A program made the translations under genes and the position numbers. Positions 1-64,000 of a stretch of 64,000 nt of DNA are shown in pieces. Under the pieces are notes generated by a model that was not told the origin of the DNA, made no database searches, and was given only the letters and a program-made list of their open reading frames with translations. Each line of letters opens with the position of its first letter. Position 1 is the first letter of the stretch. The stretch is from Cutibacterium avidum ATCC 25577. GTDB taxonomy: Bacteria; Actinomycetota; Actinomycetes; Propionibacteriales; Propionibacteriaceae. Location of the stretch: NCBI RefSeq assembly GCF_000227295.1, contig NZ_JH165054.1, positions 798,948 through 862,947 of the forward strand. The letters are read 5' to 3'.

Positions 1-3000
1 TCGTAGAAATGATCTTACGCGCCGCCCGAGCAGCCTCTTCTTCGGCAAATATCCAATGGATGGGCGTTGACCCCGCCGCCTTTAGCTGGCGCCGGGCCGT
101 TTCCCTGAGCTGTTTAGCAGCCGTACTCCACTTCGCGGGTATTAGGTTCGCATATCCGAGCCCCTTGGCATCAAGGAGTTCTCCATTCTGGAAACCGTCA
201 AACTCGACACCATTGACATAGTAGCCTTCAGGCCGACCCGTGATCTGCAACTCATAGGCTCGAGCATTCGCACTGCCGTGATTCTTCGATGGCCCCCACT
301 CCCCAGGCCCACCGAGACCACAACCGGTAGCGGTTCCGTTGTGTGCTAGGACCCAGCTGCTGTCGTCGGCTACGTAGTAGTTGTGCAGGTCTTTGACTGT
401 GACGTTGTAGACCGTGGCGATCTCGCCGGTGGCCTGGATCGACACGACCGTCACGAGACTACCAGTCTCGTCGTAGAGCTGGTCGCCGGCACGTAGATCC
501 TGGGCCTCGACCCAGCCCTTACCATCGACGTAGAACGGGTGCACGGCGGTGGTGGTCACCGTGCCCGACTCAGTCGCCACCTGCCAGGTCGCGACCTGGT
601 CATGAATGTAGGTGTCAGTGACCTCACCGGGCTCAGCCTGGCCCGTTTCCGGGTTGTACGCGGCGACCATGTCACCGGCAACAACATCTTCGATGTTCTT
701 CGAGGTGCCATCAGCCATCAACACCTGGGTACCGGCCACGAAACAGCCGTGCCGGGACACATCGGTCACCGTGGACAGGGCACCCGCGCCACCACCCACC
801 AGGCCCCCACCAGCAGCACCGACCGCCACAGCCTTGAGGCCGCCACGCAGGGTATGGGGGCCAGGGCCGGCCCAGTAGGCCCCAGCCTGGCCGATACCAC
901 CGTCGATAGCACCTTCCGTCAGACCAGAAACCACGTTCTTACCCAGACACGTCGCCGCCTTACCGGCGGCCCACTTGCCAGCTGCAGCCCCCAACCCGCC
1001 ACCGACCAGGCCGGCAGCACCCGAGACCGCAACCTCGCCCCACGTGACAGACCCCGTGGTAGCTTTCTGCGCGATCGTGTCGATACCAGCACCCAGCAAG
1101 ACACCGCCCAGCGGCCCGCCCACACCCGTGGCCATGAGCACACCACCGGCAGCAACCATCGCGCCACCAGCAACGTATTCCCAGTTGTTCTTCAACCAGC
1201 CACCAGCAGCATCCGCAGCCTTGGCCAACGGAGACCGGGCCGCATCGCGATAACCCTTAAGATCTTCATCAGTGAGCGGGCGAAGCCCTAACGGGTCAGA
1301 AAAATTAACCGGATCATTACCGGCAAACGCATACGGATTACCCGACCAGCCGGCACCAGCCACACCCGGCAACGGATCAGTCGACAAAAACCCACGCGTG
1401 GCCGGATCATAGACACGCGCCTGCATCCACTCCATGCCCTGGACCAGCAACGACCCCTGAGCAGACACCCCCACGTTCGTCGCGACCGCCCACGGATCCA
1501 TCGGGTTGCCGCCGTGGTCACGCGCCGACCACTGCGGCGGAAGCCACGAGGCGTCAGGGCCATCGACCATGCCAGTGACACCAGCCTCGGTAACCACCGA
1601 GCGCGCCCCGTACTGGACCAGCGTCGGCATGAACGACGACGAGTCCCACCACACGCTGTCCTGATCGACGCGAGCAAGCTCACCCAGCGCGTCGACCCAC
1701 AGCCGCTGTGTCTGCGCGGCGACCTTGTCGCCGTCATGGTTGATCTGCGTGATCGAATCCAGGAAGCCACGCGGATCCCACGTGAAACGACGCTCACCTG
1801 CCGGCCCCTGCTCGCGCACACGACGACCGGCATCGTCATAAGCGTAGGTGGTCGTGCCGTCAGAATTGGTCACCGACACCAGCTGCGAGGCGGCATCATA
1901 GGTGAACCGCGACACCGTCCCAGCCGCATCCTCGACAACCATCCGGCCGTTAGCGTCATACTCCCACGTGGTGACCAAGCCCTCGCTGGTCTGGGCCCGA
2001 ACCAGCTGACCGGTCTGGTCGTAGGAGTAGAAAGTCGTGATGCCGTCAGTCTTGTCTGCCACGACCCGACCGTTCTCGTCACGGGTGATCACCGACTCGC
2101 TGATGAAGCCGTTGCGCTCGACCCGCTGGCGCACCACGGCACCGTCGGCGTACTCCCATGAGGCATACAGCCCATCAGCGAAGACGCTGACGATGCGTCC
2201 CAGCGAATCACGGTCGATGACCACCCGACCCAGACCCTCCTGGATGAAGGCGCTGACCCGATTGTTCGCATCATACTCGTACGACGTGGACTGCCCATTC
2301 GGGCGGATCATGCAGGTACGACGACTATTCTGGTCATACTCCCAGCGCACCCCCTGGTCGCCGCGACCACGCCACAGCAGGTTACCGCGGACATCGAAGC
2401 GCAACTCGTGGCGGGCATCACCCTCCACGATCGTCGTCGTACGACCGACGAAATCACGGGTGGTGGCAGCCAGCAGCGTGTCATTGACCCACTCCTCGAC
2501 CTGGCGACCAGCCGAATCGTAGACCCACGACATCGACGCCCCCGCACCATCAACACGCCGAGTGACGCGGCCAGCCGCATCGTAGGAGTACCGCGTGACC
2601 CGCCCCAGCGGATCGGTGCTGGTCAGCAAACGACCCATCGGATCGTAGGTGTGCCGGGTCACCCCGCCCATCGGATCGGTGACCTCGCCGATGCGGCCCA
2701 GCTCATCGTAGGCGAAGTGGGTCACACCACCGGCGGCGTTAACAACCTCACTCATCTGGCCCGCCGCGTCGTAGCGGAAGCGACGCGTGCCGTACCAGGA
2801 ATCCTGCGACCACACGACCCGGCCCAGCTTGTCGTACTTCAACCGCGTCAAGCCGCGCCCTGGCTCCCGACGCGCCACCGCACGACCACACTCGTCGAAG
2901 GTTGTCGTGACGCGCTCACCAGTCGGCCAGACCTCACCCTCGATACGACCGTCGGCGTCGTAGATCATCTCGTAGCGGTCACCGCCAGTCGAGATCGTCG

Positions 3001-5821
3001 CAGCCCAGCGACCACACTCGTCGTACTCGTAACGGAAAGTCTGGCCCATCGGCTGGGTGACGGCTACAGGACGACCGGCAAGGTCACGCTCAATCGAGGT
3101 GACACCGCCCGCCTCGTCAATGATCTCGACAGGTAGACCCGCCAGGTCGTAGCGGGTCTTAGTGGACGTGGCATCGGCGTTGATATGGCAGACCATGCGC
3201 CCGAGACGATCATAGACCGCCTCTTCGCGCTTGCCGTCATCAAGGTAGGCGGTCGGCAGGGCCATCTGGTTAGTTTCATAGCGCCGCACACCGCCAGTGG
3301 CATCGGTGGTGGCCTTCAACGTGCCCTCAGCGTCGTAGGAGAACTGCCACACCCCACCAGAAGCATCCTTCATGGACTGCATCCGCGACATCGCGTCGTA
3401 GGAGAACTGCCAGGCCGAACCATCCGGCAACTCGACCCTGGTCAAGTTACCCAGATCGTCAACCCGACGCTCCACTCGCCGTCCCAGCTCGTCGATCGTG
3501 GCCGACTCCTCGCCAGCCTCGTCACGCTCAACCTCCACACGCCCACCCAGCGGATCGACCGTCGCCAACAGCCGGCCACCAGCGGAATATTCGAAACGCC
3601 ACACCGCGCCGTCGGGGTCGATGCGCTCGACGCACATGCCGCGCTCGTCGTAGCGGTAACGGGTGGTATGCCCCAGCGGCGTGATCGCCGCCACGACCCG
3701 GCCCTGTTCGTCGCGCTCCAACCGTGCGGTGTGACCCGCAGCATTCGTAGTAGAGACCAGGTCACCGTGGGCGTCGTAGCCCATCGTCAAGGTCACACCG
3801 GTGGGATCAACAACCTTGGTCAGCAGCGAACCGTCCCATTCCAGCACCGTGACCCCGCCGACCGGGTCAACGATACGCACCGGGTTCCGGTTATCGCCCT
3901 GATAGACCATCTCGGTCACCGAAACCTGATCGTCGTTGATGACGCGGACCTCGATGAGGCGGTCCTGCTCGTCAAAGTCCTGTTCGATGCGGGCACCCGA
4001 CACGGTCTGCTCAGCGATGACATGTCCCCGAGTGTCAAAACTACGCACCACGGTACGACCCTCACGGTCAGTGACCATGACCTGATTACCAAAGCGATCC
4101 CACGACGCCGACTGGCGGTGATCCTCAGCGTCAACGACGCCGACCAGGCGACCCTTACCATCGTGGACATAGGTGTTAGCGCGCGCACCGTCCTCGTCAC
4201 AGACCACAGTCACCCGGCCCCCCAAATAGGAGTAGCGCGAGAGGCGACCATGTGGGGAACGCTGAGTGACAACACGGCCCTGCCCGTCATAGGTGTTGTC
4301 CACCTCGACCACACCATCAGCATCAACGACACGGCACATCAAGCCTTGTTCGTTCCACTCGTACCGATGCGTAGCGGTATCACCAGTGGACTCAACCAGC
4401 CGTTCCTGCTCATCGTAGACATAGCCGACCCGGCGACCATCACTGGCCAATGCCTCGACAACGCGGCGACCATCCTGGCTCCACACCAGTTCGACTGCCC
4501 GACCGAACTCATGCTCCAGGCGAACGAGGCGATCCTCGGAATAAGTGAAGGCAACACGCGAGCCAGGACCCCGATCCTGGAAGACCGGCCGACCCGCCTG
4601 ACTGAACGCGAAACTCCCGCCATCATTGTCACGGATAAGGAAAGCCACGCCACCCATGCCAGTCGGCTGCTCAAGCCACAAATTCTCACACTGGGCGCGC
4701 CCCCAGCCCTCACCCATGCGACCAAACACGATATGACGCCCGTCAGCCTGGACCCAACGCGCCGACTCGTCCGTAACCACCAAGCGAGACTCAGCCAGGC
4801 TCGACCAGCCAGGACCAAAAGCCCCACACACCTGCGACATAGAGTTATACACACGGCCCCACTCAAGGGTCGCCGACCCACCAGTGAAACCCAAATCCAC
4901 CTGCGGCTCAACAAAATTCCCCGTCGCCGCATTAACCGGATCATCAGCAAACCCCGACGTCGGCTGGCCACCCATAGCGGTGGGAGGATCGACGACGATG
5001 TCGTCGCGAGACGACGAGATGCCGCTAGCCTGCAGAGCCGCATCCAGCGCACTATTGGGCACCGCCATGCCCGTGCCGCCAGCATTCACAAAAAGCTCGC
5101 GCACCCTGTCGGCCCACGTGATCTCGTCAACGTTCGCCTTGTTCCACGCGGTAAGAGCGGCGGCGACACTAGAAGCATCAAAAGTCACCCACGAGCAGGA
5201 TCGTGCAAAGGCGGCCAGCGCCGCATCTACCTTCCCCGGGTGGGGAAGCATCGAGTCATTCAGGCTGGCAGTCTGCCTGCTAAAGGACTGCAAATTGTCG
5301 GTGTTACCCGCAGATGTCCCATATGCACTACGTTGACCCTCAAGCGCCTTTCGCGGCGGCGGCGGCGTAGCCGGCGCCCAGGCCGTTGGACCGTCCAGCT
5401 TCTCAGAGAAGTTAGGCTCAGGCATGTCGTCAGTGTGGAGAACATCAGTGAAGAACTGGGCAAAGTCGCCTCGGTCCTTGCGACGCTGCGCCCAAGCGGC
5501 GGCGTCGGCACGGCGCTTGTTTTCGTCGCGGGCCGCCTGATCTAAGGTATCGATTTTAGTAGCCGCATCGTCGAGGTTGCTAGCGATCTCGTCGAGGTCA
5601 TTCAACTGCTGGGTCCCGTTGGCCTCGAAAAGTTCTGCGTAATACCCTTCGAAGCCCTCAGAACCCTTGTTACGCGCAGCTGCCCGTGCCCCCCGCTGGC
5701 CGCGGAGCGCCGATGCGGCAGCACGCAGCACCGAGCGAGTCTCAGACGCGACGCCAAAGTCATAGGCGACGGGCGACATGCCGGACAACTTGTCGAGATC
5801 GTAGTCGTCGGAATTGGCCAT
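1..5821 (-). CDS. RHS/YD-repeat polymorphic toxin with HINT and Tox-REase-5-like C-terminus (3' end off the window)
   Basis: The minus frame stays open from the ATG at 5821 to base 1 (1940 residues seen, stop outside). The start is preceded by AGAGG at 7 nt. Residues 1-110 are helical with FEG at 57-59, like a WXG100 turn; there is no signal peptide. About residues 290-1510 carry many YD/RHS repeats, closing with NPYAFAGNDPVNFSDPLGL. A Gly/Ala-rich stretch follows, then a HINT domain from Cys1693 (CFVAGTQV) to HN at 1827-1828 (VLAHN). The rest resembles Tox-REase-5: VEFDGF, GELLDAKG and a helical end. In such toxins the RHS shell encloses the toxin and HINT may release it. Its place behind the EssC-type ATPase gene suggests export by that system (inference). 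The exact toxin end and any immunity gene next to it lie outside the window. Confidence 0.9.
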   Translation of the reverse strand, partial: MANSDDYDLDKLSGMSPVAYDFGVASETRSVLRAAASALRGQRGARAAARNKGSEGFEGYYAELFEANGTQQLNDLDEIASNLDDAATKIDTLDQAARDENKRRADAAAWAQRRKDRGDFAQFFTDVLHTDDMPEPNFSEKLDGPTAWAPATPPPPRKALEGQRSAYGTSAGNTDNLQSFSRQTASLNDSMLPHPGKVDAALAAFARSCSWVTFDASSVAAALTAWNKANVDEITWADRVRELFVNAGGTGMAVPNSALDAALQASGISSSRDDIVVDPPTAMGGQPTSGFADDPVNAATGNFVEPQVDLGFTGGSATLEWGRVYNSMSQVCGAFGPGWSSLAESRLVVTDESARWVQADGRHIVFGRMGEGWGRAQCENLWLEQPTGMGGVAFLIRDNDGGSFAFSQAGRPVFQDRGPGSRVAFTYSEDRLVRLEHEFGRAVELVWSQDGRRVVEALASDGRRVGYVYDEQERLVESTGDTATHRYEWNEQGLMCRVVDADGVVEVDNTYDGQGRVVTQRSPHGRLSRYSYLGGRVTVVCDEDGARANTYVHDGKGRLVGVVDAEDHRQSASWDRFGNQVMVTDREGRTVVRSFDTRGHVIAEQTVSGARIEQDFDEQDRLIEVRVINDDQVSVTEMVYQGDNRNPVRIVDPVGGVTVLEWDGSLLTKVVDPTGVTLTMGYDAHGDLVSTTNAAGHTARLERDEQGRVVAAITPLGHTTRYRYDERGMCVERIDPDGAVWRFEYSAGGRLLATVDPLGGRVEVERDEAGEESATIDELGRRVERRVDDLGNLTRVELPDGSAWQFSYDAMSRMQSMKDASGGVWQFSYDAEGTLKATTDATGGVRRYETNQMALPTAYLDDGKREEAVYDRLGRMVCHINADATSTKTRYDLAGLPVEIIDEAGGVTSIERDLAGRPVAVTQPMGQTFRYEYDECGRWAATISTGGDRYEMIYDADGRIEGEVWPTGERVTTTFDECGRAVARREPGRGLTRLKYDKLGRVVWSQDSWYGTRRFRYDAAGQMSEVVNAAGGVTHFAYDELGRIGEVTDPMGGVTRHTYDPMGRLLTSTDPLGRVTRYSYDAAGRVTRRVDGAGASMSWVYDSAGRQVEEWVNDTLLAATTRDFVGRTTTIVEGDARHELRFDVRGNLLWRGRGDQGVRWEYDQNSRRTCMIRPNGQSTSYEYDANNRVSAFIQEGLGRVVIDRDSLGRIVSVFADGLYASWEYADGAVVRQRVERNGFISESVITRDENGRVVADKTDGITTFYSYDQTGQLVRAQTSEGLVTTWEYDANGRMVVEDAAGTVSRFTYDAASQLVSVTNSDGTTTYAYDDAGRRVREQGPAGERRFTWDPRGFLDSITQINHDGDKVAAQTQRLWVDALGELARVDQDSVWWDSSSFMPTLVQYGARSVVTEAGVTGMVDGPDASWLPPQWSARDHGGNPMDPWAVATNVGVSAQGSLLVQGMEWMQARVYDPATRGFLSTDPLPGVAGAGWSGNPYAFAGNDPVNFSDPLGLRPLTDEDLKGYRDAARSPLAKAADAAGGWLKNNWEYVAGGAMVAAGGVLMATGVGGPLGGVLLGAGIDTIAQKATTGSVTWGEVAVSGAAGLVGGGLGAAAGKWAAGKAATCLGKNVVSGLTEGAIDGGIGQAGAYWAGPGPHTLRGGLKAVAVGAAGGGLVGGGAGALSTVTDVSRHGCFVAGTQVLMADGTSKNIEDVVAGDMVAAYNPETGQAEPGEVTDTYIHDQVATWQVATESGTVTTTAVHPFYVDGKGWVEAQDLRAGDQLYDETGSLVTVVSIQATGEIATVYNVTVKDLHNYYVADDSSWVLAHNGTATGCGLGGPGEWGPSKNHGSANARAYELQITGRPEGYYVNGVEFDGFQNGELLDAKGLGYANLIPAKWSTAAKQLRETARRQLKAAGSTPIHWIFAEEEAARAARKIIST

Positions 5822-5925
5822 GGTTCAGCCTCTCGGGTGGGACACTAGAGTGTTGACGAAATACCAGGAAGCAATCTAACGCCTCAGAAGCTCACGCCAG
5901 CAGGCTTTCCCTGAGGTTATCGATG

Positions 5926-8900
5926 TCAGAAGGTGCTGCCGGTAGGCGACATCGCCTGGATAAGTGCCCCCTGGCCGCCCATGCATGCGTAGCCTCGGCC
6001 AGAACTGATCCGCACCGGGGCCGAGCGTGGGACCGTGATGCCCAAGAGTTCACCATCGTAGTCACGATTGGGGACCAGCAAGACCCCGCAACGAGACTTA
6101 CGCACGACCTTCGTCCAATGCGAGTACAGACTACGCAAGTCGTCTGAACGTCCCGCGGCGATCACATGGACGTGCGGCAGATTTGATCCCACCAGGTCCG
6201 TGATGGATTGATCTGCATCGTCGAAGCGCTCGGCGTCATCGATGAGCAGGACTAACGGCGCTGTCCGCATACGCGCGGCCGCCACCAGCGCCGGAATCTC
6301 GTCGGGGCCAACCGCCACGTTGTCAAGATCGGAAGAAGCGATGGGGGAACGCTTGGAGCCGATACCCCACACAGCCAGGTCGGTCCCTTCTGCCACCGCG
6401 CTCGTACGCAGCGACTCGGCAAGGCCCATCAGCAATGTCGACTTGCCCGATCGAGCGGGGCCGGCGATGAGCATGTGCTCACCTTCGTAGAGCTCGAGAT
6501 ACTGCGGGGCCATGTCTGCTTCCCGGAGACCGATAGGGATCCGCCAGGGCTCATCGCCCAAGTGCGCTACCGCGTCTAGTTCAGTCACGCTGACGTGGTC
6601 GGGCAGTTCCCGAACCACCTGCTCCTTATTGGGTGCGCCCCAGCGGTTCGCAATGACTGCCACCGCGTCAGACAGCGGAACAGAAGGGGTTGCGACGTGC
6701 GTCTGCAGCTTGGTCACACTAGGCACGCAGCGGCCGGGAACCGGCGACGGGGCCTCAGCGGGTTTCAGGCCACCTGTGCTGTAGTCATAGGGGTCAGCTA
6801 GGCGGAACATCCACTTCTGAGTGGTGACCTCGTCGATGGCGGAAGGGATAGCGCGTGCCCGGCTGGTCGTGATGACAAAGTGCATGTTGAGATCTGGGCC
6901 GTCAGCGTAGGCGCGGTACATCCCCTCCAGCAGAGCCATGCCTTCGAAATCTTGGTACTCGTCACGCAGGGCGGCCAACCCGTCGATGATGACAACCATG
7001 CGCCGGTACGGCCCCGAGGTGGCCCGACGGGTCTCAAGCTCCTGCCGGAGGAAGCGCAGGAGGCGCATCTGCTTCTCACGTCCGCCTGCTCCGGAGCCGA
7101 CATAGGCCGACGTATGGGGCAACTTCTCAAGGGGCTCGAGGTCGCGGGCACCCATGTCGAGCACGATCAGGTCAAGATCCTTCGGGGCGTAATGCTGCGC
7201 CAAGGTCAGCGCGACTGTCGCGCAGGCCGTCGTAGTGCCAAACCCCGGGATCCCGACCAGCATGAGGTTTCCACCGGCCATATCCCAACCACCAGGGATC
7301 TGGCGCTGGCGGTCCGGGTCGTCGGAGACCGCGAAGTTGACCTGCTCTCCAACGACCTCGCCCGCCGTTAGGAGGGGCGGGCGTCCCTCAATTGGCCCTG
7401 TCTCAAAGCCTGCTAGATCGACTCGTTCACCCAGCGCCTCGGGCCACACGGGCCGCGGTGGGGCGTAGCCAGCTTTCTCGTTCGCCTCGACAATCGCGTC
7501 GATCAGCAAGTCCAGATCGGACTTAGCGTCCTTGCGCGTGGGCTTGGGAGGGTTGGGGATCGGCACACCGTCGCGTAGCTCTTGGATCTCGATCGCGTTG
7601 TCCTGGTCTTTCTGCGCCGCACCTGTAACCAAGGCGGTCTGGACCGGAGTGATGTCGTCCTGGCCGAGCTTTACGTATGCGCGCCCCTTCTGCGCATTGG
7701 CGATAGCGGCAGCGTCGGGAACACCGATAACGTTGTTAGAGTCCTCGCGGCTTTGCACACGCAGTGCTACGCGAAGGTTGGTGTTAGCGAGGATGTCGTC
7801 GTTGACAACCCCGGCAGGGCGCTGAGTGGCAAGGATCATGTGGACGCCCAGAGTTCGCCCGACCGTGGCGACGCGCACCAGTGAACTCAGTACTTCCGGA
7901 AAATCCTTGGCCAGCATGGCGAACTCGTCGACGACGAGCAGAAGGCGCGGAAGCGGCTCTGAAGGCTTAGCCCGGATGTAAGCGTCGAGGTTGTCGACTC
8001 CCTCGCCAGCCGCAGCGAAAAGTCGCTGGCGATATTCCATTTCAGCTTCAAGGGCCCGTAAGGCACGGTTGGCCAACTGCTCGTCGAGGTTGGAGATCGT
8101 TCCGATGGTGTGCGGCAGGCGCTCACAGGCAGCGAAGGCCGCACCGCCCTTGAAGTCGATTAAGATGAAGGTGAGTTTCGTCGGCGCGTTGCAGGCTGCC
8201 AGGCCAGCTACCATTGATCGAAGGAACTCCGACTTGCCGGAACCCGTCGTTCCGCCAACCAGACCATGCGGGCCGTCCTTGACGATATCGAGGCTGTAGA
8301 CGCCGTTCTCGCCAACCCCCACCGGGGTGGATACTCCCCGGGAAGTCTCCCAGGCGTGGAGGATCTTGCCGGCCGTCGGGGCCTCCAGGTCGATGAGGGG
8401 CGGTAGTCGCACCAGGCTGGGTAGGGCGGCACCCGGAGTCTTGAGTTCAGGGTCTTCAAAACGCGCAAGGTCGAGGGCGCAGCGCTGGGCGCGTTCCAAG
8501 GTCACACCTGCGAGGACCACGTCGTCGACCTTCTTGAGATCATCCGGGCGGGTCACTGTCGCGGCTGCGTCATCAGCCACAGTCACGACGACCGTACAGG
8601 CCGCAGGAAGTTGATCTTCCGCCGCTGCGATAACAATCCCCGAAACCTCCCGGGACATCTCACGTGCGGAAGAAGCCTGCTTATTCATATGACGCCCAAA
8701 CCCCAGCAGCGATCGGGCGGGAGACTCGCGGCCCTCCGTGAGGACATCGGAGTCGAGGACAAGCAATACCGACATCGTCGGATGGGATTGGATCTCGTCA
8801 CGCAAGCCACGCAGCATTTCGTTGGAACGCTGGCGAGCGTGCGAAAACCAGCGATCAGCCGAGGCGTTGCCGAGGCGCCGCGTGTGCGGCAGCCATGTTG

Positions 8901-10227
8901 TCCACTCCCAATCGGTTTCACGGCCCTGGTCGCAGAAGACGCCGATCGTGACATCAGCCGGGCCAGAATGAACCGCGGCTTGGCACACGAGGCTGCGTGC
9001 AAGAGCGAGAGCTCCGTCACGGTCGCCGACGATGCCGACGACTCCGGCGTCGCTGAGGTTGACCTCGACAGGCGAGCACGGAATCATGCTGGCCGCAATG
9101 ACCTTGCGAACTCGCTCATCAGGCCTGCCTGCCCCAGAGCGTTCAACGGGCGGATCCCATGGCACAGCGCCCATCCCTGCGTGGAGACTAAGGAAGTCGT
9201 GGGCACCAAAGCGACGCTGCCACAACTGGGTGGTGGGGATCGCCGCAACACGAAGTGTCGTCGCTGGGTCTGGGCACTCGACGCGCCGCCGCGCGGCTTC
9301 TTCGGATGCAGCCTTGGCCAGGTCCCGACGCAGCGTCTCGAGGGCGAGCGCAAAGCGCTTGTCCTCAGACTTGCGTTCCTGCTTACGGCGCGACTTCTGC
9401 TCATACCACGAGCCGACGGCCATCACCGGGCTCAGAACCGCAAACATGGCGTACATGGGGTTTTTCATCACCACGACCATGGCGACCGCCATGACCAGCG
9501 GCACGACCACCGCAATGATGTTGAACTTTGCGCCGTCAGGGATTTCCTTGGGCTCGGGGCAGACAATCGGATCCGGCCGTGGAGGCTGGCCAGGGCGCGG
9601 AGGCCGGTTAAACGGCGCCGTACCTGCTGGGGTGACATTGTGCAGCGATCCAGCGCGCGGCGCGGGATTCTCCTGAAGGCTCTCGCGCAACAGCAGGGTC
9701 GAGCCGCCCACGGCCAACGTGGTATCGACGGCGACAGACTGCCCTGCGGATGAGTCCACCTTAAGTCCGTCGGCCTCCGAGGAATACGCAAAGGTGCCGT
9801 TCGTAGAACCCTGATCGATGACTCGAAGACCAACATCGTCACGCTGGATGTGGACGTGATCCCATGAAACGCTGGCGGAAGCGATCGAGAGGTCGGCATG
9901 AGGAGAACGGCCGATGGCCAACGGTCGGTCAACGGGAAGCTGCAAGACACTGCCAGCCTCCATGCCTCCAGCCTGGGTGATACTCCACCCCTTCAGAGGA
10001 AGCGCCGGACGCAAGGGTTCGCGAGAGATACGCATGCCATCGAGCAACTCCAGCCGAGCAAGCAAACTGTCGGCGCGGACCTCTCGGTCGTCAAGCCACA
10101 GAGTACTATCCGCAGCCGGACGTGTGCCGGTCACATTCTCGACCAAGTCAGCCAGGGTAGCCTTCGCGGAGAAGCGAGCCACATCTAGGTCGCGCTGGAC
10201 TGAGTCGAGATTGAACTGAAGGCGCAC
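5926..10227 (-). CDS. essC: FHA-domain EssC/EccC-type FtsK-SpoIIIE ATPase
   Basis: Motor ATPase expected to recognise and export WXG100-type substrates through a type VII-like secretion system at the membrane. I start it at GTG 10227, which has GGAG 5 nt upstream; an earlier ATG at 10356 would overlap the previous gene and adds unconserved residues. The 1433-residue protein has a ubiquitin-like N-terminus, an FHA domain (IGRSPHADL, QGSTNGTF) and two close hydrophobic segments (IIAVVVPLVMAVAMVVV and the next stretch). Three ATPase modules follow: D1 with GGTTGSGKSEF and LLLVVDEFAML, D2 with a degenerate Walker A (GIPGFGTTT, no Lys), and D3 with GPARSGKST and LVLLIDDAE. The FHA-first layout is of EssC type rather than mycobacterial EccC. 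The RHS toxin gene begins 104 nt downstream. Confidence 0.9.
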   Translation of the reverse strand: MRLQFNLDSVQRDLDVARFSAKATLADLVENVTGTRPAADSTLWLDDREVRADSLLARLELLDGMRISREPLRPALPLKGWSITQAGGMEAGSVLQLPVDRPLAIGRSPHADLSIASASVSWDHVHIQRDDVGLRVIDQGSTNGTFAYSSEADGLKVDSSAGQSVAVDTTLAVGGSTLLLRESLQENPAPRAGSLHNVTPAGTAPFNRPPRPGQPPRPDPIVCPEPKEIPDGAKFNIIAVVVPLVMAVAMVVVMKNPMYAMFAVLSPVMAVGSWYEQKSRRKQERKSEDKRFALALETLRRDLAKAASEEAARRRVECPDPATTLRVAAIPTTQLWQRRFGAHDFLSLHAGMGAVPWDPPVERSGAGRPDERVRKVIAASMIPCSPVEVNLSDAGVVGIVGDRDGALALARSLVCQAAVHSGPADVTIGVFCDQGRETDWEWTTWLPHTRRLGNASADRWFSHARQRSNEMLRGLRDEIQSHPTMSVLLVLDSDVLTEGRESPARSLLGFGRHMNKQASSAREMSREVSGIVIAAAEDQLPAACTVVVTVADDAAATVTRPDDLKKVDDVVLAGVTLERAQRCALDLARFEDPELKTPGAALPSLVRLPPLIDLEAPTAGKILHAWETSRGVSTPVGVGENGVYSLDIVKDGPHGLVGGTTGSGKSEFLRSMVAGLAACNAPTKLTFILIDFKGGAAFAACERLPHTIGTISNLDEQLANRALRALEAEMEYRQRLFAAAGEGVDNLDAYIRAKPSEPLPRLLLVVDEFAMLAKDFPEVLSSLVRVATVGRTLGVHMILATQRPAGVVNDDILANTNLRVALRVQSREDSNNVIGVPDAAAIANAQKGRAYVKLGQDDITPVQTALVTGAAQKDQDNAIEIQELRDGVPIPNPPKPTRKDAKSDLDLLIDAIVEANEKAGYAPPRPVWPEALGERVDLAGFETGPIEGRPPLLTAGEVVGEQVNFAVSDDPDRQRQIPGGWDMAGGNLMLVGIPGFGTTTACATVALTLAQHYAPKDLDLIVLDMGARDLEPLEKLPHTSAYVGSGAGGREKQMRLLRFLRQELETRRATSGPYRRMVVIIDGLAALRDEYQDFEGMALLEGMYRAYADGPDLNMHFVITTSRARAIPSAIDEVTTQKWMFRLADPYDYSTGGLKPAEAPSPVPGRCVPSVTKLQTHVATPSVPLSDAVAVIANRWGAPNKEQVVRELPDHVSVTELDAVAHLGDEPWRIPIGLREADMAPQYLELYEGEHMLIAGPARSGKSTLLMGLAESLRTSAVAEGTDLAVWGIGSKRSPIASSDLDNVAVGPDEIPALVAAARMRTAPLVLLIDDAERFDDADQSITDLVGSNLPHVHVIAAGRSDDLRSLYSHWTKVVRKSRCGVLLVPNRDYDGELLGITVPRSAPVRISSGRGYACMGGQGALIQAMSPTGSTF

Positions 10228-10291
10228 GCCTACTCCTTCTACATGGTTGTCAGAGATGGTGGAGCTCGACCCCGAGGGACGCTTACGAACG

Positions 10292-11566
10292 CTATGGCCG
10301 AGCAGGGAACCACACAAGCGGAGCCACCCCCGACGCCGGAGCTGGCCGTAGCCCAAGTGTGTCTTGTCCGGAACTGAGGGGAACTACGCGGTCCTTCGGG
10401 AACGCCGCCGGGCGCGTGAAGTCCAGCGGGCTCCCAGTAATTCCCTGGTCATATCCAACGGTCATGTTGGCAAGACTGGCCGACACTGCCCCAGAGTCCT
10501 TCACCTGTGCCTTCTCCACTGCGCGAACCAACGCCACGACGGCGTCGTGGCTACGGCTATCGGCTACTGCGGCGACAGTGCTGAAGGAGTCATCCCCTAC
10601 CGGGTTCTTGGCACCGGGGTCGGCAGCCAGCAGACGCAGTCCGGCGAGATAAGCTGACATGGATCGGGCCGCTTCGTCGGTGCCCAGGCTCTGTGCGTCA
10701 CCGCTCGCCGCTCCGACGGAGAAGAGCTCGGTGGAAGCAGTGCCATTGGCCTTCACAAGCCCCTGGTAGAAGCCGGGGCTAAGCGCCTCAGGCGTCAGCA
10801 CGACGGGAACGTGGGAGCCGACGCCCTGGATTAGTGCGACGGTCTGGCCCAACGTGAGAGCCGGGCCCGCAGCGACGATCCCCTGCGGCTTACTCCGGCC
10901 GAGAGTCTTTGATAGGACCTTGGCAGAAACGCTGCGGTCGATCTTCGGGTCGAGCGGCAGCATTCGGGCACCCTCGATCCCCTGCGGGATCTTCCCGCCG
11001 GCATTGATAGTCAGCAGAGGATCCAACTTTTGCTGCGTGATCAAGTTGGCCATCACCGCAGCGATGTCCTCGTCACTCGGCCCGGTGCTCCACGCGCCGG
11101 TCGGCAACGACGCTACATCGGAGTAGTACGGCAAGAGCACTGGGGTGCCGCTGTGAGCCGCAGCCTTCACACCCGCAAGGAGATGATCGCCGGTTGATGC
11201 ATATACGATGCCGCTGACGCGGGCCTTGCGAGCCTTCGCGACAGCCTCCGCCGAGCCTGACGCGGTCCCGTGATCGTCGAAAACCGTCAGACTGATCTTT
11301 GTCCCCGACATCGCGAACCGATGGATGGCAACTTCGGCGCCAGCGGCAGCATCGCGCCACTCGCTGCCTTGCCCGGGATCAGAGGACAGCGTCAAGATCA
11401 GCGCAATGCTCGTGTCCTTCGGCACGTCGGCATGCAACTGAACAGGTACTGAAGCGGCCGGTGGTTGCGGCTTTTCCCGGTGCTGCATGCTCCACACCCC
11501 CCAACCGGTTACGGCGACAACAAGAACTGCTGCTGCGATGAGAAGGGCGTAAAGACGCTTACTCAC
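10292..11566 (-). CDS. Membrane-anchored periplasmic-binding-protein-like protein
   Basis: This 424-residue protein has one N-terminal hydrophobic segment (LYALLIAAAVLVVAVTGWGV, residues 5-24) and an extracytoplasmic part resembling the LivJ/Peripla_BP_6 fold: an opening strand (TSIALILTLSSDP), repeated Rossmann-like segments (GIVYASTGDHLL, GTPVLLPYYSD) and a second lobe. LivJ-type proteins bind amino acids or other small ligands for ABC import or sensing. No permease or ATPase of an ABC importer is nearby. The gene overlaps the upstream coiled-coil gene by 4 nt and ends 64 nt before essC, so it is probably co-transcribed. I infer a sensor or structural part of the secretion locus rather than an importer; the ligand is unknown. 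Confidence 0.7.
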   Translation of the reverse strand: MSKRLYALLIAAAVLVVAVTGWGVWSMQHREKPQPPAASVPVQLHADVPKDTSIALILTLSSDPGQGSEWRDAAAGAEVAIHRFAMSGTKISLTVFDDHGTASGSAEAVAKARKARVSGIVYASTGDHLLAGVKAAAHSGTPVLLPYYSDVASLPTGAWSTGPSDEDIAAVMANLITQQKLDPLLTINAGGKIPQGIEGARMLPLDPKIDRSVSAKVLSKTLGRSKPQGIVAAGPALTLGQTVALIQGVGSHVPVVLTPEALSPGFYQGLVKANGTASTELFSVGAASGDAQSLGTDEAARSMSAYLAGLRLLAADPGAKNPVGDDSFSTVAAVADSRSHDAVVALVRAVEKAQVKDSGAVSASLANMTVGYDQGITGSPLDFTRPAAFPKDRVVPLSSGQDTLGLRPAPASGVAPLVWFPARP

Positions 11567-14478
11567 TTGGTGGGTCCGATCGTGAAGTTGTAAACCGTTT
11601 GGGCGTCGGCGCCAGCAGGAACCTTGGCACGGAATGCGGGAAGCTCGCCCTGAGACTCCGTAGCCGCCTTCAACTGGGCCTGACGCAACAGAAGTGTATC
11701 GATGTCGCGGCCTCGCACCGAGGCATACTCCGTCGCCGCCCCCGAGGCCATGGCTAACTGGTAGTCGGCAGAGCCGACCTTGGCTGAACTAGTAGCCATG
11801 GCACCGAGCAGACCGCGACCCTTGACCTTGCGATCGCCGAGGTCCAGCAACACCTTGTTCAGGTCAGCCTGAAGTAGAGCACCAGCGCCAGACAAGTCAC
11901 GCGAAGAACGCGAGAAACTTGACGCGATGTCAGCCAGATTGGTTTCGACCATCTCGTCAATGGCTTCTCCCAACTTGGCACTGGATCCAGCCAGTTGGGC
12001 GTCTTCCTCCCTAATACTCTTTGTTCCGTTGCGGGAGATAGTCACGCTGGCGGAGTTGAGGCCCTTAACCGACGCAACGAACATGCTGCTGACGCCTGAT
12101 GCATCAACCAAGGTGTCCTCGACCACGCGTCGCTGAGTCTGGGTCATGGACTTGGCAAGGTCCGTGCGTGCGTTTGCCGTGGCGCGACTGAAGCCTTCCG
12201 TAATTGCGGCGCTCAGACCTTCCTGTTGCGCCTGGAGCGCCGTCAGACGGGGGCCCATGTGATCCCGGCCTTCAGCCAGGCTGGCAACCGCCGCCTTCAG
12301 TTCCTGACTATACGAATCGCTGAAGGTATGGCCTTCTTTCAACGCAGCGATGCCATCGTCGATCCACTTGATGCCGAGGTTAAAGGCGTGATAAGTGGTG
12401 GGATCGTCATCCGGAGCATCTACCACAGTCCAGTTGATGACCTCTTGCCATGCTGCAGACTGCTTCTCGAGCAGGCTAATGGCCGCATCAATCCCTGCCA
12501 GCTGATCGGTCAAGCGCGTCCGCATGTCATCGGTGGCCTTCCACTTGGCCGGGCGCTGGGACGCGCGGGTCCTCCGGCCAGTGCACGTCGTCCCTGTCGA
12601 CATCGCGCGCAACTGGTCGCGCGTGTAGGGGGCAGAGGGGGCTGCCGGAGCCGGGGTTGGGGTTGTCGGAGTCGGGATTGGGGTTGTCGGAGCTGGGGTC
12701 GGATCAGGGCTAGCCGAGGGGTCCGGGGTGGCCGACGCCGAGGCGCTGGGGCTGCTCGTTAGGCTGGCAGTGGGCCCCAACTCGCAGACGCCGTCGGCGA
12801 TGGCCTCCATTTGAGCCAGCATGCCGGTGGCGGGGTCGGCGATCTCGGTCCTCTGGGCTCGCAGCCTTGCCAATGCCACATCCACGTCGGACTTTTGACC
12901 TTCGGCGTGGCGGTGGAGGGTAGTCATGCCATCCTCAATGCGGCCTTTCGCGGTTCGAAGGTCGTACAACGCTTCAGCGTAGTGACCATCCATTACTCCA
13001 CCATGACCAGCGAGGCTCTCCAAGTCCTTCACACCACTGTTAAGTTCTTGAAAGCCGGTTATCGCATCATTTACGGCCGTTGGGTCCAGGCTAGCGACGA
13101 GTTTCTGCCCCTCCTCGTTGATCTTGAGCAGCGAGTTGTCCATCGTCATTTGGGTCATGCGCAGGTCACACGTGACCGAGCCCGACGCACGAGGGTCCAT
13201 GCACTGCTCCACAGTCGGGGTAGCCGGACCGACGGTCAGCAACAGTTGTCTGACCACCTGCGCCCGGCATTGATCAGTTGCGGTCGCATAGCCGTTCAAC
13301 TGGCTAGAAACCTGCATGAGGTTGCCGTAGACGCTCGTGGCGGCGTGAGGAGTTGCCACGGTCGACGCGCAGCCCTTCGAGTCGACACTCGGGGTGGGCG
13401 GCGTAGCTGTCGTATCGCCGAGCATGGCGTCCATCATGGCCACCGTCGACTGCATCTTGGAGAGCAGCATAGAGCGGCTGCTATTGAGAGTCGTAGACAA
13501 CTGCTGATTGAGGCTCTTGAGTTGCTGGTCAAGGTACTTGACCGATGCCGCGACAGACGTCGTCGACCTGTTCAACTCGGCGATGGACTTGTCGCCCAGT
13601 GTCTTGGACGAGGCATCAAGATTAGAGCGAACATCGCCGATGGTCTTAGACGAGCGCGCCAGAACTTCATTGACCTGGCCGATGAGTTCGATGGTCTTGC
13701 GTTGCAACTCAATCTCGGAACCGGTGTCCTGATTAAACGACGAGTCGAGCAGAGAGGCGACAGAAGGATCAGTGATTAGGCCAGGCTGGACCGAAACGTT
13801 GAAGGTGGGGGTCTCAAAGTCCTTGACGTCGGCGACCATGCGCAGAGTGGCGTTGGCATTCAACTGTGGCGGCGCCAGGATGGTCGCCCACTGCACGGTG
13901 GCCATTCCCCGCGAGTTGCGGCTAAGAAGCCCGTTTGTAACTTTGGCGTCGGTGAGGTCACCTGTGACAACGCCACCCGCAGGAGTGTTGTTCAAGACAG
14001 TGGAAGCGACAACTGTCATTGGAGCGCCAATGAGTGCAGTACGGGTTTTACGGACGCCTGCGACGTCGTAGGCGACCTCGCGGGGTTTGACAGTGAGGTT
14101 CTCTACGGCCAGATCAATCTCGACTCGGCCACTGTAGCCCTTGAGTTCGTCAAGGTTGGTGCCCGACCTATCCTTCGTTCGATAGGCGGTCTGAACGCGT
14201 ATTGGCAGGTCACCTACGACCTCGCGTGGAGGGAAGGACGTTTTTACCGTGTTGGCCTTGGCAGGATCATCGGCAACCGACACGGTGGTGCTGCCGATGG
14301 TCTGGATCGACGCATCAGGCCCCATTCCCACCTCAACTGACTGCAGGACTCTGTGGACCGGCCCTTGACCCACATCCTTGGCACCGCACCCAGTACCTGC
14401 GGCCATCAACGCGATTGCTACAGCACCTGCGACAAGTCTGCTGCGTAGCGATGATCGTCCAGAGTCCTGTGAAGTCAT
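11563..14478 (-). CDS. Large exported coiled-coil protein, lipoprotein candidate, of the secretion locus
   Basis: 971 residues. The start ATG 14478 has AAGGG upstream. The N-terminus is a signal sequence (VAGAVAIALMAAGTGCGAK) with a Cys that could be lipidated, although the lipobox is not classical because Leu at -3 is absent. About residues 255-330 are predicted coiled coil with heptad-like LNQQL and VLARSS repeats. A Pro/Ser/Thr-rich linker lies near 605-650, and further long helices fill the C-terminal third. No enzyme motif is visible. Its long helical ectodomain recalls EsaA/YhgE-type proteins of Gram-positive type VII systems, but the multiple membrane spans of EsaA are missing, so this is analogy only. 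It is the first gene of the minus-strand group and overlaps the next by 4 nt. Confidence 0.65.
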   Translation of the reverse strand: MTSQDSGRSSLRSRLVAGAVAIALMAAGTGCGAKDVGQGPVHRVLQSVEVGMGPDASIQTIGSTTVSVADDPAKANTVKTSFPPREVVGDLPIRVQTAYRTKDRSGTNLDELKGYSGRVEIDLAVENLTVKPREVAYDVAGVRKTRTALIGAPMTVVASTVLNNTPAGGVVTGDLTDAKVTNGLLSRNSRGMATVQWATILAPPQLNANATLRMVADVKDFETPTFNVSVQPGLITDPSVASLLDSSFNQDTGSEIELQRKTIELIGQVNEVLARSSKTIGDVRSNLDASSKTLGDKSIAELNRSTTSVAASVKYLDQQLKSLNQQLSTTLNSSRSMLLSKMQSTVAMMDAMLGDTTATPPTPSVDSKGCASTVATPHAATSVYGNLMQVSSQLNGYATATDQCRAQVVRQLLLTVGPATPTVEQCMDPRASGSVTCDLRMTQMTMDNSLLKINEEGQKLVASLDPTAVNDAITGFQELNSGVKDLESLAGHGGVMDGHYAEALYDLRTAKGRIEDGMTTLHRHAEGQKSDVDVALARLRAQRTEIADPATGMLAQMEAIADGVCELGPTASLTSSPSASASATPDPSASPDPTPAPTTPIPTPTTPTPAPAAPSAPYTRDQLRAMSTGTTCTGRRTRASQRPAKWKATDDMRTRLTDQLAGIDAAISLLEKQSAAWQEVINWTVVDAPDDDPTTYHAFNLGIKWIDDGIAALKEGHTFSDSYSQELKAAVASLAEGRDHMGPRLTALQAQQEGLSAAITEGFSRATANARTDLAKSMTQTQRRVVEDTLVDASGVSSMFVASVKGLNSASVTISRNGTKSIREEDAQLAGSSAKLGEAIDEMVETNLADIASSFSRSSRDLSGAGALLQADLNKVLLDLGDRKVKGRGLLGAMATSSAKVGSADYQLAMASGAATEYASVRGRDIDTLLLRQAQLKAATESQGELPAFRAKVPAGADAQTVYNFTIGPTK

Positions 14479-14600
14479 ACCGGTCCCTTCCAGATGCCAA
14501 AATCCCCGCTAAAGCATAGGCCCTGGAGGTTCACCGCCACACGATAGTCTGAGGCGCGACAGGATTTCGGGCCGGCATCGGCATCGTGAGGATGAAGAAC
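14479..14600. promoter_or_regulatory. Divergent promoter region of the secretion locus
   Basis: About 120 bases separate the start of the minus-strand secretion operon (14478) from the plus-strand kinase gene. Both transcription units must begin here or run through it. I see no clear consensus -35/-10 pair and no operator repeat, so this is assigned from gene layout only. Confidence 0.4.
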
Positions 14601-16562
14601 ATGGAGTTCACTGCCCCTTTGGGGGCCAACTACCGCCTCGGGGACACACTGGGCCGTGGTGCGGCTGGTGAGGTACGGCTAGCCCAAGACGCCCGCACTG
14701 GCGAGGTGTTGGCGGCGAAACTCTTACACCGCGAACATGCGCAGGACCCTAAGTTGGTTGAGCGCTTTGTCCGAGAACGCTCGCTGCTCATGAACCTTCA
14801 TCACCCGAACGTCGTCGCGATCCACGACCTTGTCGTCGAGGGCGAGCAGTTGGCCATCGTGATGGATTACATGGACGGCGGCTCCCTGCGCGATGTTCTA
14901 CAGCATCGTCGAACCCTTCCCCCGGCACTCGCTCTGGTTGTCATGTCGCAGGTCTTTGACGCCATGGCAGCAGCTCACGCTCAAGGCATAATTCATCGCG
15001 ACATCAAGCCGGACAACGTGCTGTTGGAGAAGGGCTGGGAAGATCTCCCCGGCGACGCAATCAAGGTCAGCGACTTTGGTATTGCTAGCATCCTGACTGC
15101 TCGTGTTCGCACTACCACAGGCCTCCTCGGGACGCCGGAGTACATGGCACCTGAGATGATAACGACGGGCGAAGGTGGCGCAGCAGCAGACGTCTACGCG
15201 GCTGGCGTCATGCTCTACGAGTTACTGGGGGGTCGCACCCCATTCGCCGGGCCCGGAACAGACTTTGCCGTCGCATACCGGCATGTGAGTGCCCTCGTGC
15301 CGCCCTTGCCGGTTTCTGAGGAGGTGGCGTCTCTTCTTACCGGGCTCCTTGACAAGGCGCCCGCCAACCGTCCCACCGCCAGTCAGGCTGCGGCGGCGCT
15401 GCGGAACGCTTCGGCCCACTGCCAGAACCAACCTGCGCTAACGCCGATAAGTGGCCCCGAAGACTTCGTGATGGAAGAACGGCCAGCAACCGCAGTTCGT
15501 GGCATCGTCACGGAGCGGCCCGCTGAGTCGCATGCGCCCATCACAATGGGAGAGGCACCCGATGTCGGACGCGCCGAGGGTGCAACGATGCTTCGGTCTA
15601 TGACCCCAACCCGAGCGCCGGAGCCCATCGCTGACCAGCCAGAACCCGCCCTGGTACTCGAGGACAACGAAGCCCCTTGGTACAAGAAGCCACAGCAACT
15701 CATCAGCGTGATTCTCGGGACTGTGCTGGTGGTAGGTGGTCTTGTGTGGCTGTCAATGACCATGAACAATCATGGCGACAAGCCGACCAACACGGTCAGC
15801 GCGAAGGCGGCTTCCGTCGATACCACGCTACCCAGCGGCCTGACCGTGCAGCGGTCCGCTGAGTCCAATGAATCTGGTGGGGCCGTCCTCACTTTTACCT
15901 TCTCCGCTCAGAAGGCTGAACTGCACGGACCGATTCTCCAAGTCATCGGACCTTTAGAACAGGGCAAGCCCTGCCCGACCCTGTCATGGCAGGGAGATGT
16001 CAAGGCGACCCCCCACAAGGCGTCAACTACTGGCATCCAGGCCACGTGCGGCTGGAGTATCGATGATCTCACCATCCATAAAGGGGCCAGCGTCACCGTG
16101 AAGGCGGTGATCCTACCGGAGAATGGCTCAGCTCAGGACCTCCAAAAGTGGCTCGATGATCAGGCTACGGCTACGCAGAAAGCGATCACTGACGCGGAAA
16201 CCAAGTCGGTGGCCTACCCTGTCCAGCGCCTCACTGATATCCAATTGATCGTCCCGAAGCGCGCGGTTGGAGGCGAGACGATCCGCATCAGTCTAGTGCC
16301 TGTGTGGCCGAGCGGACCTGACCAGTTGAACGTGCTCTATCGCAGTCCCGCAATGGGGGAGGCCTCGACGATGCTCCAGACGGTGGGCGGCGAGAACACT
16401 GTTCGATTTGTGGATGGATGTGGCGGGGCTGTCAACGTCTCCGCCGATGGCCTCGTCGTCACAGCGGTCAACCCGAATCCCAAGTGTACGGTGCGAGCCA
16501 GCGTGGGTAACTTCACTGACCTCACGTCGCCTGAGTTTGCGATCGTCCCTCGAGGCGGCTAA
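14601..16562 (+). CDS. Transmembrane Ser/Thr protein kinase (PknB-like)
   Basis: A eukaryotic-type kinase with extracellular domain, about 653 residues. I prefer ATG 14601 (GAGG at 9 nt) over GTG 14586 or ATG 14592. The kinase domain (about 12-270) shows the Gly loop (LGRGAAGEV), AAKLL lysine, the catalytic HRDIKPDN, DFGIAS and a GTPEYMAPE activation segment, so it looks active. An acidic/Pro linker leads to one membrane segment (LISVILGTVLVVGGLVWL, near 367-384) and an exported C-terminal part of about 270 residues that lacks recognisable PASTA repeats. It is divergent from the secretion operon and followed by the WXG100 gene. Because EssC here carries an FHA domain, which binds phosphothreonine, the kinase is a candidate regulator of secretion (inference). 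Confidence 0.88.
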   Translation: MEFTAPLGANYRLGDTLGRGAAGEVRLAQDARTGEVLAAKLLHREHAQDPKLVERFVRERSLLMNLHHPNVVAIHDLVVEGEQLAIVMDYMDGGSLRDVLQHRRTLPPALALVVMSQVFDAMAAAHAQGIIHRDIKPDNVLLEKGWEDLPGDAIKVSDFGIASILTARVRTTTGLLGTPEYMAPEMITTGEGGAAADVYAAGVMLYELLGGRTPFAGPGTDFAVAYRHVSALVPPLPVSEEVASLLTGLLDKAPANRPTASQAAAALRNASAHCQNQPALTPISGPEDFVMEERPATAVRGIVTERPAESHAPITMGEAPDVGRAEGATMLRSMTPTRAPEPIADQPEPALVLEDNEAPWYKKPQQLISVILGTVLVVGGLVWLSMTMNNHGDKPTNTVSAKAASVDTTLPSGLTVQRSAESNESGGAVLTFTFSAQKAELHGPILQVIGPLEQGKPCPTLSWQGDVKATPHKASTTGIQATCGWSIDDLTIHKGASVTVKAVILPENGSAQDLQKWLDDQATATQKAITDAETKSVAYPVQRLTDIQLIVPKRAVGGETIRISLVPVWPSGPDQLNVLYRSPAMGEASTMLQTVGGENTVRFVDGCGGAVNVSADGLVVTAVNPNPKCTVRASVGNFTDLTSPEFAIVPRGG

Positions 16563-16713
16563 CGGGTAGTTATTGGGGAAGGCGAACCGGTTGAACCATC
16601 TCCCTGATAACGTCCTGCTTGTCTCACGCAGTTGGCTTTCCTACCGGGTAGGCCCTCCGCTAGACGTACATCATTAGCCCCGGCCCCACGGCCATCTAAC
16701 CCAGGAGCAAAGA

Positions 16714-16995
16714 ATGTCCCGAGTTCTTTCTACGGAAGAGGCCAAGTCGGCCATCAGCCAGATCCAGAGAATCATCCAGGGTGGTCTCAACGACCAGATC
16801 CAGGCGCTCGACGTCCAGGGCCAGATCCTGAGCCAGCCGAATGTCTGGGACGGCCCCCTGGCCCAGCAGTTCCGCTCAGAGACGTGGCCGCAGACCAAGT
16901 CCGCCCTTGACAAGGCCCAGCAGGAACTCGAGGAGTTGCGTGCCCAGTTGGAGAAGATCTCTCGCGACATCTTCACTGCTGGCGGCGGCGCCTGA
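16714..16995 (+). CDS. WXG100 family (EsxA-like) secreted protein
   Basis: 93 residues, the usual length of WXG100 proteins. The central turn is Trp-Asp-Gly in NVWDGPLAQQF, between two amphipathic helices; a C-terminal helix ends in AGGGA. No signal peptide, as expected for type VII substrates that are exported as helical hairpins. GGAG stands 8 nt before ATG 16714. It lies about 150 nt after the kinase gene and within the locus with the EssC-type ATPase, which supports its role as exported substrate or carrier. The last residues contain no clear YxxxD/E motif. Confidence 0.88.
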   Translation: MSRVLSTEEAKSAISQIQRIIQGGLNDQIQALDVQGQILSQPNVWDGPLAQQFRSETWPQTKSALDKAQQELEELRAQLEKISRDIFTAGGGA

Positions 16996-17169
16996 GCGAC
17001 GCACCTCACTCTACTCGGCGTCGGCGGCCCGCTGGACCGTCGACGCCTTTTGTTATTGCCCATCATCGGCCCTTGGACCGCCTGTACGTCTGGCGCCAAT
17101 CACGGATGGACACGTGCTCTGCCGTACAAGGAGTTCCAAGCCCGACGATGAGATGGACCTTGCGTAGCT

Positions 17170-17208
17170 GAGCCCTCACACTACCCCCTGGGAACAGTGT
17201 GAGGGCTC
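17170..17208 (+). terminator. Hairpin terminator after the WXG100 gene
   Basis: A perfect 13-bp stem (17170-17182 with 17196-17208) with a 13-nt loop, 174 nt after the WXG100 stop. No long T-run follows. Apart from this hairpin I see no gene in 16996-17433. Confidence 0.7.
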
Positions 17209-17433
17209 AACTCCTATGCGCGACTTGATCGAGTATGCCCACCCAATACTGCGGGCGTTATCCACCATTGCACTCGCAATATCGACCCGCGGATTCTCGC
17301 GCCTATGAGCTGCAGATCGCAGGCCGGGCTGACGGCTGCTGAGGCGGCGCGTCGGTTGGTTCCTATGAAGATTAAGATCAGTCATATCCTTGTATTCGAT
17401 AATCACGTTTCCGTGAAAAGGAGATGATCTTTG

Positions 17434-18000
17434 ATGTGGTCACTAGAGTGTGCTTGGCGGCCATCTTCTCCAGGGATGGAGGATGTTGCTGCGCGCGTGG
17501 TTGAGTGGTGTAGCCAGGTGGGTGGTTTTTATCCTGAGTTGAGCGAATGGCGATTCACCGCAGACTCGAAACGGGCGGCGTTAGCCACACAATCGGCTAC
17601 CGAGCATGAGTTGGTCCGAAGTCTCGTGGCCGACGGGGGTATCGCCTCTATCTGGGCCCCGCAGGGTCATCTCCGCGTGGACGTCAGCGCGGATGAGTAC
17701 GCCAAGCAGAAGAATTTGTTTCGCCTTGTGGCAATGGGGAGATCACCGGCCAATGTGGACGAGAATGATGAGGATGTGGCCATGATGATGACAGAGATGG
17801 CCTGTCGCATTTTTTCGCCTGAGTATGTCAACTGCGGGAACGCGAAAGCGGAGCCGATGATTGACGACGATGCTCTTGTGTCAGCGGTGAACTATGCGCG
17901 TCGAGACATATATGATTCGTATCCAGATTTTGTGCGGGCGGCGCGGGTCATACGTACCACAGCGGAGGGAGTGTTCTTCGCTCGCCCCGAGGAGGACTAG
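17434..18000 (+). CDS. Possible Imm52-like immunity protein
   Basis: 188 residues from ATG 17434, with AAGGAG about 10 nt upstream (a TTG one codon earlier is possible). No signal peptide or membrane segment. The N-terminal pattern, with WRPSSPGMEDVAARVVEW then FYPELSEW, resembles the Imm52 family, which from memory is the partner family of Tox-REase-5 toxins; this match is by eye only. The C-terminus is helical with acidic residues. Base composition is less GC-rich than the neighbours, as is common for toxin-immunity genes. It stands at the far end of the secretion locus from the RHS toxin, on the other strand. Its cognate could be that toxin or an earlier one that has been replaced. Confidence 0.45.
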   Translation: MWSLECAWRPSSPGMEDVAARVVEWCSQVGGFYPELSEWRFTADSKRAALATQSATEHELVRSLVADGGIASIWAPQGHLRVDVSADEYAKQKNLFRLVAMGRSPANVDENDEDVAMMMTEMACRIFSPEYVNCGNAKAEPMIDDDALVSAVNYARRDIYDSYPDFVRAARVIRTTAEGVFFARPEED

Positions 18001-18091
18001 CAGGTACTCGCGGATTGAAGGCCTCGACACCCTCATCTGTGAAAAGCCCATATACCGCGCAATACATACCTTTTCCCACCGCACCGCAAAC

Positions 18092-18127
18092 GTGAATGCC
18101 GCGGCCACAATGGGCCGCGGCATTCAC
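18092..18127 (-). terminator. Hairpin terminator after argS
   Basis: A perfect 15-bp inverted repeat (18092-18106 with 18113-18127) with a 6-nt loop, 21 nt beyond the argS stop. It could also stop transcription coming from the plus-strand gene at 18000. There is no T-tract. Confidence 0.7.
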
Positions 18128-18147
18128 ATCGTCAGAACGTACAATGA

Positions 18148-19818
18148 TCACATTCGGTCGGGAGCGTCAATACCCAACAAGTCCAGACCGCGCCCCAAGA
18201 CTCGACGGGTGGCGGCGCACAGAGCCAGGCGGGACCCGCGCACCTCACCGGTACTACGAAGCACCGGACACTGCTCGTAGAAGACTGAATAGGCGCCAGC
18301 CAGCTCGTAGAGGTAGGTGCACAACTTGTGCGGGGTCAGGTCGTTGGCGACGACCTCGACAACCTCACCAAAGCGCGACAACAGCAGGGCCAGCTGCTGC
18401 TCGGCCGGCTCGTCGAGAACGCTGATGCGACCCCACACCATGGACTCCAGGTCGGCCTCGGGGTCGACGTTCGGGTTCGCCTCGGCAGCCGCCTTGCGCA
18501 GGATCTGGGAGACGCGGGCGTGGGCGTACTGCAAGTACGGGCCGGTATCACCAGTGGTCTGCACCATACGCTCGGCGTCGAACACGTAGTCCTTCTGCAA
18601 CCCGGTCGACAAGTCGGCGTACTTGATGGCGGCCAAGGCGATATTCGGCGCAGCGTGGGTCTCAGCCTCGTCGAGCAGACTGGCCAGGCTGACCGTTCCC
18701 CCGTCGCGAGTCTTGAACGGACGACCGTCGGGGCCAAGAACCATCCCGTAGCCAACGTGCTGGGCCTCGACATCGTCGGGCAGGAACTCAGCCATCCGAG
18801 CGACCTTGAACAGCACCTCGAAGTGGTGGCTCTGACGGACGTCGGTGACGTAGATGATGCGATCGGCCTTGAGCTTGCCGACCCGGCGACGGATGGCCGC
18901 AAGGTCGGTGGCGTCGTAACCAAAACCGCCGTCGTTCTTTCGGACGATCATCGGGGCGTCCTGGCCCTCGACGAAAACGCACAGGGCACCGTTGTCCTCG
19001 ACAGCCAGGCCGTCGGCCTCAAGCTCGTCGACAACCCTCGGCAGGTCGTCGTTGTAGGTGGATTCACCGGCGAGGTCCTCGTCAGTTAGCAACACCGACA
19101 GGCGGGCGTAGTTGACGTTGAACCCTTCTAGAGAAACGTCAATGAGGGTGCGCCAGATGCGCAGGGTCTCCTCGTCGCCACCCTGCAGCTTGACGACGCG
19201 ACGACGGGCACGATCAGCAAACTCGGGATCGGCGTCGAACGTCTTCTTGGAATCCTTGTAGAGCTGCTCGACCTCGGGCAGGTCGAACTCGGAGACGTCC
19301 ATCCGGTTCTCGACGATGTACTCGACGAGCATGCCGAACTGGGTGCCCCAGTCACCCAGGTGGTTCTGCGGGATGACGGTGTGGCCCTGAGAGCTGAGCA
19401 CCCGGTTGAAGCAGTCACCAATGATGGTCGAACGCAGGTGACCGACGTGCATCTGCTTGGCGACGTTGGGGGCCGAGTAATCAATGACGACGCGCTGCGG
19501 CTGCTCAACCTGGGCAATACCGACGTCAGGGTCGGTGATGAGATCGGATGCGACGCGGGCCAGCACGTCGGAACGCAGACGCAGGTTGATGAACCCCGGG
19601 CCGGCAATGTCAGGGGTCTCGCACAGGTCCTCGACATCGAGCTTGGCGACGATATCGGCAGCGACGTCGCGAGGCGGGCGTCCTTCCTCCTTGGCCAGCC
19701 GCAGTGCGACGTTGGACTGGAAATGCCCGAACTGTGGCTTCGTAGCGGGGCGCAACTGAGGATCAGTGCCGGTGACGGCCTGGATCCGGGCAGCGAGCTG
19801 AGTAGGAAGAGACGACAT
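18148..19818 (-). CDS. argS: Arginyl-tRNA synthetase
   Basis: Class I synthetase that charges tRNA-Arg in the cytoplasm. 556 residues, normal for the family. Visible features are the N-terminal additional domain, the HIGH-type signature (APNVAKQMHVGH), the Rossmann core with VIDYSAPN before it, FKTRDGGTVSLASLL in place of a KMSKS motif (usual in ArgRS), the QYAHARVSQI region and a C-terminal anticodon-binding helical domain ending LLGIDAPDRM. It is a single-gene unit between a hairpin at 18092-18127 and a divergent aldo/keto reductase gene. Confidence 0.97.
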   Translation of the reverse strand: MSSLPTQLAARIQAVTGTDPQLRPATKPQFGHFQSNVALRLAKEEGRPPRDVAADIVAKLDVEDLCETPDIAGPGFINLRLRSDVLARVASDLITDPDVGIAQVEQPQRVVIDYSAPNVAKQMHVGHLRSTIIGDCFNRVLSSQGHTVIPQNHLGDWGTQFGMLVEYIVENRMDVSEFDLPEVEQLYKDSKKTFDADPEFADRARRRVVKLQGGDEETLRIWRTLIDVSLEGFNVNYARLSVLLTDEDLAGESTYNDDLPRVVDELEADGLAVEDNGALCVFVEGQDAPMIVRKNDGGFGYDATDLAAIRRRVGKLKADRIIYVTDVRQSHHFEVLFKVARMAEFLPDDVEAQHVGYGMVLGPDGRPFKTRDGGTVSLASLLDEAETHAAPNIALAAIKYADLSTGLQKDYVFDAERMVQTTGDTGPYLQYAHARVSQILRKAAAEANPNVDPEADLESMVWGRISVLDEPAEQQLALLLSRFGEVVEVVANDLTPHKLCTYLYELAGAYSVFYEQCPVLRSTGEVRGSRLALCAATRRVLGRGLDLLGIDAPDRM

Positions 19819-19974
19819 AGCGCTATTCTCCCACGGCGTCGATCAGCTTCTCCACCCGGCGCGAGGCGGCTTGGAGAGGGGTCAGCATGGGCGGTGGCGC
19901 CGGGGAACAGATGAGACGGTTCCTACGTTGTCCCTGGTGACCAAGCACGCGAGCACCGAATCGCAAGGAGGATC

Positions 19975-20796
19975 ATGAGCGTTCCCACCATCACCCTCAA
20001 CGACGGAATTACCATCCCCCAGCTCGGCTTCGGCACCTGGCAGGTTCCCGCCGACGAGGCTGAAAAGGCTGTCAGCACCGCCCTGGAGGCCGGTTTCCGT
20101 CACATCGACACTGCCGCCATCTACGGCAACGAGGAGGGGGTTGGTCGTGCTCTCGCCGCCTCTGGCCTGGATCGCAAGGACCTCTTCGTCACTACCAAGC
20201 TGTGGAATGACGCCCACCACGCCGACGACGCCCGCAAGGCCATCGAGACCAGCCTGTCCAAGCTCGGCCTCGATCACGTCGATCTGTACCTCATCCACTG
20301 GCCGGCCAACGTCAAGTACGGTGACGCCTACGTGGAGGCCTGGAATGCCCTGCAGGAGTTCAAGTCCGAGGGACTGACCCGTTCCATCGGCGTCTCCAAC
20401 TTCAAGACCGAGCACCTGGACGCCATCGAGGGAGCCACCCCGAGCGTCGACCAGATCGAGATGCACCCGTCCTTCAACCAGGCGAGCTTCCGCAAGGTGC
20501 TAGCTGACCGCGGCATCAACCCAGAGGCGTGGAGCCCGCTCGGCCAGTCGAAGGACCTCGACACCCCGGTGCTCGCCGACATCTCCAGGGCGACCGGTAA
20601 GTCCCCGGCTCAGGTCGTCATCCGATGGCACCTGCAGATCGGCAACATCGTGTTCCCGAAGTCGGTGACCCCGTCGCGCATCGTCGAGAACTTCGACGTC
20701 TTCGACTTCGAGCTGTCTGACGATCAGATCGCCGCGATCGACGGTCTGGATCGTGGCAACCGCATTGGCGGGGACCCGGCTACCGCCGATTTCTGA
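19975..20796 (+). CDS. Aldo/keto reductase
   Basis: NADPH-dependent oxidoreductase of the 2,5-diketo-D-gluconate reductase-like branch; the physiological substrate cannot be told. 273 residues with the (beta/alpha)8 signatures: GFGTWQVP, HIDTAAIYGNEEGVG with the catalytic Asp and Tyr, VTTKLWN with the Lys, and LIHWP with the His. SIGVSNF and the C-terminal FPKSVTPSRIVEN cofactor motif follow. The ATG has AAGGAGG upstream. It is divergent from argS and appears monocistronic. Confidence 0.93.
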   Translation: MSVPTITLNDGITIPQLGFGTWQVPADEAEKAVSTALEAGFRHIDTAAIYGNEEGVGRALAASGLDRKDLFVTTKLWNDAHHADDARKAIETSLSKLGLDHVDLYLIHWPANVKYGDAYVEAWNALQEFKSEGLTRSIGVSNFKTEHLDAIEGATPSVDQIEMHPSFNQASFRKVLADRGINPEAWSPLGQSKDLDTPVLADISRATGKSPAQVVIRWHLQIGNIVFPKSVTPSRIVENFDVFDFELSDDQIAAIDGLDRGNRIGGDPATADF

Positions 20797-20817
20797 TCCG
20801 CCACGACACGGAACATG

Positions 20818-20848
20818 ACGACGCGGGAACGATTCATCCCCGCGTCGT
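20818..20848. terminator. Bidirectional hairpin between two convergent genes
   Basis: A 10-bp perfect stem (20818-20827 with 20839-20848) with an 11-nt loop, between the aldo/keto reductase and the SanA-like gene, which end facing each other. Confidence 0.6.
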
Positions 20849-20899
20849 TGTCGTTGGTAGACCTATCAGCGCGGCGGTTCCGCATGTGACGGTTCCGCG

Positions 20900-21589
20900 T
20901 CAGGCTGCCTTGAGGGCTTTCTCCACACCGTCCTCGGGCTTGCCCAGGACCGGGTCGCGGTGGGAGACGACGTCGATGATCATCTTTCCGCGCGCCCCGA
21001 ACTCGCGGGCCCATCCCTTCCACCACACCTTGTCGTGAATCTGGGAGCGGTCAGGGGTGCCAGTGGCATCCAGACCGGTCATCCGGCACGTCGCGACGGT
21101 ACGGATCTCGTGGTAGTCCTGCGTCACCATGATGGCCCGGTCGACCCCGAAGATCCGTCGAGCCCGAACACAGGTGTCGTAGGTGTCGAGACCAGCGAAG
21201 TCCTCGACGATCCTGGCCGCCGGAACTCCCTTGCTGACGAGGTACGTCTTCATCACCTTGGGCTCGTTGTAGTGAGTCTCTCGGTTGTCTCCCGACACCA
21301 GGATGACCTTGGCCTTGCCGCTGCGGTAGAGATCCGCAGCAACGTCGAGGCGTCCTCGCAGATAGGCCGACGGGGTACCCGAGGGCAGGACTTGGGCACC
21401 GAGGACAATGGCGACGTCGCGCGGTTCGGTGTCAGCGACGTCATGAACCTTGCCGTATGACAGCGCCCCAGCCAGCGCCCAAGGTCCCAACAGTGCAACA
21501 AGGGCAGCAATGCATGTCGACACGATCACAGTGCGAATCGGGTGTCGGCGGTACGAACTCACACTCCCACTGTATAACCCGTGTTTCAC
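20900..21589 (-). CDS. SanA/YdcF-like (DUF218) membrane-anchored protein
   Basis: 229 residues. One N-terminal membrane segment (TVIVSTCIAALVALLGPWAL) precedes a DUF218 domain with AIVLGAQVLPSGTPSAYLRG, VILVSGDN, the GLDTYDTCVRA acidic motif and AIMVTQDYH. In other bacteria SanA and YdcF are linked to envelope integrity and cell-wall metabolism, but the chemistry is not established. The C-terminus keeps the SanA-type Asp-rich end (SHRDPVLGKPEDG). Single-gene unit. Confidence 0.85.
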   Translation of the reverse strand: MKHGLYSGSVSSYRRHPIRTVIVSTCIAALVALLGPWALAGALSYGKVHDVADTEPRDVAIVLGAQVLPSGTPSAYLRGRLDVAADLYRSGKAKVILVSGDNRETHYNEPKVMKTYLVSKGVPAARIVEDFAGLDTYDTCVRARRIFGVDRAIMVTQDYHEIRTVATCRMTGLDATGTPDRSQIHDKVWWKGWAREFGARGKMIIDVVSHRDPVLGKPEDGVEKALKAA

Positions 21590-21678
21590 TCGCGGCGTCC
21601 AGCGACTGCAATGGTGCGTGAAAGCACAAAGAAGTCACCACAGCACCACGTCGCCTATCCAAAACTCTGTCGCTATCC

Positions 21679-21801
21679 CTACCGCTTATCGCCTTTGCGG
21701 AGGATGGCCACTAGAAGGCCAATAATGACCACAAGAATAACGACGGCGACGATCAATATCGAGATAACCCAAGACTCACTCGACATCAATAATACATCCA
21801 C
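21679..21801 (-). CDS. Small single-span membrane protein
   Basis: A 40-residue protein of the form short polar N-terminus, one long hydrophobic helix (WVISILIVAVVILVVIIGLL and on) and a positive tail (RKGDKR). I start it at GTG 21801, which has GAAGG 8 nt upstream; an in-frame ATG at 21786 would give 35 residues but has no good ribosome site. The positive C-terminus predicts the N-out orientation. No family recognised. It fills the gap between the SanA-like gene and pgi. Confidence 0.55.
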   Translation of the reverse strand: MDVLLMSSESWVISILIVAVVILVVIIGLLVAILRKGDKR

Positions 21802-22017
21802 GCGCTAGACCTTCTCTTCAGCTAGCAACCCAGCAGTAATTTTCATAAACATACGACGATCTAGTTCGCCCTATTATGTAAGCTTAGCTGTTGCGTTAAA
21901 GTCTTTTACAGAGAGATCCAGAAATCGAACGAAACGTTCACGACCTATACGAAGGTACAGCGTTTCTTAGGGTGGTGTTTGACGGTATCCCTGCCGCCAA
22001 ACACCACCCCGCAGTGA

Positions 22018-23700
22018 TCACCGCCGATGATCCCGGTACCAGGTCACCAGGGAGGCCGTGGAGGAATCCTGGGACTCCAGGGCCTTCTCGTCACCGGAAA
22101 CGGCCGGGGCGATCTGGAGGGCGAGCTTCTTGCCGAGCTCGACACCCCACTGGTCGAAGGAATCGATACCCCACACGACACCCTGCACGAAGGTGATGTG
22201 CTCGTACAAAGCGATGAGCTCTCCGAGGACCTTCGGGGACAGCTCGGAGGCCATGATCGACGTCGTCGGACGGTCTCCAGGGAAGACCCGCGCTGGCACA
22301 ATGGCCTCGTCGGTGCCCTCGGCGCGCACCTCACCAGCAGTCTTACCGAACGCCAACGCAGCGGTCTGGGCGAAGAAGTTGCTCAGGAACAGCTCGTGGA
22401 CATCGGTCTCGCCATCCCTGGCCGGGTGAGCCGGGTTGGCCACCGCGATGAAGTCGGCGGGGATGAGGCGGGTGCCCTGGTGGATGAGCTGATAGAAGGC
22501 GTGCTGGCCGTTGGTTCCCGGCTCACCCCAGAAGATCTCGCCAGTATCTGTGGTCACCGCCGAGCCGTCCCAACGCACCGACTTGCCGTTGGACTCCATG
22601 GTCAGCTGCTGCAAGTACGCCGGGAAACGGTGCAGGTACTGGGCGTACGGCAGCACGGCGTGCGAGTCGGCCTTCCAGAAGTTGACGTACCAGATGTTCA
22701 ACATGCCCATGAGCAGCGGGACGTTTCGCTCCGGTGCGGCAGCGGCGAAGTGCTCATCGACGGCGTGGAAGCCAGCCAGGAACTCCTCGAATCCCTTCGG
22801 GCCGATGGCCACGGCCAGCGAGGTGCCGACGGCCGAATCGACCGAGTAGCGGCCGCCGACCCAGCTCCAGAACCCGAACGCGTTGACGGGGTCGATGCCG
22901 AACTCCTCGACCTTGTCCAGAGCGGTCGAGACAGCAACGAAATGCTTGGCGACAGCTACGCGACGGGCCTCCTCGGTGTCCTCGATGGCACCGGCGGCGA
23001 CCAGACCGTCAAGCAGCCAGGCACGCACGCACCGGGCGTTGGTCAGGGTCTCGAGGGTGGTGAAGGTCTTGGAGGCGATGATGACCAGGGTGGTCTCGGG
23101 GTCGAGGCCAGCAGTCTTGACGGCGGCATCCGTCGGATCGATGTTGGAGATGAAGCGGCACTCCAGACCCTCCTGGACGTAGGGTTTGAGGGCCTCGTAG
23201 GCCATCACGGGGCCGAGATCGGAACCACCGATGCCAACGTTGATGACGGTGCGGATCGGCTTGCCCGTGACTCCCTTCCACTCCCCGGAACGGACCTTGT
23301 CGGCGAAGTCGTAGACCTTCTTGAGGACCTCGTGGACGTCGACGACGGCGTCCCCACCGTCAACGGTGAGGGAGTCGGACTCCGGGCGACGCAAGGCGGT
23401 GTGGAGGACGGCGCGGTCCTCGGTGACGTTGATGTGCTCTCCGGAGTACATGGCGTCGCGACGCTCAGCAACCTTGGTCTGGTCGGCCAAGTCGAGAAGG
23501 GCGTCACGAATCTCGTCCGTGAGGAGATTCTTGGACAGGTCGACGTGCAAGTCGGCCAGGTCGAGGGTGTAGCGCTCGGCACGCTTCGGATCAGCGTCGA
23601 ACAACCGGCGCAGCTTGTGCGGCCCGTCGGCGAAGGTGGACCTCAGATCAGTGAGCTTTCCCCAAGCGGGAGTCCTCGTGGCATCAATGGGAGTCTGCAT
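22018..23700 (-). CDS. pgi: Glucose-6-phosphate isomerase
   Basis: Interconverts glucose-6-phosphate and fructose-6-phosphate in glycolysis and gluconeogenesis. 560 residues, family length. Signatures include [18 protein letters not shown] (phosphate binding), [24 protein letters not shown], the catalytic-region [16 protein letters not shown] and the C-terminal [14 protein letters not shown]. Start ATG at 23700. The 200 bases between its stop and the small membrane protein gene hold nothing I can name. Confidence 0.97.
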
Positions 23701-23796
23701 GTTCCCAGCCTAGGAGATGGGGTGGAACCCGTGTCATCGCCGCCTGTCATCAGGAGGTCTCGCCTATCATGTTCGCGATCGACCGAAGGAGGACGC

Positions 23797-24882
23797 GTGA
23801 CCGCGAAGCATTGTCGGGCTCTGGCCCTGACGTCGGTTCTCGTCGCCTCCATGATGTCGATGCTGACCCCATCGGCATGTCCGATACAAACACCCTGGTC
23901 GACGTCAACGGCCTACGCCGTTCCTCCGGGAGCCACCCCACCCGGCGACCTGTCGATGAGCGCGACCCTCGACCGCTCAGACACCGTGAAGACCAAGGGA
24001 ACCCTGCGTACCCAGACCGGACAACTGGTTTCAGGTGCTCTCATCAATCTTGCGGTGGATGGGAAGCTGCTCGCCGTCGCGGTGACGGACAACAACGGCA
24101 CCTGGTCCAGTACCTTGCGGCTTCCGTCCTCGGTCCAAGGCGGGGACCATGAGCTGTCCGCGACGTTCGATGGTACTGGAGGGGTCGGGGCAGCATCGGC
24201 GCGCGGCACCTTTTCGATCACCCCGCAGGTCACCGTCCTGACAGCGGCTGTGAAACCGACGGTGGCGGCTCCCGGAGTGTTGCTCAACGTCAACGGGACG
24301 GTGACCCTTTCACATCGTCATCCCGTCACCGACAGCCAGGTGGCGATCTGGCTCGGCAATGACGGCGATGCCGCTCTCACCACTCCCACCGATCCGCACG
24401 GCAACTTCCAGGCCACAATCCAGGTGCCGTTGGATGTGTCGAATGGGCCTTTCACGATCACAGTCAAGCTCGTCGACTCCCGTTATGGGACCTCTCAGAA
24501 GACCTTGACGGTTCAGGTGAAGGCATCGACGCCCACTCCAACCCCCAGCCCCACTCCAACTCCGACACCGTCATCTGCCTCCCCAACCCCGTCCCTCACA
24601 CCGGCTCCCACTCCCGACGAGAGCGGGGAGTCGCAGGACGGCCGGATTCCGCAGATGTCCACCAGTCCAGTCCCCGTCGCCCAGCGCAGCCTTCTGGATT
24701 CCTTCGGCGGGCGCAAGCCACTACTGATCTTCGCAGCGGTTCTCGGCGTCCTAGTACTCGGGGTTCTCGTCGGATCAATCACTCGCCATCACGGCAGACG
24801 GGACAAGGGCCGTCCTGAAACCAATGACGATGCCGATTCCCTCTTCGAGGACTGGGATCAGTCAGACCGACGCCGAGGATGA
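23797..24882 (+). CDS. Secreted Ig-like wall/membrane-anchored protein
   Basis: 361 residues starting at GTG 23797 with AAGGAGGA 3 nt upstream. A signal peptide (ALALTSVLVASMMSML) is followed by two Ig-like beta-rich repeats: the first from about residue 50 with DNNGTWSSTLRLPSS, the second with DPHGNFQATIQVPLD. Then comes a Thr/Pro-Ser repeat linker (TPTPTPSPTPTPTPS type), a hydrophobic span (PLLIFAAVLGVLVLGVLVG) and a basic then acidic cytoplasmic tail. The layout is that of a surface protein anchored by its C-terminus; there is no LPXTG. The role is probably adhesive or structural, but no ligand can be inferred. Divergent from pgi. Confidence 0.75.
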   Translation: MTAKHCRALALTSVLVASMMSMLTPSACPIQTPWSTSTAYAVPPGATPPGDLSMSATLDRSDTVKTKGTLRTQTGQLVSGALINLAVDGKLLAVAVTDNNGTWSSTLRLPSSVQGGDHELSATFDGTGGVGAASARGTFSITPQVTVLTAAVKPTVAAPGVLLNVNGTVTLSHRHPVTDSQVAIWLGNDGDAALTTPTDPHGNFQATIQVPLDVSNGPFTITVKLVDSRYGTSQKTLTVQVKASTPTPTPSPTPTPTPSSASPTPSLTPAPTPDESGESQDGRIPQMSTSPVPVAQRSLLDSFGGRKPLLIFAAVLGVLVLGVLVGSITRHHGRRDKGRPETNDDADSLFEDWDQSDRRRG

Positions 24883-24916
24883 GTGCCGTCTCGGGGTTCT
24901 CAAGGCGTCAGACGAA

Positions 24917-25594
24917 TCAGGCGTCCGCGTCGGCGACAACCTGCAGAACCGAACGGCAGCGCTCTCGCAGCGCCGAGACGACTCCGTCCTCGCAGGCATC
25001 CCCGACGAGGACGTCGTCCAGGCAGACCGCCAGGGCACCAGCTGCCAGCCAGCGACGCATCGCATAGGACCCGATTCCGCCGCGCGGGATGAGGGCAGCC
25101 CCGGGTGCCATCCGGGTGAGGATGTCGCCGTAACTGGCAGAACCCATGTCAGCCGGGGCGACCTGGACGGCATCGGCTCCGGCACCCCATGCGGCCCGGA
25201 CCTCAGTGGGCGTCAGGGCGTCAGGGGCGGCTGGGATGCCAGCTTGATGCAAGGCGTCGAGCAGGTCGGGAGTGGCGGCCACCGGGAGGGCGAAGGCAAC
25301 CTTGTCATTAACCAGGCCCTGGACGTCGTCGACGGCCATGACGCCATGAACACCAATGACGGCACGACGACGGTAGATCTTGAGCACGGCGCGACGGCGG
25401 TCTGCGTCGGCGACGGGGAGGGTGAAGACGCGAACCTTCTCCTGAATCATGGCCTCGATCGGGGCCATGAGATCCGATGCCGGAACGTCGGGCAGAACAG
25501 CGATGACCTTGGACGACAGCACCTCGTTCGGGAACACCAGCCGACCATCGCTGGGGGCATCGATGGGACCAGACTCGTCAGTCTCTGCGCTCAT
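24917..25594 (-). CDS. KDPG/KHG aldolase-like protein without catalytic residues
   Basis: 225 residues resembling 2-keto-3-deoxy-6-phosphogluconate aldolase along its whole length (GVRVLEVTL-, GAGTVL-, FKFFPAE- and TGGI-like segments can be placed). The residues needed for aldol chemistry are changed: the Glu of the LEVTL segment is Thr58, the Thr of GAGTV is Gly84 (GVHGVM), and the Schiff-base Lys is Gln144 (AVQVAPAD). The phosphate-binding RGGIGSY is kept. Therefore an active aldolase is unlikely and a binding or regulatory role is more probable. It converges on the Ig-like protein gene, 34 nt away. Confidence 0.7.
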   Translation of the reverse strand: MSAETDESGPIDAPSDGRLVFPNEVLSSKVIAVLPDVPASDLMAPIEAMIQEKVRVFTLPVADADRRRAVLKIYRRRAVIGVHGVMAVDDVQGLVNDKVAFALPVAATPDLLDALHQAGIPAAPDALTPTEVRAAWGAGADAVQVAPADMGSASYGDILTRMAPGAALIPRGGIGSYAMRRWLAAGALAVCLDDVLVGDACEDGVVSALRERCRSVLQVVADADA

Positions 25595-25771
25595 GGGTCA
25601 CATCATGCCGCATGTGGGCGTCGGCCCGGCGCCCACCGCCCGACAGGACACCTGGAGTCCAGGTGTACCGACAGGTTTTCGTCCACTGTGGAATAACTGA
25701 AGTTCGGTGACTGTTCCCCACATGTACGCCGGTGGCCGTCACTCGGTCACCACGAACGAAGGAGATTTCGC

Positions 25772-26302
25772 ATGGCTGACACCGTGAACGTTCCAGCCCC
25801 CGCCGGGCAGATCACCACCAAGCTCGAGAACGCCGAGGCCGGCTTCAAGGCCTCCAAGACCCTCTCCGCGAACCTCCAGAAGGTTCTCGTCGACTTCATC
25901 GCGCTGGAGTTGGTCGGCAAACATGCCCACTGGAACATCGTCGGCCCGAACTTCCGTGACCTCCACCTGAACCTTGACGAAGTCGTCGGGATCGCCCGCG
26001 AGGGTGCCGACGAGGTGGCCGAGCGCATGCGTGCGCTCCACGCTTCCCCGGACGGCCGTCCCGCCGTGGTCGCTGCCAGCACCACCCTTCCTGAGTCCCC
26101 CCAGGGAGAGGTCCTGACCCATGACGCAATCAAGGTCATCACCGCTTCGATCGAGGCCGTGACCGGCACCATGCGCGAGGTCCACGACCAGATTGACGAG
26201 GAGGATCCCACCTCTGCCGACATCCTGCACGGCTTCATCCAACAGCTCGAGCAGCAGGCCTGGTTCATCAGCGCCGAGACCCGCACCCCGTCCGCGCGCT
26301 GA
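25772..26302 (+). CDS. dps: Dps-family ferritin-like DNA-binding protein
   Basis: Starvation/oxidative-stress protein: a dodecameric ferritin-like shell that oxidises and stores iron and often binds DNA. 176 residues with the dinuclear-site motif of Dps (KHAHWNIVGPNFRDLHLNLDEV, His, His, Asp and Glu visible) in a four-helix bundle. The C-terminus ends in ISAETRTPSAR without a long Lys tail, so DNA binding is uncertain. ATG 25772 follows GAAGGAG at 8 nt. A strong hairpin lies 40 nt downstream. Confidence 0.93.
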   Translation: MADTVNVPAPAGQITTKLENAEAGFKASKTLSANLQKVLVDFIALELVGKHAHWNIVGPNFRDLHLNLDEVVGIAREGADEVAERMRALHASPDGRPAVVAASTTLPESPQGEVLTHDAIKVITASIEAVTGTMREVHDQIDEEDPTSADILHGFIQQLEQQAWFISAETRTPSAR

Positions 26303-26339
26303 TTCGTCGGTTCTCTTCCAGACAATCCATCGTTCAACA

Positions 26340-26376
26340 CACCGCGGGCCCCGAAATGATCTCGGGGCCCGCGGTG
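26340..26376 (+). terminator. Hairpin terminator after dps
   Basis: A perfect 15-bp GC-rich stem (26340-26354 with 26362-26376) with a 7-nt loop and no T-run. Confidence 0.75.
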
Positions 26377-26559
26377 ATGTGTGTCATGTGGGGGTGTGAA
26401 TCAGCGGTCCTGGCCATCCATGCGGGTGAGACACAGCTGGCGCAGCTGGGACGACAGCAATAGCCAATCAACCACGGGCGAACACGACCAACACCGGTCA
26501 CGTCCGAGCCCACCACTACATTGGAAACCGTTCTGGCCGCCCCGATACGAGGAGACACC

Positions 26560-29151
26560 GTGCACCTGGCCGAAGCCCTTGACGACATGGTCGACGGTCG
26601 TGCCCCGGTCACCACCGACCGCGGGGAGCGCCAACCGGGCTGGGACTCCCCCGGTGCCCGTCCTCTCGACGCCGACATGGCCTTGGACCACATCGAGCGA
26701 GCCGTCGCCCGGGACGGCATCTCCATGTACGAGCACCAGGAGGAGGCGATCCTCGAGATCCTGTCGGGCAACCACGTCATCGTCACTACCCCGACCGGGT
26801 CCGGGAAATCCCTCATCGCCACCGCAGCCCACTTCGCCTGCGTGGCTGCGGGAGGACGCTCCTACTACACCGCCCCCATCAAAGCCCTCGTCAGCGAGAA
26901 GTTCTTCAGCCTCTGCGAGATCTTCGGAGCCACCAATGTCGGCATGGTCACCGGCGACGCCTCCGTCAACTCCGATGCCCCCATCATCTGCTGCACCGCC
27001 GAGATCCTTGCCAACATCGCCCTGCGCGAGGGTCGCCATGCCAACGTCGACCAGGTTGTCATGGACGAGTTCCACTTCATCGGCGACCCCGACCGGGGCT
27101 GGGCCTGGCAGGTGCCGCTGTCCGAACTCCCGCAGGCCCAGCAGATCGTCATGAGCGCAACCCTCGGTGACGTCACCGACCTGTCCGAGGGCCTCACCAC
27201 CATCACCGGACGCCCCACCAGCGTCATCACCGGAGTCGTCCGCCCCGTCCCGCTGCAGTACTCCTGGTCAATGAAACCCGACCACGAGGCCATCGAGGAG
27301 CTCGTCGAGGAGCAGAAGGCCCCGGTCTACATCGTCCATCCGTCCCAGAAGCAGGCTCTGGAACGCGCCCAGTCCATGACGTCGATGAAGTTGGTGAGCA
27401 CCGAGGAGCGTCACGGCATCGCCGCCGAGATCGCCGACTTCCGCTTCTCCAAGGGATTCGGCTCGACGGTGCGCAAGTTCATCACCTCGGGCATCGGGGT
27501 CCACCACGCCGGGATGCTTCCGAAGTACCGACGCCTCGTCGAAACCCTCGCCCAACAGGGCAAGCTCAAGGTCATTTGTGGCACCGACACCCTCGGGGTC
27601 GGCATCAACGTGCCGATCCGCACCGTCATGTTCACCTCCCTGACGAAGTTCGACGGTCGACGCACCCGAGTCCTGAAGTCCCGTGAGTTCCACCAGATCG
27701 CCGGTCGCGCGGGTCGGGCCGGATTCGACACCGTCGGCTACGTCGTCGCCCAAGCACCCGAGCACGTCATCGCCAACGAGAAGGCTCTTGCCAAGGCCGG
27801 AGACGACCCCAAGAAGCGTCGCAAGGTGCAGCGTCACAAGCCACCGGAGGGGTTCGTCAACTACTCCGAGGAAACCTTCACCAAACTCATCGAGTCCACC
27901 CCGGAGACCCTCCACGCCCGGATGAGGATCACCGAGGCGATGCTGCTCAACCTGCTGCAGCGTGACGAGGACACCGCTCGGGCGGTCCAGCACCTCGTCG
28001 ACTCCTCCACCCCGGCCGTCGCCGAGCGGCGTCGCCTCTACCGTCGCGCCGTGCAGATCGGGCTGTCCCTGCTGCGCTCCGAGGTCGTCCACCGTCTCGA
28101 CGAGCCCACCCCCGGTGGCCGCAAATTCGCGATGAACGAGGCCCTGCAGGATGACTTCGCCCTCAACCAGCCGCTGTCGGCTTTCGCCAGCGAGGCCGTC
28201 GCGACCCTCGACCCGGAGTCCCCTACTCACGCCCTCGACGTCGTCAGCGTCATCGAGGCCACCCTCGACAATCCGATGAGCGTCCTCATAGCCCAGCAGC
28301 ATGCCGCGCGTGGCGAGGCCATCGCACGCATGAAGGAGGACGGCTACGACTACGAGGATCGGATGGCCGCCGTCGAGGAGATCGAGTGGCCACGCCCGCT
28401 CGAGGAGACCCTCGACGCCTTGTTCGAGATCTTCGCCCCAAGCCACCCGTGGATTCCCTCCGACGCCCTGCAGCCCAAGTCGGTCGTGCGCGACATGTAC
28501 GAACGCGCCATGACCTTCGGCGAGTTCTGCGCCCATTACAAGGTGCAACGCAGCGAGGGTCTGGTGCTGCGCTATCTGACCGACGCCTACCGTGCGCTGC
28601 GTCAGACAGTCCCCGAGTCCGAGCGGACCGAGGAACTTGCCGACGTCATCTCCTGGCTGGGCGAGGTCGTCCGCTCCACCGACTCCTCCCTCATCGACGA
28701 GTGGGAGGAACTCACCCATCCCGTCGATGAGGAATCCGAAGAGGTCCGTCCGGTACGGACCTTCACCTCCAACCAGCGGGCCTTCACCGTCATGGTGCGC
28801 AATGCCTTGTTCCGCAAGGTGATCCTGGCCGCAGACGACGACTTCGAGGCCCTGGGAGCCCTCGAGCCCGACAGTTCTGCCATGACGACCAATGCCTGGG
28901 AGGACACCCTGGGCGACTACTGGGACGAGCACGACGAGATCAACGACGGCCCGGACGCCCGCGCCCCCGGTCTGTTCATGATCGAGAAGGAGTCGGGACG
29001 CCGCGACGCCCGGATCTGGTTGGTTCGTCAGATCATCGACGACCCTGCCGGCAACCACGACTGGTCGATCACCGCGACCGTCGACCTCGACGAGTGTGAC
29101 GAGGCCGAGGACCTGGTACTTCGGACAAGGGCCTTCAGCCGGCTGGACTGA
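26560..29151 (+). CDS. Ski2/Mtr4-like DEAD/H-box RNA helicase with DUF3516
   Basis: 863-residue ATP-dependent helicase of an actinobacterial family probably acting in RNA processing or decay. I start it at GTG 26560 (GAGGAG 5 nt upstream). Motifs: Q-like MYEHQEEAI, Walker A TPTGSGKS, Ia APIKAL, Walker B MDEFH, motif III MSATLGD, IV-VI with GIGVHHAGMLP, GTDTLGVGINVP and HQIAGRAGRAG. The C-terminal DUF3516 part (about 420 on) is acidic and helical. The gene overlaps the nrdG stop by 17 nt, convergently. No operon partner is visible. Confidence 0.92.
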   Translation: MHLAEALDDMVDGRAPVTTDRGERQPGWDSPGARPLDADMALDHIERAVARDGISMYEHQEEAILEILSGNHVIVTTPTGSGKSLIATAAHFACVAAGGRSYYTAPIKALVSEKFFSLCEIFGATNVGMVTGDASVNSDAPIICCTAEILANIALREGRHANVDQVVMDEFHFIGDPDRGWAWQVPLSELPQAQQIVMSATLGDVTDLSEGLTTITGRPTSVITGVVRPVPLQYSWSMKPDHEAIEELVEEQKAPVYIVHPSQKQALERAQSMTSMKLVSTEERHGIAAEIADFRFSKGFGSTVRKFITSGIGVHHAGMLPKYRRLVETLAQQGKLKVICGTDTLGVGINVPIRTVMFTSLTKFDGRRTRVLKSREFHQIAGRAGRAGFDTVGYVVAQAPEHVIANEKALAKAGDDPKKRRKVQRHKPPEGFVNYSEETFTKLIESTPETLHARMRITEAMLLNLLQRDEDTARAVQHLVDSSTPAVAERRRLYRRAVQIGLSLLRSEVVHRLDEPTPGGRKFAMNEALQDDFALNQPLSAFASEAVATLDPESPTHALDVVSVIEATLDNPMSVLIAQQHAARGEAIARMKEDGYDYEDRMAAVEEIEWPRPLEETLDALFEIFAPSHPWIPSDALQPKSVVRDMYERAMTFGEFCAHYKVQRSEGLVLRYLTDAYRALRQTVPESERTEELADVISWLGEVVRSTDSSLIDEWEELTHPVDEESEEVRPVRTFTSNQRAFTVMVRNALFRKVILAADDDFEALGALEPDSSAMTTNAWEDTLGDYWDEHDEINDGPDARAPGLFMIEKESGRRDARIWLVRQIIDDPAGNHDWSITATVDLDECDEAEDLVLRTRAFSRLD

Positions 29152-29647
29152 CGGATTCCCACTCCACCACTCGCCCCTCGCGCAGGGTCGCAGAGACGTC
29201 GATGATCCGCTGGTTTCCGCTTCCCCGCCATGGCAGGGTGAGGGTGCGTCGTGCCAGCTGGAAAGGTCCGTCGACCAGGACGTCCACCTGGTCCAGCATC
29301 TCGGCCAGCTCTGGGTTGTGACGGGCCTGACGCAGCAGGGCATCCATGGTGAATCCGGACCATGCCCAGACGTCCCACCCCATTTCGTGGGCAGCACGGG
29401 ACAACGTCGCGCAATCTCCAGGTTGACGACTCGCCTCACCGCCCGAGAGCGTCAATCCGGACGCCAACACCGACGATCTCATCTCGGTGATGATCTCCTC
29501 GACGTCGATCTCCTGGCCACCGCAGGGATCCCAGGTACCAGGGTTCTGGCATCCGGGACACTTCAGCGGGCATCCCTGCGCGAAGACCGTAAAGCGGATG
29601 CCGGGACCATCGACGATCGACTCCGGCTCGATCCCGGCAACCCTCAT
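29135..29647 (-). CDS. nrdG: Anaerobic ribonucleotide-reductase activating protein (radical SAM)
   Basis: Installs the glycyl radical on NrdD using S-adenosylmethionine and a 4Fe-4S cluster. 170 residues, from ATG 29647 with GGAG 6 nt upstream. The cluster-binding CxxxCxxC variant is CPLKCPGCQNPGTW preceded by VFAQG; GLTLSGGEASRQ is the SAM-binding motif. The start lies 14 nt after the nrdD start of its stop codon region, i.e. the two genes are a tight operon. Confidence 0.95.
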   Translation of the reverse strand: MRVAGIEPESIVDGPGIRFTVFAQGCPLKCPGCQNPGTWDPCGGQEIDVEEIITEMRSSVLASGLTLSGGEASRQPGDCATLSRAAHEMGWDVWAWSGFTMDALLRQARHNPELAEMLDQVDVLVDGPFQLARRTLTLPWRGSGNQRIIDVSATLREGRVVEWESVSPAG

Positions 29648-29660
29648 CCTCGCTCCGGTC

Positions 29661-32015
29661 TCATCCGTGCTTGACGCGGTCGCGGACCTCGGCCCGCTTG
29701 GCGTCGTTGAATCTGTCCAGCCCACCGACGAGGTAGCCGGTGATGCGGCGAATCCGGTCAAAGGACCCGGAATCCTCGTGACGGCCGCACTTGGGACACT
29801 CGTCGTCGATGATCCCGGTGTAGCCGCACTGAGGATCCCGGTCGACCGGATGGTTGATGGACCCGTACCCGATGCCGCTGGCAGCCATGTACCGCACGAG
29901 GGCCTCGAAGGCGTCGACGTTGCGTGCCGGATCGCCCGACAGTTCGACGTACGAGATGTGACCGCCGTTGGTGAAGGCGTGATAAGGAGCCTCAATGCGG
30001 ATCTTGTCCGCAGCACCGATGTGGTACCAGACCGGCACGTGGAAGCTGTTGGTGTAGTACTCCCGGTCGGTGACTCCCGGGATCGACCCGTAACGCTGAC
30101 GGTCCATCCGCACGAATCGTCCCGACAGTCCCTCGGCTGGGGTGGCCAGAGCCGAGAAGTTCAACCCGGTGCGCTCGGCCGCCTCGTCCATCCTCTCTCG
30201 CAGGTGGCCGACGATCCGCAGGCCGAGTTGCTGGGCCTCCTCCGACTCACCGTGGTGGACACCGACCAAGGCCGTCAGGGTCTCGGCCAGCCCGATGAAC
30301 CCCACCGACAGGGTCCCGTGCTCGAGCACCTCGGCGACGGCATCGTCAGGCCCCAAGTTCTCCGAACCGATCCAGACCCCCTGCCCCATGAGGAAGGGGA
30401 AGTTTCGCACCAGCTTGTGGGACTGGATCTTGAGCCGGTCGAGCAACTGGTCGATGACGAGGTCGATCATCCGGTCGAAGGAGGTGAAGAAAACATCGAC
30501 GTCGTGGTTGGCCTCGATCGCCAGCCTCGGCAGGTTGATCGAGGTGAAGGACAGGTTCCCGCGTCCCCAGGTCTGGGCCTGCGAGGGGTCATGGACGTTC
30601 GACATCACCCGGGTGCGGCAGCCCATGTAGGCGATCTCGGTCTCGGGATGGCCGGGCACGTAGTACTCGGCGTTGAACGGGGCATCCTGGAAGGAGAAGT
30701 TCGGGAAGAGGCGCTTGGCACTCACACGACAGGCCAGCCGGAACAGGTCGTGGTTGGGGTCGTCGTCGTCGAGATTGACACCCTTCTGCACCCGGAAGAT
30801 CTGGATCGGGAAGATCGCGGTCTCCCCGCCGCCCAGACCGGCTTCGGTGGCCTCCAGCAGGCAATGCATCACCATCCGCGCCTCCGGGCTGGTGTCGGTG
30901 CCGTAATTGATCGACGAGAACGGGGTCTGCGCCCCGGCTCGCGAATTCATGGTGTTGAGGTTGGCGATGAGGGCCTCCATCGCCTGGTAGGTCTGAAGAC
31001 GTGTCTCCTCGACGGCCTGGCGACGAATTCTGTCGGCGACCCGGTCGGTGTCGTCGACGAGCCCGGCAAACAGTTCCGCCACCTGCTCCTTCTCATGGAC
31101 CAGCGCGGCCGCGTCCGGCTCCAGCACCCATCCCGACGCCACCTGGCGCACTTGGTCAAGACGGTCCTCGTCGCCACCGAGAACTTCGAAAATCCTCGTC
31201 AAACCGGTTTGGGCAGCCTTGCTGAAGGTCTTGGCGACCCCCGGGGCCATGTCCCGGTCGAAGTTCGGCACCGCCTGGCCGCCGTGTTGGTCATTCTGGT
31301 TGGACTGGATCGCGATGCAGGCCAGGGCGGCGTACGAACCGATGGACTGCGGGGATCGCAGGACGCCGTGGCCGGTGGAAAAACCGTGCTCGAAGAGGTC
31401 GGTGAGGTTGATCTGACAGCAGGTCGTCGTCAGGGTGAGGAAGTCGAGGTCGTGGATGTGGATGTCCCCGTCACGATGGGCGGCGGCATGGGAGGGGTCG
31501 AGCACCTCGAGCAGGTTGAACTGCTTGGCCGACTCGGTTCCGTAGCGCAGCATCGACCCCATCGCGGAGTTGCCGTCGACGTTGGCGTTCTCCCGTTTGG
31601 CGTCGGCTTCCTCGGCGGTGGCGAAGGTGATCTCACGCAAGGTACGCATGAGGGCGGACTGCTGGTCGCGAGCAACGGTGCGACGCTGACGGTAGAGGAT
31701 GTAGGCCTTGGCGACGTCGTCATGTCCCTGATCCATGAGGGCCTTCTCGACGAGGTCCTGGATGGCCTCGACATCAGGGGTGTCCTCACCCATCTCGCTC
31801 AGTCGGGAGAGCACCTCGAGGGCGACCTCGGAGGCCAGGAGTTCGGGGGCGTCGATGCCGCAGGCGACGAAGGCCTTGCGGACGGCCTCGACGATCTTCG
31901 TCGAGTCGAATCCGATGACCCGCCCGTCCCTCTTGCGGATGGATGCTGGTACTGCTCGCTGCTGGCTGATGGACACCGGATGACTGATGGACACCGGATG
32001 AAGGGTGGTCGACAT
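29661..32015 (-). CDS. nrdD: Anaerobic class III ribonucleoside-triphosphate reductase
   Basis: Makes deoxyribonucleotides without oxygen using a glycyl radical. 784 residues. An ATP-cone opens the protein (VRKAFVACG), the finger region carries catalytic Cys residues, CGYTGIIDDECPKCG is the zinc site, and the C-terminal glycyl motif is RRITGYLVGG with the radical Gly near the end. ATG 32015 has GAGGAG 6 nt upstream. It is expressed with nrdG and preceded by a cobalamin riboswitch, so a second, B12-dependent reductase elsewhere in the genome is expected (inference from known riboswitch logic). Confidence 0.97.
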   Translation of the reverse strand: MSTTLHPVSISHPVSISQQRAVPASIRKRDGRVIGFDSTKIVEAVRKAFVACGIDAPELLASEVALEVLSRLSEMGEDTPDVEAIQDLVEKALMDQGHDDVAKAYILYRQRRTVARDQQSALMRTLREITFATAEEADAKRENANVDGNSAMGSMLRYGTESAKQFNLLEVLDPSHAAAHRDGDIHIHDLDFLTLTTTCCQINLTDLFEHGFSTGHGVLRSPQSIGSYAALACIAIQSNQNDQHGGQAVPNFDRDMAPGVAKTFSKAAQTGLTRIFEVLGGDEDRLDQVRQVASGWVLEPDAAALVHEKEQVAELFAGLVDDTDRVADRIRRQAVEETRLQTYQAMEALIANLNTMNSRAGAQTPFSSINYGTDTSPEARMVMHCLLEATEAGLGGGETAIFPIQIFRVQKGVNLDDDDPNHDLFRLACRVSAKRLFPNFSFQDAPFNAEYYVPGHPETEIAYMGCRTRVMSNVHDPSQAQTWGRGNLSFTSINLPRLAIEANHDVDVFFTSFDRMIDLVIDQLLDRLKIQSHKLVRNFPFLMGQGVWIGSENLGPDDAVAEVLEHGTLSVGFIGLAETLTALVGVHHGESEEAQQLGLRIVGHLRERMDEAAERTGLNFSALATPAEGLSGRFVRMDRQRYGSIPGVTDREYYTNSFHVPVWYHIGAADKIRIEAPYHAFTNGGHISYVELSGDPARNVDAFEALVRYMAASGIGYGSINHPVDRDPQCGYTGIIDDECPKCGRHEDSGSFDRIRRITGYLVGGLDRFNDAKRAEVRDRVKHG

Positions 32016-32089
32016 GCTCTCTCCTCGAAGCAGCGCACGAGTGGAGCAAGTTCGCCCCGGGTCGTCCCGCGCGCCCGTAGTCGTACCGG

Positions 32090-32270
32090 GTCGCTGACCC
32101 GGGCACTGGCAGGTCTTCGGACTTCAGGGCTTTCCGTCGCCAGACGGGTTCCTACCGAGCGACGCTTCCCAGCCGGATGGCCAGTGCGTGTGTCGCCGTC
32201 GTTCCCTGTCACCGCTGCGGGGCAGTTCCGGTTTCCCACCGGATTCCCTCTTTCCTCCCATCACCGCCAG
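32090..32270 (-). promoter_or_regulatory. Cobalamin riboswitch of nrdDG
   Basis: Read on the minus strand, the region shows the conserved elements in order: GGGAATCCGGTGGGAAACCG, the CTGCCCCGCAGCGGTGA core, GTAGGAACCCGTC, then the B12 box GAAGTCCGAAGACCTGCC near 32110-32130. The mRNA continues through a CCGGGTC/GACCCGG hairpin (32086-32102) to the nrdD start about 75 nt on. Adenosylcobalamin binding would be expected to switch off nrdDG. Confidence 0.9.
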
Positions 32271-32475
32271 ATGTCGAGAAACCCCTACATCTGGTGTTCC
32301 GTGATGGAAACCAGCACAAGATGAAGGGTATACGCGTCTCGAAGCATCCGCACACCCGCCCCCTCGTCTCGCCGTGGCGGGCGCGCTCCCCCGCGATCAG
32401 AGCCAGTTGCCACGCCCTTCGGATCGCACATCAGGCTGGCATCATGGACACACGCCCAGGGAAAGGACACAACCC

Positions 32476-32937
32476 ATGGAGATCACCAGCACGTCCATCA
32501 AGGAAGGCCAGCCGATCGCCCTGGCCTACGCCCACACCGATGCGGGCGGCAAGAACGTCAGCCCGCAGCTGAGCTGGACGCCCGGCCCAGAGGGCACCAA
32601 GTCCTACGCGATCACCATCTACGACCCCGACGCCCCCACTGGTTCCGGCTTCTGGCACTGGATCCTCGCCGACATCCCGGCCGACGTCACCTCCCTCGAC
32701 GAAGGCGGCCCGCTGCCCTCCGGCGTGCGCGAGTGGACCAACGACTACCAGGAGGACGGCTACTCCGGCGCCTGCCCGCCGCCCGGACCGGCCCACCGCT
32801 ACATCCACACCGTCCATGCCATGCCGAGCGAGCATCTCGACATTCCTGACGACGCCGCCAACGTCCAGGTCCGCTTCGCCATACACACCAGCGAGCTGGA
32901 CTCCGCGTCGATCACCGGAACCTTCCAGCAGTCCTGA
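32476..32937 (+). CDS. PEBP/YbhB family protein
   Basis: 153 residues, start ATG 32476 with AAAGG upstream. Matches phosphatidylethanolamine-binding-protein-like bacterial proteins (YbhB/YbcL type): GKNVSPQLSW, ITIYDPDAPTGSGFWHW, NDY and YSGACPPPGPAHRY are the pocket motifs. The bacterial members have no agreed function. It has no signal peptide. Transcribed away from nrdDG. Confidence 0.92.
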   Translation: MEITSTSIKEGQPIALAYAHTDAGGKNVSPQLSWTPGPEGTKSYAITIYDPDAPTGSGFWHWILADIPADVTSLDEGGPLPSGVREWTNDYQEDGYSGACPPPGPAHRYIHTVHAMPSEHLDIPDDAANVQVRFAIHTSELDSASITGTFQQS

Positions 32938-32989
32938 CGATAATCAGAGCCGCCGACCACGTGTCGGCGGTTCCTGCTTGACTGGCGTC

Positions 32990-34228
32990 GTGAAGCTCCG
33001 GCAGACATTGCTCACCCTCCTCGTCGCCCTCGGCCTGGTATCGATGCCGTTTTCCGCCAGTGCTGAGTCAGCAACCCCCACGCCGACGACCACCAGCACC
33101 AGCTATGCCAGCGAATCCGCGGACTCCCCCAAACCTGCCGCGCCCATCACTCCCGGAGCAGGAATGGGCTGGGGCTCAGACCCGGTGTCCTCAGAACAGG
33201 CATCCCAGATGGAGTGTGCCTCCGTGATGTTCGTCGGCGTTCGCGGCTCCGGGGAAACCCCTCCCTATGGCGAGACCATCACGTCGATCCGTGACGCTGT
33301 GGCCCAGAAGTGGAAGGGCAAGGGAACCGTCCGTCAGGTCTACCTGGACTACCCTGCGGCTGACCCTCACACCCTGCAACAGGCATCGATGAGCAGTCTC
33401 CTCTTCGACGCAACCATGCCGTCGACGGAGTACTTCGACTCTGCGGCTCTGGGAGCCAAGAAACTCACCGCCCTCCTCAACGCCGAGAAGAAGCAGTGCC
33501 CCAAGGAGTGGGTCATCCTCGCCGGATTCTCCCAAGGTTCCCAGGCCATCACCCAGGCCCTCGCCCAGACCGACACCCCTCAGCGCCTGGCAGGTGCCAT
33601 CCTGGCCGGGAATCCAGACCACTACCCAGGGCAGAACGTCCAGGAACTCAGTGGAGATGCCGACCGGTCAGCCATCGGAATGGCTGCCATCCTCTACTAC
33701 TTGCGAGAGCGCGCCCATGCGGCCCCCGGGGCCAACCGTGACACCCAGATGCGGGCCATCATCAAGGCCACCCTCAGTCTGAGTCAGGAATCCCTTGATC
33801 AGAAATCTCTGGACGCTGACATGGTCAAGGCCGGGGCGGCGATTCCTCCCGAGGCCTACCCAGAAACCTATTCGGTGTGCTTGAAGGGTGATCCGGTCTG
33901 CGACACCGCGCCAGCCCTGACGCGCATCCTCACCTTGCAGTCAACCTGGCAGGACGAGCTCAACCAAGGCCGTCCCGTCCACATGGGGTACACCCGAAGC
34001 GTCCTGGAGGCTTCCCTGAATCGCATCGCCCAGCGCGCGAATGCCGTGGGAGCCGCCGAGGCCAAGGGTGCTCCCATCCCTCATGGACAGACGGTGACGG
34101 TCGCGACTCGCGAATGGGGCCCGTTGCAGATCGCCGTTGCGGTCGGTGCTGGAGTGCTCGGTCTGGCACTGGGCTGGTTCCTGGGACGAGCCGGACGACG
34201 TCGTCAGCGTCATCACCGCTGGCACTGA
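32990..34228 (+). CDS. Secreted cutinase-like serine hydrolase
   Basis: 412 residues from GTG 32990. A signal peptide (LLTLLVALGLVSMPFSASA) leads to a cutinase-type alpha/beta hydrolase domain: VMFVGVRGSGETPPYG (oxyanion region), the nucleophile elbow ILAGFSQGSQA and a downstream Cys pair (CLKGDPVC). Cutinases hydrolyse esters of fatty acids or polyesters; the substrate cannot be told. The C-terminus has a hydrophobic span (IAVAVGAGVLGLALGWFLG) and a basic end, so it is likely tethered to the membrane. 50 nt after the PEBP gene. Confidence 0.85.
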   Translation: MKLRQTLLTLLVALGLVSMPFSASAESATPTPTTTSTSYASESADSPKPAAPITPGAGMGWGSDPVSSEQASQMECASVMFVGVRGSGETPPYGETITSIRDAVAQKWKGKGTVRQVYLDYPAADPHTLQQASMSSLLFDATMPSTEYFDSAALGAKKLTALLNAEKKQCPKEWVILAGFSQGSQAITQALAQTDTPQRLAGAILAGNPDHYPGQNVQELSGDADRSAIGMAAILYYLRERAHAAPGANRDTQMRAIIKATLSLSQESLDQKSLDADMVKAGAAIPPEAYPETYSVCLKGDPVCDTAPALTRILTLQSTWQDELNQGRPVHMGYTRSVLEASLNRIAQRANAVGAAEAKGAPIPHGQTVTVATREWGPLQIAVAVGAGVLGLALGWFLGRAGRRRQRHHRWH

Positions 34229-34232
34229 GACC

Positions 34233-34931
34233 TCACAGCTCGAAGAACCACTGCCCAGTAGTCAGCACGCCGATGACGTCGGCCAGCAGAAGGCCTCCAA
34301 ACGCAGCGAGCATCGCTGAGATACCGCGATGAACAGCGACGGCGTGGTCCTCGCGGATGCTCGTCACCATTCGGGTGACGCGGTCAGGCCCACCGATGAG
34401 GTAGGCGATGACGAGGACGATGAGCAGGCTGTGACTGCAGACAACCCAGATGAGGGACTCGGTGACGGCCCAGCTGACATGCGGAAGGTGCGCGGCATGG
34501 ACGAGCATCGCCCAGAATGCCGGGTCGATGAGCGAGGACAGGCCCACCAGGAGACCGCTGACGGCCAGAGCCCCGGGCGCCGTCGAACGCGGTGCAGCTG
34601 AGGTGTCCTCGTCCAGTTCCTTCGTCGCCACCCCGGGACGCAGTCGCCATGCCGCCCAACCCAGGAAGGCCACGCCAAGGATCGCCACCACCCACACCCA
34701 GACCAGGTGCGGAACATGTAGTCCATGAATTCCCAGCCGGGTGAGCAAGGCTCCCAGACCGAGCACTCCGGCAACCCCGAAGATGGCGGAGGTTCCCACC
34801 GAGGTGAGCAACACCATGACGACGCCGCGACGTCTGACGCCCAGACCGAGGGCCGCCAACAGCACGAAGGACCCCAGGGGGTCGAAACCGGCGATGCCCA
34901 AGGCGAAGGCCGCGGCGAGGAAGGACAGCAC
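34233..34931 (-). CDS. Multi-span membrane protein (GAP/LysE-like)
   Basis: 232 residues with about six hydrophobic segments, opening MLSFLAAAFALGIAGFDPLG. The arrangement, three spans, a polar loop (VATKELDEDTSAAP), three spans, resembles the GAP (Sap) and LysE export families, but I recognise no signature with certainty. It ends 4 nt from the convergent cutinase-like gene and is a single-gene unit. Confidence 0.6.
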   Translation of the reverse strand: MLSFLAAAFALGIAGFDPLGSFVLLAALGLGVRRRGVVMVLLTSVGTSAIFGVAGVLGLGALLTRLGIHGLHVPHLVWVWVVAILGVAFLGWAAWRLRPGVATKELDEDTSAAPRSTAPGALAVSGLLVGLSSLIDPAFWAMLVHAAHLPHVSWAVTESLIWVVCSHSLLIVLVIAYLIGGPDRVTRMVTSIREDHAVAVHRGISAMLAAFGGLLLADVIGVLTTGQWFFEL

Positions 34932-35062
34932 GGGGCAAGGCTACTCGGTACGCAAGTGACGCCCTGTCGGCCCCGTCATGACGCAGCGGGACAGTCTCGA
35001 TTTCACTTCGATTCCCAATCCGTGCTACCGTCTCCGAGTTGGGTCCGCCAGACGGACCCGAT

Positions 35063-35145
35063 GCGCGAGTGGCGGAATGGCAGACGCGCTGGCTTCAGGT
35101 GCCAGTGTCCCTTGGGACGTGGAGGTTCAACTCCTCTCTCGCGCA
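35063..35145 (+). tRNA. tRNA-Leu (anticodon CAG)
   Basis: 83 bases fold as a class II tRNA: acceptor GCGCGAG/CTCGCGC, anticodon stem CTGGC/GCCAG around loop TTCAGGT (anticodon CAG), a variable arm (TCCC-TT-GGGA) and T-arm GAGGTTCAACTCCTC. CCA is not encoded. Its 3' part is repeated, degraded, near 37768-37795, so it served as an attachment site. Confidence 0.95.
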
Positions 35146-35153
35146 CACGGAGA

Positions 35154-35194
35154 AGTAGCCCGTGACTAGGTTCAACACCTGGTCACGGGCTACT
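35154..35194 (+). terminator. Hairpin downstream of tRNA-Leu
   Basis: A perfect 13-bp inverted repeat (35154-35166 with 35182-35194), 15-nt loop. It could end the tRNA transcript and probably belongs to the integrated element rather than the original chromosome. Confidence 0.65.
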
Positions 35195-35304
35195 TGTCAT
35201 TTACGAGGAAGTCCGCACAGGGGGGGCATGAATGGGCACGAGACGGGTTTCATTGGGCACGTGGTGGGCACGGACTGACTGCACCAACCGAGGAGGGGCG
35301 GAGC

Positions 35305-35403
35305 ATGGGCAAGAGGGAGAGTCACCGGAGGACGTTCGGCAGCACGAGGAAGTTGACGAGTGGGAACTGGCAGGCCCGTTACATCGGTCCTGACGGGCCT
35401 TGA
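35305..35403 (+). pseudogene. Truncated phage-type integrase (N-terminal fragment)
   Basis: Only the first 32 residues of a tyrosine recombinase remain (MGKRESHRRTFGSTRKL, then SGNWQARYIGPDG, the typical N-terminal arm-binding start). ATG 35305 has AGGAGG 9 nt upstream. The frame ends at a stop formed at the left end of the IS3 element; the rest of the gene is gone. Arm-type-like repeats of TGGGCACG stand upstream (35233-35270). Confidence 0.75.
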
Positions 35404-35451
35404 CCCCGGGTCTTGGACACGTGGAATCCAGCAGTTGCTGGAGGAAGCGAG

Positions 35452-35802
35452 ATGATCAGGACTATGGCCAGGAAGAACTACTCCGATGAGTTCCGTCGGC
35501 AGGCCGTCGACTTGTACGAGTCCACTCCCGATGCCACGTTGAAGGGCATCGCCGCCGATCTGGGGGTGTCCCGGGGAACGTTGGCGGACTGGGTGAGGGC
35601 GTTCGGGACAGGTTCGACGGCTGCGCCACCAGAACACTCCTCCAGCGACGCGAAGTCGGCCGGTACCGAGTCCGCGGCGGTGAGGATCGCCCGGTTGGAG
35701 GCGGAGAACGCCCGGCTACGGGCCGACAAGGTCAAGGTCGAGACCGAGCGGGACATCCTGCGGAAAGCGGCCAAGTATTTCGCTGGGGAGACGAACTGGT
35801 GA
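35452..35802 (+). CDS. IS3 transposase OrfA
   Basis: 116 residues from ATG 35452 (GGAGG 7 nt upstream). Helix-turn-helix of the IS3 type (YSDEFRRQAVDLY, LGVSRGTLADWVR) and a leucine-zipper-like C-terminus (IARLEAENARLRADKVKVE). The stop overlaps the OrfB start by 4 nt. Confidence 0.92.
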   Translation: MIRTMARKNYSDEFRRQAVDLYESTPDATLKGIAADLGVSRGTLADWVRAFGTGSTAAPPEHSSSDAKSAGTESAAVRIARLEAENARLRADKVKVETERDILRKAAKYFAGETNW

Positions 35803-36707
35803 ACCGCTTCCAGTTCGTCGCCGACCACCAGCACGCCTTCGAGGTGAAGCGGTTGTGTCAGGCTGTGGAGGTCTCCCGGTCATCGTTCTACGCCTGGTGC
35901 GCCGCCGCACCGGCCCGGGCCGAACGGGTCGTGGCCGATGCCGAGCTCGCCGAACGGATCCGGACCGTCCAGGACCCGAAGACCGGTGGTGACCCCGCCT
36001 ACGGGGCACCCAGGGTGACCGCTGAACTCAACGACGGCGTGCCGGCCGAGGACCGGGTCAACCACAAGCGGGTCGCCCGGGTGATGCGCCACCACGGGCT
36101 GGCCGGGATCCGGCTCCGCCGCCGGGTCCGGACCACGCTGCCCGAGCCAGCCGACCAGAAGTACCCCGACCTGCTCAGGCGGGACTTCACCGCAGAGCGG
36201 CCCAACACCATCTACGTCGGCGACATCACCTACCTGCCGCTGCCTGAGGGCCGCAATCTGTACCTGGCCACCGTGATCGACTGTTTCTCCCGCAAACTCG
36301 CCGGCTGGGCGATCGCCGACCACATGCGCACCGAACTCGTCGAAGACGCACTCAAGGCTGCCCGCCGTGACCGGGGCAGCCTGGCCGGGGCGGTGTTCCA
36401 CAGCGATCACGGGTCGGTCTACACCTCGGCTGACTACGCCAAACTCTGCGGCCAACTCGGCGTCACCCAATCCATGGGTGCCGTCGGCACCAGCGCCGAC
36501 AACGCCCTGGCCAAGTCATTCAACGCCACCCTGAAACGCGAACTCCTCGCTGGCGCCGCCACGTTCACCGACGCCACCAGCTGCCGGCGGGCTGTGTTCC
36601 GGTGGGCCACCCGCTACAACACCCGCCGACGCCACTCCTGGTGCGGCCACCAGTCCCCGTCCACCTACGAGGCCCACCGGGCCGCCACGCTGCCAACCGC
36701 AGCATAA
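35799..36707 (+). CDS. IS3 transposase OrfB (DDE integrase)
   Basis: 302 residues from GTG 35799, overlapping OrfA. HTH_21-like N-terminus (RLCQAVEVSRSSFYAW), then an rve DDE core: Asp in YVGDITYLPL, Asp in FHSDHGSVY and the last acidic residue within the segment after LAKSFNATLKRE. The frame is intact, so the element may be active. Confidence 0.92.
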   Translation: MNRFQFVADHQHAFEVKRLCQAVEVSRSSFYAWCAAAPARAERVVADAELAERIRTVQDPKTGGDPAYGAPRVTAELNDGVPAEDRVNHKRVARVMRHHGLAGIRLRRRVRTTLPEPADQKYPDLLRRDFTAERPNTIYVGDITYLPLPEGRNLYLATVIDCFSRKLAGWAIADHMRTELVEDALKAARRDRGSLAGAVFHSDHGSVYTSADYAKLCGQLGVTQSMGAVGTSADNALAKSFNATLKRELLAGAATFTDATSCRRAVFRWATRYNTRRRHSWCGHQSPSTYEAHRAATLPTAA

Positions 36708-36736
36708 TCAACCAACACCGTGTCCACGATCCGGGG

Positions 36737-37202
36737 CGAAGGCCCTGTCGGGGCCAAGCTTCAACTTCGCTTCCCCGACCTTGAGGTCGGAATGGACAGG
36801 GCTAACGCTGCCGATCAGCAAACGGACCGCCAAGGCGACTTCCAGATAGGGACGACCGCGTTCCACGTCACTGTATCTCCAATGCAAAAGCTCATTGATC
36901 GATGCCGAGAGAACATCCGGGACGGGTACCGACCAGTTATCGTTACTTCATCCGACCGCGTCGCGGCGGCTCGCCAACTCGCTGAGGTTGGTGAAATTGG
37001 CGATCAGGTTCAAGTCGCGGCCGTCGAAGACTGGGTCGGGACCAATATCGAGGAGATCTCTCAGTACGAAGGTAATCACATTCGTCGTGGAGTGGCTCTT
37101 CTGATACGCACCTATAATGTCCGAATCACCGAGATCGAAGTTGACCAATCGCTACGAATAGACGAGCCGGAGTGGGTTAAGACGCTTTTGGATGACCACT
37201 GA
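36737..37202 (+). pseudogene. C-terminal fragment of a DUF4928 (restriction-associated) protein
   Basis: About 155 residues reading in from the IS right end with no start of its own: AKLQLRFPDLEVGM, GTTAFHVTVSP, VIVTSSDRVAAARQ, VEDWVGTNIEEISQ and TDQSLRI-like end. DUF4928 proteins are known beside DNA methyltransferases in restriction systems. The methyltransferase and the N-terminal part are gone, probably lost with the IS insertion. Bases downstream to 37440 hold nothing recognised. Confidence 0.6.
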
Positions 37203-37760
37203 GCCACAATACTGGAATGGACTGTCGTTGCGATGACAGTCAATTAGACTTGATGAGTTAATCCGGATCAACCAATTGGCGTTGTTCTCCCCTCTTCGCT
37301 GCGTCGTTCCGCGTGACGTCGACAGTGCCGTAATCTGTCGTATGGCTATCAATCGCGGCTGTGGGTCATGACTCGAGTGTCTCAATCAACCCAGCGCAAG
37401 TCGAATACGGATCGTCGACTCTGGACATCCCGGGTGCCCAACTGTCACGATGGGGCATCGTCCCGCTGTCGAGGAGGCCTTCGTGAGCACCCCGCCGCTT
37501 GACCCACTGTCCACGATCCTCAACGCCGGCCTCGAGCTGGCCTGGGCCGAGCACCGGCGCGAGCCTCTCGACGAGGCCGAGCTCGATGCGCTGGATCTGT
37601 GCGATGGGATCGGCGAGGTGCGCGGTATCGTCGCGCACGAGGCGCTCCACAGCCGGGGTGAGACCCGACAGGGCATCGAGAACCAGGAACAGGGCGTGAA
37701 TGGGCACGTACTGGGCATGCCAAGGTCTGTTGCGAGCGTTTCACCTTGTCACGGCGCTGT
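37203..37760. other. Remnant stretch with no supported gene
   Basis: Open frames exist on both strands (for example a plus frame from about 37450) but none matches a family or has a good ribosome site; the plus frame runs on through the tRNA-like remnant. TGGGCACG and TGGGCATG copies near 37700-37720 resemble those beside the integrase start, as expected of arm sites at the other element end. Confidence 0.5.
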
Positions 37761-37765
37761 CTGCC

Positions 37766-37797
37766 AGAGGTTCAAGTCCTCTCTCGGACACCGCAGA
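37766..37797 (+). repeat. Degraded tRNA 3'-end copy (att-like)
   Basis: GAGGTTCAAGTCCTCTCTCG agrees with the T-arm and acceptor of the tRNA-Leu (35122-35141) at all but one base, then diverges (GACACC for CGCAC). No 5' tRNA half precedes it. It marks the likely right end of the integrated element. Confidence 0.55.
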
Positions 37798-37798
37798 G

Positions 37799-37842
37799 AA
37801 AGCCGCTTCCACAAGGTGAAACATCCTTGTGGGAGCGGCTTT
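37799..37842. terminator. Strong hairpin between att-like remnant and LacI gene
   Basis: An 18-bp stem with one wobble (37799-37816 with 37825-37842), 8-nt loop, followed by T's in the plus direction. Probably the original tRNA-Leu terminator, displaced by the element, and also the end of the araDA-lacI operon. Confidence 0.75.
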
Positions 37843-37868
37843 TCGGTGCTCTGGGGCTGGGCCGTCGG

Positions 37869-38882
37869 TCAGTTCTGGTGTCGCCGGCAGGAGCGGCGCA
37901 CCCGCAGGGAGGGCCGGATCCGCTGAGGCTCGGGTTCGTGGCCCTCGATCGCCTCGAGGAGCACCTCGACGCAGCGGGCGCCGAGCTCCTCGAAGGGCTG
38001 CCGGATCGTCGTCAGCGGCGGCTGGAAGAAGGCCGCACCGTTGGCGTCGTCGTAACCCACCAGGGAGATGTCATCGGGGACCCGGATGCCCAGGTCCGCG
38101 AGGCAGGCCAGCAGCCCCAGGGCCATCGTGTCGTTGGAGCAGAAGACCGCATCGGGGAGGCCCTCGTCCAGCAGCCTGCCCCCCATGGCATAGCCCGACT
38201 CGGCGCTCCAGTCGCCGACCATCACCTCGGGCACCTCCAGACCGGCGTCCTCCAGGGCCTCGCGCCACCCGATGACCCGCTCCCTGGCGTCGAACCAGTC
38301 ATCGGGACCGCTGATGTGGGCGATCTGGCGGTGCCCCAGCCCGATGAGGTGCTGGGTCGCCAGCCGGGCGCCGTGGCGCTGATCGACCGAGACCGCGTGC
38401 ATTCCCTGGCTCACCTCGAAGCCGTCGGCCACGACGACGATCGGGACGCTGCGCGCCACCTTGCGCAGCCCTTCCACGAATCCCAGTTGGGGCGCGATGG
38501 CCGTGATCCCCTCGACGCCGTGGTCGGTGAGCATGCCCACCACCGCGGCGAGCTCGCCCGGGCTGCCGTCCCGCAGCGATGCCACGATGGTGGCGTAGCC
38601 GCGTCCTCTGGCCGCGGTCTGGATCGCCGAGGAGGTGCTCCCCGGCCCGTAGTAGCCCCCTCTGGCCACCACGACGCCGATCACCCGCGTCCGGTTGGTG
38701 ACCAGGGCCCTCGCCGACAGGTTGCGTCGGTACCCGAGCTCGTCGATGGCGCGACGCACCTTCTCCCGGGTGGCGGGGCGCACCGAATCGGCATTGTTGA
38801 GAACTCTCGACACGGTCTGGTGGGACACCCCGGCGAGACGGGCGACATCCATCATGCCGGGGGGGCGACTCGTCTCGGACAT
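37869..38882 (-). CDS. LacI-family regulator of the arabinose genes
   Basis: 337 residues. N-terminal helix-turn-helix and hinge (MMDVARLAGVSHQTVSRVLN, YRRNLSARALVT), then a periplasmic-binding-like effector domain (VIGVVVARGGYYGPG, HISGPDDWFDARERV, DAVFCSNDTMALGLL, DISLVGYDD). It lies 125 nt after araA on the same strand, so it is likely the local arabinose repressor and part of its operon. The effector, arabinose or a phosphate of it, is inferred. The gap upstream (38883-39007) holds tandem TGATCAGT repeats but no gene. Confidence 0.9.
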   Translation of the reverse strand: MSETSRPPGMMDVARLAGVSHQTVSRVLNNADSVRPATREKVRRAIDELGYRRNLSARALVTNRTRVIGVVVARGGYYGPGSTSSAIQTAARGRGYATIVASLRDGSPGELAAVVGMLTDHGVEGITAIAPQLGFVEGLRKVARSVPIVVVADGFEVSQGMHAVSVDQRHGARLATQHLIGLGHRQIAHISGPDDWFDARERVIGWREALEDAGLEVPEVMVGDWSAESGYAMGGRLLDEGLPDAVFCSNDTMALGLLACLADLGIRVPDDISLVGYDDANGAAFFQPPLTTIRQPFEELGARCVEVLLEAIEGHEPEPQRIRPSLRVRRSCRRHQN

Positions 38883-39007
38883 CAGGCTCCTGACTGGGTG
38901 AGAGTGGGCCGACGGGACTGTGCCCGTCGGCCCACATATTCTATTGATCAGTCTTGATCAGTGCTGATCGCCTCCCGACCCGCCGTGTGGCGGACCGGGT
39001 GCCGGGC

Positions 39008-40519
39008 TCAGCGACCGCCGTTGAGACGGTGGATCGCCGTCTCCAGCAGACGCTCCTTCGCGAACCCGCGGACGGTGGTGTCCTCGTCGATGAGAGCCAG
39101 CTCGATATCGGCGATATCGGCGAGGTCCTCCCACATCTCGCGGTTGGTGTTGGTGGTCATCACCGTGTGATGGGCGCCGCCCGAGGTCAACCAGCACTCG
39201 GTGGAGGCCTGGAAGGAGGGGGCGGGCTCCCACACGGCACGGGCCACCGGCAGGTTGGGCAGCGGCTCGTCGGGGCCGACGATCTTGACGATGTTGGCGG
39301 TGAGGCGGAACCTCTCGCGCATGTCGGACAGGGCCACCACCAGCCCGTCGGCGGGATCGGCGTCGAAGACCAGGCGCACCGGGTCCTCGCGGTCGCCGAT
39401 GTCGAGGGGATGGATCTCCAGGGAGGGCTTCTTGCCGGTCAGGGAGGGGCAGATCTCGAGCATGTGGGCGCCGAGGATCTTCTCCTTACCCGGAGTGAAC
39501 TCGTAGCAGTAGTCCTCCATGAGGGAGGCGCCGCCCTCCAGGCCGTATCCCATGATCTTGGCGATCCGCACCAGGACGGCGGTCTTCCAGTCGCCCTCGG
39601 CGCCGAACCCGTAGCCGTCGGCCATCAGCCGCTGGACGGCCAGACCGGGCAGCTGACGCAGCCCACCGAGATCCTCGAAGTTCGTCGAGAAGGCCTCGAA
39701 GCCGCCGTCGTCCAGGAACTTGCGCAGCCCCAGCTCGATGCGGGCGCCGTAGCGCAGCGACTCACGGGCGGCGCCACCGGGACGCAGCTCCTCGGCCACC
39801 TCGTACTGCGCGTCGTAGGTGGCGACGAGCTCGTCGATCGCGGACTCCTCGACGGCGTCCACCACCTCGACCAGGTCGTTGACCGACCAGGTGTTGACGG
39901 AGACCCCGAGCCGCAGTTCGGCCTCGGTCTTGTCGCCCTCGGTGACGGCCACGTTGCGCATGTTGTCGCCGAAGCGGGCGAGCTTCATGTGGTGCAGGGC
40001 GTTCCACGCGGTGGCCGCGCGGGCCCAGGTGCCGATCCGGGAGGCGGTGTCGGGGTGGGACGCATGGCCCACCACGATCCGGCGGTTCTTGCCGAGCCGG
40101 GTGAGCAGGTAGCCGAACTCGCGGTCGCCGTGGGCCGACTGGTTCAGGTTCATGTAGTCCATGTCGAGAGTCGCGTAGGGCAGCTTCTCGGCGTACTGGG
40201 TGTGCAGCTGCAGCAGCGGCTTGGTGAGGGCGTCCATGCCCAGGATCCACATCTTCGCCGGGGAGAAGGTGTGCATCCAGGCGATGACGCCGACACAGGC
40301 GTCATCGGCATTGGCCTCGAGGGCAGCGGTGCGGATCGCCTCGCGGTCCTTGAGCACGGGCTTCCAGACGATCTTGACCGGGACCGTTGACGCTCCGTCG
40401 ATCTGGGCGGCGATCTCCTTGGACTGCGCCGCCACCTGGTCCAGCACCTCGGGACCGTACAGGTCCTGCGAGCCGGTGAAGAACCAGATCTCCTTGCCCT
40501 CGAACGGATTGTTGATCAT
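39008..40519 (-). CDS. araA: L-arabinose isomerase
   Basis: Converts L-arabinose to L-ribulose, the first step of arabinose use. 503 residues, family length. [15 protein letters not shown] at the start, [30 protein letters not shown], the metal and catalytic Glu/His region ([10 protein letters not shown] and [10 protein letters not shown]) and a C-terminal [12 protein letters not shown] support it. Second gene of the araD-araA-lacI operon, 59 nt after araD. Confidence 0.97.
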
Positions 40520-40578
40520 GTCACTCCTTTGTTGTCATGTTCTGAATTGTCACGTTCCGCATTGAGATCGCCTGAGGT

Positions 40579-41295
40579 TCAGGCGTTCTCGTCATGCTGG
40601 CCGTAGACGTTCTGGTACCTGTCGAACAGGTGCGCGACGTCGTCGGCCGGGATCGGCACCGGCTCGCCGAGCTGGCGGGCGAAGTGCACGGTCTTGGCAA
40701 CCTCCTCGCACATCACCGCGGCCTTGACGGCGTCACGGCCGTCCTTGCCGATGGTGAAGGGGCCGTGATTGGCCATCAGGACGGCCCGCGAGTTCGAGTG
40801 GGAGAGGGTCTCGACGATCCCCCGCCCGATCGAGTCGTCCCCGATGAGCGCGAAGGGCCCGACCGGGATCTCCCCGCCGAACTCGTCGCCCATCATGGTC
40901 AGCACGCACGGCACCGGCTCGCGGCGCGCGGCCCAGGCCGTCGCGTAGGGCGAGTGGGTGTGGACCACCCCGCCGACCTCCGGCATGTGGCGGTACACGT
41001 AGGCGTGGGCCGCGGTGTCGGAGGAGGGCTGCAGATGCTCCGGGGTGCCGTCGTCGATCTTCTTGCCGTCGAGGGTGCAGACCACCATCGCATCGGCGGT
41101 GAGCTCGTCATAGGAGACGCCCGAGGGCTTGATGACGAAGAGTTCGGTTCCGGGGATCCGCTGCGACACGTTGCCGGCCGTCCACACGACCAGGTTGTTG
41201 CGGGGCAGCTCGGCATGCAGGTCGCTGACGGCCTGGCGGGTCTGGGCCACCAGTGCTCGCGTTCCGGCGTCGAGCTCGGACAGATGGATGGTCAT
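40579..41295 (-). CDS. araD: L-ribulose-5-phosphate 4-epimerase
   Basis: Turns L-ribulose-5-phosphate into D-xylulose-5-phosphate. 238 residues of the class II aldolase fold: WTAGNVSQRIP, IKPSGVSYDEL, SSDTAAHAYVY and the zinc-binding GGVVHTHSPYAT. MANHGPFTIG gives the third His. First gene of its operon; the start is divergent to a sugar transporter, and an operator-like half-site (GTGAACGTG on the minus strand) lies about 75 nt upstream. Confidence 0.95.
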   Translation of the reverse strand: MTIHLSELDAGTRALVAQTRQAVSDLHAELPRNNLVVWTAGNVSQRIPGTELFVIKPSGVSYDELTADAMVVCTLDGKKIDDGTPEHLQPSSDTAAHAYVYRHMPEVGGVVHTHSPYATAWAARREPVPCVLTMMGDEFGGEIPVGPFALIGDDSIGRGIVETLSHSNSRAVLMANHGPFTIGKDGRDAVKAAVMCEEVAKTVHFARQLGEPVPIPADDVAHLFDRYQNVYGQHDENA

Positions 41296-41636
41296 GATTC
41301 CACTCCTTGAGGGATCGTTACGTCATGGCTTCTGCCCACCGAGATTACGGTGAGGACGCCTCTGGACACGTTCACGTGCGCCAGATCAGACTGATCCGTC
41401 TGTCTCACCGGCCGGTTGTTCATCTTCGTCCAACTCCTCGCTCACATCGTCGGGGCGGTTGCCTTCAACAATTGTGAACGCTAACATAGTGACTGTCAAC
41501 CCGATGGACGCGGTTGACCCGACCGATCCACGACGATGTGGAATCAGACGTGTTCGGCCGGCATACACATCATGGTGGGCCACTCAGGCCATCCGGCCCG
41601 CAGCGATCAGTGGGGTTGGCGACCCCGGGAGTGCTT
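41296..41636. promoter_or_regulatory. Divergent arabinose promoter region with LacI-type operator
   Basis: Between araD and the transporter. TGTGAACGCTAAC (41473-41485) is a near-palindrome nearly identical to the motif in front of araB (51444-51456, other strand). A weaker relative, ACACGTTCAC, lies near 41367-41376, closer to araD. No gene is seen in this stretch. Confidence 0.65.
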
Positions 41637-43034
41637 ATGACTTCCACTTCTGACAAGAAGATCTCCAGCAAATTCATCTACTTCTTCGGGTCCTTCGGCG
41701 GGATCCTCTTCGGTTACGACATCGGCGTCATGACCGGGGCACTTCCCTTCCTCCAGGTCGACTGGCCGAGCGTGCCGCCGGACAGCTTCGCATCCGGTGC
41801 GGCGACCTCCTCGGTGATGTTCGGCGCCATCTTCGGCGGAGCCCTGGCCGGCCAACTGGCCGATCGACTCGGGCGGCGCCGGATGATCCTCATCTCCGCA
41901 CTGGTCTTCGTGGTCGGCTCGCTCCTGTCGGGAGTCTCGCCCCACAACGGGCTCGCCTTCCTCATCGGCGCCCGCATCATCCTCGGACTCGCGGTGGGCG
42001 CCGCCTCCGCACTGGTACCCGCCTACATGTCGGAGATGGCGCCGGCCCGGCTGCGCGGCAGCCTGTCGGGCATCAACCAGACCATGATCGTCTCCGGGAT
42101 GCTCATCTCCTACGTCGTCGACTTCCTGCTCAAGGACCTGCCTCAGCAGTGGGGCTGGCGCCTGATGCTCGCCCTGGCCGCGGTGCCGGCGCTCATCCTC
42201 TTCCTCGGCGTGCTGAACCTTCCCGAGTCGCCCCGCTACCTGGTCCGCCGGGGGCTCATCCCCCAGGCGCGCAAGGTGCTCGGCTACATCCGCAGGCCCG
42301 AGGACATCGACTCCGAGATCGCCGACATCCAGAAGACGGCCGAGATCGAGGAACAGGCCGCCGAGAAGACGTCGTGGTCCACCCTGTTCAACTCGAAGTA
42401 CCGCTACCTGGTGATCGCGGGGGTCGGCGTGGCCGCCTTCCAGCAGTTCCAGGGCGCTAACGCCATCTTCTACTACATCCCCCAGATCGTCGGGAAGGCC
42501 GGTAACTCCGCAGCCACCGATGCCCTGTTCTGGCCCATCATCAACGGGATCATCCTGGTGGTGGGATCGCTGGTGTACATCGCCATCGCCGAGAAGTTCA
42601 ACCGCCGGACCCTGCTGACCGTCGGAGGCACCGTGATGGGGCTCTCCTTCCTGCTGCCCTCGGTGATCCATGCCGTCATGCCCACCGCGCCCGGAATGCT
42701 CATCGTCGTCTTCCTGTGCATCTACGTGGCCTTCTACTCCTTCACCTGGGCGCCCCTGACGTGGGTGCTGGTGGGAGAGGTCTTCCCCCTGGCCATCCGT
42801 GGCAGGGCCTCCGGCCTGGCGTCCTCCTTCAACTGGATCGGCTCCTTCGCCGTCGGGCTCCTCTTCCCGGTCATGGCGAAGGCGATGCCCCAGGCCGCGG
42901 TCTTCGCCATCTTCGGCGTGATCTGCATCCTCGGCGTCCTCTTCGTGCGCTTCAGGGTCCCCGAGACCCGGGGCCACACCCTCGAGGAGATCGAGGCCCA
43001 GGGCACCAACCGCGGCGAGAAGGCCGCGGTCTGA
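41637..43034 (+). CDS. MFS sugar transporter (AraE/XylE type)
   Basis: 465 residues from ATG 41637 (GGGAG 5 nt upstream); a start at 41514 adds a non-membrane tail. Twelve hydrophobic spans, with sugar-porter signatures FGYDIGVMTGAL, DRLGRRRMIL, NLPESPRYLVRRG, QQFQGANAIFYYIPQI and the second-half FNRRTLLTVGG. GVCV... WVLVGEVFPLAIRGRASG is the last motif. Proton-coupled uptake of arabinose (or xylose) is inferred from its divergence from araD and the shared operator. Confidence 0.9.
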   Translation: MTSTSDKKISSKFIYFFGSFGGILFGYDIGVMTGALPFLQVDWPSVPPDSFASGAATSSVMFGAIFGGALAGQLADRLGRRRMILISALVFVVGSLLSGVSPHNGLAFLIGARIILGLAVGAASALVPAYMSEMAPARLRGSLSGINQTMIVSGMLISYVVDFLLKDLPQQWGWRLMLALAAVPALILFLGVLNLPESPRYLVRRGLIPQARKVLGYIRRPEDIDSEIADIQKTAEIEEQAAEKTSWSTLFNSKYRYLVIAGVGVAAFQQFQGANAIFYYIPQIVGKAGNSAATDALFWPIINGIILVVGSLVYIAIAEKFNRRTLLTVGGTVMGLSFLLPSVIHAVMPTAPGMLIVVFLCIYVAFYSFTWAPLTWVLVGEVFPLAIRGRASGLASSFNWIGSFAVGLLFPVMAKAMPQAAVFAIFGVICILGVLFVRFRVPETRGHTLEEIEAQGTNRGEKAAV

Positions 43035-43070
43035 CTCCGATCCCGACCCCATCGGCCTGACCATGCGCCA

Positions 43071-43106
43071 CGAGGCGTCCGGACCTCTCACGGTCCGGGC
43101 GCCTCG
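43071..43106 (+). terminator. Hairpin terminator after the sugar transporter
   Basis: About 15-bp stem with one mismatch (43071-43085 with 43092-43106), 6-nt loop, 37 nt past the stop. Confidence 0.7.
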
Positions 43107-43139
43107 GTCGTCTGCGGTCCCCTCATCGCGTGGTCGAGC

Positions 43140-43480
43140 TCACACCGTCGAGAGGGTCGAGCCGCGCACCACCAGACGGCAGGGGACCTTCTCCACGCCG
43201 TGCGACGGGTTCCCTCCGATGGCGTCGAAGAGCAGATTCGCGGCGCGGCGGCCGAGCCCCTGAAGGTTCATGTCGATCGTGGTCAACGGAGGCCGCGAGC
43301 CGGTGGAGAGGATCTCCCAGTTGTCATGGCCCACCACAGCGACATCCCCGGGATGCTCCTGCCCTCCTCCCGCAGCGCGTCCACGGCCCCGCGCGCGATC
43401 TGGTCCGAGCCGCAGATGACGCCGTCCACGTCGGGATGCTGGTCCAGCAGTGCCCGTGCCGCGCCTCGGCCCCAGCACGA
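43140..43480 (-). pseudogene. Decayed LacI-family regulator (C-terminal remnant)
   Basis: The last third of a LacI-type effector domain: HPDVDGVICGSDQIARGAVDA in one frame, then DVAVVGHDNWEILSTGSRPP and NLLFDAIGGN in the next, with the shift at about 43345-43350. The DNA-binding half is missing. It ends at the TGA 43140-43142. It converges on the sugar transporter and is not the same sequence as either intact LacI gene here. Confidence 0.75.
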
Positions 43481-43549
43481 TGCGGGTGTGGGTGCCGACC
43501 CTGCCGTAGGATTGGCCCAGACCTCCAGACAAGGATGAGCCCCTCCGCG

Positions 43550-44605
43550 ATGAACGAACTCCCTCCCGCCACCGGTACGCCGGGCTCAGGCAGAGCAACG
43601 GTGAGGGACGTCGCCGCCCGGGCCGGGGTCTCCCCGAAAACCGTCTCGAATGTCATCACGGGGAAGGTCTATGTGCGCCCCGAGACCCGGCGCCGGGTCG
43701 ACGCCGCCCTCGCAGAGCTCGACTATGTGCCGAATCTGAGCGCCAGGGGCCTGCGCAACGGCAGGTCCGGGGTCATCGCCCTGGCCCTTCCCGATCTGGC
43801 GACGCCGTACTCGGCGGAGGTGGCCCACCACTTCGTCGAGGCGGCCCACTCCCGAGGCTGGGGGGTTCAGATCGAGGAGACCCGTGGACGCCCCGACCGC
43901 GAACAGCAACTGGTGTCCCGGGCACTGTCCCGGCTCGTCGACGGGCTCATCCTCAACCCCGTTTTCCCCGACGAGTTGAGTCTGTCCGCCGACGCCCTCC
44001 TGCCGCCCACCGTGCTCATCGGGGAGGTGCTCGATCTGCCCTTCGACCAGGTGCGGGTGGACCCGGAGACGGCGGCCTACGACATGACGAGCCATCTCAT
44101 CGGGCTGGGCCATCGACGCATCGCCCTGCTCGGCTCCCCGGACAGGTCCACGGCGTTCACCGCGACGCTGAGGACCCAGGGGTATCGCAGGGCCCTGGTG
44201 GACGCGGGGCTGCGGACCGATCCCCGCCTGGAGATCGCCTGCGACGACTGGACGCCACGAGGAGGCGCCGGGGCCGTCGACTCGTTCATCGACGGCTCCC
44301 CCCTGCCGGACGCCATCTTCTGCCTCACCGACTCCCTGGCGCTGGGGGTCATCAGCGCGCTGTGGCGCCGCGGCATCCGGGTGCCAAGGGGGATCTCGGT
44401 CGCAGGCTTCGACGACATCGCCGACGGCGAGTTCGCCGCACCGCCCCTCACCACGGTGAGCTTCGACAAGGACGAGTTCGCCGCACGGGCGCTCGACCGT
44501 CTCGCCGAACGGATCACCAGGGCCTCCATGCCCGTGCGGACGATACGCGTGCCTCATCGGATCGTCGCCCGCCAGAGCACCGCTGCCCGCGCGACGACCC
44601 GATGA
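43550..44605 (+). CDS. LacI-family regulator of the sugar ABC importer
   Basis: 351 residues (ATG 43550; an in-frame ATG at 43535 would add five). HTH and hinge (VRDVAARAGVSPKTVSNVIT, YVPNLSARGLRNG), effector domain (VIALALPDLATPYSAEVAHH, DGLILNPVF, LIGLGHRRIALLGSP, AIFCLTDSLALG, GISVAGFDD). It converges on the ABC permease operon with a 13-nt gap, so it is a likely local regulator of that importer or the arabinofuranosidase. Confidence 0.9.
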   Translation: MNELPPATGTPGSGRATVRDVAARAGVSPKTVSNVITGKVYVRPETRRRVDAALAELDYVPNLSARGLRNGRSGVIALALPDLATPYSAEVAHHFVEAAHSRGWGVQIEETRGRPDREQQLVSRALSRLVDGLILNPVFPDELSLSADALLPPTVLIGEVLDLPFDQVRVDPETAAYDMTSHLIGLGHRRIALLGSPDRSTAFTATLRTQGYRRALVDAGLRTDPRLEIACDDWTPRGGAGAVDSFIDGSPLPDAIFCLTDSLALGVISALWRRGIRVPRGISVAGFDDIADGEFAAPPLTTVSFDKDEFAARALDRLAERITRASMPVRTIRVPHRIVARQSTAARATTR

Positions 44606-44618
44606 CACGGGATCGGTC

Positions 44619-45521
44619 TCAGCCCTTGAGGCCGCTTCCGGCGACCCCCTCGACGATCTGCCGCTGGAAGATGAGGTAGATGATGATCAGTGGCAGCGCG
44701 GCCAGCAGCGCCCCGGCCTGGATGTCGGCGTACCTCAGCCCGTAGCTGCCCTGAGTGGTGGCCAGACCCACGGGAATGGTCATCAGCCCCGGGTTGGACA
44801 GCACATACAGCGGCAGCAGCAGGTTGTTCCACACTCCGACGAAGGTGAGCACCGTGACGGCCGCGATGACCGGGCGCGACAGGGGCATCACGACACGCGT
44901 GTACACCTTCCAGACGCTCGCCCCGTCGATGCGGGCGGCCTCCTCGAAATCCTTCGGGATGCCGTCGAAGAACTGCTTGAAGATGAACACCGCGATCACC
45001 GCCGGAACCTGCGGGAAGATCACCGACCAGTAGGTGTTCAGCAGGCCGATGGCGTTCAATTCCTGGAAGATCGGCACGATGAGCACCTGGGCCGGGATCA
45101 TGATACCGAGCAGGATCATCGTGAGAACCGCCCTCGATCCTCGGAAGTTCAGCCTCGACAGCGAGAACCCCGCCATCGAGGCGAACACGACGGTGAGGAC
45201 CGTCGTCAGGACCGAGGTGATGGCGCTCGCCAGGTAACAGTTCCAGATATCCGATCCGCCCAACAGGGTCGAGAAGGAGTGGAGCGTCGGATTCCAGGTC
45301 TTGAGGATCTCCCTGGCCCCGAGGGCGGCCACACCGTTGTCGGTCAGCGAGGTCTTGAGGGCGAAAAGGCTGGGAATCAGCCAGATGACGGCGAAGACGA
45401 TGAGGACGACCAGCGCGATCGCGTTGAAGGTGCGGGTGCCCATCGAGGCCTTGGCCGTCGTCGCCCGTGCCGGTGCGGCGCTCGTGACAGGTGATTTCCT
45501 GGGGATGGTCGCAGTGGACAA
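44619..45521 (-). CDS. Sugar ABC transporter permease (MalG type)
   Basis: 300 residues, six membrane spans, with the cytoplasmic EAA loop (EEAARIDGASVWKVYTRVV then MPLSRPVIAA) that contacts the ATPase. The start is TTG 45521, 1 nt after the stop of the preceding permease, with GAGG 6 nt upstream. No ATP-binding subunit is in the cluster, so a shared MsiK-type ATPase is expected. Confidence 0.93.
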   Translation of the reverse strand: MSTATIPRKSPVTSAAPARATTAKASMGTRTFNAIALVVLIVFAVIWLIPSLFALKTSLTDNGVAALGAREILKTWNPTLHSFSTLLGGSDIWNCYLASAITSVLTTVLTVVFASMAGFSLSRLNFRGSRAVLTMILLGIMIPAQVLIVPIFQELNAIGLLNTYWSVIFPQVPAVIAVFIFKQFFDGIPKDFEEAARIDGASVWKVYTRVVMPLSRPVIAAVTVLTFVGVWNNLLLPLYVLSNPGLMTIPVGLATTQGSYGLRYADIQAGALLAALPLIIIYLIFQRQIVEGVAGSGLKG

Positions 45522-45522
45522 C

Positions 45523-46488
45523 TCACACCTCGTTCCTGGCCGAGAACCGGCCCGCCAGCTGCCGCACCGCGGCGACGATCATGATGAGGATGAAGACCAG
45601 GACACTGGCCGCGGATGCGGCACCCGTCCTGTTGTCGGTGAAGGCCACCCCGGTCACGAGCTGCAGCGCGACCTGTGTCGAGGTGCCCGGCCCGCCGTTC
45701 GTCATGAGGTAGACCTGATCGAAGATCTTGAGACTCGCGATGATCTGGAGAAGCAGCACCAGGCCCGTCGTCCTGCCCAGCAGAGGGATCGTGATCCGGC
45801 GGATCTGAGACCACTCGCCTGCACCGTCGACCGCGGCCGCCTCGTAGAGCTCACGAGGGATCTCCTGAAGACCGGCCAGGTACAGCACGAAGTTGAATCC
45901 CAGCGTCCACCAGACCGTGGCGATCGCGATGCCGATCATCGCTGTGTGCTCGCCCGACAGGATGCCCGTGCCGGGCACCATGCCCAGCAGCTCCTGGACC
46001 CACGCCCACAGGCCGGTCGCGGGAGTGAAGATGAACACCCAGATGAGGGAGATCGTCGCCGACGGAAGGATGTAGGGGAGGAAGAACGCCAGCCGGTAGA
46101 ACCACTGTCCCCGTCTCATCCTGTTGGACAGCACGGCGAAGACGAATGCCAGGATGACCAACGGCGGGGTCGTGTAGATGGTGAAGAGCACGGTATGCCA
46201 CATGGCATCCCAGAAGTCTGCCCTGCTGAACATCTCGGCGTAGTTCTTGAATCCCACGAATTTCCCCAGGCCGGTTCTCACCGCGGAGGTGTTGAAGAAG
46301 CTCATGACGAACATGTAGATCGTGGGCCCGAGCAGGAAGGCCAGGTAGAAGATCCCGAAAGGTGCGAGGAAGAGCCACGCCGCTCTCCCGTCCTTCTTCT
46401 CGATGGGGGCGGCGGTACTCCTGCGCCCGGCGCCCGGCCCCGAGCGCTGCGCCCGGGTGTGCTGTGAATTGATCGAAACTGCGGACAC
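45523..46488 (-). CDS. Sugar ABC transporter permease (MalF type)
   Basis: 321 residues from GTG 46488. Cytoplasmic basic N-terminus, six spans (AWLFLAPFGIFYLAFLLGPT first) and the EAA loop (YEAAAVDGAGEWSQIRRI, then TIPLLGR). Middle gene of the importer operon. Confidence 0.93.
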   Translation of the reverse strand: MSAVSINSQHTRAQRSGPGAGRRSTAAPIEKKDGRAAWLFLAPFGIFYLAFLLGPTIYMFVMSFFNTSAVRTGLGKFVGFKNYAEMFSRADFWDAMWHTVLFTIYTTPPLVILAFVFAVLSNRMRRGQWFYRLAFFLPYILPSATISLIWVFIFTPATGLWAWVQELLGMVPGTGILSGEHTAMIGIAIATVWWTLGFNFVLYLAGLQEIPRELYEAAAVDGAGEWSQIRRITIPLLGRTTGLVLLLQIIASLKIFDQVYLMTNGGPGTSTQVALQLVTGVAFTDNRTGAASAASVLVFILIMIVAAVRQLAGRFSARNEV

Positions 46489-46512
46489 GATGAGATACCT
46501 TCAAATTCCTGA

Positions 46513-47850
46513 TCAGAGGGGGCTCTCGGTATCGAGGTAGACCCGGAGTTGCTGCTTGATGACGTTGAGTGCCCCTTGAGGAGTCACGGCGAGTTGCTGG
46601 GCCAGGGCGAGCTGCGCCCCCACGATGTTCTCGAAGGTGGAGCCCGAACCGCCGTACCAGGTCGGATCGTCGTAGACGGCGATGTCGGCCGCCGAGGCGT
46701 AGTTGGCCTGCGGCCTCAACGCTTTGTAGGCGCTGCTGGTCGCGATGGGCTGGTAGGCGGGGATGTGCCCGCCCTCGGCCCAGGTCATGCTCTGCTCGAG
46801 CATCTTCTTGATGAACAGCATCACCTGATGGCGCTGCTGATCGGTCCGCTCCTTGCGCGGGATGATGAAGCAGTGGGAGTCCGCCTGGGCGGCGGGCCTG
46901 TCGTAGACGGTGGGGATCTTGGTCATACCGAATGTCAGGCCCTTGATGGACTGCGCGGTCGTGATCTCCCACTCCCCCTGGACGTACATGCCGGCCTTTC
47001 CGGTGAACATGTAGGTCTGTGCCGTGGCGTAGTCGAGGCCCTTGTTGAGCCAGCCCTTCCTGACCCAGCTCTGGATCCGCGCCACCGTGTCGAGGAAGAG
47101 GTCCTCGTTCACCGTGAGCCTCGTGCCGCCACCCGACAGGAACGGCGTGGCTCCGCTGCGCTGGTTGTACAGCGTCCAGAACAGCCGCCACGGGGTCGCG
47201 GTCTCCCCGCCCACGTTGGCGGAGGTGATCGCCGCGCCGCCGGTCACCCTGCTGATCGCCTGCAGTGCGGCCTCGAAGTCCTCGAGCCCCTGGAGCTGCG
47301 TGAGGTCGCCGTCAGTGCCCAGGATCCCGGCCTTCCGGCAGACGTCGGAGTTGAAGAAGAGCACGAAGGGATGGGTGTCCAGCGGGATCGCGATGGTGTG
47401 GCCGCCGGTGATCTGCGCCTTCCACGGCTTCGCCGCGAAGTCCGAGGAGGACAGCCCCACCGAGGCCAGGTCGGCATCAGTGATGTCCTCGATGATGTCG
47501 CCCTCCCTCAGCGGCTTGGCGCGAGTCAGGTGGGACACCGCGACATCCGGCGGCTTGTTGCCGACGGTCGCCAGGGTGACCTTCGTGTAGTAGGGGTTGC
47601 CCCAGGCGAAGGTCGTCGCCTGAAGGGAGCCGCGCCCGTACGCCTTCTGATAGCCGGCCTCCATGGCCTGCATCCTCGTTCCGTCTCCCCCGCTGAACAG
47701 GTTCCAGAACACCAGGGTCGACGGATCGAGTTGCGAGCCGAACAGGCCGGCCGCCACCGGGCTGGAGCAGCCGGCGAGGGCCGTCGCGGCCACCGCCAAC
47801 CCTCCCCCGAGAGATCCTCGCCGAGTCATGCCCCGGCCTGTGAAGTGCAT
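46513..47850 (-). CDS. Sugar ABC transporter substrate-binding lipoprotein
   Basis: 445 residues from ATG 47850, with GGAGG 9 nt upstream. Twin-Arg-like start and signal (MTRRGSLGGGLAVAATALAG) with lipobox LAGC. The body is a family 1 solute-binding fold (STLVFWNLFSGGDG, then YTKVTLATVGNKPPDVAVSH and AGMYVQGEWEIT). First gene of the importer operon, divergent from the GH51 arabinofuranosidase, which suggests arabino-oligosaccharides as cargo (inference). Confidence 0.92.
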   Translation of the reverse strand: MHFTGRGMTRRGSLGGGLAVAATALAGCSSPVAAGLFGSQLDPSTLVFWNLFSGGDGTRMQAMEAGYQKAYGRGSLQATTFAWGNPYYTKVTLATVGNKPPDVAVSHLTRAKPLREGDIIEDITDADLASVGLSSSDFAAKPWKAQITGGHTIAIPLDTHPFVLFFNSDVCRKAGILGTDGDLTQLQGLEDFEAALQAISRVTGGAAITSANVGGETATPWRLFWTLYNQRSGATPFLSGGGTRLTVNEDLFLDTVARIQSWVRKGWLNKGLDYATAQTYMFTGKAGMYVQGEWEITTAQSIKGLTFGMTKIPTVYDRPAAQADSHCFIIPRKERTDQQRHQVMLFIKKMLEQSMTWAEGGHIPAYQPIATSSAYKALRPQANYASAADIAVYDDPTWYGGSGSTFENIVGAQLALAQQLAVTPQGALNVIKQQLRVYLDTESPL

Positions 47851-48172
47851 CTGGTACGACCTCCTCGTCGTCAGCACGCCGTGCCGCCCTGCACGGCAGA
47901 TCATTCTATCGTGGTAATGCAGTGGCAGACAGAGCGGCGCTGTTCTGTGTGAACTGATCCTGACACACGGTTGATGAGCCGGTCAAGAGGGTCGCGTCGT
48001 GATATTTATCACATTTTTGAGCTGTTCGCTTCAGGCTCGGTACTCCGGTCCGCCCATGAAGCGCCAAAATGACTATAACGATGTAATACTGGCCTGGGCC
48101 CACCCGAAGGGCCCGCGCATCCGGTCCGCGCTGACCACCGGGGCGTCACCGATCCTCCAGAGGAGTTCTTCC
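47851..48172. promoter_or_regulatory. Divergent promoter region of importer and arabinofuranosidase
   Basis: 322 bases between the two opposed starts. The stretch around 47985-48015 is AT-rich (ATATTTATCACATTTTTG). I find no copy of the TGTGAACGYTAAC motif here and no gene. Confidence 0.4.
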
Positions 48173-49711
48173 ATGTCCAGGGCCACGATCACTGCCGACC
48201 GCGACTTCACGGTCGGGCCGGTTCCCCGCCGCCTGTTCGGATCCTTCGTCGAGCACATGGGCCGGTGCGTCTACTCCGGCATCTACGAGCCCGGCCACCC
48301 TGCCGCCGACCGGAACGGCTTCCGCCGTGACGTGCTGGAGCTGGTGCGCGAACTCGGCGTGTCGGTCGTGCGCTATCCCGGCGGCAACTTCGTATCCGGA
48401 TACCGGTGGGAGGACGGCGTCGGGCCGGTCGGCGAGCGTCCCCGTCGTATCGACGGGGCATGGCACAGCATCGAGACGAACGCCTTCGGGCTGCACGAGT
48501 TCGTCGACTGGGCCCGGCAGGCCGACGTGGAGATCATGGAGGCGGTCAACCTCGGCACCCGGGGGGTGGAGGCCGCGCGGGCCCTGGTCGAGTACGCGAA
48601 CCACCCGGGGGGCACCTACCTGTCGGACCTGCGCCGCCGCAACGGAGCGCCCGAACCCTTCGGGATCAAGCTGTGGTGCCTGGGCAACGAGATGGACGGC
48701 CCCTGGCAGATCGGCCACAAGACCGCCGATGAGTACGGCCGACTGGCCGCCGAGGCCGGCAAGGCGATGAAGCTCGTCGATCCCTCGATCGAGCTGGTCG
48801 CGTGCGGGTCCTCCAACTCGGGGATGCCGACCTTCGGGACCTGGGAGAGCACCGTGCTCGGCCACGCCTACGACGTCGTCGACAACATCTCCCTGCACGC
48901 CTACTACGAGGAGGCCGACGGGGATGTCGCCAGCTTCCTGGCCACCGCCCTGGACATGGATCACTTCATCGAGTCGGTCGTCGCGACGGCCGACGCGACC
49001 CGCGCGGCCGGCAAGCACCGCAAGCGGATCAACCTGTCCTTCGACGAGTGGAACGTCTGGTACACCAGACGGCCCGGGCAGGACATGCCGGACGCCATCA
49101 CCGAGCGCGGCGGATGGCACGAGCACCCCCGGATCATCGAGGACGCCTACTCCGTCACCGACGCCGTGGTGGTGGGGACCCTGCTCAACTCCCTGCTGCG
49201 CCACGGCGACCGGGTGAGGATCGCCAACCTGGCCCAGCTCGTCAACGTCATCGCACCGATCCGCTCCGAGGAGGGCGGGCCGGCCTGGCGCCAGTCGATC
49301 TTCTGGCCCTTCGCCCAGATGGCCAACCGCGCCAAGGGGCAGATCCTCCAGCTGGCCACCTCCGGGGACCGCTACGCGACCGAGAAGTTCGGGGACGCCG
49401 ACCTGGTCGACGCGACCGCCACCTGGGACGAGGAGACCGGTCGCCTCGCCCTCTTCCTGGCCAATCGCGGTCTGGAGGAGTGCGCCGAGGTGTCGGTGAC
49501 GCTGCGAGGCCTGGACACCTCCCGGGTCGCGCGGGCCGAGGTGCTCACGGTCCCCGACGGCACCGACCGCTTCGCCGTCAACGACGAGCAGCACCCAGAC
49601 CGCGTCCACCCGGAGCCTCTGGACGGGGTCGTGGTCGACGGTGACACCACCCGGCTGAGGCTGCCCCCGCTGTCCTGGGCGACCGTGGAACTGGACGTCT
49701 CGCGAGCCTGA
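48173..49711 (+). CDS. abfA: GH51 alpha-L-arabinofuranosidase
   Basis: 512 residues from ATG 48173 (GAGGAG 8 nt upstream). Releases L-arabinose from arabino-oligosaccharides; no signal peptide, so it acts in the cytoplasm on imported oligomers. GH51 features: FGSFVEHMGRCVYSGIYEPG, VRYPGGNFVSGY, the acid/base Glu173 in CLGNEMDGPW and the nucleophile Glu292 in LSFDEWNVWY, with a beta-sandwich C-terminus. It faces away from the importer operon and converges on araB. Confidence 0.96.
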   Translation: MSRATITADRDFTVGPVPRRLFGSFVEHMGRCVYSGIYEPGHPAADRNGFRRDVLELVRELGVSVVRYPGGNFVSGYRWEDGVGPVGERPRRIDGAWHSIETNAFGLHEFVDWARQADVEIMEAVNLGTRGVEAARALVEYANHPGGTYLSDLRRRNGAPEPFGIKLWCLGNEMDGPWQIGHKTADEYGRLAAEAGKAMKLVDPSIELVACGSSNSGMPTFGTWESTVLGHAYDVVDNISLHAYYEEADGDVASFLATALDMDHFIESVVATADATRAAGKHRKRINLSFDEWNVWYTRRPGQDMPDAITERGGWHEHPRIIEDAYSVTDAVVVGTLLNSLLRHGDRVRIANLAQLVNVIAPIRSEEGGPAWRQSIFWPFAQMANRAKGQILQLATSGDRYATEKFGDADLVDATATWDEETGRLALFLANRGLEECAEVSVTLRGLDTSRVARAEVLTVPDGTDRFAVNDEQHPDRVHPEPLDGVVVDGDTTRLRLPPLSWATVELDVSRA

Positions 49712-49739
49712 GTCCCCACGATCCCGAGGAGACGACAGG

Positions 49740-49767
49740 GTGGCCGGGCCCGATCGGGCCCGGCCAC
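49740..49767. terminator. Bidirectional palindrome between abfA and araB
   Basis: A perfect 28-base palindrome, GC-rich, between two convergent stops (49711 and 49801). Would act in both directions. Confidence 0.7.
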
Positions 49768-49800
49768 GCTGTGTCAGTGGGTCTCAGATGTGAGGATTCC

Positions 49801-51423
49801 TCAGCTGTTGACCGGCAGCACGGCCTCGGGTGCGACCCGCTGCAGCTCCAGAGCTCGGCGGTAGCGGTCCAGATAGACCGAGAAGCCGTCGACGTCAGCG
49901 CGTGCCGGCTCCATGACGCTGGTACTGGTGGTGGCGAACACCTCCTCGTCGAGGAACTGCGCCAGGCTCTTGGAACCGGCCTCATCGAGGTAGGCCGCCA
50001 GGAGCGCCATCCCCCAGGGGCCGCCCTCCCCCGCGGTCTCGCCGACGGCGACCGGGGCTCCCAGCGCCGCGGCCAGGATCCGCTGGGCGGGGCCCGCGGT
50101 GCGGAAGAGCCCGCCGTGGGCGAGCAGCCTGTCGACCTGCACCTTCTCGGCGTCCAGGATCCGCATCCCCAGGCTCAGGGTGGAGAACACCGCATAGACC
50201 TGCGTACGCATGAAGTTGGCCAGGGTGAACGAGCTGTCCGGTGCGCGCACCACCATCGGGCGCCCGTCGGGCAGGCCCGCCACGGGCTCGCCGGCGAGGT
50301 TGTTGAAGGACAGCAGCCCGCCGCCGTCGGCCTTGCCGGCCAGCGCCTCATTGAGCAGGGCGGCGAAGATGCCGTCCTGGTCGACCCCGGATCCGATGGC
50401 CTGGGCGAAGCGCCCGAAGAGGCCGGCCCATGCCGACAGTTCGTTGGCCCCGTTGTTGCAGTGCACCATCGCCACGGCGTCCCCGGCGGGGGTCGTCACG
50501 ACGTCGATCTCCTCGTGGACCTGCTCCAGCGGGTGCTCCAGGACGACCATCGCGAAGGCGCTGGTGCCGACCGACACGTTGCCGGTCCGCCTGGCGACCG
50601 AGTTGGTGGCCACCATCCCGGTGCCGGCGTCGCCCTCCGGCGGGCAGAACGGCACTCCGGCCTTCAGGGCCCCGGTCGGATCGAGCAGTGCGGCACCCTC
50701 GGCGGTCAGGTCGCCCGCCGCCGCGCCGGCCGGCAGCACCTCGGGGAGCAGCTTCTCCAGCTTGAGGCCGGGCACCCGGGCGTCGATGAGCGGATCGACG
50801 ATGGCGAGCATCCGCTGGTCGTAGCCGCCGGTCGCCGGATCGATCGGGAACACTCCCGAGGCGTCGCCGACACCGAGAACCGTCTTGCCGGTGAGCTTCT
50901 GGTGGACGTAGCCGGCCAGCGTGTTGAGCGCCGCGATCCGCCCGATGTGCGGCTCCTCGTCGAGTACCGCCTGGTAGAGGTGGGCGATCGACCAGCGCTG
51001 CGGGATGTTGAACCCGAGCGCCTCAGTCAGCTCGACCGCGGCCGGGCCGGTCGAGGTGTTGCGCCAGGTCCGGAACGGCACCAGGAGGTCGCCCGCCTCG
51101 TCGAAGGCCAGGTATCCGTGCATCATCGCCGAGATGCCGATGGCACGGAAGGACGTCGGGGTGACGTCGTAGAGACGCTGGACGTCGGTGACCAGATCGG
51201 CGTAGCAGGCCTGCAGACCCGCCCACACCGCCTCGAGGGAGTAGGTCCACCGCCCATCGACGAATTCGTTCTCCCATGCGTGACTCCCGCTGGCCAGCGG
51301 GGTGTAGTCCGGCCCGATGAGACAGGCCTTGATGTTGGTCGATCCGAACTCGATTCCCAGACTGGCGCGTCCGGTCTCGATGACATCCCGGGCACGTCCC
51401 GGATCGATGTCAGCTGTGGTCAT
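49801..51423 (-). CDS. araB: Ribulokinase (FGGY kinase)
   Basis: Phosphorylates L-ribulose. 540 residues, with the sugar-kinase N-terminus SLGIEFGSTNIKACLIG, the catalytic-region DEAGDLLVPFRTWRN, and C-terminal AHGGLFRTAGPAQRILAAAL and GEGGPWGMALLAA. ATG 51423 has AAGGAGG 6 nt upstream. It is separated from araA and araD by the importer and abfA genes but shares the operator motif with them. Confidence 0.94.
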   Translation of the reverse strand: MTTADIDPGRARDVIETGRASLGIEFGSTNIKACLIGPDYTPLASGSHAWENEFVDGRWTYSLEAVWAGLQACYADLVTDVQRLYDVTPTSFRAIGISAMMHGYLAFDEAGDLLVPFRTWRNTSTGPAAVELTEALGFNIPQRWSIAHLYQAVLDEEPHIGRIAALNTLAGYVHQKLTGKTVLGVGDASGVFPIDPATGGYDQRMLAIVDPLIDARVPGLKLEKLLPEVLPAGAAAGDLTAEGAALLDPTGALKAGVPFCPPEGDAGTGMVATNSVARRTGNVSVGTSAFAMVVLEHPLEQVHEEIDVVTTPAGDAVAMVHCNNGANELSAWAGLFGRFAQAIGSGVDQDGIFAALLNEALAGKADGGGLLSFNNLAGEPVAGLPDGRPMVVRAPDSSFTLANFMRTQVYAVFSTLSLGMRILDAEKVQVDRLLAHGGLFRTAGPAQRILAAALGAPVAVGETAGEGGPWGMALLAAYLDEAGSKSLAQFLDEEVFATTSTSVMEPARADVDGFSVYLDRYRRALELQRVAPEAVLPVNS

Positions 51424-51443
51424 GGGCTGCCTCCTTGCGGCTC

Positions 51444-51456
51444 GTTAACGTTCACA
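51444..51456 (-). promoter_or_regulatory. LacI-type operator before araB
   Basis: GTTAACGTTCACA on the plus strand, that is TGTGAACGTTAAC on the minus strand, 21 nt upstream of the araB ATG. One base differs from the site at 41473-41485. The core GTnAACGTTnAC is palindromic. A repressor bound here would block transcription of araB. Confidence 0.65.
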
Positions 51457-51487
51457 TCGAACGATACCATCGACTCCCCCGGGCGCA

Positions 51488-51985
51488 TCACCTACGTAGG
51501 CGAACCGACCATCGGCCGTCCGCCCCGTAGCTCGCCATGCCCCGGTCCTCGAGCTCTTGGAGGGCCAGCAGGCAGTCCGTGAGACTCACCAGGGCGGCCC
51601 GTGCCAGCTCATCGACGCCCAGCGCGCCGCGGGCCGGGAGCTCCTCGTGCACCCGCAGGGTCTCGGGCCCCAGTGCATCGGTCGGATGCTCCGGGACGGG
51701 TTCCCTGGGCAGCTCGGGCTGGATGGGCCCCAGAGCCTCCCGGACGTCGTCGGCGTCGCGGACGAGTTCGGCGCGCCGATTCCGGATGAGGTCGTGCGGG
51801 CCGACCGAGCGGCTCGAGGTCACCGGGCCCGGCACGGCCAGCACCTCCCGGTACATGTCGCCGGCCCAGTTGGCGGTGCTGAGCGCCCCCGATCTGGCGG
51901 CGGCCTCGACGATCACCACGCCGCCGGTCAGACCGGCGATGACCCGGTTGCGGGCCAGGAAACCCGGCCTGGTGGGGCGGCATCC
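51488..51985 (-). pseudogene. dprA C-terminal fragment
   Basis: About 165 residues with the DprA (Smf) core end: FLARNRVIAGLTGGVVIVEA, AARSGALSTANWAG, EVLAVPGPVTSSRS, and the winged-helix-like tail. The N-terminal half that forms the rest of the Rossmann fold is missing, and the fragment has no start; its upstream junction joins a different gene remnant at about 51985. DprA loads RecA on incoming single strands during transformation; this copy should be dead. Confidence 0.75.
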
Positions 51986-52352
51986 GAGACACCCAGGATC
52001 CCGGCCAGGTAGGCCACCTGGCCGGGATCACCGAGATCGTGGACGGCGATCCTCGCCTGGGACGGCAGGACCGGGTTGCCCCGGCGGATGGCCAGGGCGA
52101 GCTCGGCGGGAACCAGCCGGCCCCGCAGGTCAGCGTCATCGATCTGGGCAAAGACGTCCAGACGGGGGTGTGCCCCGGCACCGCGGTCAGCCCACACAGG
52201 GTGAACGCGTTGGACAGCGACTCGATGTCATAGAACCAGAACCCCGAGGTGGCCGCAGTGATCGCGGTGGGCTCGGCGGGAGCCGCCGCGGCCCCGGTAG
52301 GAGACTCGGCTGCGGCCTGTGGGGCCAGGGACGAGGTGGTGTGTGTGGCCAT
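51986..52352 (-). pseudogene. Phage-polymerase-like N-terminal fragment
   Basis: Starts at ATG 52352 with AGGAGG 6 nt upstream, 15 nt past the stop of the 444-residue gene. Frame one reads FWFYDIESLSNAFTLCGL, like the first residues of actinophage/plasmid DNA polymerases; then about position 52195 the coding frame moves to another one (LDVFAQIDDADLRGRLVP, LPSQARIAVHDLGDPGQ). The similarity is from memory and is short. It ends abruptly at the dprA fragment. Confidence 0.4.
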
Positions 52353-52366
52353 CGGCCCTCCTGGGG

Positions 52367-53701
52367 TCATGGGTGGTCGGATGGGGTGAGTGAGAGCGCT
52401 CGATCGCAGTCGCTGTTCTCGGCGCAGTTCAGGTACTTCCGATCAACGAGGCTGGGTATCCGACCCCATGGCTTGGGAGCAGACGTCATATGCAGGAGGT
52501 CGAGATCGAGCTCTCCCTCGTCACAGTAGAGCGTGAACTGCCTGGCAACGCTTGCCATCTCCGCACCGATGTGACGACAGCGCTCGAGGAACGAACTGGT
52601 TGAACTGGACGGTGTGTAGTAGAAGCTCTTTGCGCCGAACTCGTTGGTGAGGTGCTCGTCGAAGAACCAGGCGATGGCCTTCTCCACCTCGACCCCGTGT
52701 CGCTGCAGGAACTCCGTGTACGTCTGTGTGCCGAGAAACGTCATGGCGTCGAGCCGATTGAACATGTGGCCCCTCGGGTAGGTGTCTGCCCCCGAAATGA
52801 AGACGCGCTCGATCGCTCTGATCTGCCCCGGGAAGGACGGCATCCTGAGCAGGCCGGCCCAGTCCAAGTAGCCGACCAGCGACGCGTAGTTCGCCAGCAC
52901 CTGCATCGGCTCCATCGACGACAGGAGGTATTTCTCACCAAACGTCCGCACGAGGGTGATTTCGCCGTCCGTCTTCCCCCATCGATCCGACACCGTTTCG
53001 CGCTGCTCGGGATCGATCTTGACGCCATAGCCGTTGTGCGCCAACATGTTTTTCCGGTCGGCGAGGAGCTCCTGCGCCAGAGCTTTGCATCGCTTGCTCG
53101 CCTGTAGACGGATTTTCGGCGTGATACCAAGGGCCTCGTTGTCGCGCGCCTGCGCAATGGCCTCTACACAATTGGGGTGGGGCGATTCGCTGTCGATGTA
53201 TGCGCCCAGGAGCTGCTGCCGCTCCGCCTCGCCGAAGCTGGTGGGGAAAAAGCAGGCGGTGGACGGTGTTCTGACCAACTGGCTGGCGACCAGGAGCTCA
53301 CCGTTGCGCGGGTCGGCGAGCAGCGCGTCACGAAGCCGTCGGTCATGCTGGCTCACGAACTGCTTGTTGGAGAGCATGACCTGAAGCGGCATGCCTGCTC
53401 CGAGAAGAGCGTCGAACAGCGTCTGCCCGCCCACCTTCTCCGCGACGCTGTGCCGGCCAAGGAGCATGAGGAGATCCTCGGCGTACAAGTAGTCGAACCC
53501 AGTCAAACAGTCGTCGAGATTCGACGCATCGAGTCCTGAGAAGTAGCTCGCGATCATTCCCCGCAGCGTGCAAGCTGCCACTTTGAGATTGTCTTGCTCG
53601 CCCTGTGTGAGATCGATCGGAAGAATGCCGTGCTCTGCGAAGGCGAGCGCGTTGTGAAGCTCAAGAACATCATTCAGGGAGTCGCCAGTGGGCTGCTCCA
53701 A
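52367..53701 (-). CDS. Uncharacterised 444-residue protein
   Basis: No family recognised. The frame opens at TTG 53701, preceded by a G-run only 3 nt away, so the true start may be internal (for example the ATG of MIASYFSG, residue 49). No signal peptide or membrane span; mixed helical composition, Cys-containing C-terminus (RKYLNCAENSDCD). Segments LLMLLGRHSVAEKVGGQTL and RNGELLVASQLVRTPSTACF could help a profile search. It heads an operon-like pair with the polymerase-like fragment, inside the accessory region, and its codon usage is less extreme in GC than the neighbours. Confidence 0.65.
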   Translation of the reverse strand: MEQPTGDSLNDVLELHNALAFAEHGILPIDLTQGEQDNLKVAACTLRGMIASYFSGLDASNLDDCLTGFDYLYAEDLLMLLGRHSVAEKVGGQTLFDALLGAGMPLQVMLSNKQFVSQHDRRLRDALLADPRNGELLVASQLVRTPSTACFFPTSFGEAERQQLLGAYIDSESPHPNCVEAIAQARDNEALGITPKIRLQASKRCKALAQELLADRKNMLAHNGYGVKIDPEQRETVSDRWGKTDGEITLVRTFGEKYLLSSMEPMQVLANYASLVGYLDWAGLLRMPSFPGQIRAIERVFISGADTYPRGHMFNRLDAMTFLGTQTYTEFLQRHGVEVEKAIAWFFDEHLTNEFGAKSFYYTPSSSTSSFLERCRHIGAEMASVARQFTLYCDEGELDLDLLHMTSAPKPWGRIPSLVDRKYLNCAENSDCDRALSLTPSDHP

Positions 53702-54125
53702 CTGCCCCCCGGATAACCGCGACGGCTCGCCCTGCGGTCGAGGTGCTCGCGAGGTCCAGCGGACCGTAGAACTTGACCCTGTGGTCCGCTGCCGGGTTCA
53801 CCATGAACCCAGTGTATTTGGTAGCACCTGCGGTTCTGCACGTAGAGGCACCACACCGCCCGGACCCCAGGTTAGAGTGAGGAGGCCAGCGAGATCCCGG
53901 TGTGGGGGATTGTCTGTACCGACTGCGGTGGATCTGGTAACCATCCTCCAGACAGGCCCATCAGATCCGCGCCAGGGGCGCCCGGGAACTCTCCGCCACC
54001 ATGGTCTGCTGCCCCCGACGGCGTGCACCACATGTCCTCTGAGTGGTCACGGCCGCCACGACGAGCACCGCGAAGGCGACCAGCGGCATGGCACTGTCGG
54101 CATACCAGACCAGCAGGATCCACGG
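53702..54125. other. Stretch without a supported gene
   Basis: Promoter space for the minus-strand 444-residue gene. A 44-residue frame starting ATG 53804 overlaps that gene start, and longer frames exist on both strands, but none has a ribosome site with a recognisable product. I see no RNA gene. Confidence 0.4.
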
Positions 54126-54392
54126 ATGATTCTCGCCAATGCCACTCACTCGGCAGATCAGGTCATCGGTCGGCTGGACCGCTGGGGCACCGGCGGGGGT
54201 GCCGGATCCATCAAGGAACAGCTTCACCCCGCACCACTGACCGTGGCCGGCGACATCCCGGTGCTCTGCCTGGACTCGCGGTACTCCCGCCATCTCAACC
54301 GGGAGGGGTTGTACCTCATGGCTTCGGCCCTGCAGCGGGCGGCCACCACCAAGAAGAGCTCATCGCGGAGGAACGACTCGGTGGTGGTGTGA
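54126..54392 (+). CDS. Small uncharacterised protein, possibly a decayed relative of the 104-residue family
   Basis: 88 residues from ATG 54126, weak AGGA upstream. The phrase DQVIGRLDRWGTGGG is close to DQIIGRLDRWITRGG of the two 104-residue proteins at 57960 and 62234, but the remainder does not match. It may be a diverged or rearranged copy. A strong hairpin follows 51 nt after the stop. Confidence 0.4.
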   Translation: MILANATHSADQVIGRLDRWGTGGGAGSIKEQLHPAPLTVAGDIPVLCLDSRYSRHLNREGLYLMASALQRAATTKKSSSRRNDSVVV

Positions 54393-54443
54393 CCCCATCA
54401 CATCCAGGGCGCTGAGAGCTCTGACCGGACCAGTCAGACGATG

Positions 54444-54473
54444 ACGACCCACCGGCATCCGCCGGTGGGTCGT
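54444..54473. terminator. Bidirectional hairpin
   Basis: A perfect 13-bp stem (54444-54456 with 54461-54473) with a 4-nt loop between convergent genes. Confidence 0.8.
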
Positions 54474-54501
54474 CTTGGGAACTCAGCGCCGATCCGGAAA
54501 T

Positions 54502-55104
54502 TCACGAATCCTCGCCTCTCCGATCTGTATGTATCCACTGGCCAAGGTGATCTCCGATCCAGTCCTGCATAGCCACGGACTCTGCCGTAACAGCCAGGTC
54601 TGTGTCGTCAATCCTCCCGGCCTGCGGGTCCACATGGGTCGCCGCGGCCTGACGATCAAGTTCGGCAAGATGCTCTTTCATCTCGAGCAGGCTGAATGCA
54701 GCCTCTGGCCAGGACACCGTCAGCCCCAGGGCCTCGGCCCGCGTCTCGTACTTTCTGCGGTACTCATCGCAGGGATGGGTCGCCGAGATCATGAGCGTGA
54801 CCGGGTCCTGCGCGCGGCAGCACAGCAGTCCGTTGCGATATGAGTCGAGGTCCTGATAGATGTCCTGGACGAGCCGAGTCACCTCGGTGGCCCGCCAGGC
54901 CGCCAGTTCCTCGGGCACCGCGGTGCCCTCGAGCAGACGGGTGGCGAAGTCGAGGGACACCCCCAGCTCAAGCGCCACGTCGTTGGCGCTCACTCCCTGC
55001 TCCGTCAGCTCGACTCGCAGGAGATCCAGAGTGGCGACAAGAGAGTCCTCGGAGGCCTGAAGGGTGGTCGCAGCCGATATGAACAGCCTGGCTCGTAGGG
55101 TCAT
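54502..55104 (-). CDS. HTH-containing protein of unknown role
   Basis: 200 residues. The N-terminal third has a likely helix-turn-helix (LTEQGVSANDVALELGVSLD then FATRLLEG), resembling the DUF2316 type, with no recognised enzyme domain after it; the middle contains LLCCRAQDPVTLMISATHPC. The start overlaps the stop of the upstream secreted-protein gene by 4 nt (ATGA), so the two are translated together and probably work together. Ends before the hairpin at 54444-54473. Confidence 0.6.
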   Translation of the reverse strand: MTLRARLFISAATTLQASEDSLVATLDLLRVELTEQGVSANDVALELGVSLDFATRLLEGTAVPEELAAWRATEVTRLVQDIYQDLDSYRNGLLCCRAQDPVTLMISATHPCDEYRRKYETRAEALGLTVSWPEAAFSLLEMKEHLAELDRQAAATHVDPQAGRIDDTDLAVTAESVAMQDWIGDHLGQWIHTDRRGEDS

Positions 55105-55772
55105 GGTGCCACGTTACAGCTCAGGTTGGTCATGGTCTTCGAGACCACGGCTCGGAACTGAACGCTGTGCACGGTGACTCTCGCGACCACGTCATAGTTG
55201 GCTTTTGTGTTCTTCTTGCAGGGATTCGTCGCTACCGCAGTGGCGACCCGCGAATATGGACCGTTCAGTGATGTGTACTCACTGACTTTGTGCATGATAC
55301 CAAATGATGTAATCTTCGGATTGCCTTGCCGAATGTCAACATGAATAGAATGCCTATAGAGGTCGTTTGGGGTGGCTGTAGATTTACAGCTGGACTGATC
55401 GCCCCATTCCAGACGATTCTTGATAATCTGCGGATTGTGGAACTTTCCTGTGCAAATACCGGCATCAAAGTCTGCACTACGCGTGGACGCCCCAGAAGAC
55501 GAGGAACTGTCATCTGATCCGATGACCCATGAGTGATTGTCCCAGATCATCATGTAGCCATCATGGGACTCCGCACGAGCATTATCAACGTCCACACCAG
55601 CACCACGAGCCGCCAAAACGAGTGCGGCCGGAGCAGATTCTATACCCCTAGTGCTAGCAGATGAGTCACTTGACTTCGCGGGTGCTGCTGTCGATGTCGG
55701 CGCTGCCGTGAATGCAAACAGCGAGGCAATTGACAGAGATAGTACTGGTACAAACAGGGCCTTTGTTTTCAT
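55101..55772 (-). CDS. Secreted protein of unknown function
   Basis: 223 residues from ATG 55772 with GGGGGAG 4 nt upstream. A clear signal peptide (ALFVPVLSLSIASLFAFTAA) and Ser-rich segment (SDDSSSSSGASTRS) precede a beta-rich body with four Cys (GICTG, SSCKS, NPCKK, LSCNV). No family recognised. The composition is poorer in GC than the neighbours, suggesting transfer. First gene of a two-gene unit with the HTH-containing protein. Confidence 0.7.
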   Translation of the reverse strand: MKTKALFVPVLSLSIASLFAFTAAPTSTAAPAKSSDSSASTRGIESAPAALVLAARGAGVDVDNARAESHDGYMMIWDNHSWVIGSDDSSSSSGASTRSADFDAGICTGKFHNPQIIKNRLEWGDQSSCKSTATPNDLYRHSIHVDIRQGNPKITSFGIMHKVSEYTSLNGPYSRVATAVATNPCKKNTKANYDVVARVTVHSVQFRAVVSKTMTNLSCNVAP

Positions 55773-55785
55773 AAACTCCCCCTTG

Positions 55786-55910
55786 ATCAAGCTGAATCTT
55801 AGCCTCAGCGGACAACCCTTGTCCGTCAATTCGAAATGACTAGAGCGCTCCGCGTCAACGTGTCAAGGGGAAAGTGAATCAGACATGTTCACCAGGGCGA
55901 GTGCGGCGTG
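55786..55910. repeat. 125-bp repeat, copy A
   Basis: About 90% identical to 62130-62254. The right end reaches the last codons of the 104-residue gene family (CACCAGGGCGAGTGCGG) but the rest of that gene is absent, so this copy is a truncated remnant. It also covers the upstream region of the secreted-protein gene. Confidence 0.8.
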
Positions 55911-56275
55911 TACCTGTCAGGATCCTGATGTCCCCGTCACAACGAGTGCGATGTACTCGGCCATCTCCGGGCAGAATCTCAGAGCGTAGTCTGTCGTCCA
56001 GCGCGGTCCACGTTCCCGATTCCGACCCCCGTCTAGCAGCACTGTCCACGATGCCCGTGGCTCACGAGCGTGTTCCCGGGTCGCCGCTGATTGTGCCAGA
56101 CCCGCACCGCCCTACAGCTCCGTGGTCTCCTCGGTGTCGAGTTCTCTGGTCATCGGAGCTATGTCCCCCTCTTTTGATTGGTCTCCATCGGCATGCGACC
56201 ACCCTCCGGAGGCGCTTGTCGAGGAAGAACAATCTGGTGGCGGCCCGTACCGGCGACTGGATACCGGCACAGACG
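55911..56275. other. Stretch without a supported gene
   Basis: Follows the truncated repeat. Open frames on both strands lack ribosome sites and recognisable products; probably remnant DNA. Confidence 0.4.
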
Positions 56276-56311
56276 CATCAGCCCACCAGCACATGTGCTG
56301 GTGGGCTGATG
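56276..56311 (-). terminator. Palindromic terminator after doc
   Basis: A perfect 36-base palindrome (18-base arms), 10 nt past the doc stop. Confidence 0.75.
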
Positions 56312-56320
56312 TCATGTGGG

Positions 56321-56700
56321 TCATACAGTGCTGATCGTGATGCAGGAACTGAACTCGATGATCAGTTGATCCAGACTGACGTCTTTTGTCGCCACCGACC
56401 ATATGAGGTGTGCGGCATGGTCCTGACTCATGTCGAGCACTGCTCCGCTGATCTCCAGGAACAGCAGGGCTGACTCCAGAGCCAACCGCTTGTTGCCGTC
56501 CTCGAATGTCTGGGCCTCCGCGACACCGAACGCCAGACGAGCGGCCTTCGCCGCCAACGTGGGGAACGCCTCGTGGCCATCGAACACTGCAAATGGAGCA
56601 GCCACCGCCGACGAGAGGACATCGGGTCTCAGCAGTGCTCCTGCAGAATGTCCTGCTCGTACAGGTCGCAGCAGTCCTCATACGTCAGTTGTTCGGTCAC
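56321..56700 (-). pseudogene. doc: Doc/Fic-family toxin, frameshifted
   Basis: Starts at GTG 56700, overlapping the antitoxin stop by 4 nt: TEQLTYEDCCDLYEQDIL as in Doc N-termini. The frame then stops after QEHC; the rest (RPDVLSSAVAAPFAVFDG, FPTLAAKAARL, TFEDGNKRLALESALLFL) continues in another frame, the shift being near 56625-56640. Doc transfers phosphate to EF-Tu; its HxFxDGNKR motif here reads QTFEDGNKR, so the catalytic His is also replaced by Gln. Likely inactive, unless a sequencing error caused the shift. Confidence 0.75.
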
Positions 56701-57242
56701 CGGGCGAGCAGCGCCATGGCTCGCGACCACTGCCTGCTGATCCGAGCACCACGGTGGAGAAGATCGGCACGGTCATGATCGGCCGCCGTGAAGGTGGCCC
56801 GGCGTGTGGGTCCCCTGCCCTGTGCGGCCTGGGTGCTGTACTCGCGCATCATCGTCGCCGGATCGATCGGTGTGCTTCCTGGCTCATCAGCGGCGAGTCC
56901 CTGGCGGGCCTGTCTCCACGGCTTCTCACCGTGGGTGACTCCACTGAGGTACTTCCCACCGTGATTGCCGTAGTGGCGCAGCACGGCGTCGACGGTGGCC
57001 CGCTGCGACTGCGTGAGATCGGTCGGGACGTGGTGACCGAGCGATGTGAGATCCACGTGGCGGATCGACCGGAGTACGGGGCCGTCGGTCCATGCCTCGA
57101 TCGATTCGTCGAAGACTGGTGATCCGTCCCAGGCCAGGGACCATGCCTGGACGTAGTAGAGCAGCTTCTGCAGCTGCATTTCACCGGTGAGGGTGAATCC
57201 CGTCCCGGCAATGTAGTCGGCAACGTCTCGTGGTGTGACCAT
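56697..57242 (-). CDS. Panacea-domain (DUF4065/SocA-like) antitoxin
   Basis: 181 residues. The Panacea signature is at the N-terminus: DVADYIAGTG, MQLQKLLYYVQAWSLAW, VFDESIEAWTDGPVL. Panacea-domain antitoxins are known to pair with diverse toxins. GTGA overlap with the doc gene shows translational coupling, a normal antitoxin-toxin order. The variable C-terminus (FTAADHDRADLLH) would fit the partner. It lies 75 nt downstream of the ImmA-like gene on the same strand. Confidence 0.85.
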   Translation of the reverse strand: MVTPRDVADYIAGTGFTLTGEMQLQKLLYYVQAWSLAWDGSPVFDESIEAWTDGPVLRSIRHVDLTSLGHHVPTDLTQSQRATVDAVLRHYGNHGGKYLSGVTHGEKPWRQARQGLAADEPGSTPIDPATMMREYSTQAAQGRGPTRRATFTAADHDRADLLHRGARISRQWSRAMALLAR

Positions 57243-57317
57243 GATCCCCCCTCTCGAGCGTCGGACTCGTTTCTCAATACCAATTGTATGACGGACCCCT
57301 GTCTCACGGACGCGTAC

Positions 57318-57839
57318 TCATCGGCGCGTCAGGCGCAGGGTCAGTGCCGCGGGCGTCACACCGAGCCTGCGGGCCAGGACGTCGAGGTCCATGCCGGTCG
57401 ACCACAGGGTGGCCACCACCCCGGCCGGCATGAGCAGCGCCGTGGCGAAGTCGTCGGCCCATCTCTCATCGGGATCCGTCGTGGTCACCGGCATCATCGA
57501 CAGCTCCCGGTGGCGTTCCACGCGGCCGAGCACGGCTTCGCCGGTCCAGGGGCCCTGGTGCTCGCGGACGTGGTGACCGATCTCGTGGGCCAGGACGAAC
57601 CGGCGACGATCGAGGTCGCAGCGCGAGCTGACGACGGCCCGGAACCGGGTCTGACCCTCGAGCTTGACGAGCAGCCCGTCGACGCCGGGCTCCAGGAGCC
57701 TGCGCTCCACCGCCAGACCCAGGCGGCAGGCGACGCGGGTCACGTCGACGGGCACCCGGACCGCCCCTCCGGTAGCGATGGTGGTCTCCAGGATCTGGCG
57801 GGCGACCCTGTCGGGGTCGTCGGTGGTCAGTCCGGTCAT
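57318..57839 (-). CDS. ImmA/IrrE-type metallopeptidase
   Basis: 173 residues with the zinc-protease motif HEIGHHVREH in a typical COG2856 setting (RRFVLAHEIGHH, then DERWADDFATALLMPAGVV with the third ligand Glu/Asp). Such proteins cut phage or ICE repressors, or act with antitoxins. No repressor target is evident here. Followed by the Panacea-Doc pair, so it may belong to the same accessory module. Confidence 0.88.
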   Translation of the reverse strand: MTGLTTDDPDRVARQILETTIATGGAVRVPVDVTRVACRLGLAVERRLLEPGVDGLLVKLEGQTRFRAVVSSRCDLDRRRFVLAHEIGHHVREHQGPWTGEAVLGRVERHRELSMMPVTTTDPDERWADDFATALLMPAGVVATLWSTGMDLDVLARRLGVTPAALTLRLTRR

Positions 57840-57959
57840 GTCATGGGGCGGTCCCCCTTCCTGGTGGACGATGGTGCGCCAGCAGGCGCAGTCCCCCGAT
57901 CACCCGGACCGGCTGTGCCGGTACACCGACATACCGCAGTCTTCGGGTCCGGCCCGGTC

Positions 57960-58274
57960 TCACCAGGGCGAGTGCGGGGTGTAGCTCTCGGGGTCGTGCC
58001 AGGCCCGCAGGATGAGCTCGATCCGCTCAGTCATGTCTGAGGAGGCCTCCAACCGGATCGGCGTCCCGGTGGTCGGGTGGTAGGCGGTCGCGGCATAGAA
58101 CCGGATGCCCCCTCTGGTGATCCAGCGGTCCAGCCGGCCGATGATCTGGTCGCCGGCCAGGACCTTCCATGACGCCTTCGACCCCCTGGCGCGCACCGTC
58201 ATCACCGACATGTGCTCCAGGTGCACACTCTCGGGCAGCGCCACCGTCTCCTCGTCGTCGAACAGCATCACCAT
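57960..58274 (-). CDS. 104-residue protein of unknown function, copy 1
   Basis: Start ATG 58274 (MVMLFDDEET). Over 85% identical to the copy at 62234-62548. Segments VHLEHMSVMTVRARGSKASWKVLAGDQ, broken here as VHLEHMSVMTVRARG and SKASWKVLAGDQIIGRLDRW, show no known domain; a compact alpha/beta fold is likely. No signal peptide. The preservation of two intact frames suggests selection or recent duplication. Confidence 0.7.
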   Translation of the reverse strand: MVMLFDDEETVALPESVHLEHMSVMTVRARGSKASWKVLAGDQIIGRLDRWITRGGIRFYAATAYHPTTGTPIRLEASSDMTERIELILRAWHDPESYTPHSPW

Positions 58275-58410
58275 GTTGACCAGTCCTCGCCTCACCTTGT
58301 CCCTGGGGCACGAACACTAGATGCGGGCACTGACAGGTTCGGTGCGGATGCCTCTCCCCCGGCGGGGCCAGGGGCTCGTCAGGAGCCGGTGATGCCCGAT
58401 GCCGCCGACC

Positions 58411-58791
58411 TCACCGGTAGCCGATGACGTCGTGGCTGACCGCCGCGATCGTGTCCGCATCGATGTCGGCGGCCGGCAGCCGGTAGATGGTGTTGAGCCG
58501 AGGGTTGAAGATGCCCATGCAGGTGACGATGCCGAAGATGTCCTGACCCGAGTGGTGGCCCATGAGGTAGTACATGAGCAGCTGCAGGGTGTTCTCCTTC
58601 GTCGGCGGGTTCTTGGAGACCTTGATGTCCCACAGGGTGTCGGCGGTGGGCAGGTCCCCGTCGCCCTGGGAGACGGTCTCGGTGTAACCGTCGGGATCGA
58701 AGTGGAACCCGTCGGCGACCACGGGGCCGACGGAGGCGATAAAGGCCGTGATGCGCCGCACTATCGTGGCGATGCGGTCGAGCGGGTTCAT
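58411..58791 (-). CDS. Small PD-(D/E)XK-nuclease-like protein
   Basis: 126 residues. Gly/Asp-rich opening (GFHFDPDGYTETVSQGDGD), then DTLWDIKVSK, the Asp and Lys of a D...DxK pattern, then NTLQLLMYYLMG and GIFNPRLNTIYRL. This arrangement recurs in uncharacterised actinobacterial proteins as I remember. The reading start, ATG 58791, overlaps the stop of an upstream frame by 4 nt, so it may be a C-terminal part of a larger broken gene. Confidence 0.5.
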   Translation of the reverse strand: MNPLDRIATIVRRITAFIASVGPVVADGFHFDPDGYTETVSQGDGDLPTADTLWDIKVSKNPPTKENTLQLLMYYLMGHHSGQDIFGIVTCMGIFNPRLNTIYRLPAADIDADTIAAVSHDVIGYR

Positions 58792-59337
58792 GACCGGGAC
58801 GCGTTGGGGAGCCCTTCGACCGCACCGGTCTTGAATCCTGCGAAACCGGCGGTGGCGACCACCTCAATCCGCTTCGACCACGACCTGGGACGGGCGGCGA
58901 GCCACTGTGTCAGCACCGGCTTCCATTGGTGCGATAGCCGTGGTGTCCTGCTGTCGCACCCGGAGTACTTGTTGTGCCGCACACGGATCAGCAGCGTCGT
59001 GCGCCGATGTCCAAACGGCTCGTGCTAGCCGACTCACCACCGAGTCCCGCGTCACGCCCTTCACGCACCCATTGGTCCAGCGTTTCGATACGACACTCAA
59101 TCACCACCATTCGCGGTTTGAGGCGCTGCCCGACAGCCACAATCCAGAGTTCATCACGACGGCAAAGCTCATCAGATCAGGGGCCGCGAAGGCAGGGTTA
59201 TACACGTTGAGGCATTCCCGATCAGCGGTGGAGGAATCTTCATCCTCGGAGGGCCTCGACTCCTACGTAAGAACCGACGCGCCGGCTGAGCTCACACCCC
59301 ATTCATACCCTCGATTGTGATAAACTATCGGGGATCT
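58792..59337. other. Stretch without a supported gene
   Basis: Several minus frames (58788-58982, 58864-59100) exist, one overlapping the nuclease-like gene, but I recognise no product and no good ribosome site. Likely remnants. Confidence 0.4.
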
Positions 59338-59826
59338 CTACTCGTGCTCGACGAGGAGAGCGACGACGAGGGTGTGATAGTCCATGGCGAGCACCGAGGC
59401 ACCCGGGAATCGCCACACATGGGCTTGAATGGGTTCCCCGTCCATGGAGACGACAGTCGTCGCATGTGGCGGAGTGCGATTCCACTGCTCGGCACAGGAG
59501 ACGTTGTCCCGGTGGAAATAGCGCGCCACTTCGGCGATGACCGCATCATCGCATTCGAGATCAAGCCACTCGAGCAGGCCCTCAATGGTGCCCATGAACT
59601 CGTCCCGATCCTGATGCTCATAGGCCGGCGCGGCCAGATCACTGATGGGCCCTAGCGCTGCGATGGCCCACCGGCCCGAGGCGTTGCGCGCCACAGCGGT
59701 CATGGCTGGATCACTGTCGGACAACTCGACCGGTCCATCAATCCCTCTGAACCAGAAGATCCGACCCTTGTTCAGGTTCCAGAGCTGGAGCACAGCGTCA
59801 CCGACTTTCCGTTGCAGACATCCCAC
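59338..59826 (-). CDS. Uncharacterised small protein
   Basis: Up to 162 residues; the start is doubtful, because ATG 59826 lies inside the end of the preceding pseudogene, and a GTG near 59792 (VLQLWNLNKG) is as likely. No signal peptide or membrane span; composition acidic with Trp/Phe-rich patches (IFWFRGIDGP, VWRFPGASVL). An immunity-protein-like look, but no family recognised. It follows the broken secreted-protein gene closely. Confidence 0.5.
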   Translation of the reverse strand: MGCLQRKVGDAVLQLWNLNKGRIFWFRGIDGPVELSDSDPAMTAVARNASGRWAIAALGPISDLAAPAYEHQDRDEFMGTIEGLLEWLDLECDDAVIAEVARYFHRDNVSCAEQWNRTPPHATTVVSMDGEPIQAHVWRFPGASVLAMDYHTLVVALLVEHE

Positions 59827-60506
59827 CCACGAATACGGTTCGTTTGAGTGACGCCGTCAGTCCACTTGACCGTAAGCGCGAACATTGGATAATTCACTCC
59901 AGAACTCCGATTCTCGAAATTCCAGGAGTAATTTTTCCTAGATGTCAGTGCGCCCGACACTCCCGACGCTGACGCACCGTAACGACACGTATGATCAGTG
60001 GAAAGGGAGACATTCACACCACAAGAATACCCGTACCGCAATGACCATCGAGGACCTCCGGCCTTGAATGTCGTGGCGACCGTGGTCAGAGTCCATCGCT
60101 TTGACGAGCCTCCCTGTATGTTCTCTTGCCACACTGCCTGAACTTCCGAACTAAGCGTGCAGTTTTTGTTCACGCAATGATAGTTGCCGAAGTAAATGTT
60201 GGAAGACTTGAATCGATAATTATTGAGCCGCTGCCCAGGTGGGCGATGGTACCCTCCTGGGACGCCAGATGCTGACATGGTTTTAGGGGTCGAGGGATTG
60301 AGCGTACTATTGAGACGATTGATTTCAGCCGGAGAGACACTCTCTGGTAATGGTTTCGCGGCAACCGCCGATATCGTGGAGGACTCTGCCACGGGGGACG
60401 CGTTGTGAGTAGTTGCGGGCGCGGCTTATGCGGGAGTGGAATAGATCGATATGGCAACAAGAGATCCGATCGCCATGACCGAGAGTTTACTTGCGTTGTT
60501 CACCAT
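59772..60506 (-). pseudogene. Secreted protein gene with a stop in its signal peptide
   Basis: The intact start is ATG 60506, with GGAGG 5 nt upstream and a signal sequence (NNASKLSVMAIGSLVAISIY). An in-frame TAA at 60426-60428 then interrupts it just at the expected cleavage site; the same frame continues for about 218 codons to 59772 (YFGNYHCVNKNCTL, RWSLRYGYSCGVNVSL, WDVCNGKSVTLCSSSG), a Cys-containing beta-rich body. A restart at GTG 60392 would give a protein without export signal. Function unknown. Confidence 0.7.
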
Positions 60507-60620
60507 GTCATCCTCCATCGGAGGTGTGGCTATCGTCAAGTCCCGTACATCCACTGCACCACTGTCCTCACTGGCTGATCTCGGAGCTCATCACAATCGA
60601 GGGCGTGGGCTGGGTTTGAC
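60507..60620. other. Promoter space before the broken secreted gene
   Basis: About 114 bases up to the ISL3 left end; no gene seen. Confidence 0.4.
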
Positions 60621-62123
60621 GGCTCTTCGTCATTCCGCGTGGTTTGGTGAGGCTGGCCTGAGTGTCGTGGGGTGGTGAGAGGGGTGTGTCGGTGCTGGTG
60701 AGAAGGGTCGGGGCCTTCTTGAATGGGAAGTGCTCAAACGACCCGTTCGAAGAAGACCCCGACCGTGTTCCACACTACCTGCACTCATCCCGGCTACTGC
60801 ACGCTCGCTGATGCCATCGCTGACCTCCCCGGCTTCCACGTCACGCGTGTGGACCGCTCACCTGCGGGCCTGCGTCTGAACGTCGAGACCGACCCTGGGG
60901 GAGTGCTCTGCCCCGCCTGTGGGGTCCAGGCTGTGGCGGATGGTCGCCAACAACGTCTTCTCCACGACATCGGTGTCTTCGGTGTCCCTGTCCTCCTCGT
61001 GTGGTCCAGGCGCACCTGGCGGTGCAGGCAACACTCCTGCCCCCAGGTCTCGTGGGGGGAAGAGACGCAGTTGGCTCCACCCCGCAAGCACTTCACGACC
61101 CGAGCCATCACCTGGGCTGTGAACCAGCTTCTCACCCGAGACGTTGTCATCTCCGCCCTGGCCCGGGACCTCCGGGTGGGGTGGCGCACCTTGTGGAAGG
61201 CAATCGAGGGACCCCTCCAGGAGCGCCTCAAGGAGATCAGCGACCAGGCCAGCGTGGAAGCCCCGGGCCTCGACGAGCACGTGTGGCGTCATTCCGGGCC
61301 CCACAAGAATCGGATGATCACCGGCGTCGTGGACCACACCAGACCGAAGAGAGGCAAGGACGGGAAGACGAAGCCGTTCGCGAGGCTCCTGGATGTCCAG
61401 GTCGGGCGCTCGGGAGCGGTCGCTGAGGACTGGTTGGCCTCCCAAGGCAAGGAGTTCGCGAGCAAGATCCGCATCGCTGCCATCGACCCCTACAGGGGCT
61501 ACGCCAACGCCATCTCAGCGACCCTGAAAGAGGCGGACATGGTCGTCGACATCTTCCACGTGACAAAGCTGGCCAGTCAGGCCCTGGACGAGGTGCGTCG
61601 CCGAGTCCAGCAGGACACCCTGGGGCGCAGGGGACACGCCAAAGACCCCTTGTATCGGGCTCGGAGACTCCTCCTCACCGGCGCCAACCACCTCACCGAG
61701 AAGATGGCGACCAAGCTGGATGCCCTCCTCCAAGAAGGCGACCCGAACTGGGAGGTGACCATCACTTGGACCGTCTACCAGAAGCTGATCGATGCCTACC
61801 AGCAGAGCGACTCCCATGACATGGTCACCCTCATCGATGCTCTCAAGGACTGTCCGATTCCTGAGGTCGCCAGGCTGGGGCGCACCTTGAAAGCCTGGAA
61901 GAGGGAGATCCTGGCCTATTGGCACACCGACCGCTCGAACGCGGGCCCCACCGAGGCGATCAACAACGTCATCGAGACCACCCGACGCATCGCCCGCGGC
62001 TTCCGCAACTTCGACAACTACCGCCTGCGGATCCTCGCCTCAGCCTCCGGACAACGCCCTTACCGCCAACCCCCGAAACTCGTCAAGCAAGGACAACCAA
62101 ACCACGCTGAATGACGAAGAGCC
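60621..62123 (+). mobile_element. ISL3-family insertion sequence
   Basis: About 1.5 kb with inverted ends starting GGCTCTTCGTCATTCCGCGT on the left and matching the reverse of the right end at 62096-62123 with one or two mismatches. No 8-bp target duplication is seen (GGTTTGAC left, CCTTTAAT right), so the flanks may have been rearranged. Its right flank is the 125-bp repeat copy B. Confidence 0.85.
60723..62114 (+). CDS. ISL3-family transposase
   Basis: 463 residues, complete. An N-terminal zinc-finger-like part (LCPACGVQAVADG, WRCRQHSCP), a helix-turn-helix region and the DDE core (GLDEHVWRH, AIDPYRGYANAI, DIFHVTKLA, and the final RSNAGPTEAINNVIETTRR). The frame is intact, so the element may be mobile. 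Confidence 0.95.
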   Translation: MGSAQTTRSKKTPTVFHTTCTHPGYCTLADAIADLPGFHVTRVDRSPAGLRLNVETDPGGVLCPACGVQAVADGRQQRLLHDIGVFGVPVLLVWSRRTWRCRQHSCPQVSWGEETQLAPPRKHFTTRAITWAVNQLLTRDVVISALARDLRVGWRTLWKAIEGPLQERLKEISDQASVEAPGLDEHVWRHSGPHKNRMITGVVDHTRPKRGKDGKTKPFARLLDVQVGRSGAVAEDWLASQGKEFASKIRIAAIDPYRGYANAISATLKEADMVVDIFHVTKLASQALDEVRRRVQQDTLGRRGHAKDPLYRARRLLLTGANHLTEKMATKLDALLQEGDPNWEVTITWTVYQKLIDAYQQSDSHDMVTLIDALKDCPIPEVARLGRTLKAWKREILAYWHTDRSNAGPTEAINNVIETTRRIARGFRNFDNYRLRILASASGQRPYRQPPKLVKQGQPNHAE

Positions 62124-62129
62124 CCTTTA

Positions 62130-62254
62130 ATCAAGCTGAATCTTAGCCTCCGTGGACAACCCTTGTCCGTCAATGCGAAATTGACTAGAGCGCTCCGCTT
62201 CAGCGTGTCAAGGGGAAAGTGGATCAGACATGTTCACCAGGGCGAGTGCGGGGT
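62130..62254. repeat. 125-bp repeat, copy B
   Basis: Partner of 55786-55910, here still joined to the complete 104-residue gene and directly beside the ISL3 right end. Confidence 0.8.
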
Positions 62255-62548
62255 ACAGCTCTCTGGGTCGTGCCACGCTCGCAGGATGAGCTCGATCCGC
62301 TCAGACATGTCCGACGAGGCCTCCAGTCGGATGGGCGTCCCGGTGGTCGGATGGCAAGCGATCGCCGAGTAGAACCGCATACCCCTGGCGGTGATCCAGC
62401 GGTCCAGGCGGCCGATGATCTGGTCGCCGGCCAAGACCTTCCATGACGCCTTCGATCCCCTGGCGCGCACCGTCATCACCGAAATGTGCTCCAGGTGCAC
62501 GCCCTCGGGCAGTGCCACCGTCTCCTCATCGTTGAACAGCATCACCAT
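62234..62548 (-). CDS. 104-residue protein of unknown function, copy 2
   Basis: Start ATG 62548 (MVMLFNDEET). Differs from copy 1 at a few positions (VHLEHIS, WITARGMRFYSAIAC). Upstream sequence is also shared with copy 1 for about 35 nt (a GTGCCCCAGGGACAAGG element), then differs. Same unknown function. Confidence 0.7.
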   Translation of the reverse strand: MVMLFNDEETVALPEGVHLEHISVMTVRARGSKASWKVLAGDQIIGRLDRWITARGMRFYSAIACHPTTGTPIRLEASSDMSERIELILRAWHDPESCTPHSPW

Positions 62549-62768
62549 GCCGCACTTCTGTCCTTGTCCCTGGGGCACAAACACTAGATGTGGGCACTGG
62601 CAGGTTCAGTGGGGTGACTCTCCCCTGCTGCAACGGGGACCACTGGAGGAGGTCATGAAGGCGATGTGACATGCCGCTGACGAGTTGGCCGGCGAAGGCG
62701 ACATCGACCATCCCCGCGGTCCCGATTCGCCGGCCGATCCCGGAGGTCCCTGCTGGGACTTCTGAGGT
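62549..62768. other. Stretch without a supported gene
   Basis: Between copy 2 and the broken antitoxin; nothing recognised. Confidence 0.4.
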
Positions 62769-63080
62769 TCAGGACTTGGCGAGCTCGGTGCGCAGGACGT
62801 CGCGGATGACTGCTGAGACGCTCTTGTGCTCGCGGCGGGCCCGGGCGACCAGTGCGACGTCGGTCTGCTCGTCGAGTCAGGTGGCGCGTTCACAGGACTG
62901 GCCGGCGCCGGTGGCGTGGTCGGCCCCCACATTGGGCCTGCCGGGCTGGTTCCCCGGTCAGCGTGGGGCTCGAGTCGTCGGTCAGTGGAGCCCGCGACTC
63001 AGCCCAGTCGGCCATCTGGTCCCAGTCGGGGGCGGTGGGATCGGTCGCGTTTCCAGCAGTGACGATCCGATGAATGCCAT
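62769..63080 (-). pseudogene. Broken ribbon-helix-helix antitoxin-like gene
   Basis: Starts at ATG 63080 with AAGGAG 6 nt upstream. The frame shifts soon after the start (to NATDPTAPDWDQMADWAE), again later, and an in-frame TGA at 62877-62879 replaces a likely Trp in ERAT-LDEQTDVAL. The C-terminus, ARARREHKSVSAVIRDVLRT, is typical of RHH/CopG-type antitoxins. No partner toxin remains. Confidence 0.55.
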
Positions 63081-63115
63081 GGTGTGCTCCTTGATGATGA
63101 TGGTCGGGACGGGTC

Positions 63116-63367
63116 TCAGCGGGCCACCGGGACCGAGCGCCCGCCGATGACGGCGCGCTCGATGGTGGCGATGCCGGCATCGGTCTGGGCCAGGACTGCC
63201 AGCCAGACGGTCGGGGACAGCTCGGCGCGGACGACGTGCTGAGGGATTCTCCCGCCGAGGATGTGCAGGGTGAGGTCAACGGCCTCCAGCTCCGGGTCGC
63301 GACGGACCTGGTCCCAGCTGGCAGCGGTGAGGGTGGTGTGGCCAGCAGCGCCAGTAAGGACAGTCAT
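63116..63367 (-). CDS. Small uncharacterised protein (83 residues)
   Basis: ATG 63367, with AGGAG 12 nt upstream. Sequence TLHILGGRIPQHVVRAELSP and VLAQTDAGIATIERAVIGG; no known family, no signal peptide. Lies between the broken antitoxin and another small gene on the same strand, likely one operon. Confidence 0.55.
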   Translation of the reverse strand: MTVLTGAAGHTTLTAASWDQVRRDPELEAVDLTLHILGGRIPQHVVRAELSPTVWLAVLAQTDAGIATIERAVIGGRSVPVAR

Positions 63368-63422
63368 GACGATCGGTGCTCCTGGGACCCCACAGGCACG
63401 GCTGTCGGTATACCGCACGATC

Positions 63423-63575
63423 TCAGACGCGCGTGAGGACTCCTGCGACGAGCAGGCCCTGGACACCTGTCGGCAGAGCGTCGTCGAGCAGGATGTCGGT
63501 GGCCACGATGAGCGCGTCGAGTTCAGAGGTGGTCGATGCGGACGGTGCAGTGGAGCTGGTCGTGCGGGTGTCCAT
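63423..63575 (-). CDS. Small uncharacterised protein (50 residues)
   Basis: ATG 63575 with AGGAG 9 nt upstream. Ser/Thr-rich start, then a hydrophobic-acidic helix (ELDALIVATDILLDDALP). No family recognised. First of three small minus-strand genes with strong ribosome sites. Confidence 0.5.
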   Translation of the reverse strand: MDTRTTSSTAPSASTTSELDALIVATDILLDDALPTGVQGLLVAGVLTRV

Positions 63576-63809
63576 GATGGTGATCTCCTGGGATGACAGA
63601 ACAGAGTGGAACAACACAGAACGGGCTCGGATGAGCGCTGATCCAGTCGTTCTCCCGGATCGGGCTCCCCCGATCCCCCGCTGTGCCCCGCCCGACGTCA
63701 GCACCGACGTGGCAGACAGCCGTCACAGTGATGACAGAAAAATGTCATTGAACCGCACCGCACAAGGCATGACGAGTGGATCGTCCCGGGTTTTGTGGAG
63801 GGTGAGTAG

Positions 63810-64000
63810 TCACGCGGCGGCGCTCGCCGGCGTGGTGGTGTGATCGTAGTAGCGGTCCTCAACGGTGGCTGGTGGTAGCTCGTCGGGGTTGGTGCGGTGA
63901 GGTCGGGTGTGGTTGTACCACTCGACCCACGAGGCGGTGGCGGCCTCGAGATCGTCTCGGCCCTTCCATGATCGGGTCCAGACGAGCTCACGCTTGTAGG
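63810..64000 (-). CDS. IS3-type transposase OrfB, C-terminal part (cut by window edge)
   Basis: The final 62 residues of a DDE transposase (YKRELVWTRSWKGRDDLEAA, WVEWYNHTRPHRTN, then ATVEDRYYDH), stop at 63810-63812. The element end is probably near 63778-63800, where GGATCGTCCCGGGTTTTGTG resembles IS3-type ends. Different from the IS3 element at 35404. Confidence 0.88.
   Translation of the reverse strand, partial: YKRELVWTRSWKGRDDLEAATASWVEWYNHTRPHRTNPDELPPATVEDRYYDHTTTPASAAA

Follow-up and report, generated by a model that had tools for sequence, protein, structure and literature searches.

Type VII secretion systems (T7SSs) were catalogued in 2024 into the subtypes T7SSa to T7SSj (Garrett, Higginson and Palmer, 2024; PMC11217815). 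Among the types described in the main text of that catalogue, the nearest to the locus reported here is T7SSd, the Olsenella/Bifidobacterium type, which is restricted to Actinomycetota and combines an FHA-bearing EssC ATPase with a phosphothreonine-binding motif, one WXG100 protein, a membrane Ser/Thr kinase and the components TsdH and TsdI. The phosphothreonine-binding FHA residues are reported there for T7SSd and T7SSe, unlike T7SSb. An association between RHS toxins and T7SSs was proposed in 2012 (Zhang et al., PMC3482391), a case was described for Listeria EssC8 (Bowran et al., 2023; PMC10327511), and RHS genes are noted near T7SSc and T7SSd loci, for example beside the T7SSd of O. uli (main text of PMC11217815). 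The RHS-T7SS link is therefore not new, and the view in the original prediction that RHS toxins are usually tied to type VI or Sec routes is out of date. The main text of PMC11217815 has no mention of Cutibacterium or of names in Propionibacteri-, and the openly accessible literature yielded no description of a T7SS in Cutibacterium, or of a LivJ-like or p971 component (see below) in any T7SS.

The locus lies in a window of 64,000 nucleotides, the whole stretch of DNA analyzed, from the 2.55 Mb genome of Cutibacterium avidum ATCC 25577. It probably encodes a self-contained minimal T7SS, a subtype of its own, that would export RHS polymorphic toxins against neighboring bacteria.

Genomic organization

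All genes that had been named from the sequence alone (FHA-EssC, WXG100 protein, Ser/Thr kinase, LivJ-like protein, 971-residue protein and RHS-HINT-nuclease) were confirmed in place, in two divergent units parted by a 107-nt gap. The features were as follows.

2-5821, minus strand: RHS toxin whose gene continues past the window edge, with an N-terminal FxG helical region, DUF6531, RHS repeats, core-associated domain, PT-HINT and Tox-REase-5 nuclease
41-262, minus strand: Tox-REase-5 nuclease tip of the RHS protein (E 1e-6)
338-721, minus strand: PT-HINT autoprocessing domain of the RHS protein (E 7e-22)
5507-5821, minus strand: WXG100-like N-terminal region of the RHS protein, a proposed export signal, with the FxG motif FEGYYAELF at residue 57 and no Pfam match
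5926-10227, minus strand: EssC/TsxC-type FtsK ATPase of 1433 aa, with FHA domain, membrane segment and three ATPase domains; corrected GTG start
9676-9993, minus strand: EssC FHA domain with the conserved phosphothreonine-binding residues GR, SxxH and NG
10012-10227, minus strand: probable ubiquitin-like (beta-grasp) N-terminal domain of EssC, EsaB/YukD-like, from a model and weak sequence matches
10292-11566, minus strand: LivJ-fold substrate-binding-like protein, membrane-anchored, a lipoprotein in many relatives
11563-14478, minus strand: p971, an exported protein of 971 aa, with an N-terminal beta-sandwich closed by a C-terminal strand and a long helical arm between; 4-nt overlap with the LivJ-like gene
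14479-14585, no strand: divergent intergenic region of 107 nt, by its coordinates the likely site of the promoters of both units
14586-16562, plus strand: transmembrane Ser/Thr kinase, TsxD-like, with intact catalytic motifs and a conserved extracytoplasmic domain
16714-16995, plus strand: WXG100 protein, TsxA-like, with the conserved C-terminus DIFTAGGG
17431-18000, plus strand: putative orphan immunity gene (189 aa), a paralogue of immunity-type genes beside the RHS gene

As predicted, EccB, EccD, EccE, mycosin, EssA and EssB were all absent from the locus. Neither EssA nor EsaA had a Pfam match there, and no phosphatase gene was seen in it. Base composition did not delimit a sharp foreign island. 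Elsewhere in the window, an ORF at 35799-36707 (plus strand) read like an IS3-type, integrase-like transposase.

The EssC ATPase

The 1476-aa ORF initially called for EssC was too long; translation really begins with the GTG at 10227, which is preceded by AGAAGGAG and aligns with the starts of relatives. The protein matched TIGR03928 (1e-149) and TIGR03924 (4e-116), both below the equivalog cut-offs, as well as the solved YukB (5e-95) and EccC5 (3e-66). It is thus a membrane FtsK ATPase of the EccC/EssC type with several ATPase domains, as expected of a T7SS. Among 48 actinobacterial EssC proteins placed in a tree, those that came from loci carrying the gene set, 20 in number, formed a single clade (support 100, inner branch 0.62). 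Within the tree, the window protein and its sister from genome G002 clustered with large-genome members of the family, while those of G003, C. namnetense and C. porci clustered with Schaalia and strain TAE3-ERU4 and were only 42% identical to the window EssC. Since the Cutibacterium copies are split between two groups, the genus appears to have acquired the system on two or more occasions, and the plasmid copies described below fit this.

The FHA residues GR, SxxH and NG were kept in nearly all relatives. The 70 residues preceding the FHA domain were modeled as strand-strand-helix-strand-strand-strand with a confidence of ~90. Their profile retrieved mostly ubiquitin-like folds from the PDB, SAMP2 first, none being significant alone (best E 0.01), and YukD, with query letters agreeing with PDB entries 9qks and 2bps, aligned collinearly (pairwise E 0.0028, probability 11%). 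For the N-terminus of EssC, the VIA list consisted of FHA domains and did not probe the ubiquitin-like part. Model and weak matches together indicate that EssC probably carries a ubiquitin-like domain fused before the FHA domain. The same domain occurred in several other actinobacterial EssC proteins and was missing from the T7SSd-like EssC, and no YukD-family gene (PF08817) was present in the genome. The fused domain may account for the missing EsaB/YukD, whose function has likely been joined to the EssC motor.

The features shared with T7SSd (WXG100 protein, FHA-ATPase, membrane kinase, restriction to Actinomycetota and, in O. uli, an Rhs neighbor) would also suit a divergent T7SSd member in which p971 is a shortened TsdI, but we consider this improbable. 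The T7SSd-like EssC, a reference picked by gene content and not by name, fell on a very long branch outside the window's clade, so that the two ATPases probably belong to separate clades. According to the main text of PMC11217815, TsdI is very large and Sec-exported, with Ig-like domains and a C-terminal transmembrane helix, whereas no p971 in the loci read had such a helix and p971 showed no similarity to the TsdI-like protein of 1320 aa from the T7SSd-like locus. No gene for TsdH, a small single-TM protein, lay among the module genes of the window, of locus L047 or of the annotated Rothia plasmid; a LivJ-like protein is added instead. Finally, T7SSd is described in the same text as having no ubiquitin-like protein, in contrast to the domain that is probably fused to the window EssC. 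The T7SSd-like locus, from another family (L112; L138:13580-17542), also contained an LXG-like protein, a PPM-phosphatase-like gene and a kinase, and its TsdI-resembling 1320-aa protein had a signal peptide and a C-terminal TM.

WXG100 proteins, kinase and RHS toxins

The catalytic motifs of the kinase, HRDIKPDN and DFG, were intact. The WXG100 assignment held for the family, in which the WDG motif was invariant and 11 of 13 members matched the WXG100 model, while the window protein itself scored 19.0 bits, below the Pfam cut-off; the family thus supplies the EsxA/TsxA-type WXG100 protein expected of a T7SS. Every checked genome with the window's EssC clade encoded a WXG100 protein. Where it was missing from the EssC locus, a genome-wide search located it elsewhere (5/5), and all nine remote copies directly adjoined an RHS gene. 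No WXG100 protein was found in the four Cutibacterium genomes devoid of the system or in the seven genomes that pair p971-LivJ with another EssC.

A WXG-like N-terminus had been proposed for the RHS protein. In 16 of the 17 N-termini read, the motif of this helical WXG100-like region was FxG and not WxG; it lay in the first ~70 residues, with the position and surroundings of a WXG turn. Since the remote WXG100 copies stand next to RHS genes in 9/9 cases, the RHS protein is the likely substrate of the system. This adjacency and the FxG N-termini thus suggest that the RHS-WXG100 pair is the unit of ammunition. RHS proteins might also leave by Sec or some other route, being linked to EssC by neighborhood only while the T7SS exports just the WXG100 protein, as other Gram-positive RHS proteins do use Sec (PMC10327511). 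Such an exit is unlikely, given that the RHS proteins read had the FxG helical N-terminus and no signal-peptide-like one, and that a WXG100 gene adjoined RHS in all nine remote islands.

Conservation and distribution

Profile models placed p971 and the LivJ-like gene side by side in 28/28 loci, often with a 4-nt overlap. EssC was found beside the pair in 26/28, the two remaining loci being contig ends, and the kinase in 23/28, the WXG100 gene in 14/28 and the RHS gene in 11/28. Conservation of the non-ATPase genes with essC had been set beforehand as the test of the original prediction, and these counts bear it out. Searches with p971, as a single sequence and as alignments, found the set in five of nine Cutibacterium genomes; across the family, up to ten genera had it (25/197 genomes at E 0.001, of which three were weak). 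A scan of genome contigs with the window p971 alone retrieved nothing, and an EssC alignment was needed instead; this added two Actinomycetaceae, Schaalia canis and strain TAE3-ERU4. The LivJ-like search added a sister family (f2), and tblastn two plasmids of Rothia terrae. Hosts overall were thus Propionibacteriales, Actinomycetaceae and Rothia terrae through its plasmids. In TAE3-ERU4, the genes were ordered p971-LivJ-EssC-kinase-WXG100-RHS on a single strand, with three similar small ORFs coming next, and Rothia plasmid p2 (53.8 kb) carried all six genes together.

Public (RefSeq) annotation of p971 and the LivJ-like protein on the Rothia plasmid is hypothetical. In RefSeq, the WXG100 partner at L151:11239-11520 (NZ_CP062961.1) is labeled as a pyrophosphorylase.

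The p971-LivJ pair also stood beside a clearly different EssC type (L133-L136 of f2, and L064-L066), and is thus not exclusive to the window's EssC clade. The f2 loci were ordered p971-LivJ-kinase-EssC, and the window's WXG100 family was missing from both sets of loci. These arrangements represent a second flavor of the system. That the pair is a separate nutrient- or stress-sensing operon merely neighboring essC, as its occurrence with the other EssC type and the usual service of LIVBP-fold proteins to ABC importers might suggest, is very unlikely, because no ABC permease or ATPase genes were seen at the annotated loci (window, L047 and Rothia plasmid), EssC adjoins the pair so regularly, even on a plasmid, and the pair was absent from Cutibacterium genomes that lack the system.

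The p971 matches in G008 were rejected, not being module relatives, as were weak phylum-wide matches to proteins that resembled p971 in the N-terminal beta domain and differed elsewhere. This beta domain, for which no covering Pfam family was found, recurs in exported proteins of ~650-840 aa (L117:7045-11045, L119, L120 and L121), and the one in L117 immediately follows a multi-TM MmpL-like protein or transporter. A canonical Peripla_BP_6 protein lay near EssC at L094:13336-14616 (plus strand) in an unrelated actinobacterial family with no p971, either by chance or as a further variant.

p971 and the LivJ-like protein

The N-terminus of p971 was of the Sec type, so that export is predicted. 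The protein had been taken for a lipoprotein candidate, but the lipobox was not kept across relatives and is not a family feature; many LivJ-like proteins have one instead. The model gave a confident beta-sandwich at residues 43-232 and a C-terminal strand at 958-967. Residues 39-969 matched mu-homology-like beta-sandwiches (Z ~10, ~165-175 aligned residues, rmsd 3-5), with the C-terminal strand aligning inside the same domain as the N-terminal sandwich. The ~700 residues between were helical and poorly resolved, the model being of low confidence outside the beta domain, and sequence searches of the PDB returned generic coiled coils only. No structural relation to EsaA emerged from this partly low-confidence model. 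Most simply read, p971 would be a domain close to the membrane with an extended helical arm, a shape that would fit a wall-spanning role such as that proposed for EsaA and TsdI, although homology to these two proteins did not emerge.

The anchoring predicted for the LivJ-like protein was found as an N-terminal membrane anchor in Cutibacterium, with a lipobox in its place in many relatives. Peripla_BP families matched about half of the family, Peripla_BP_6 matching 9 of 20 members (best 6e-15), and matches to LIVBP structures (9e-7) identify a periplasmic-binding fold.

Toxin tips and immunity genes

The RHS proteins combined a conserved core, a variable C-terminal toxin and adjacent putative immunity genes, and thus belong to the polymorphic toxins. 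Those of the sister species C. porci and C. namnetense were ~67-85% identical up to residue 1650, beyond which identity was 47% and 31%. The 189-aa protein at 17431-18000 was paralogous to L001:11334-11903, outside the window, and the end of an apparent third copy lay after the RHS gene, in a region of which 1.7 kb is masked; no Pfam family was found for the immunity proteins. Upstream of the window were orphan HINT-tail and toxin-tip cassettes at L001:7691-8263 (minus strand), with a PT-HINT match, and at L001:10392-11063 (minus strand), with a HINT-like tail ending in the same VLAHN motif. These cassettes are a reservoir for tip exchange. Small immunity-like genes also occurred among the orphan cassettes upstream of the RHS gene. 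Together, the RHS gene, orphan cassettes and small genes form the usual polymorphic-toxin layout.

Proposed mechanism

The gene set and its conservation, the EssC clade, the WXG100-RHS linkage, the kinase and FHA motifs and the polymorphic C-termini can be read directly from the sequences. We infer from them how secretion, assembly of the complex, sensing and gating, killing and protection might proceed, and which substrate is carried. The core would consist of EssC, as motor and channel with built-in ubiquitin-like and FHA domains, the WXG100 export partner, the membrane kinase, p971 and the LivJ-like protein. The N-terminal FxG hairpin of the RHS protein would pair with the WXG100 protein and be passed to EssC, which would export both by way of an envelope complex built from p971 and the LivJ-like protein. 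In this complex, the beta-sandwich of p971 would sit near the membrane and its arm of ~700 residues would do the wall-spanning job of EsaA or TsdI. The LivJ-like protein could sense an extracellular ligand and the kinase relay this signal to EssC by way of its phosphothreonine-binding FHA domain, so that, as proposed here, the toxin would be fired only on cue. The HINT domain would then free the nuclease tip, and the 189-aa immunity proteins would shield kin. A more specific version is offered tentatively: a ligand-gated T7SS subtype in which the LivJ-fold receptor and p971 arm act through the kinase on EssC, five genes suffice, and the RHS-WXG islands in genome and plasmids are interchangeable ammunition.

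The system occurs in skin commensals and in other habitats, where killing machines directed against Gram-positive neighbors are poorly known, and its five conserved genes stay together in several actinobacterial families and even on a plasmid. With a set this small and portable, the minimal T7SS envelope complex therefore becomes testable. A ubiquitin-like domain fused to EssC would hint at the site of action of the enigmatic EsaB/YukD subunit, and the trio of kinase, FHA domain and binding protein makes signal-gated release of T7SS toxins testable as well.

Comparison with known systems

The gene set fits none of the T7SSa-j sets given in the main text of PMC11217815, which supports the predicted undescribed minimal T7SS-like locus coupled to RHS and, as far as that text shows, makes it a new T7SS subtype. 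T7SSd has TsdH and TsdI where the window has p971 and the LivJ-like protein. The EccB, EccD, EccE and mycosin of T7SSa (ESX) were missing from the window locus and from the six-gene set of the Rothia plasmid. T7SSb of Bacillota, including Listeria EssC8 with LrhA (PMC10327511), shares EssC, WXG100, an Rhs gene beside essC and orphan immunity genes, but the window locus had no EssA, EssB pseudokinase, stand-alone EsaB or recognizable EsaA, and has an active-type kinase instead. Neither the stand-alone ubiquitin-like TsxB of T7SSc/e/f/j nor the PPM phosphatase component of T7SSc/e/f was present in the loci examined.

The H1 type VI threonine phosphorylation pathway (PpkA-Fha1 with TagQ-T; PMC4348357) is alike in that a kinase and an FHA protein govern toxin secretion, with further components upstream in signal transduction. 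It is a different machine, however, and no phosphatase gene was seen here, so the likeness is an analogy of working and not one of membership. With the RHS polymorphic toxins of Zhang et al. (2012; PMC3482391), the window protein shares the RHS core, HINT, Tox-REase-5, exchangeable tip and neighboring immunity genes, and differs from them in its FxG T7SS-type N-terminus and dedicated WXG100 protein.
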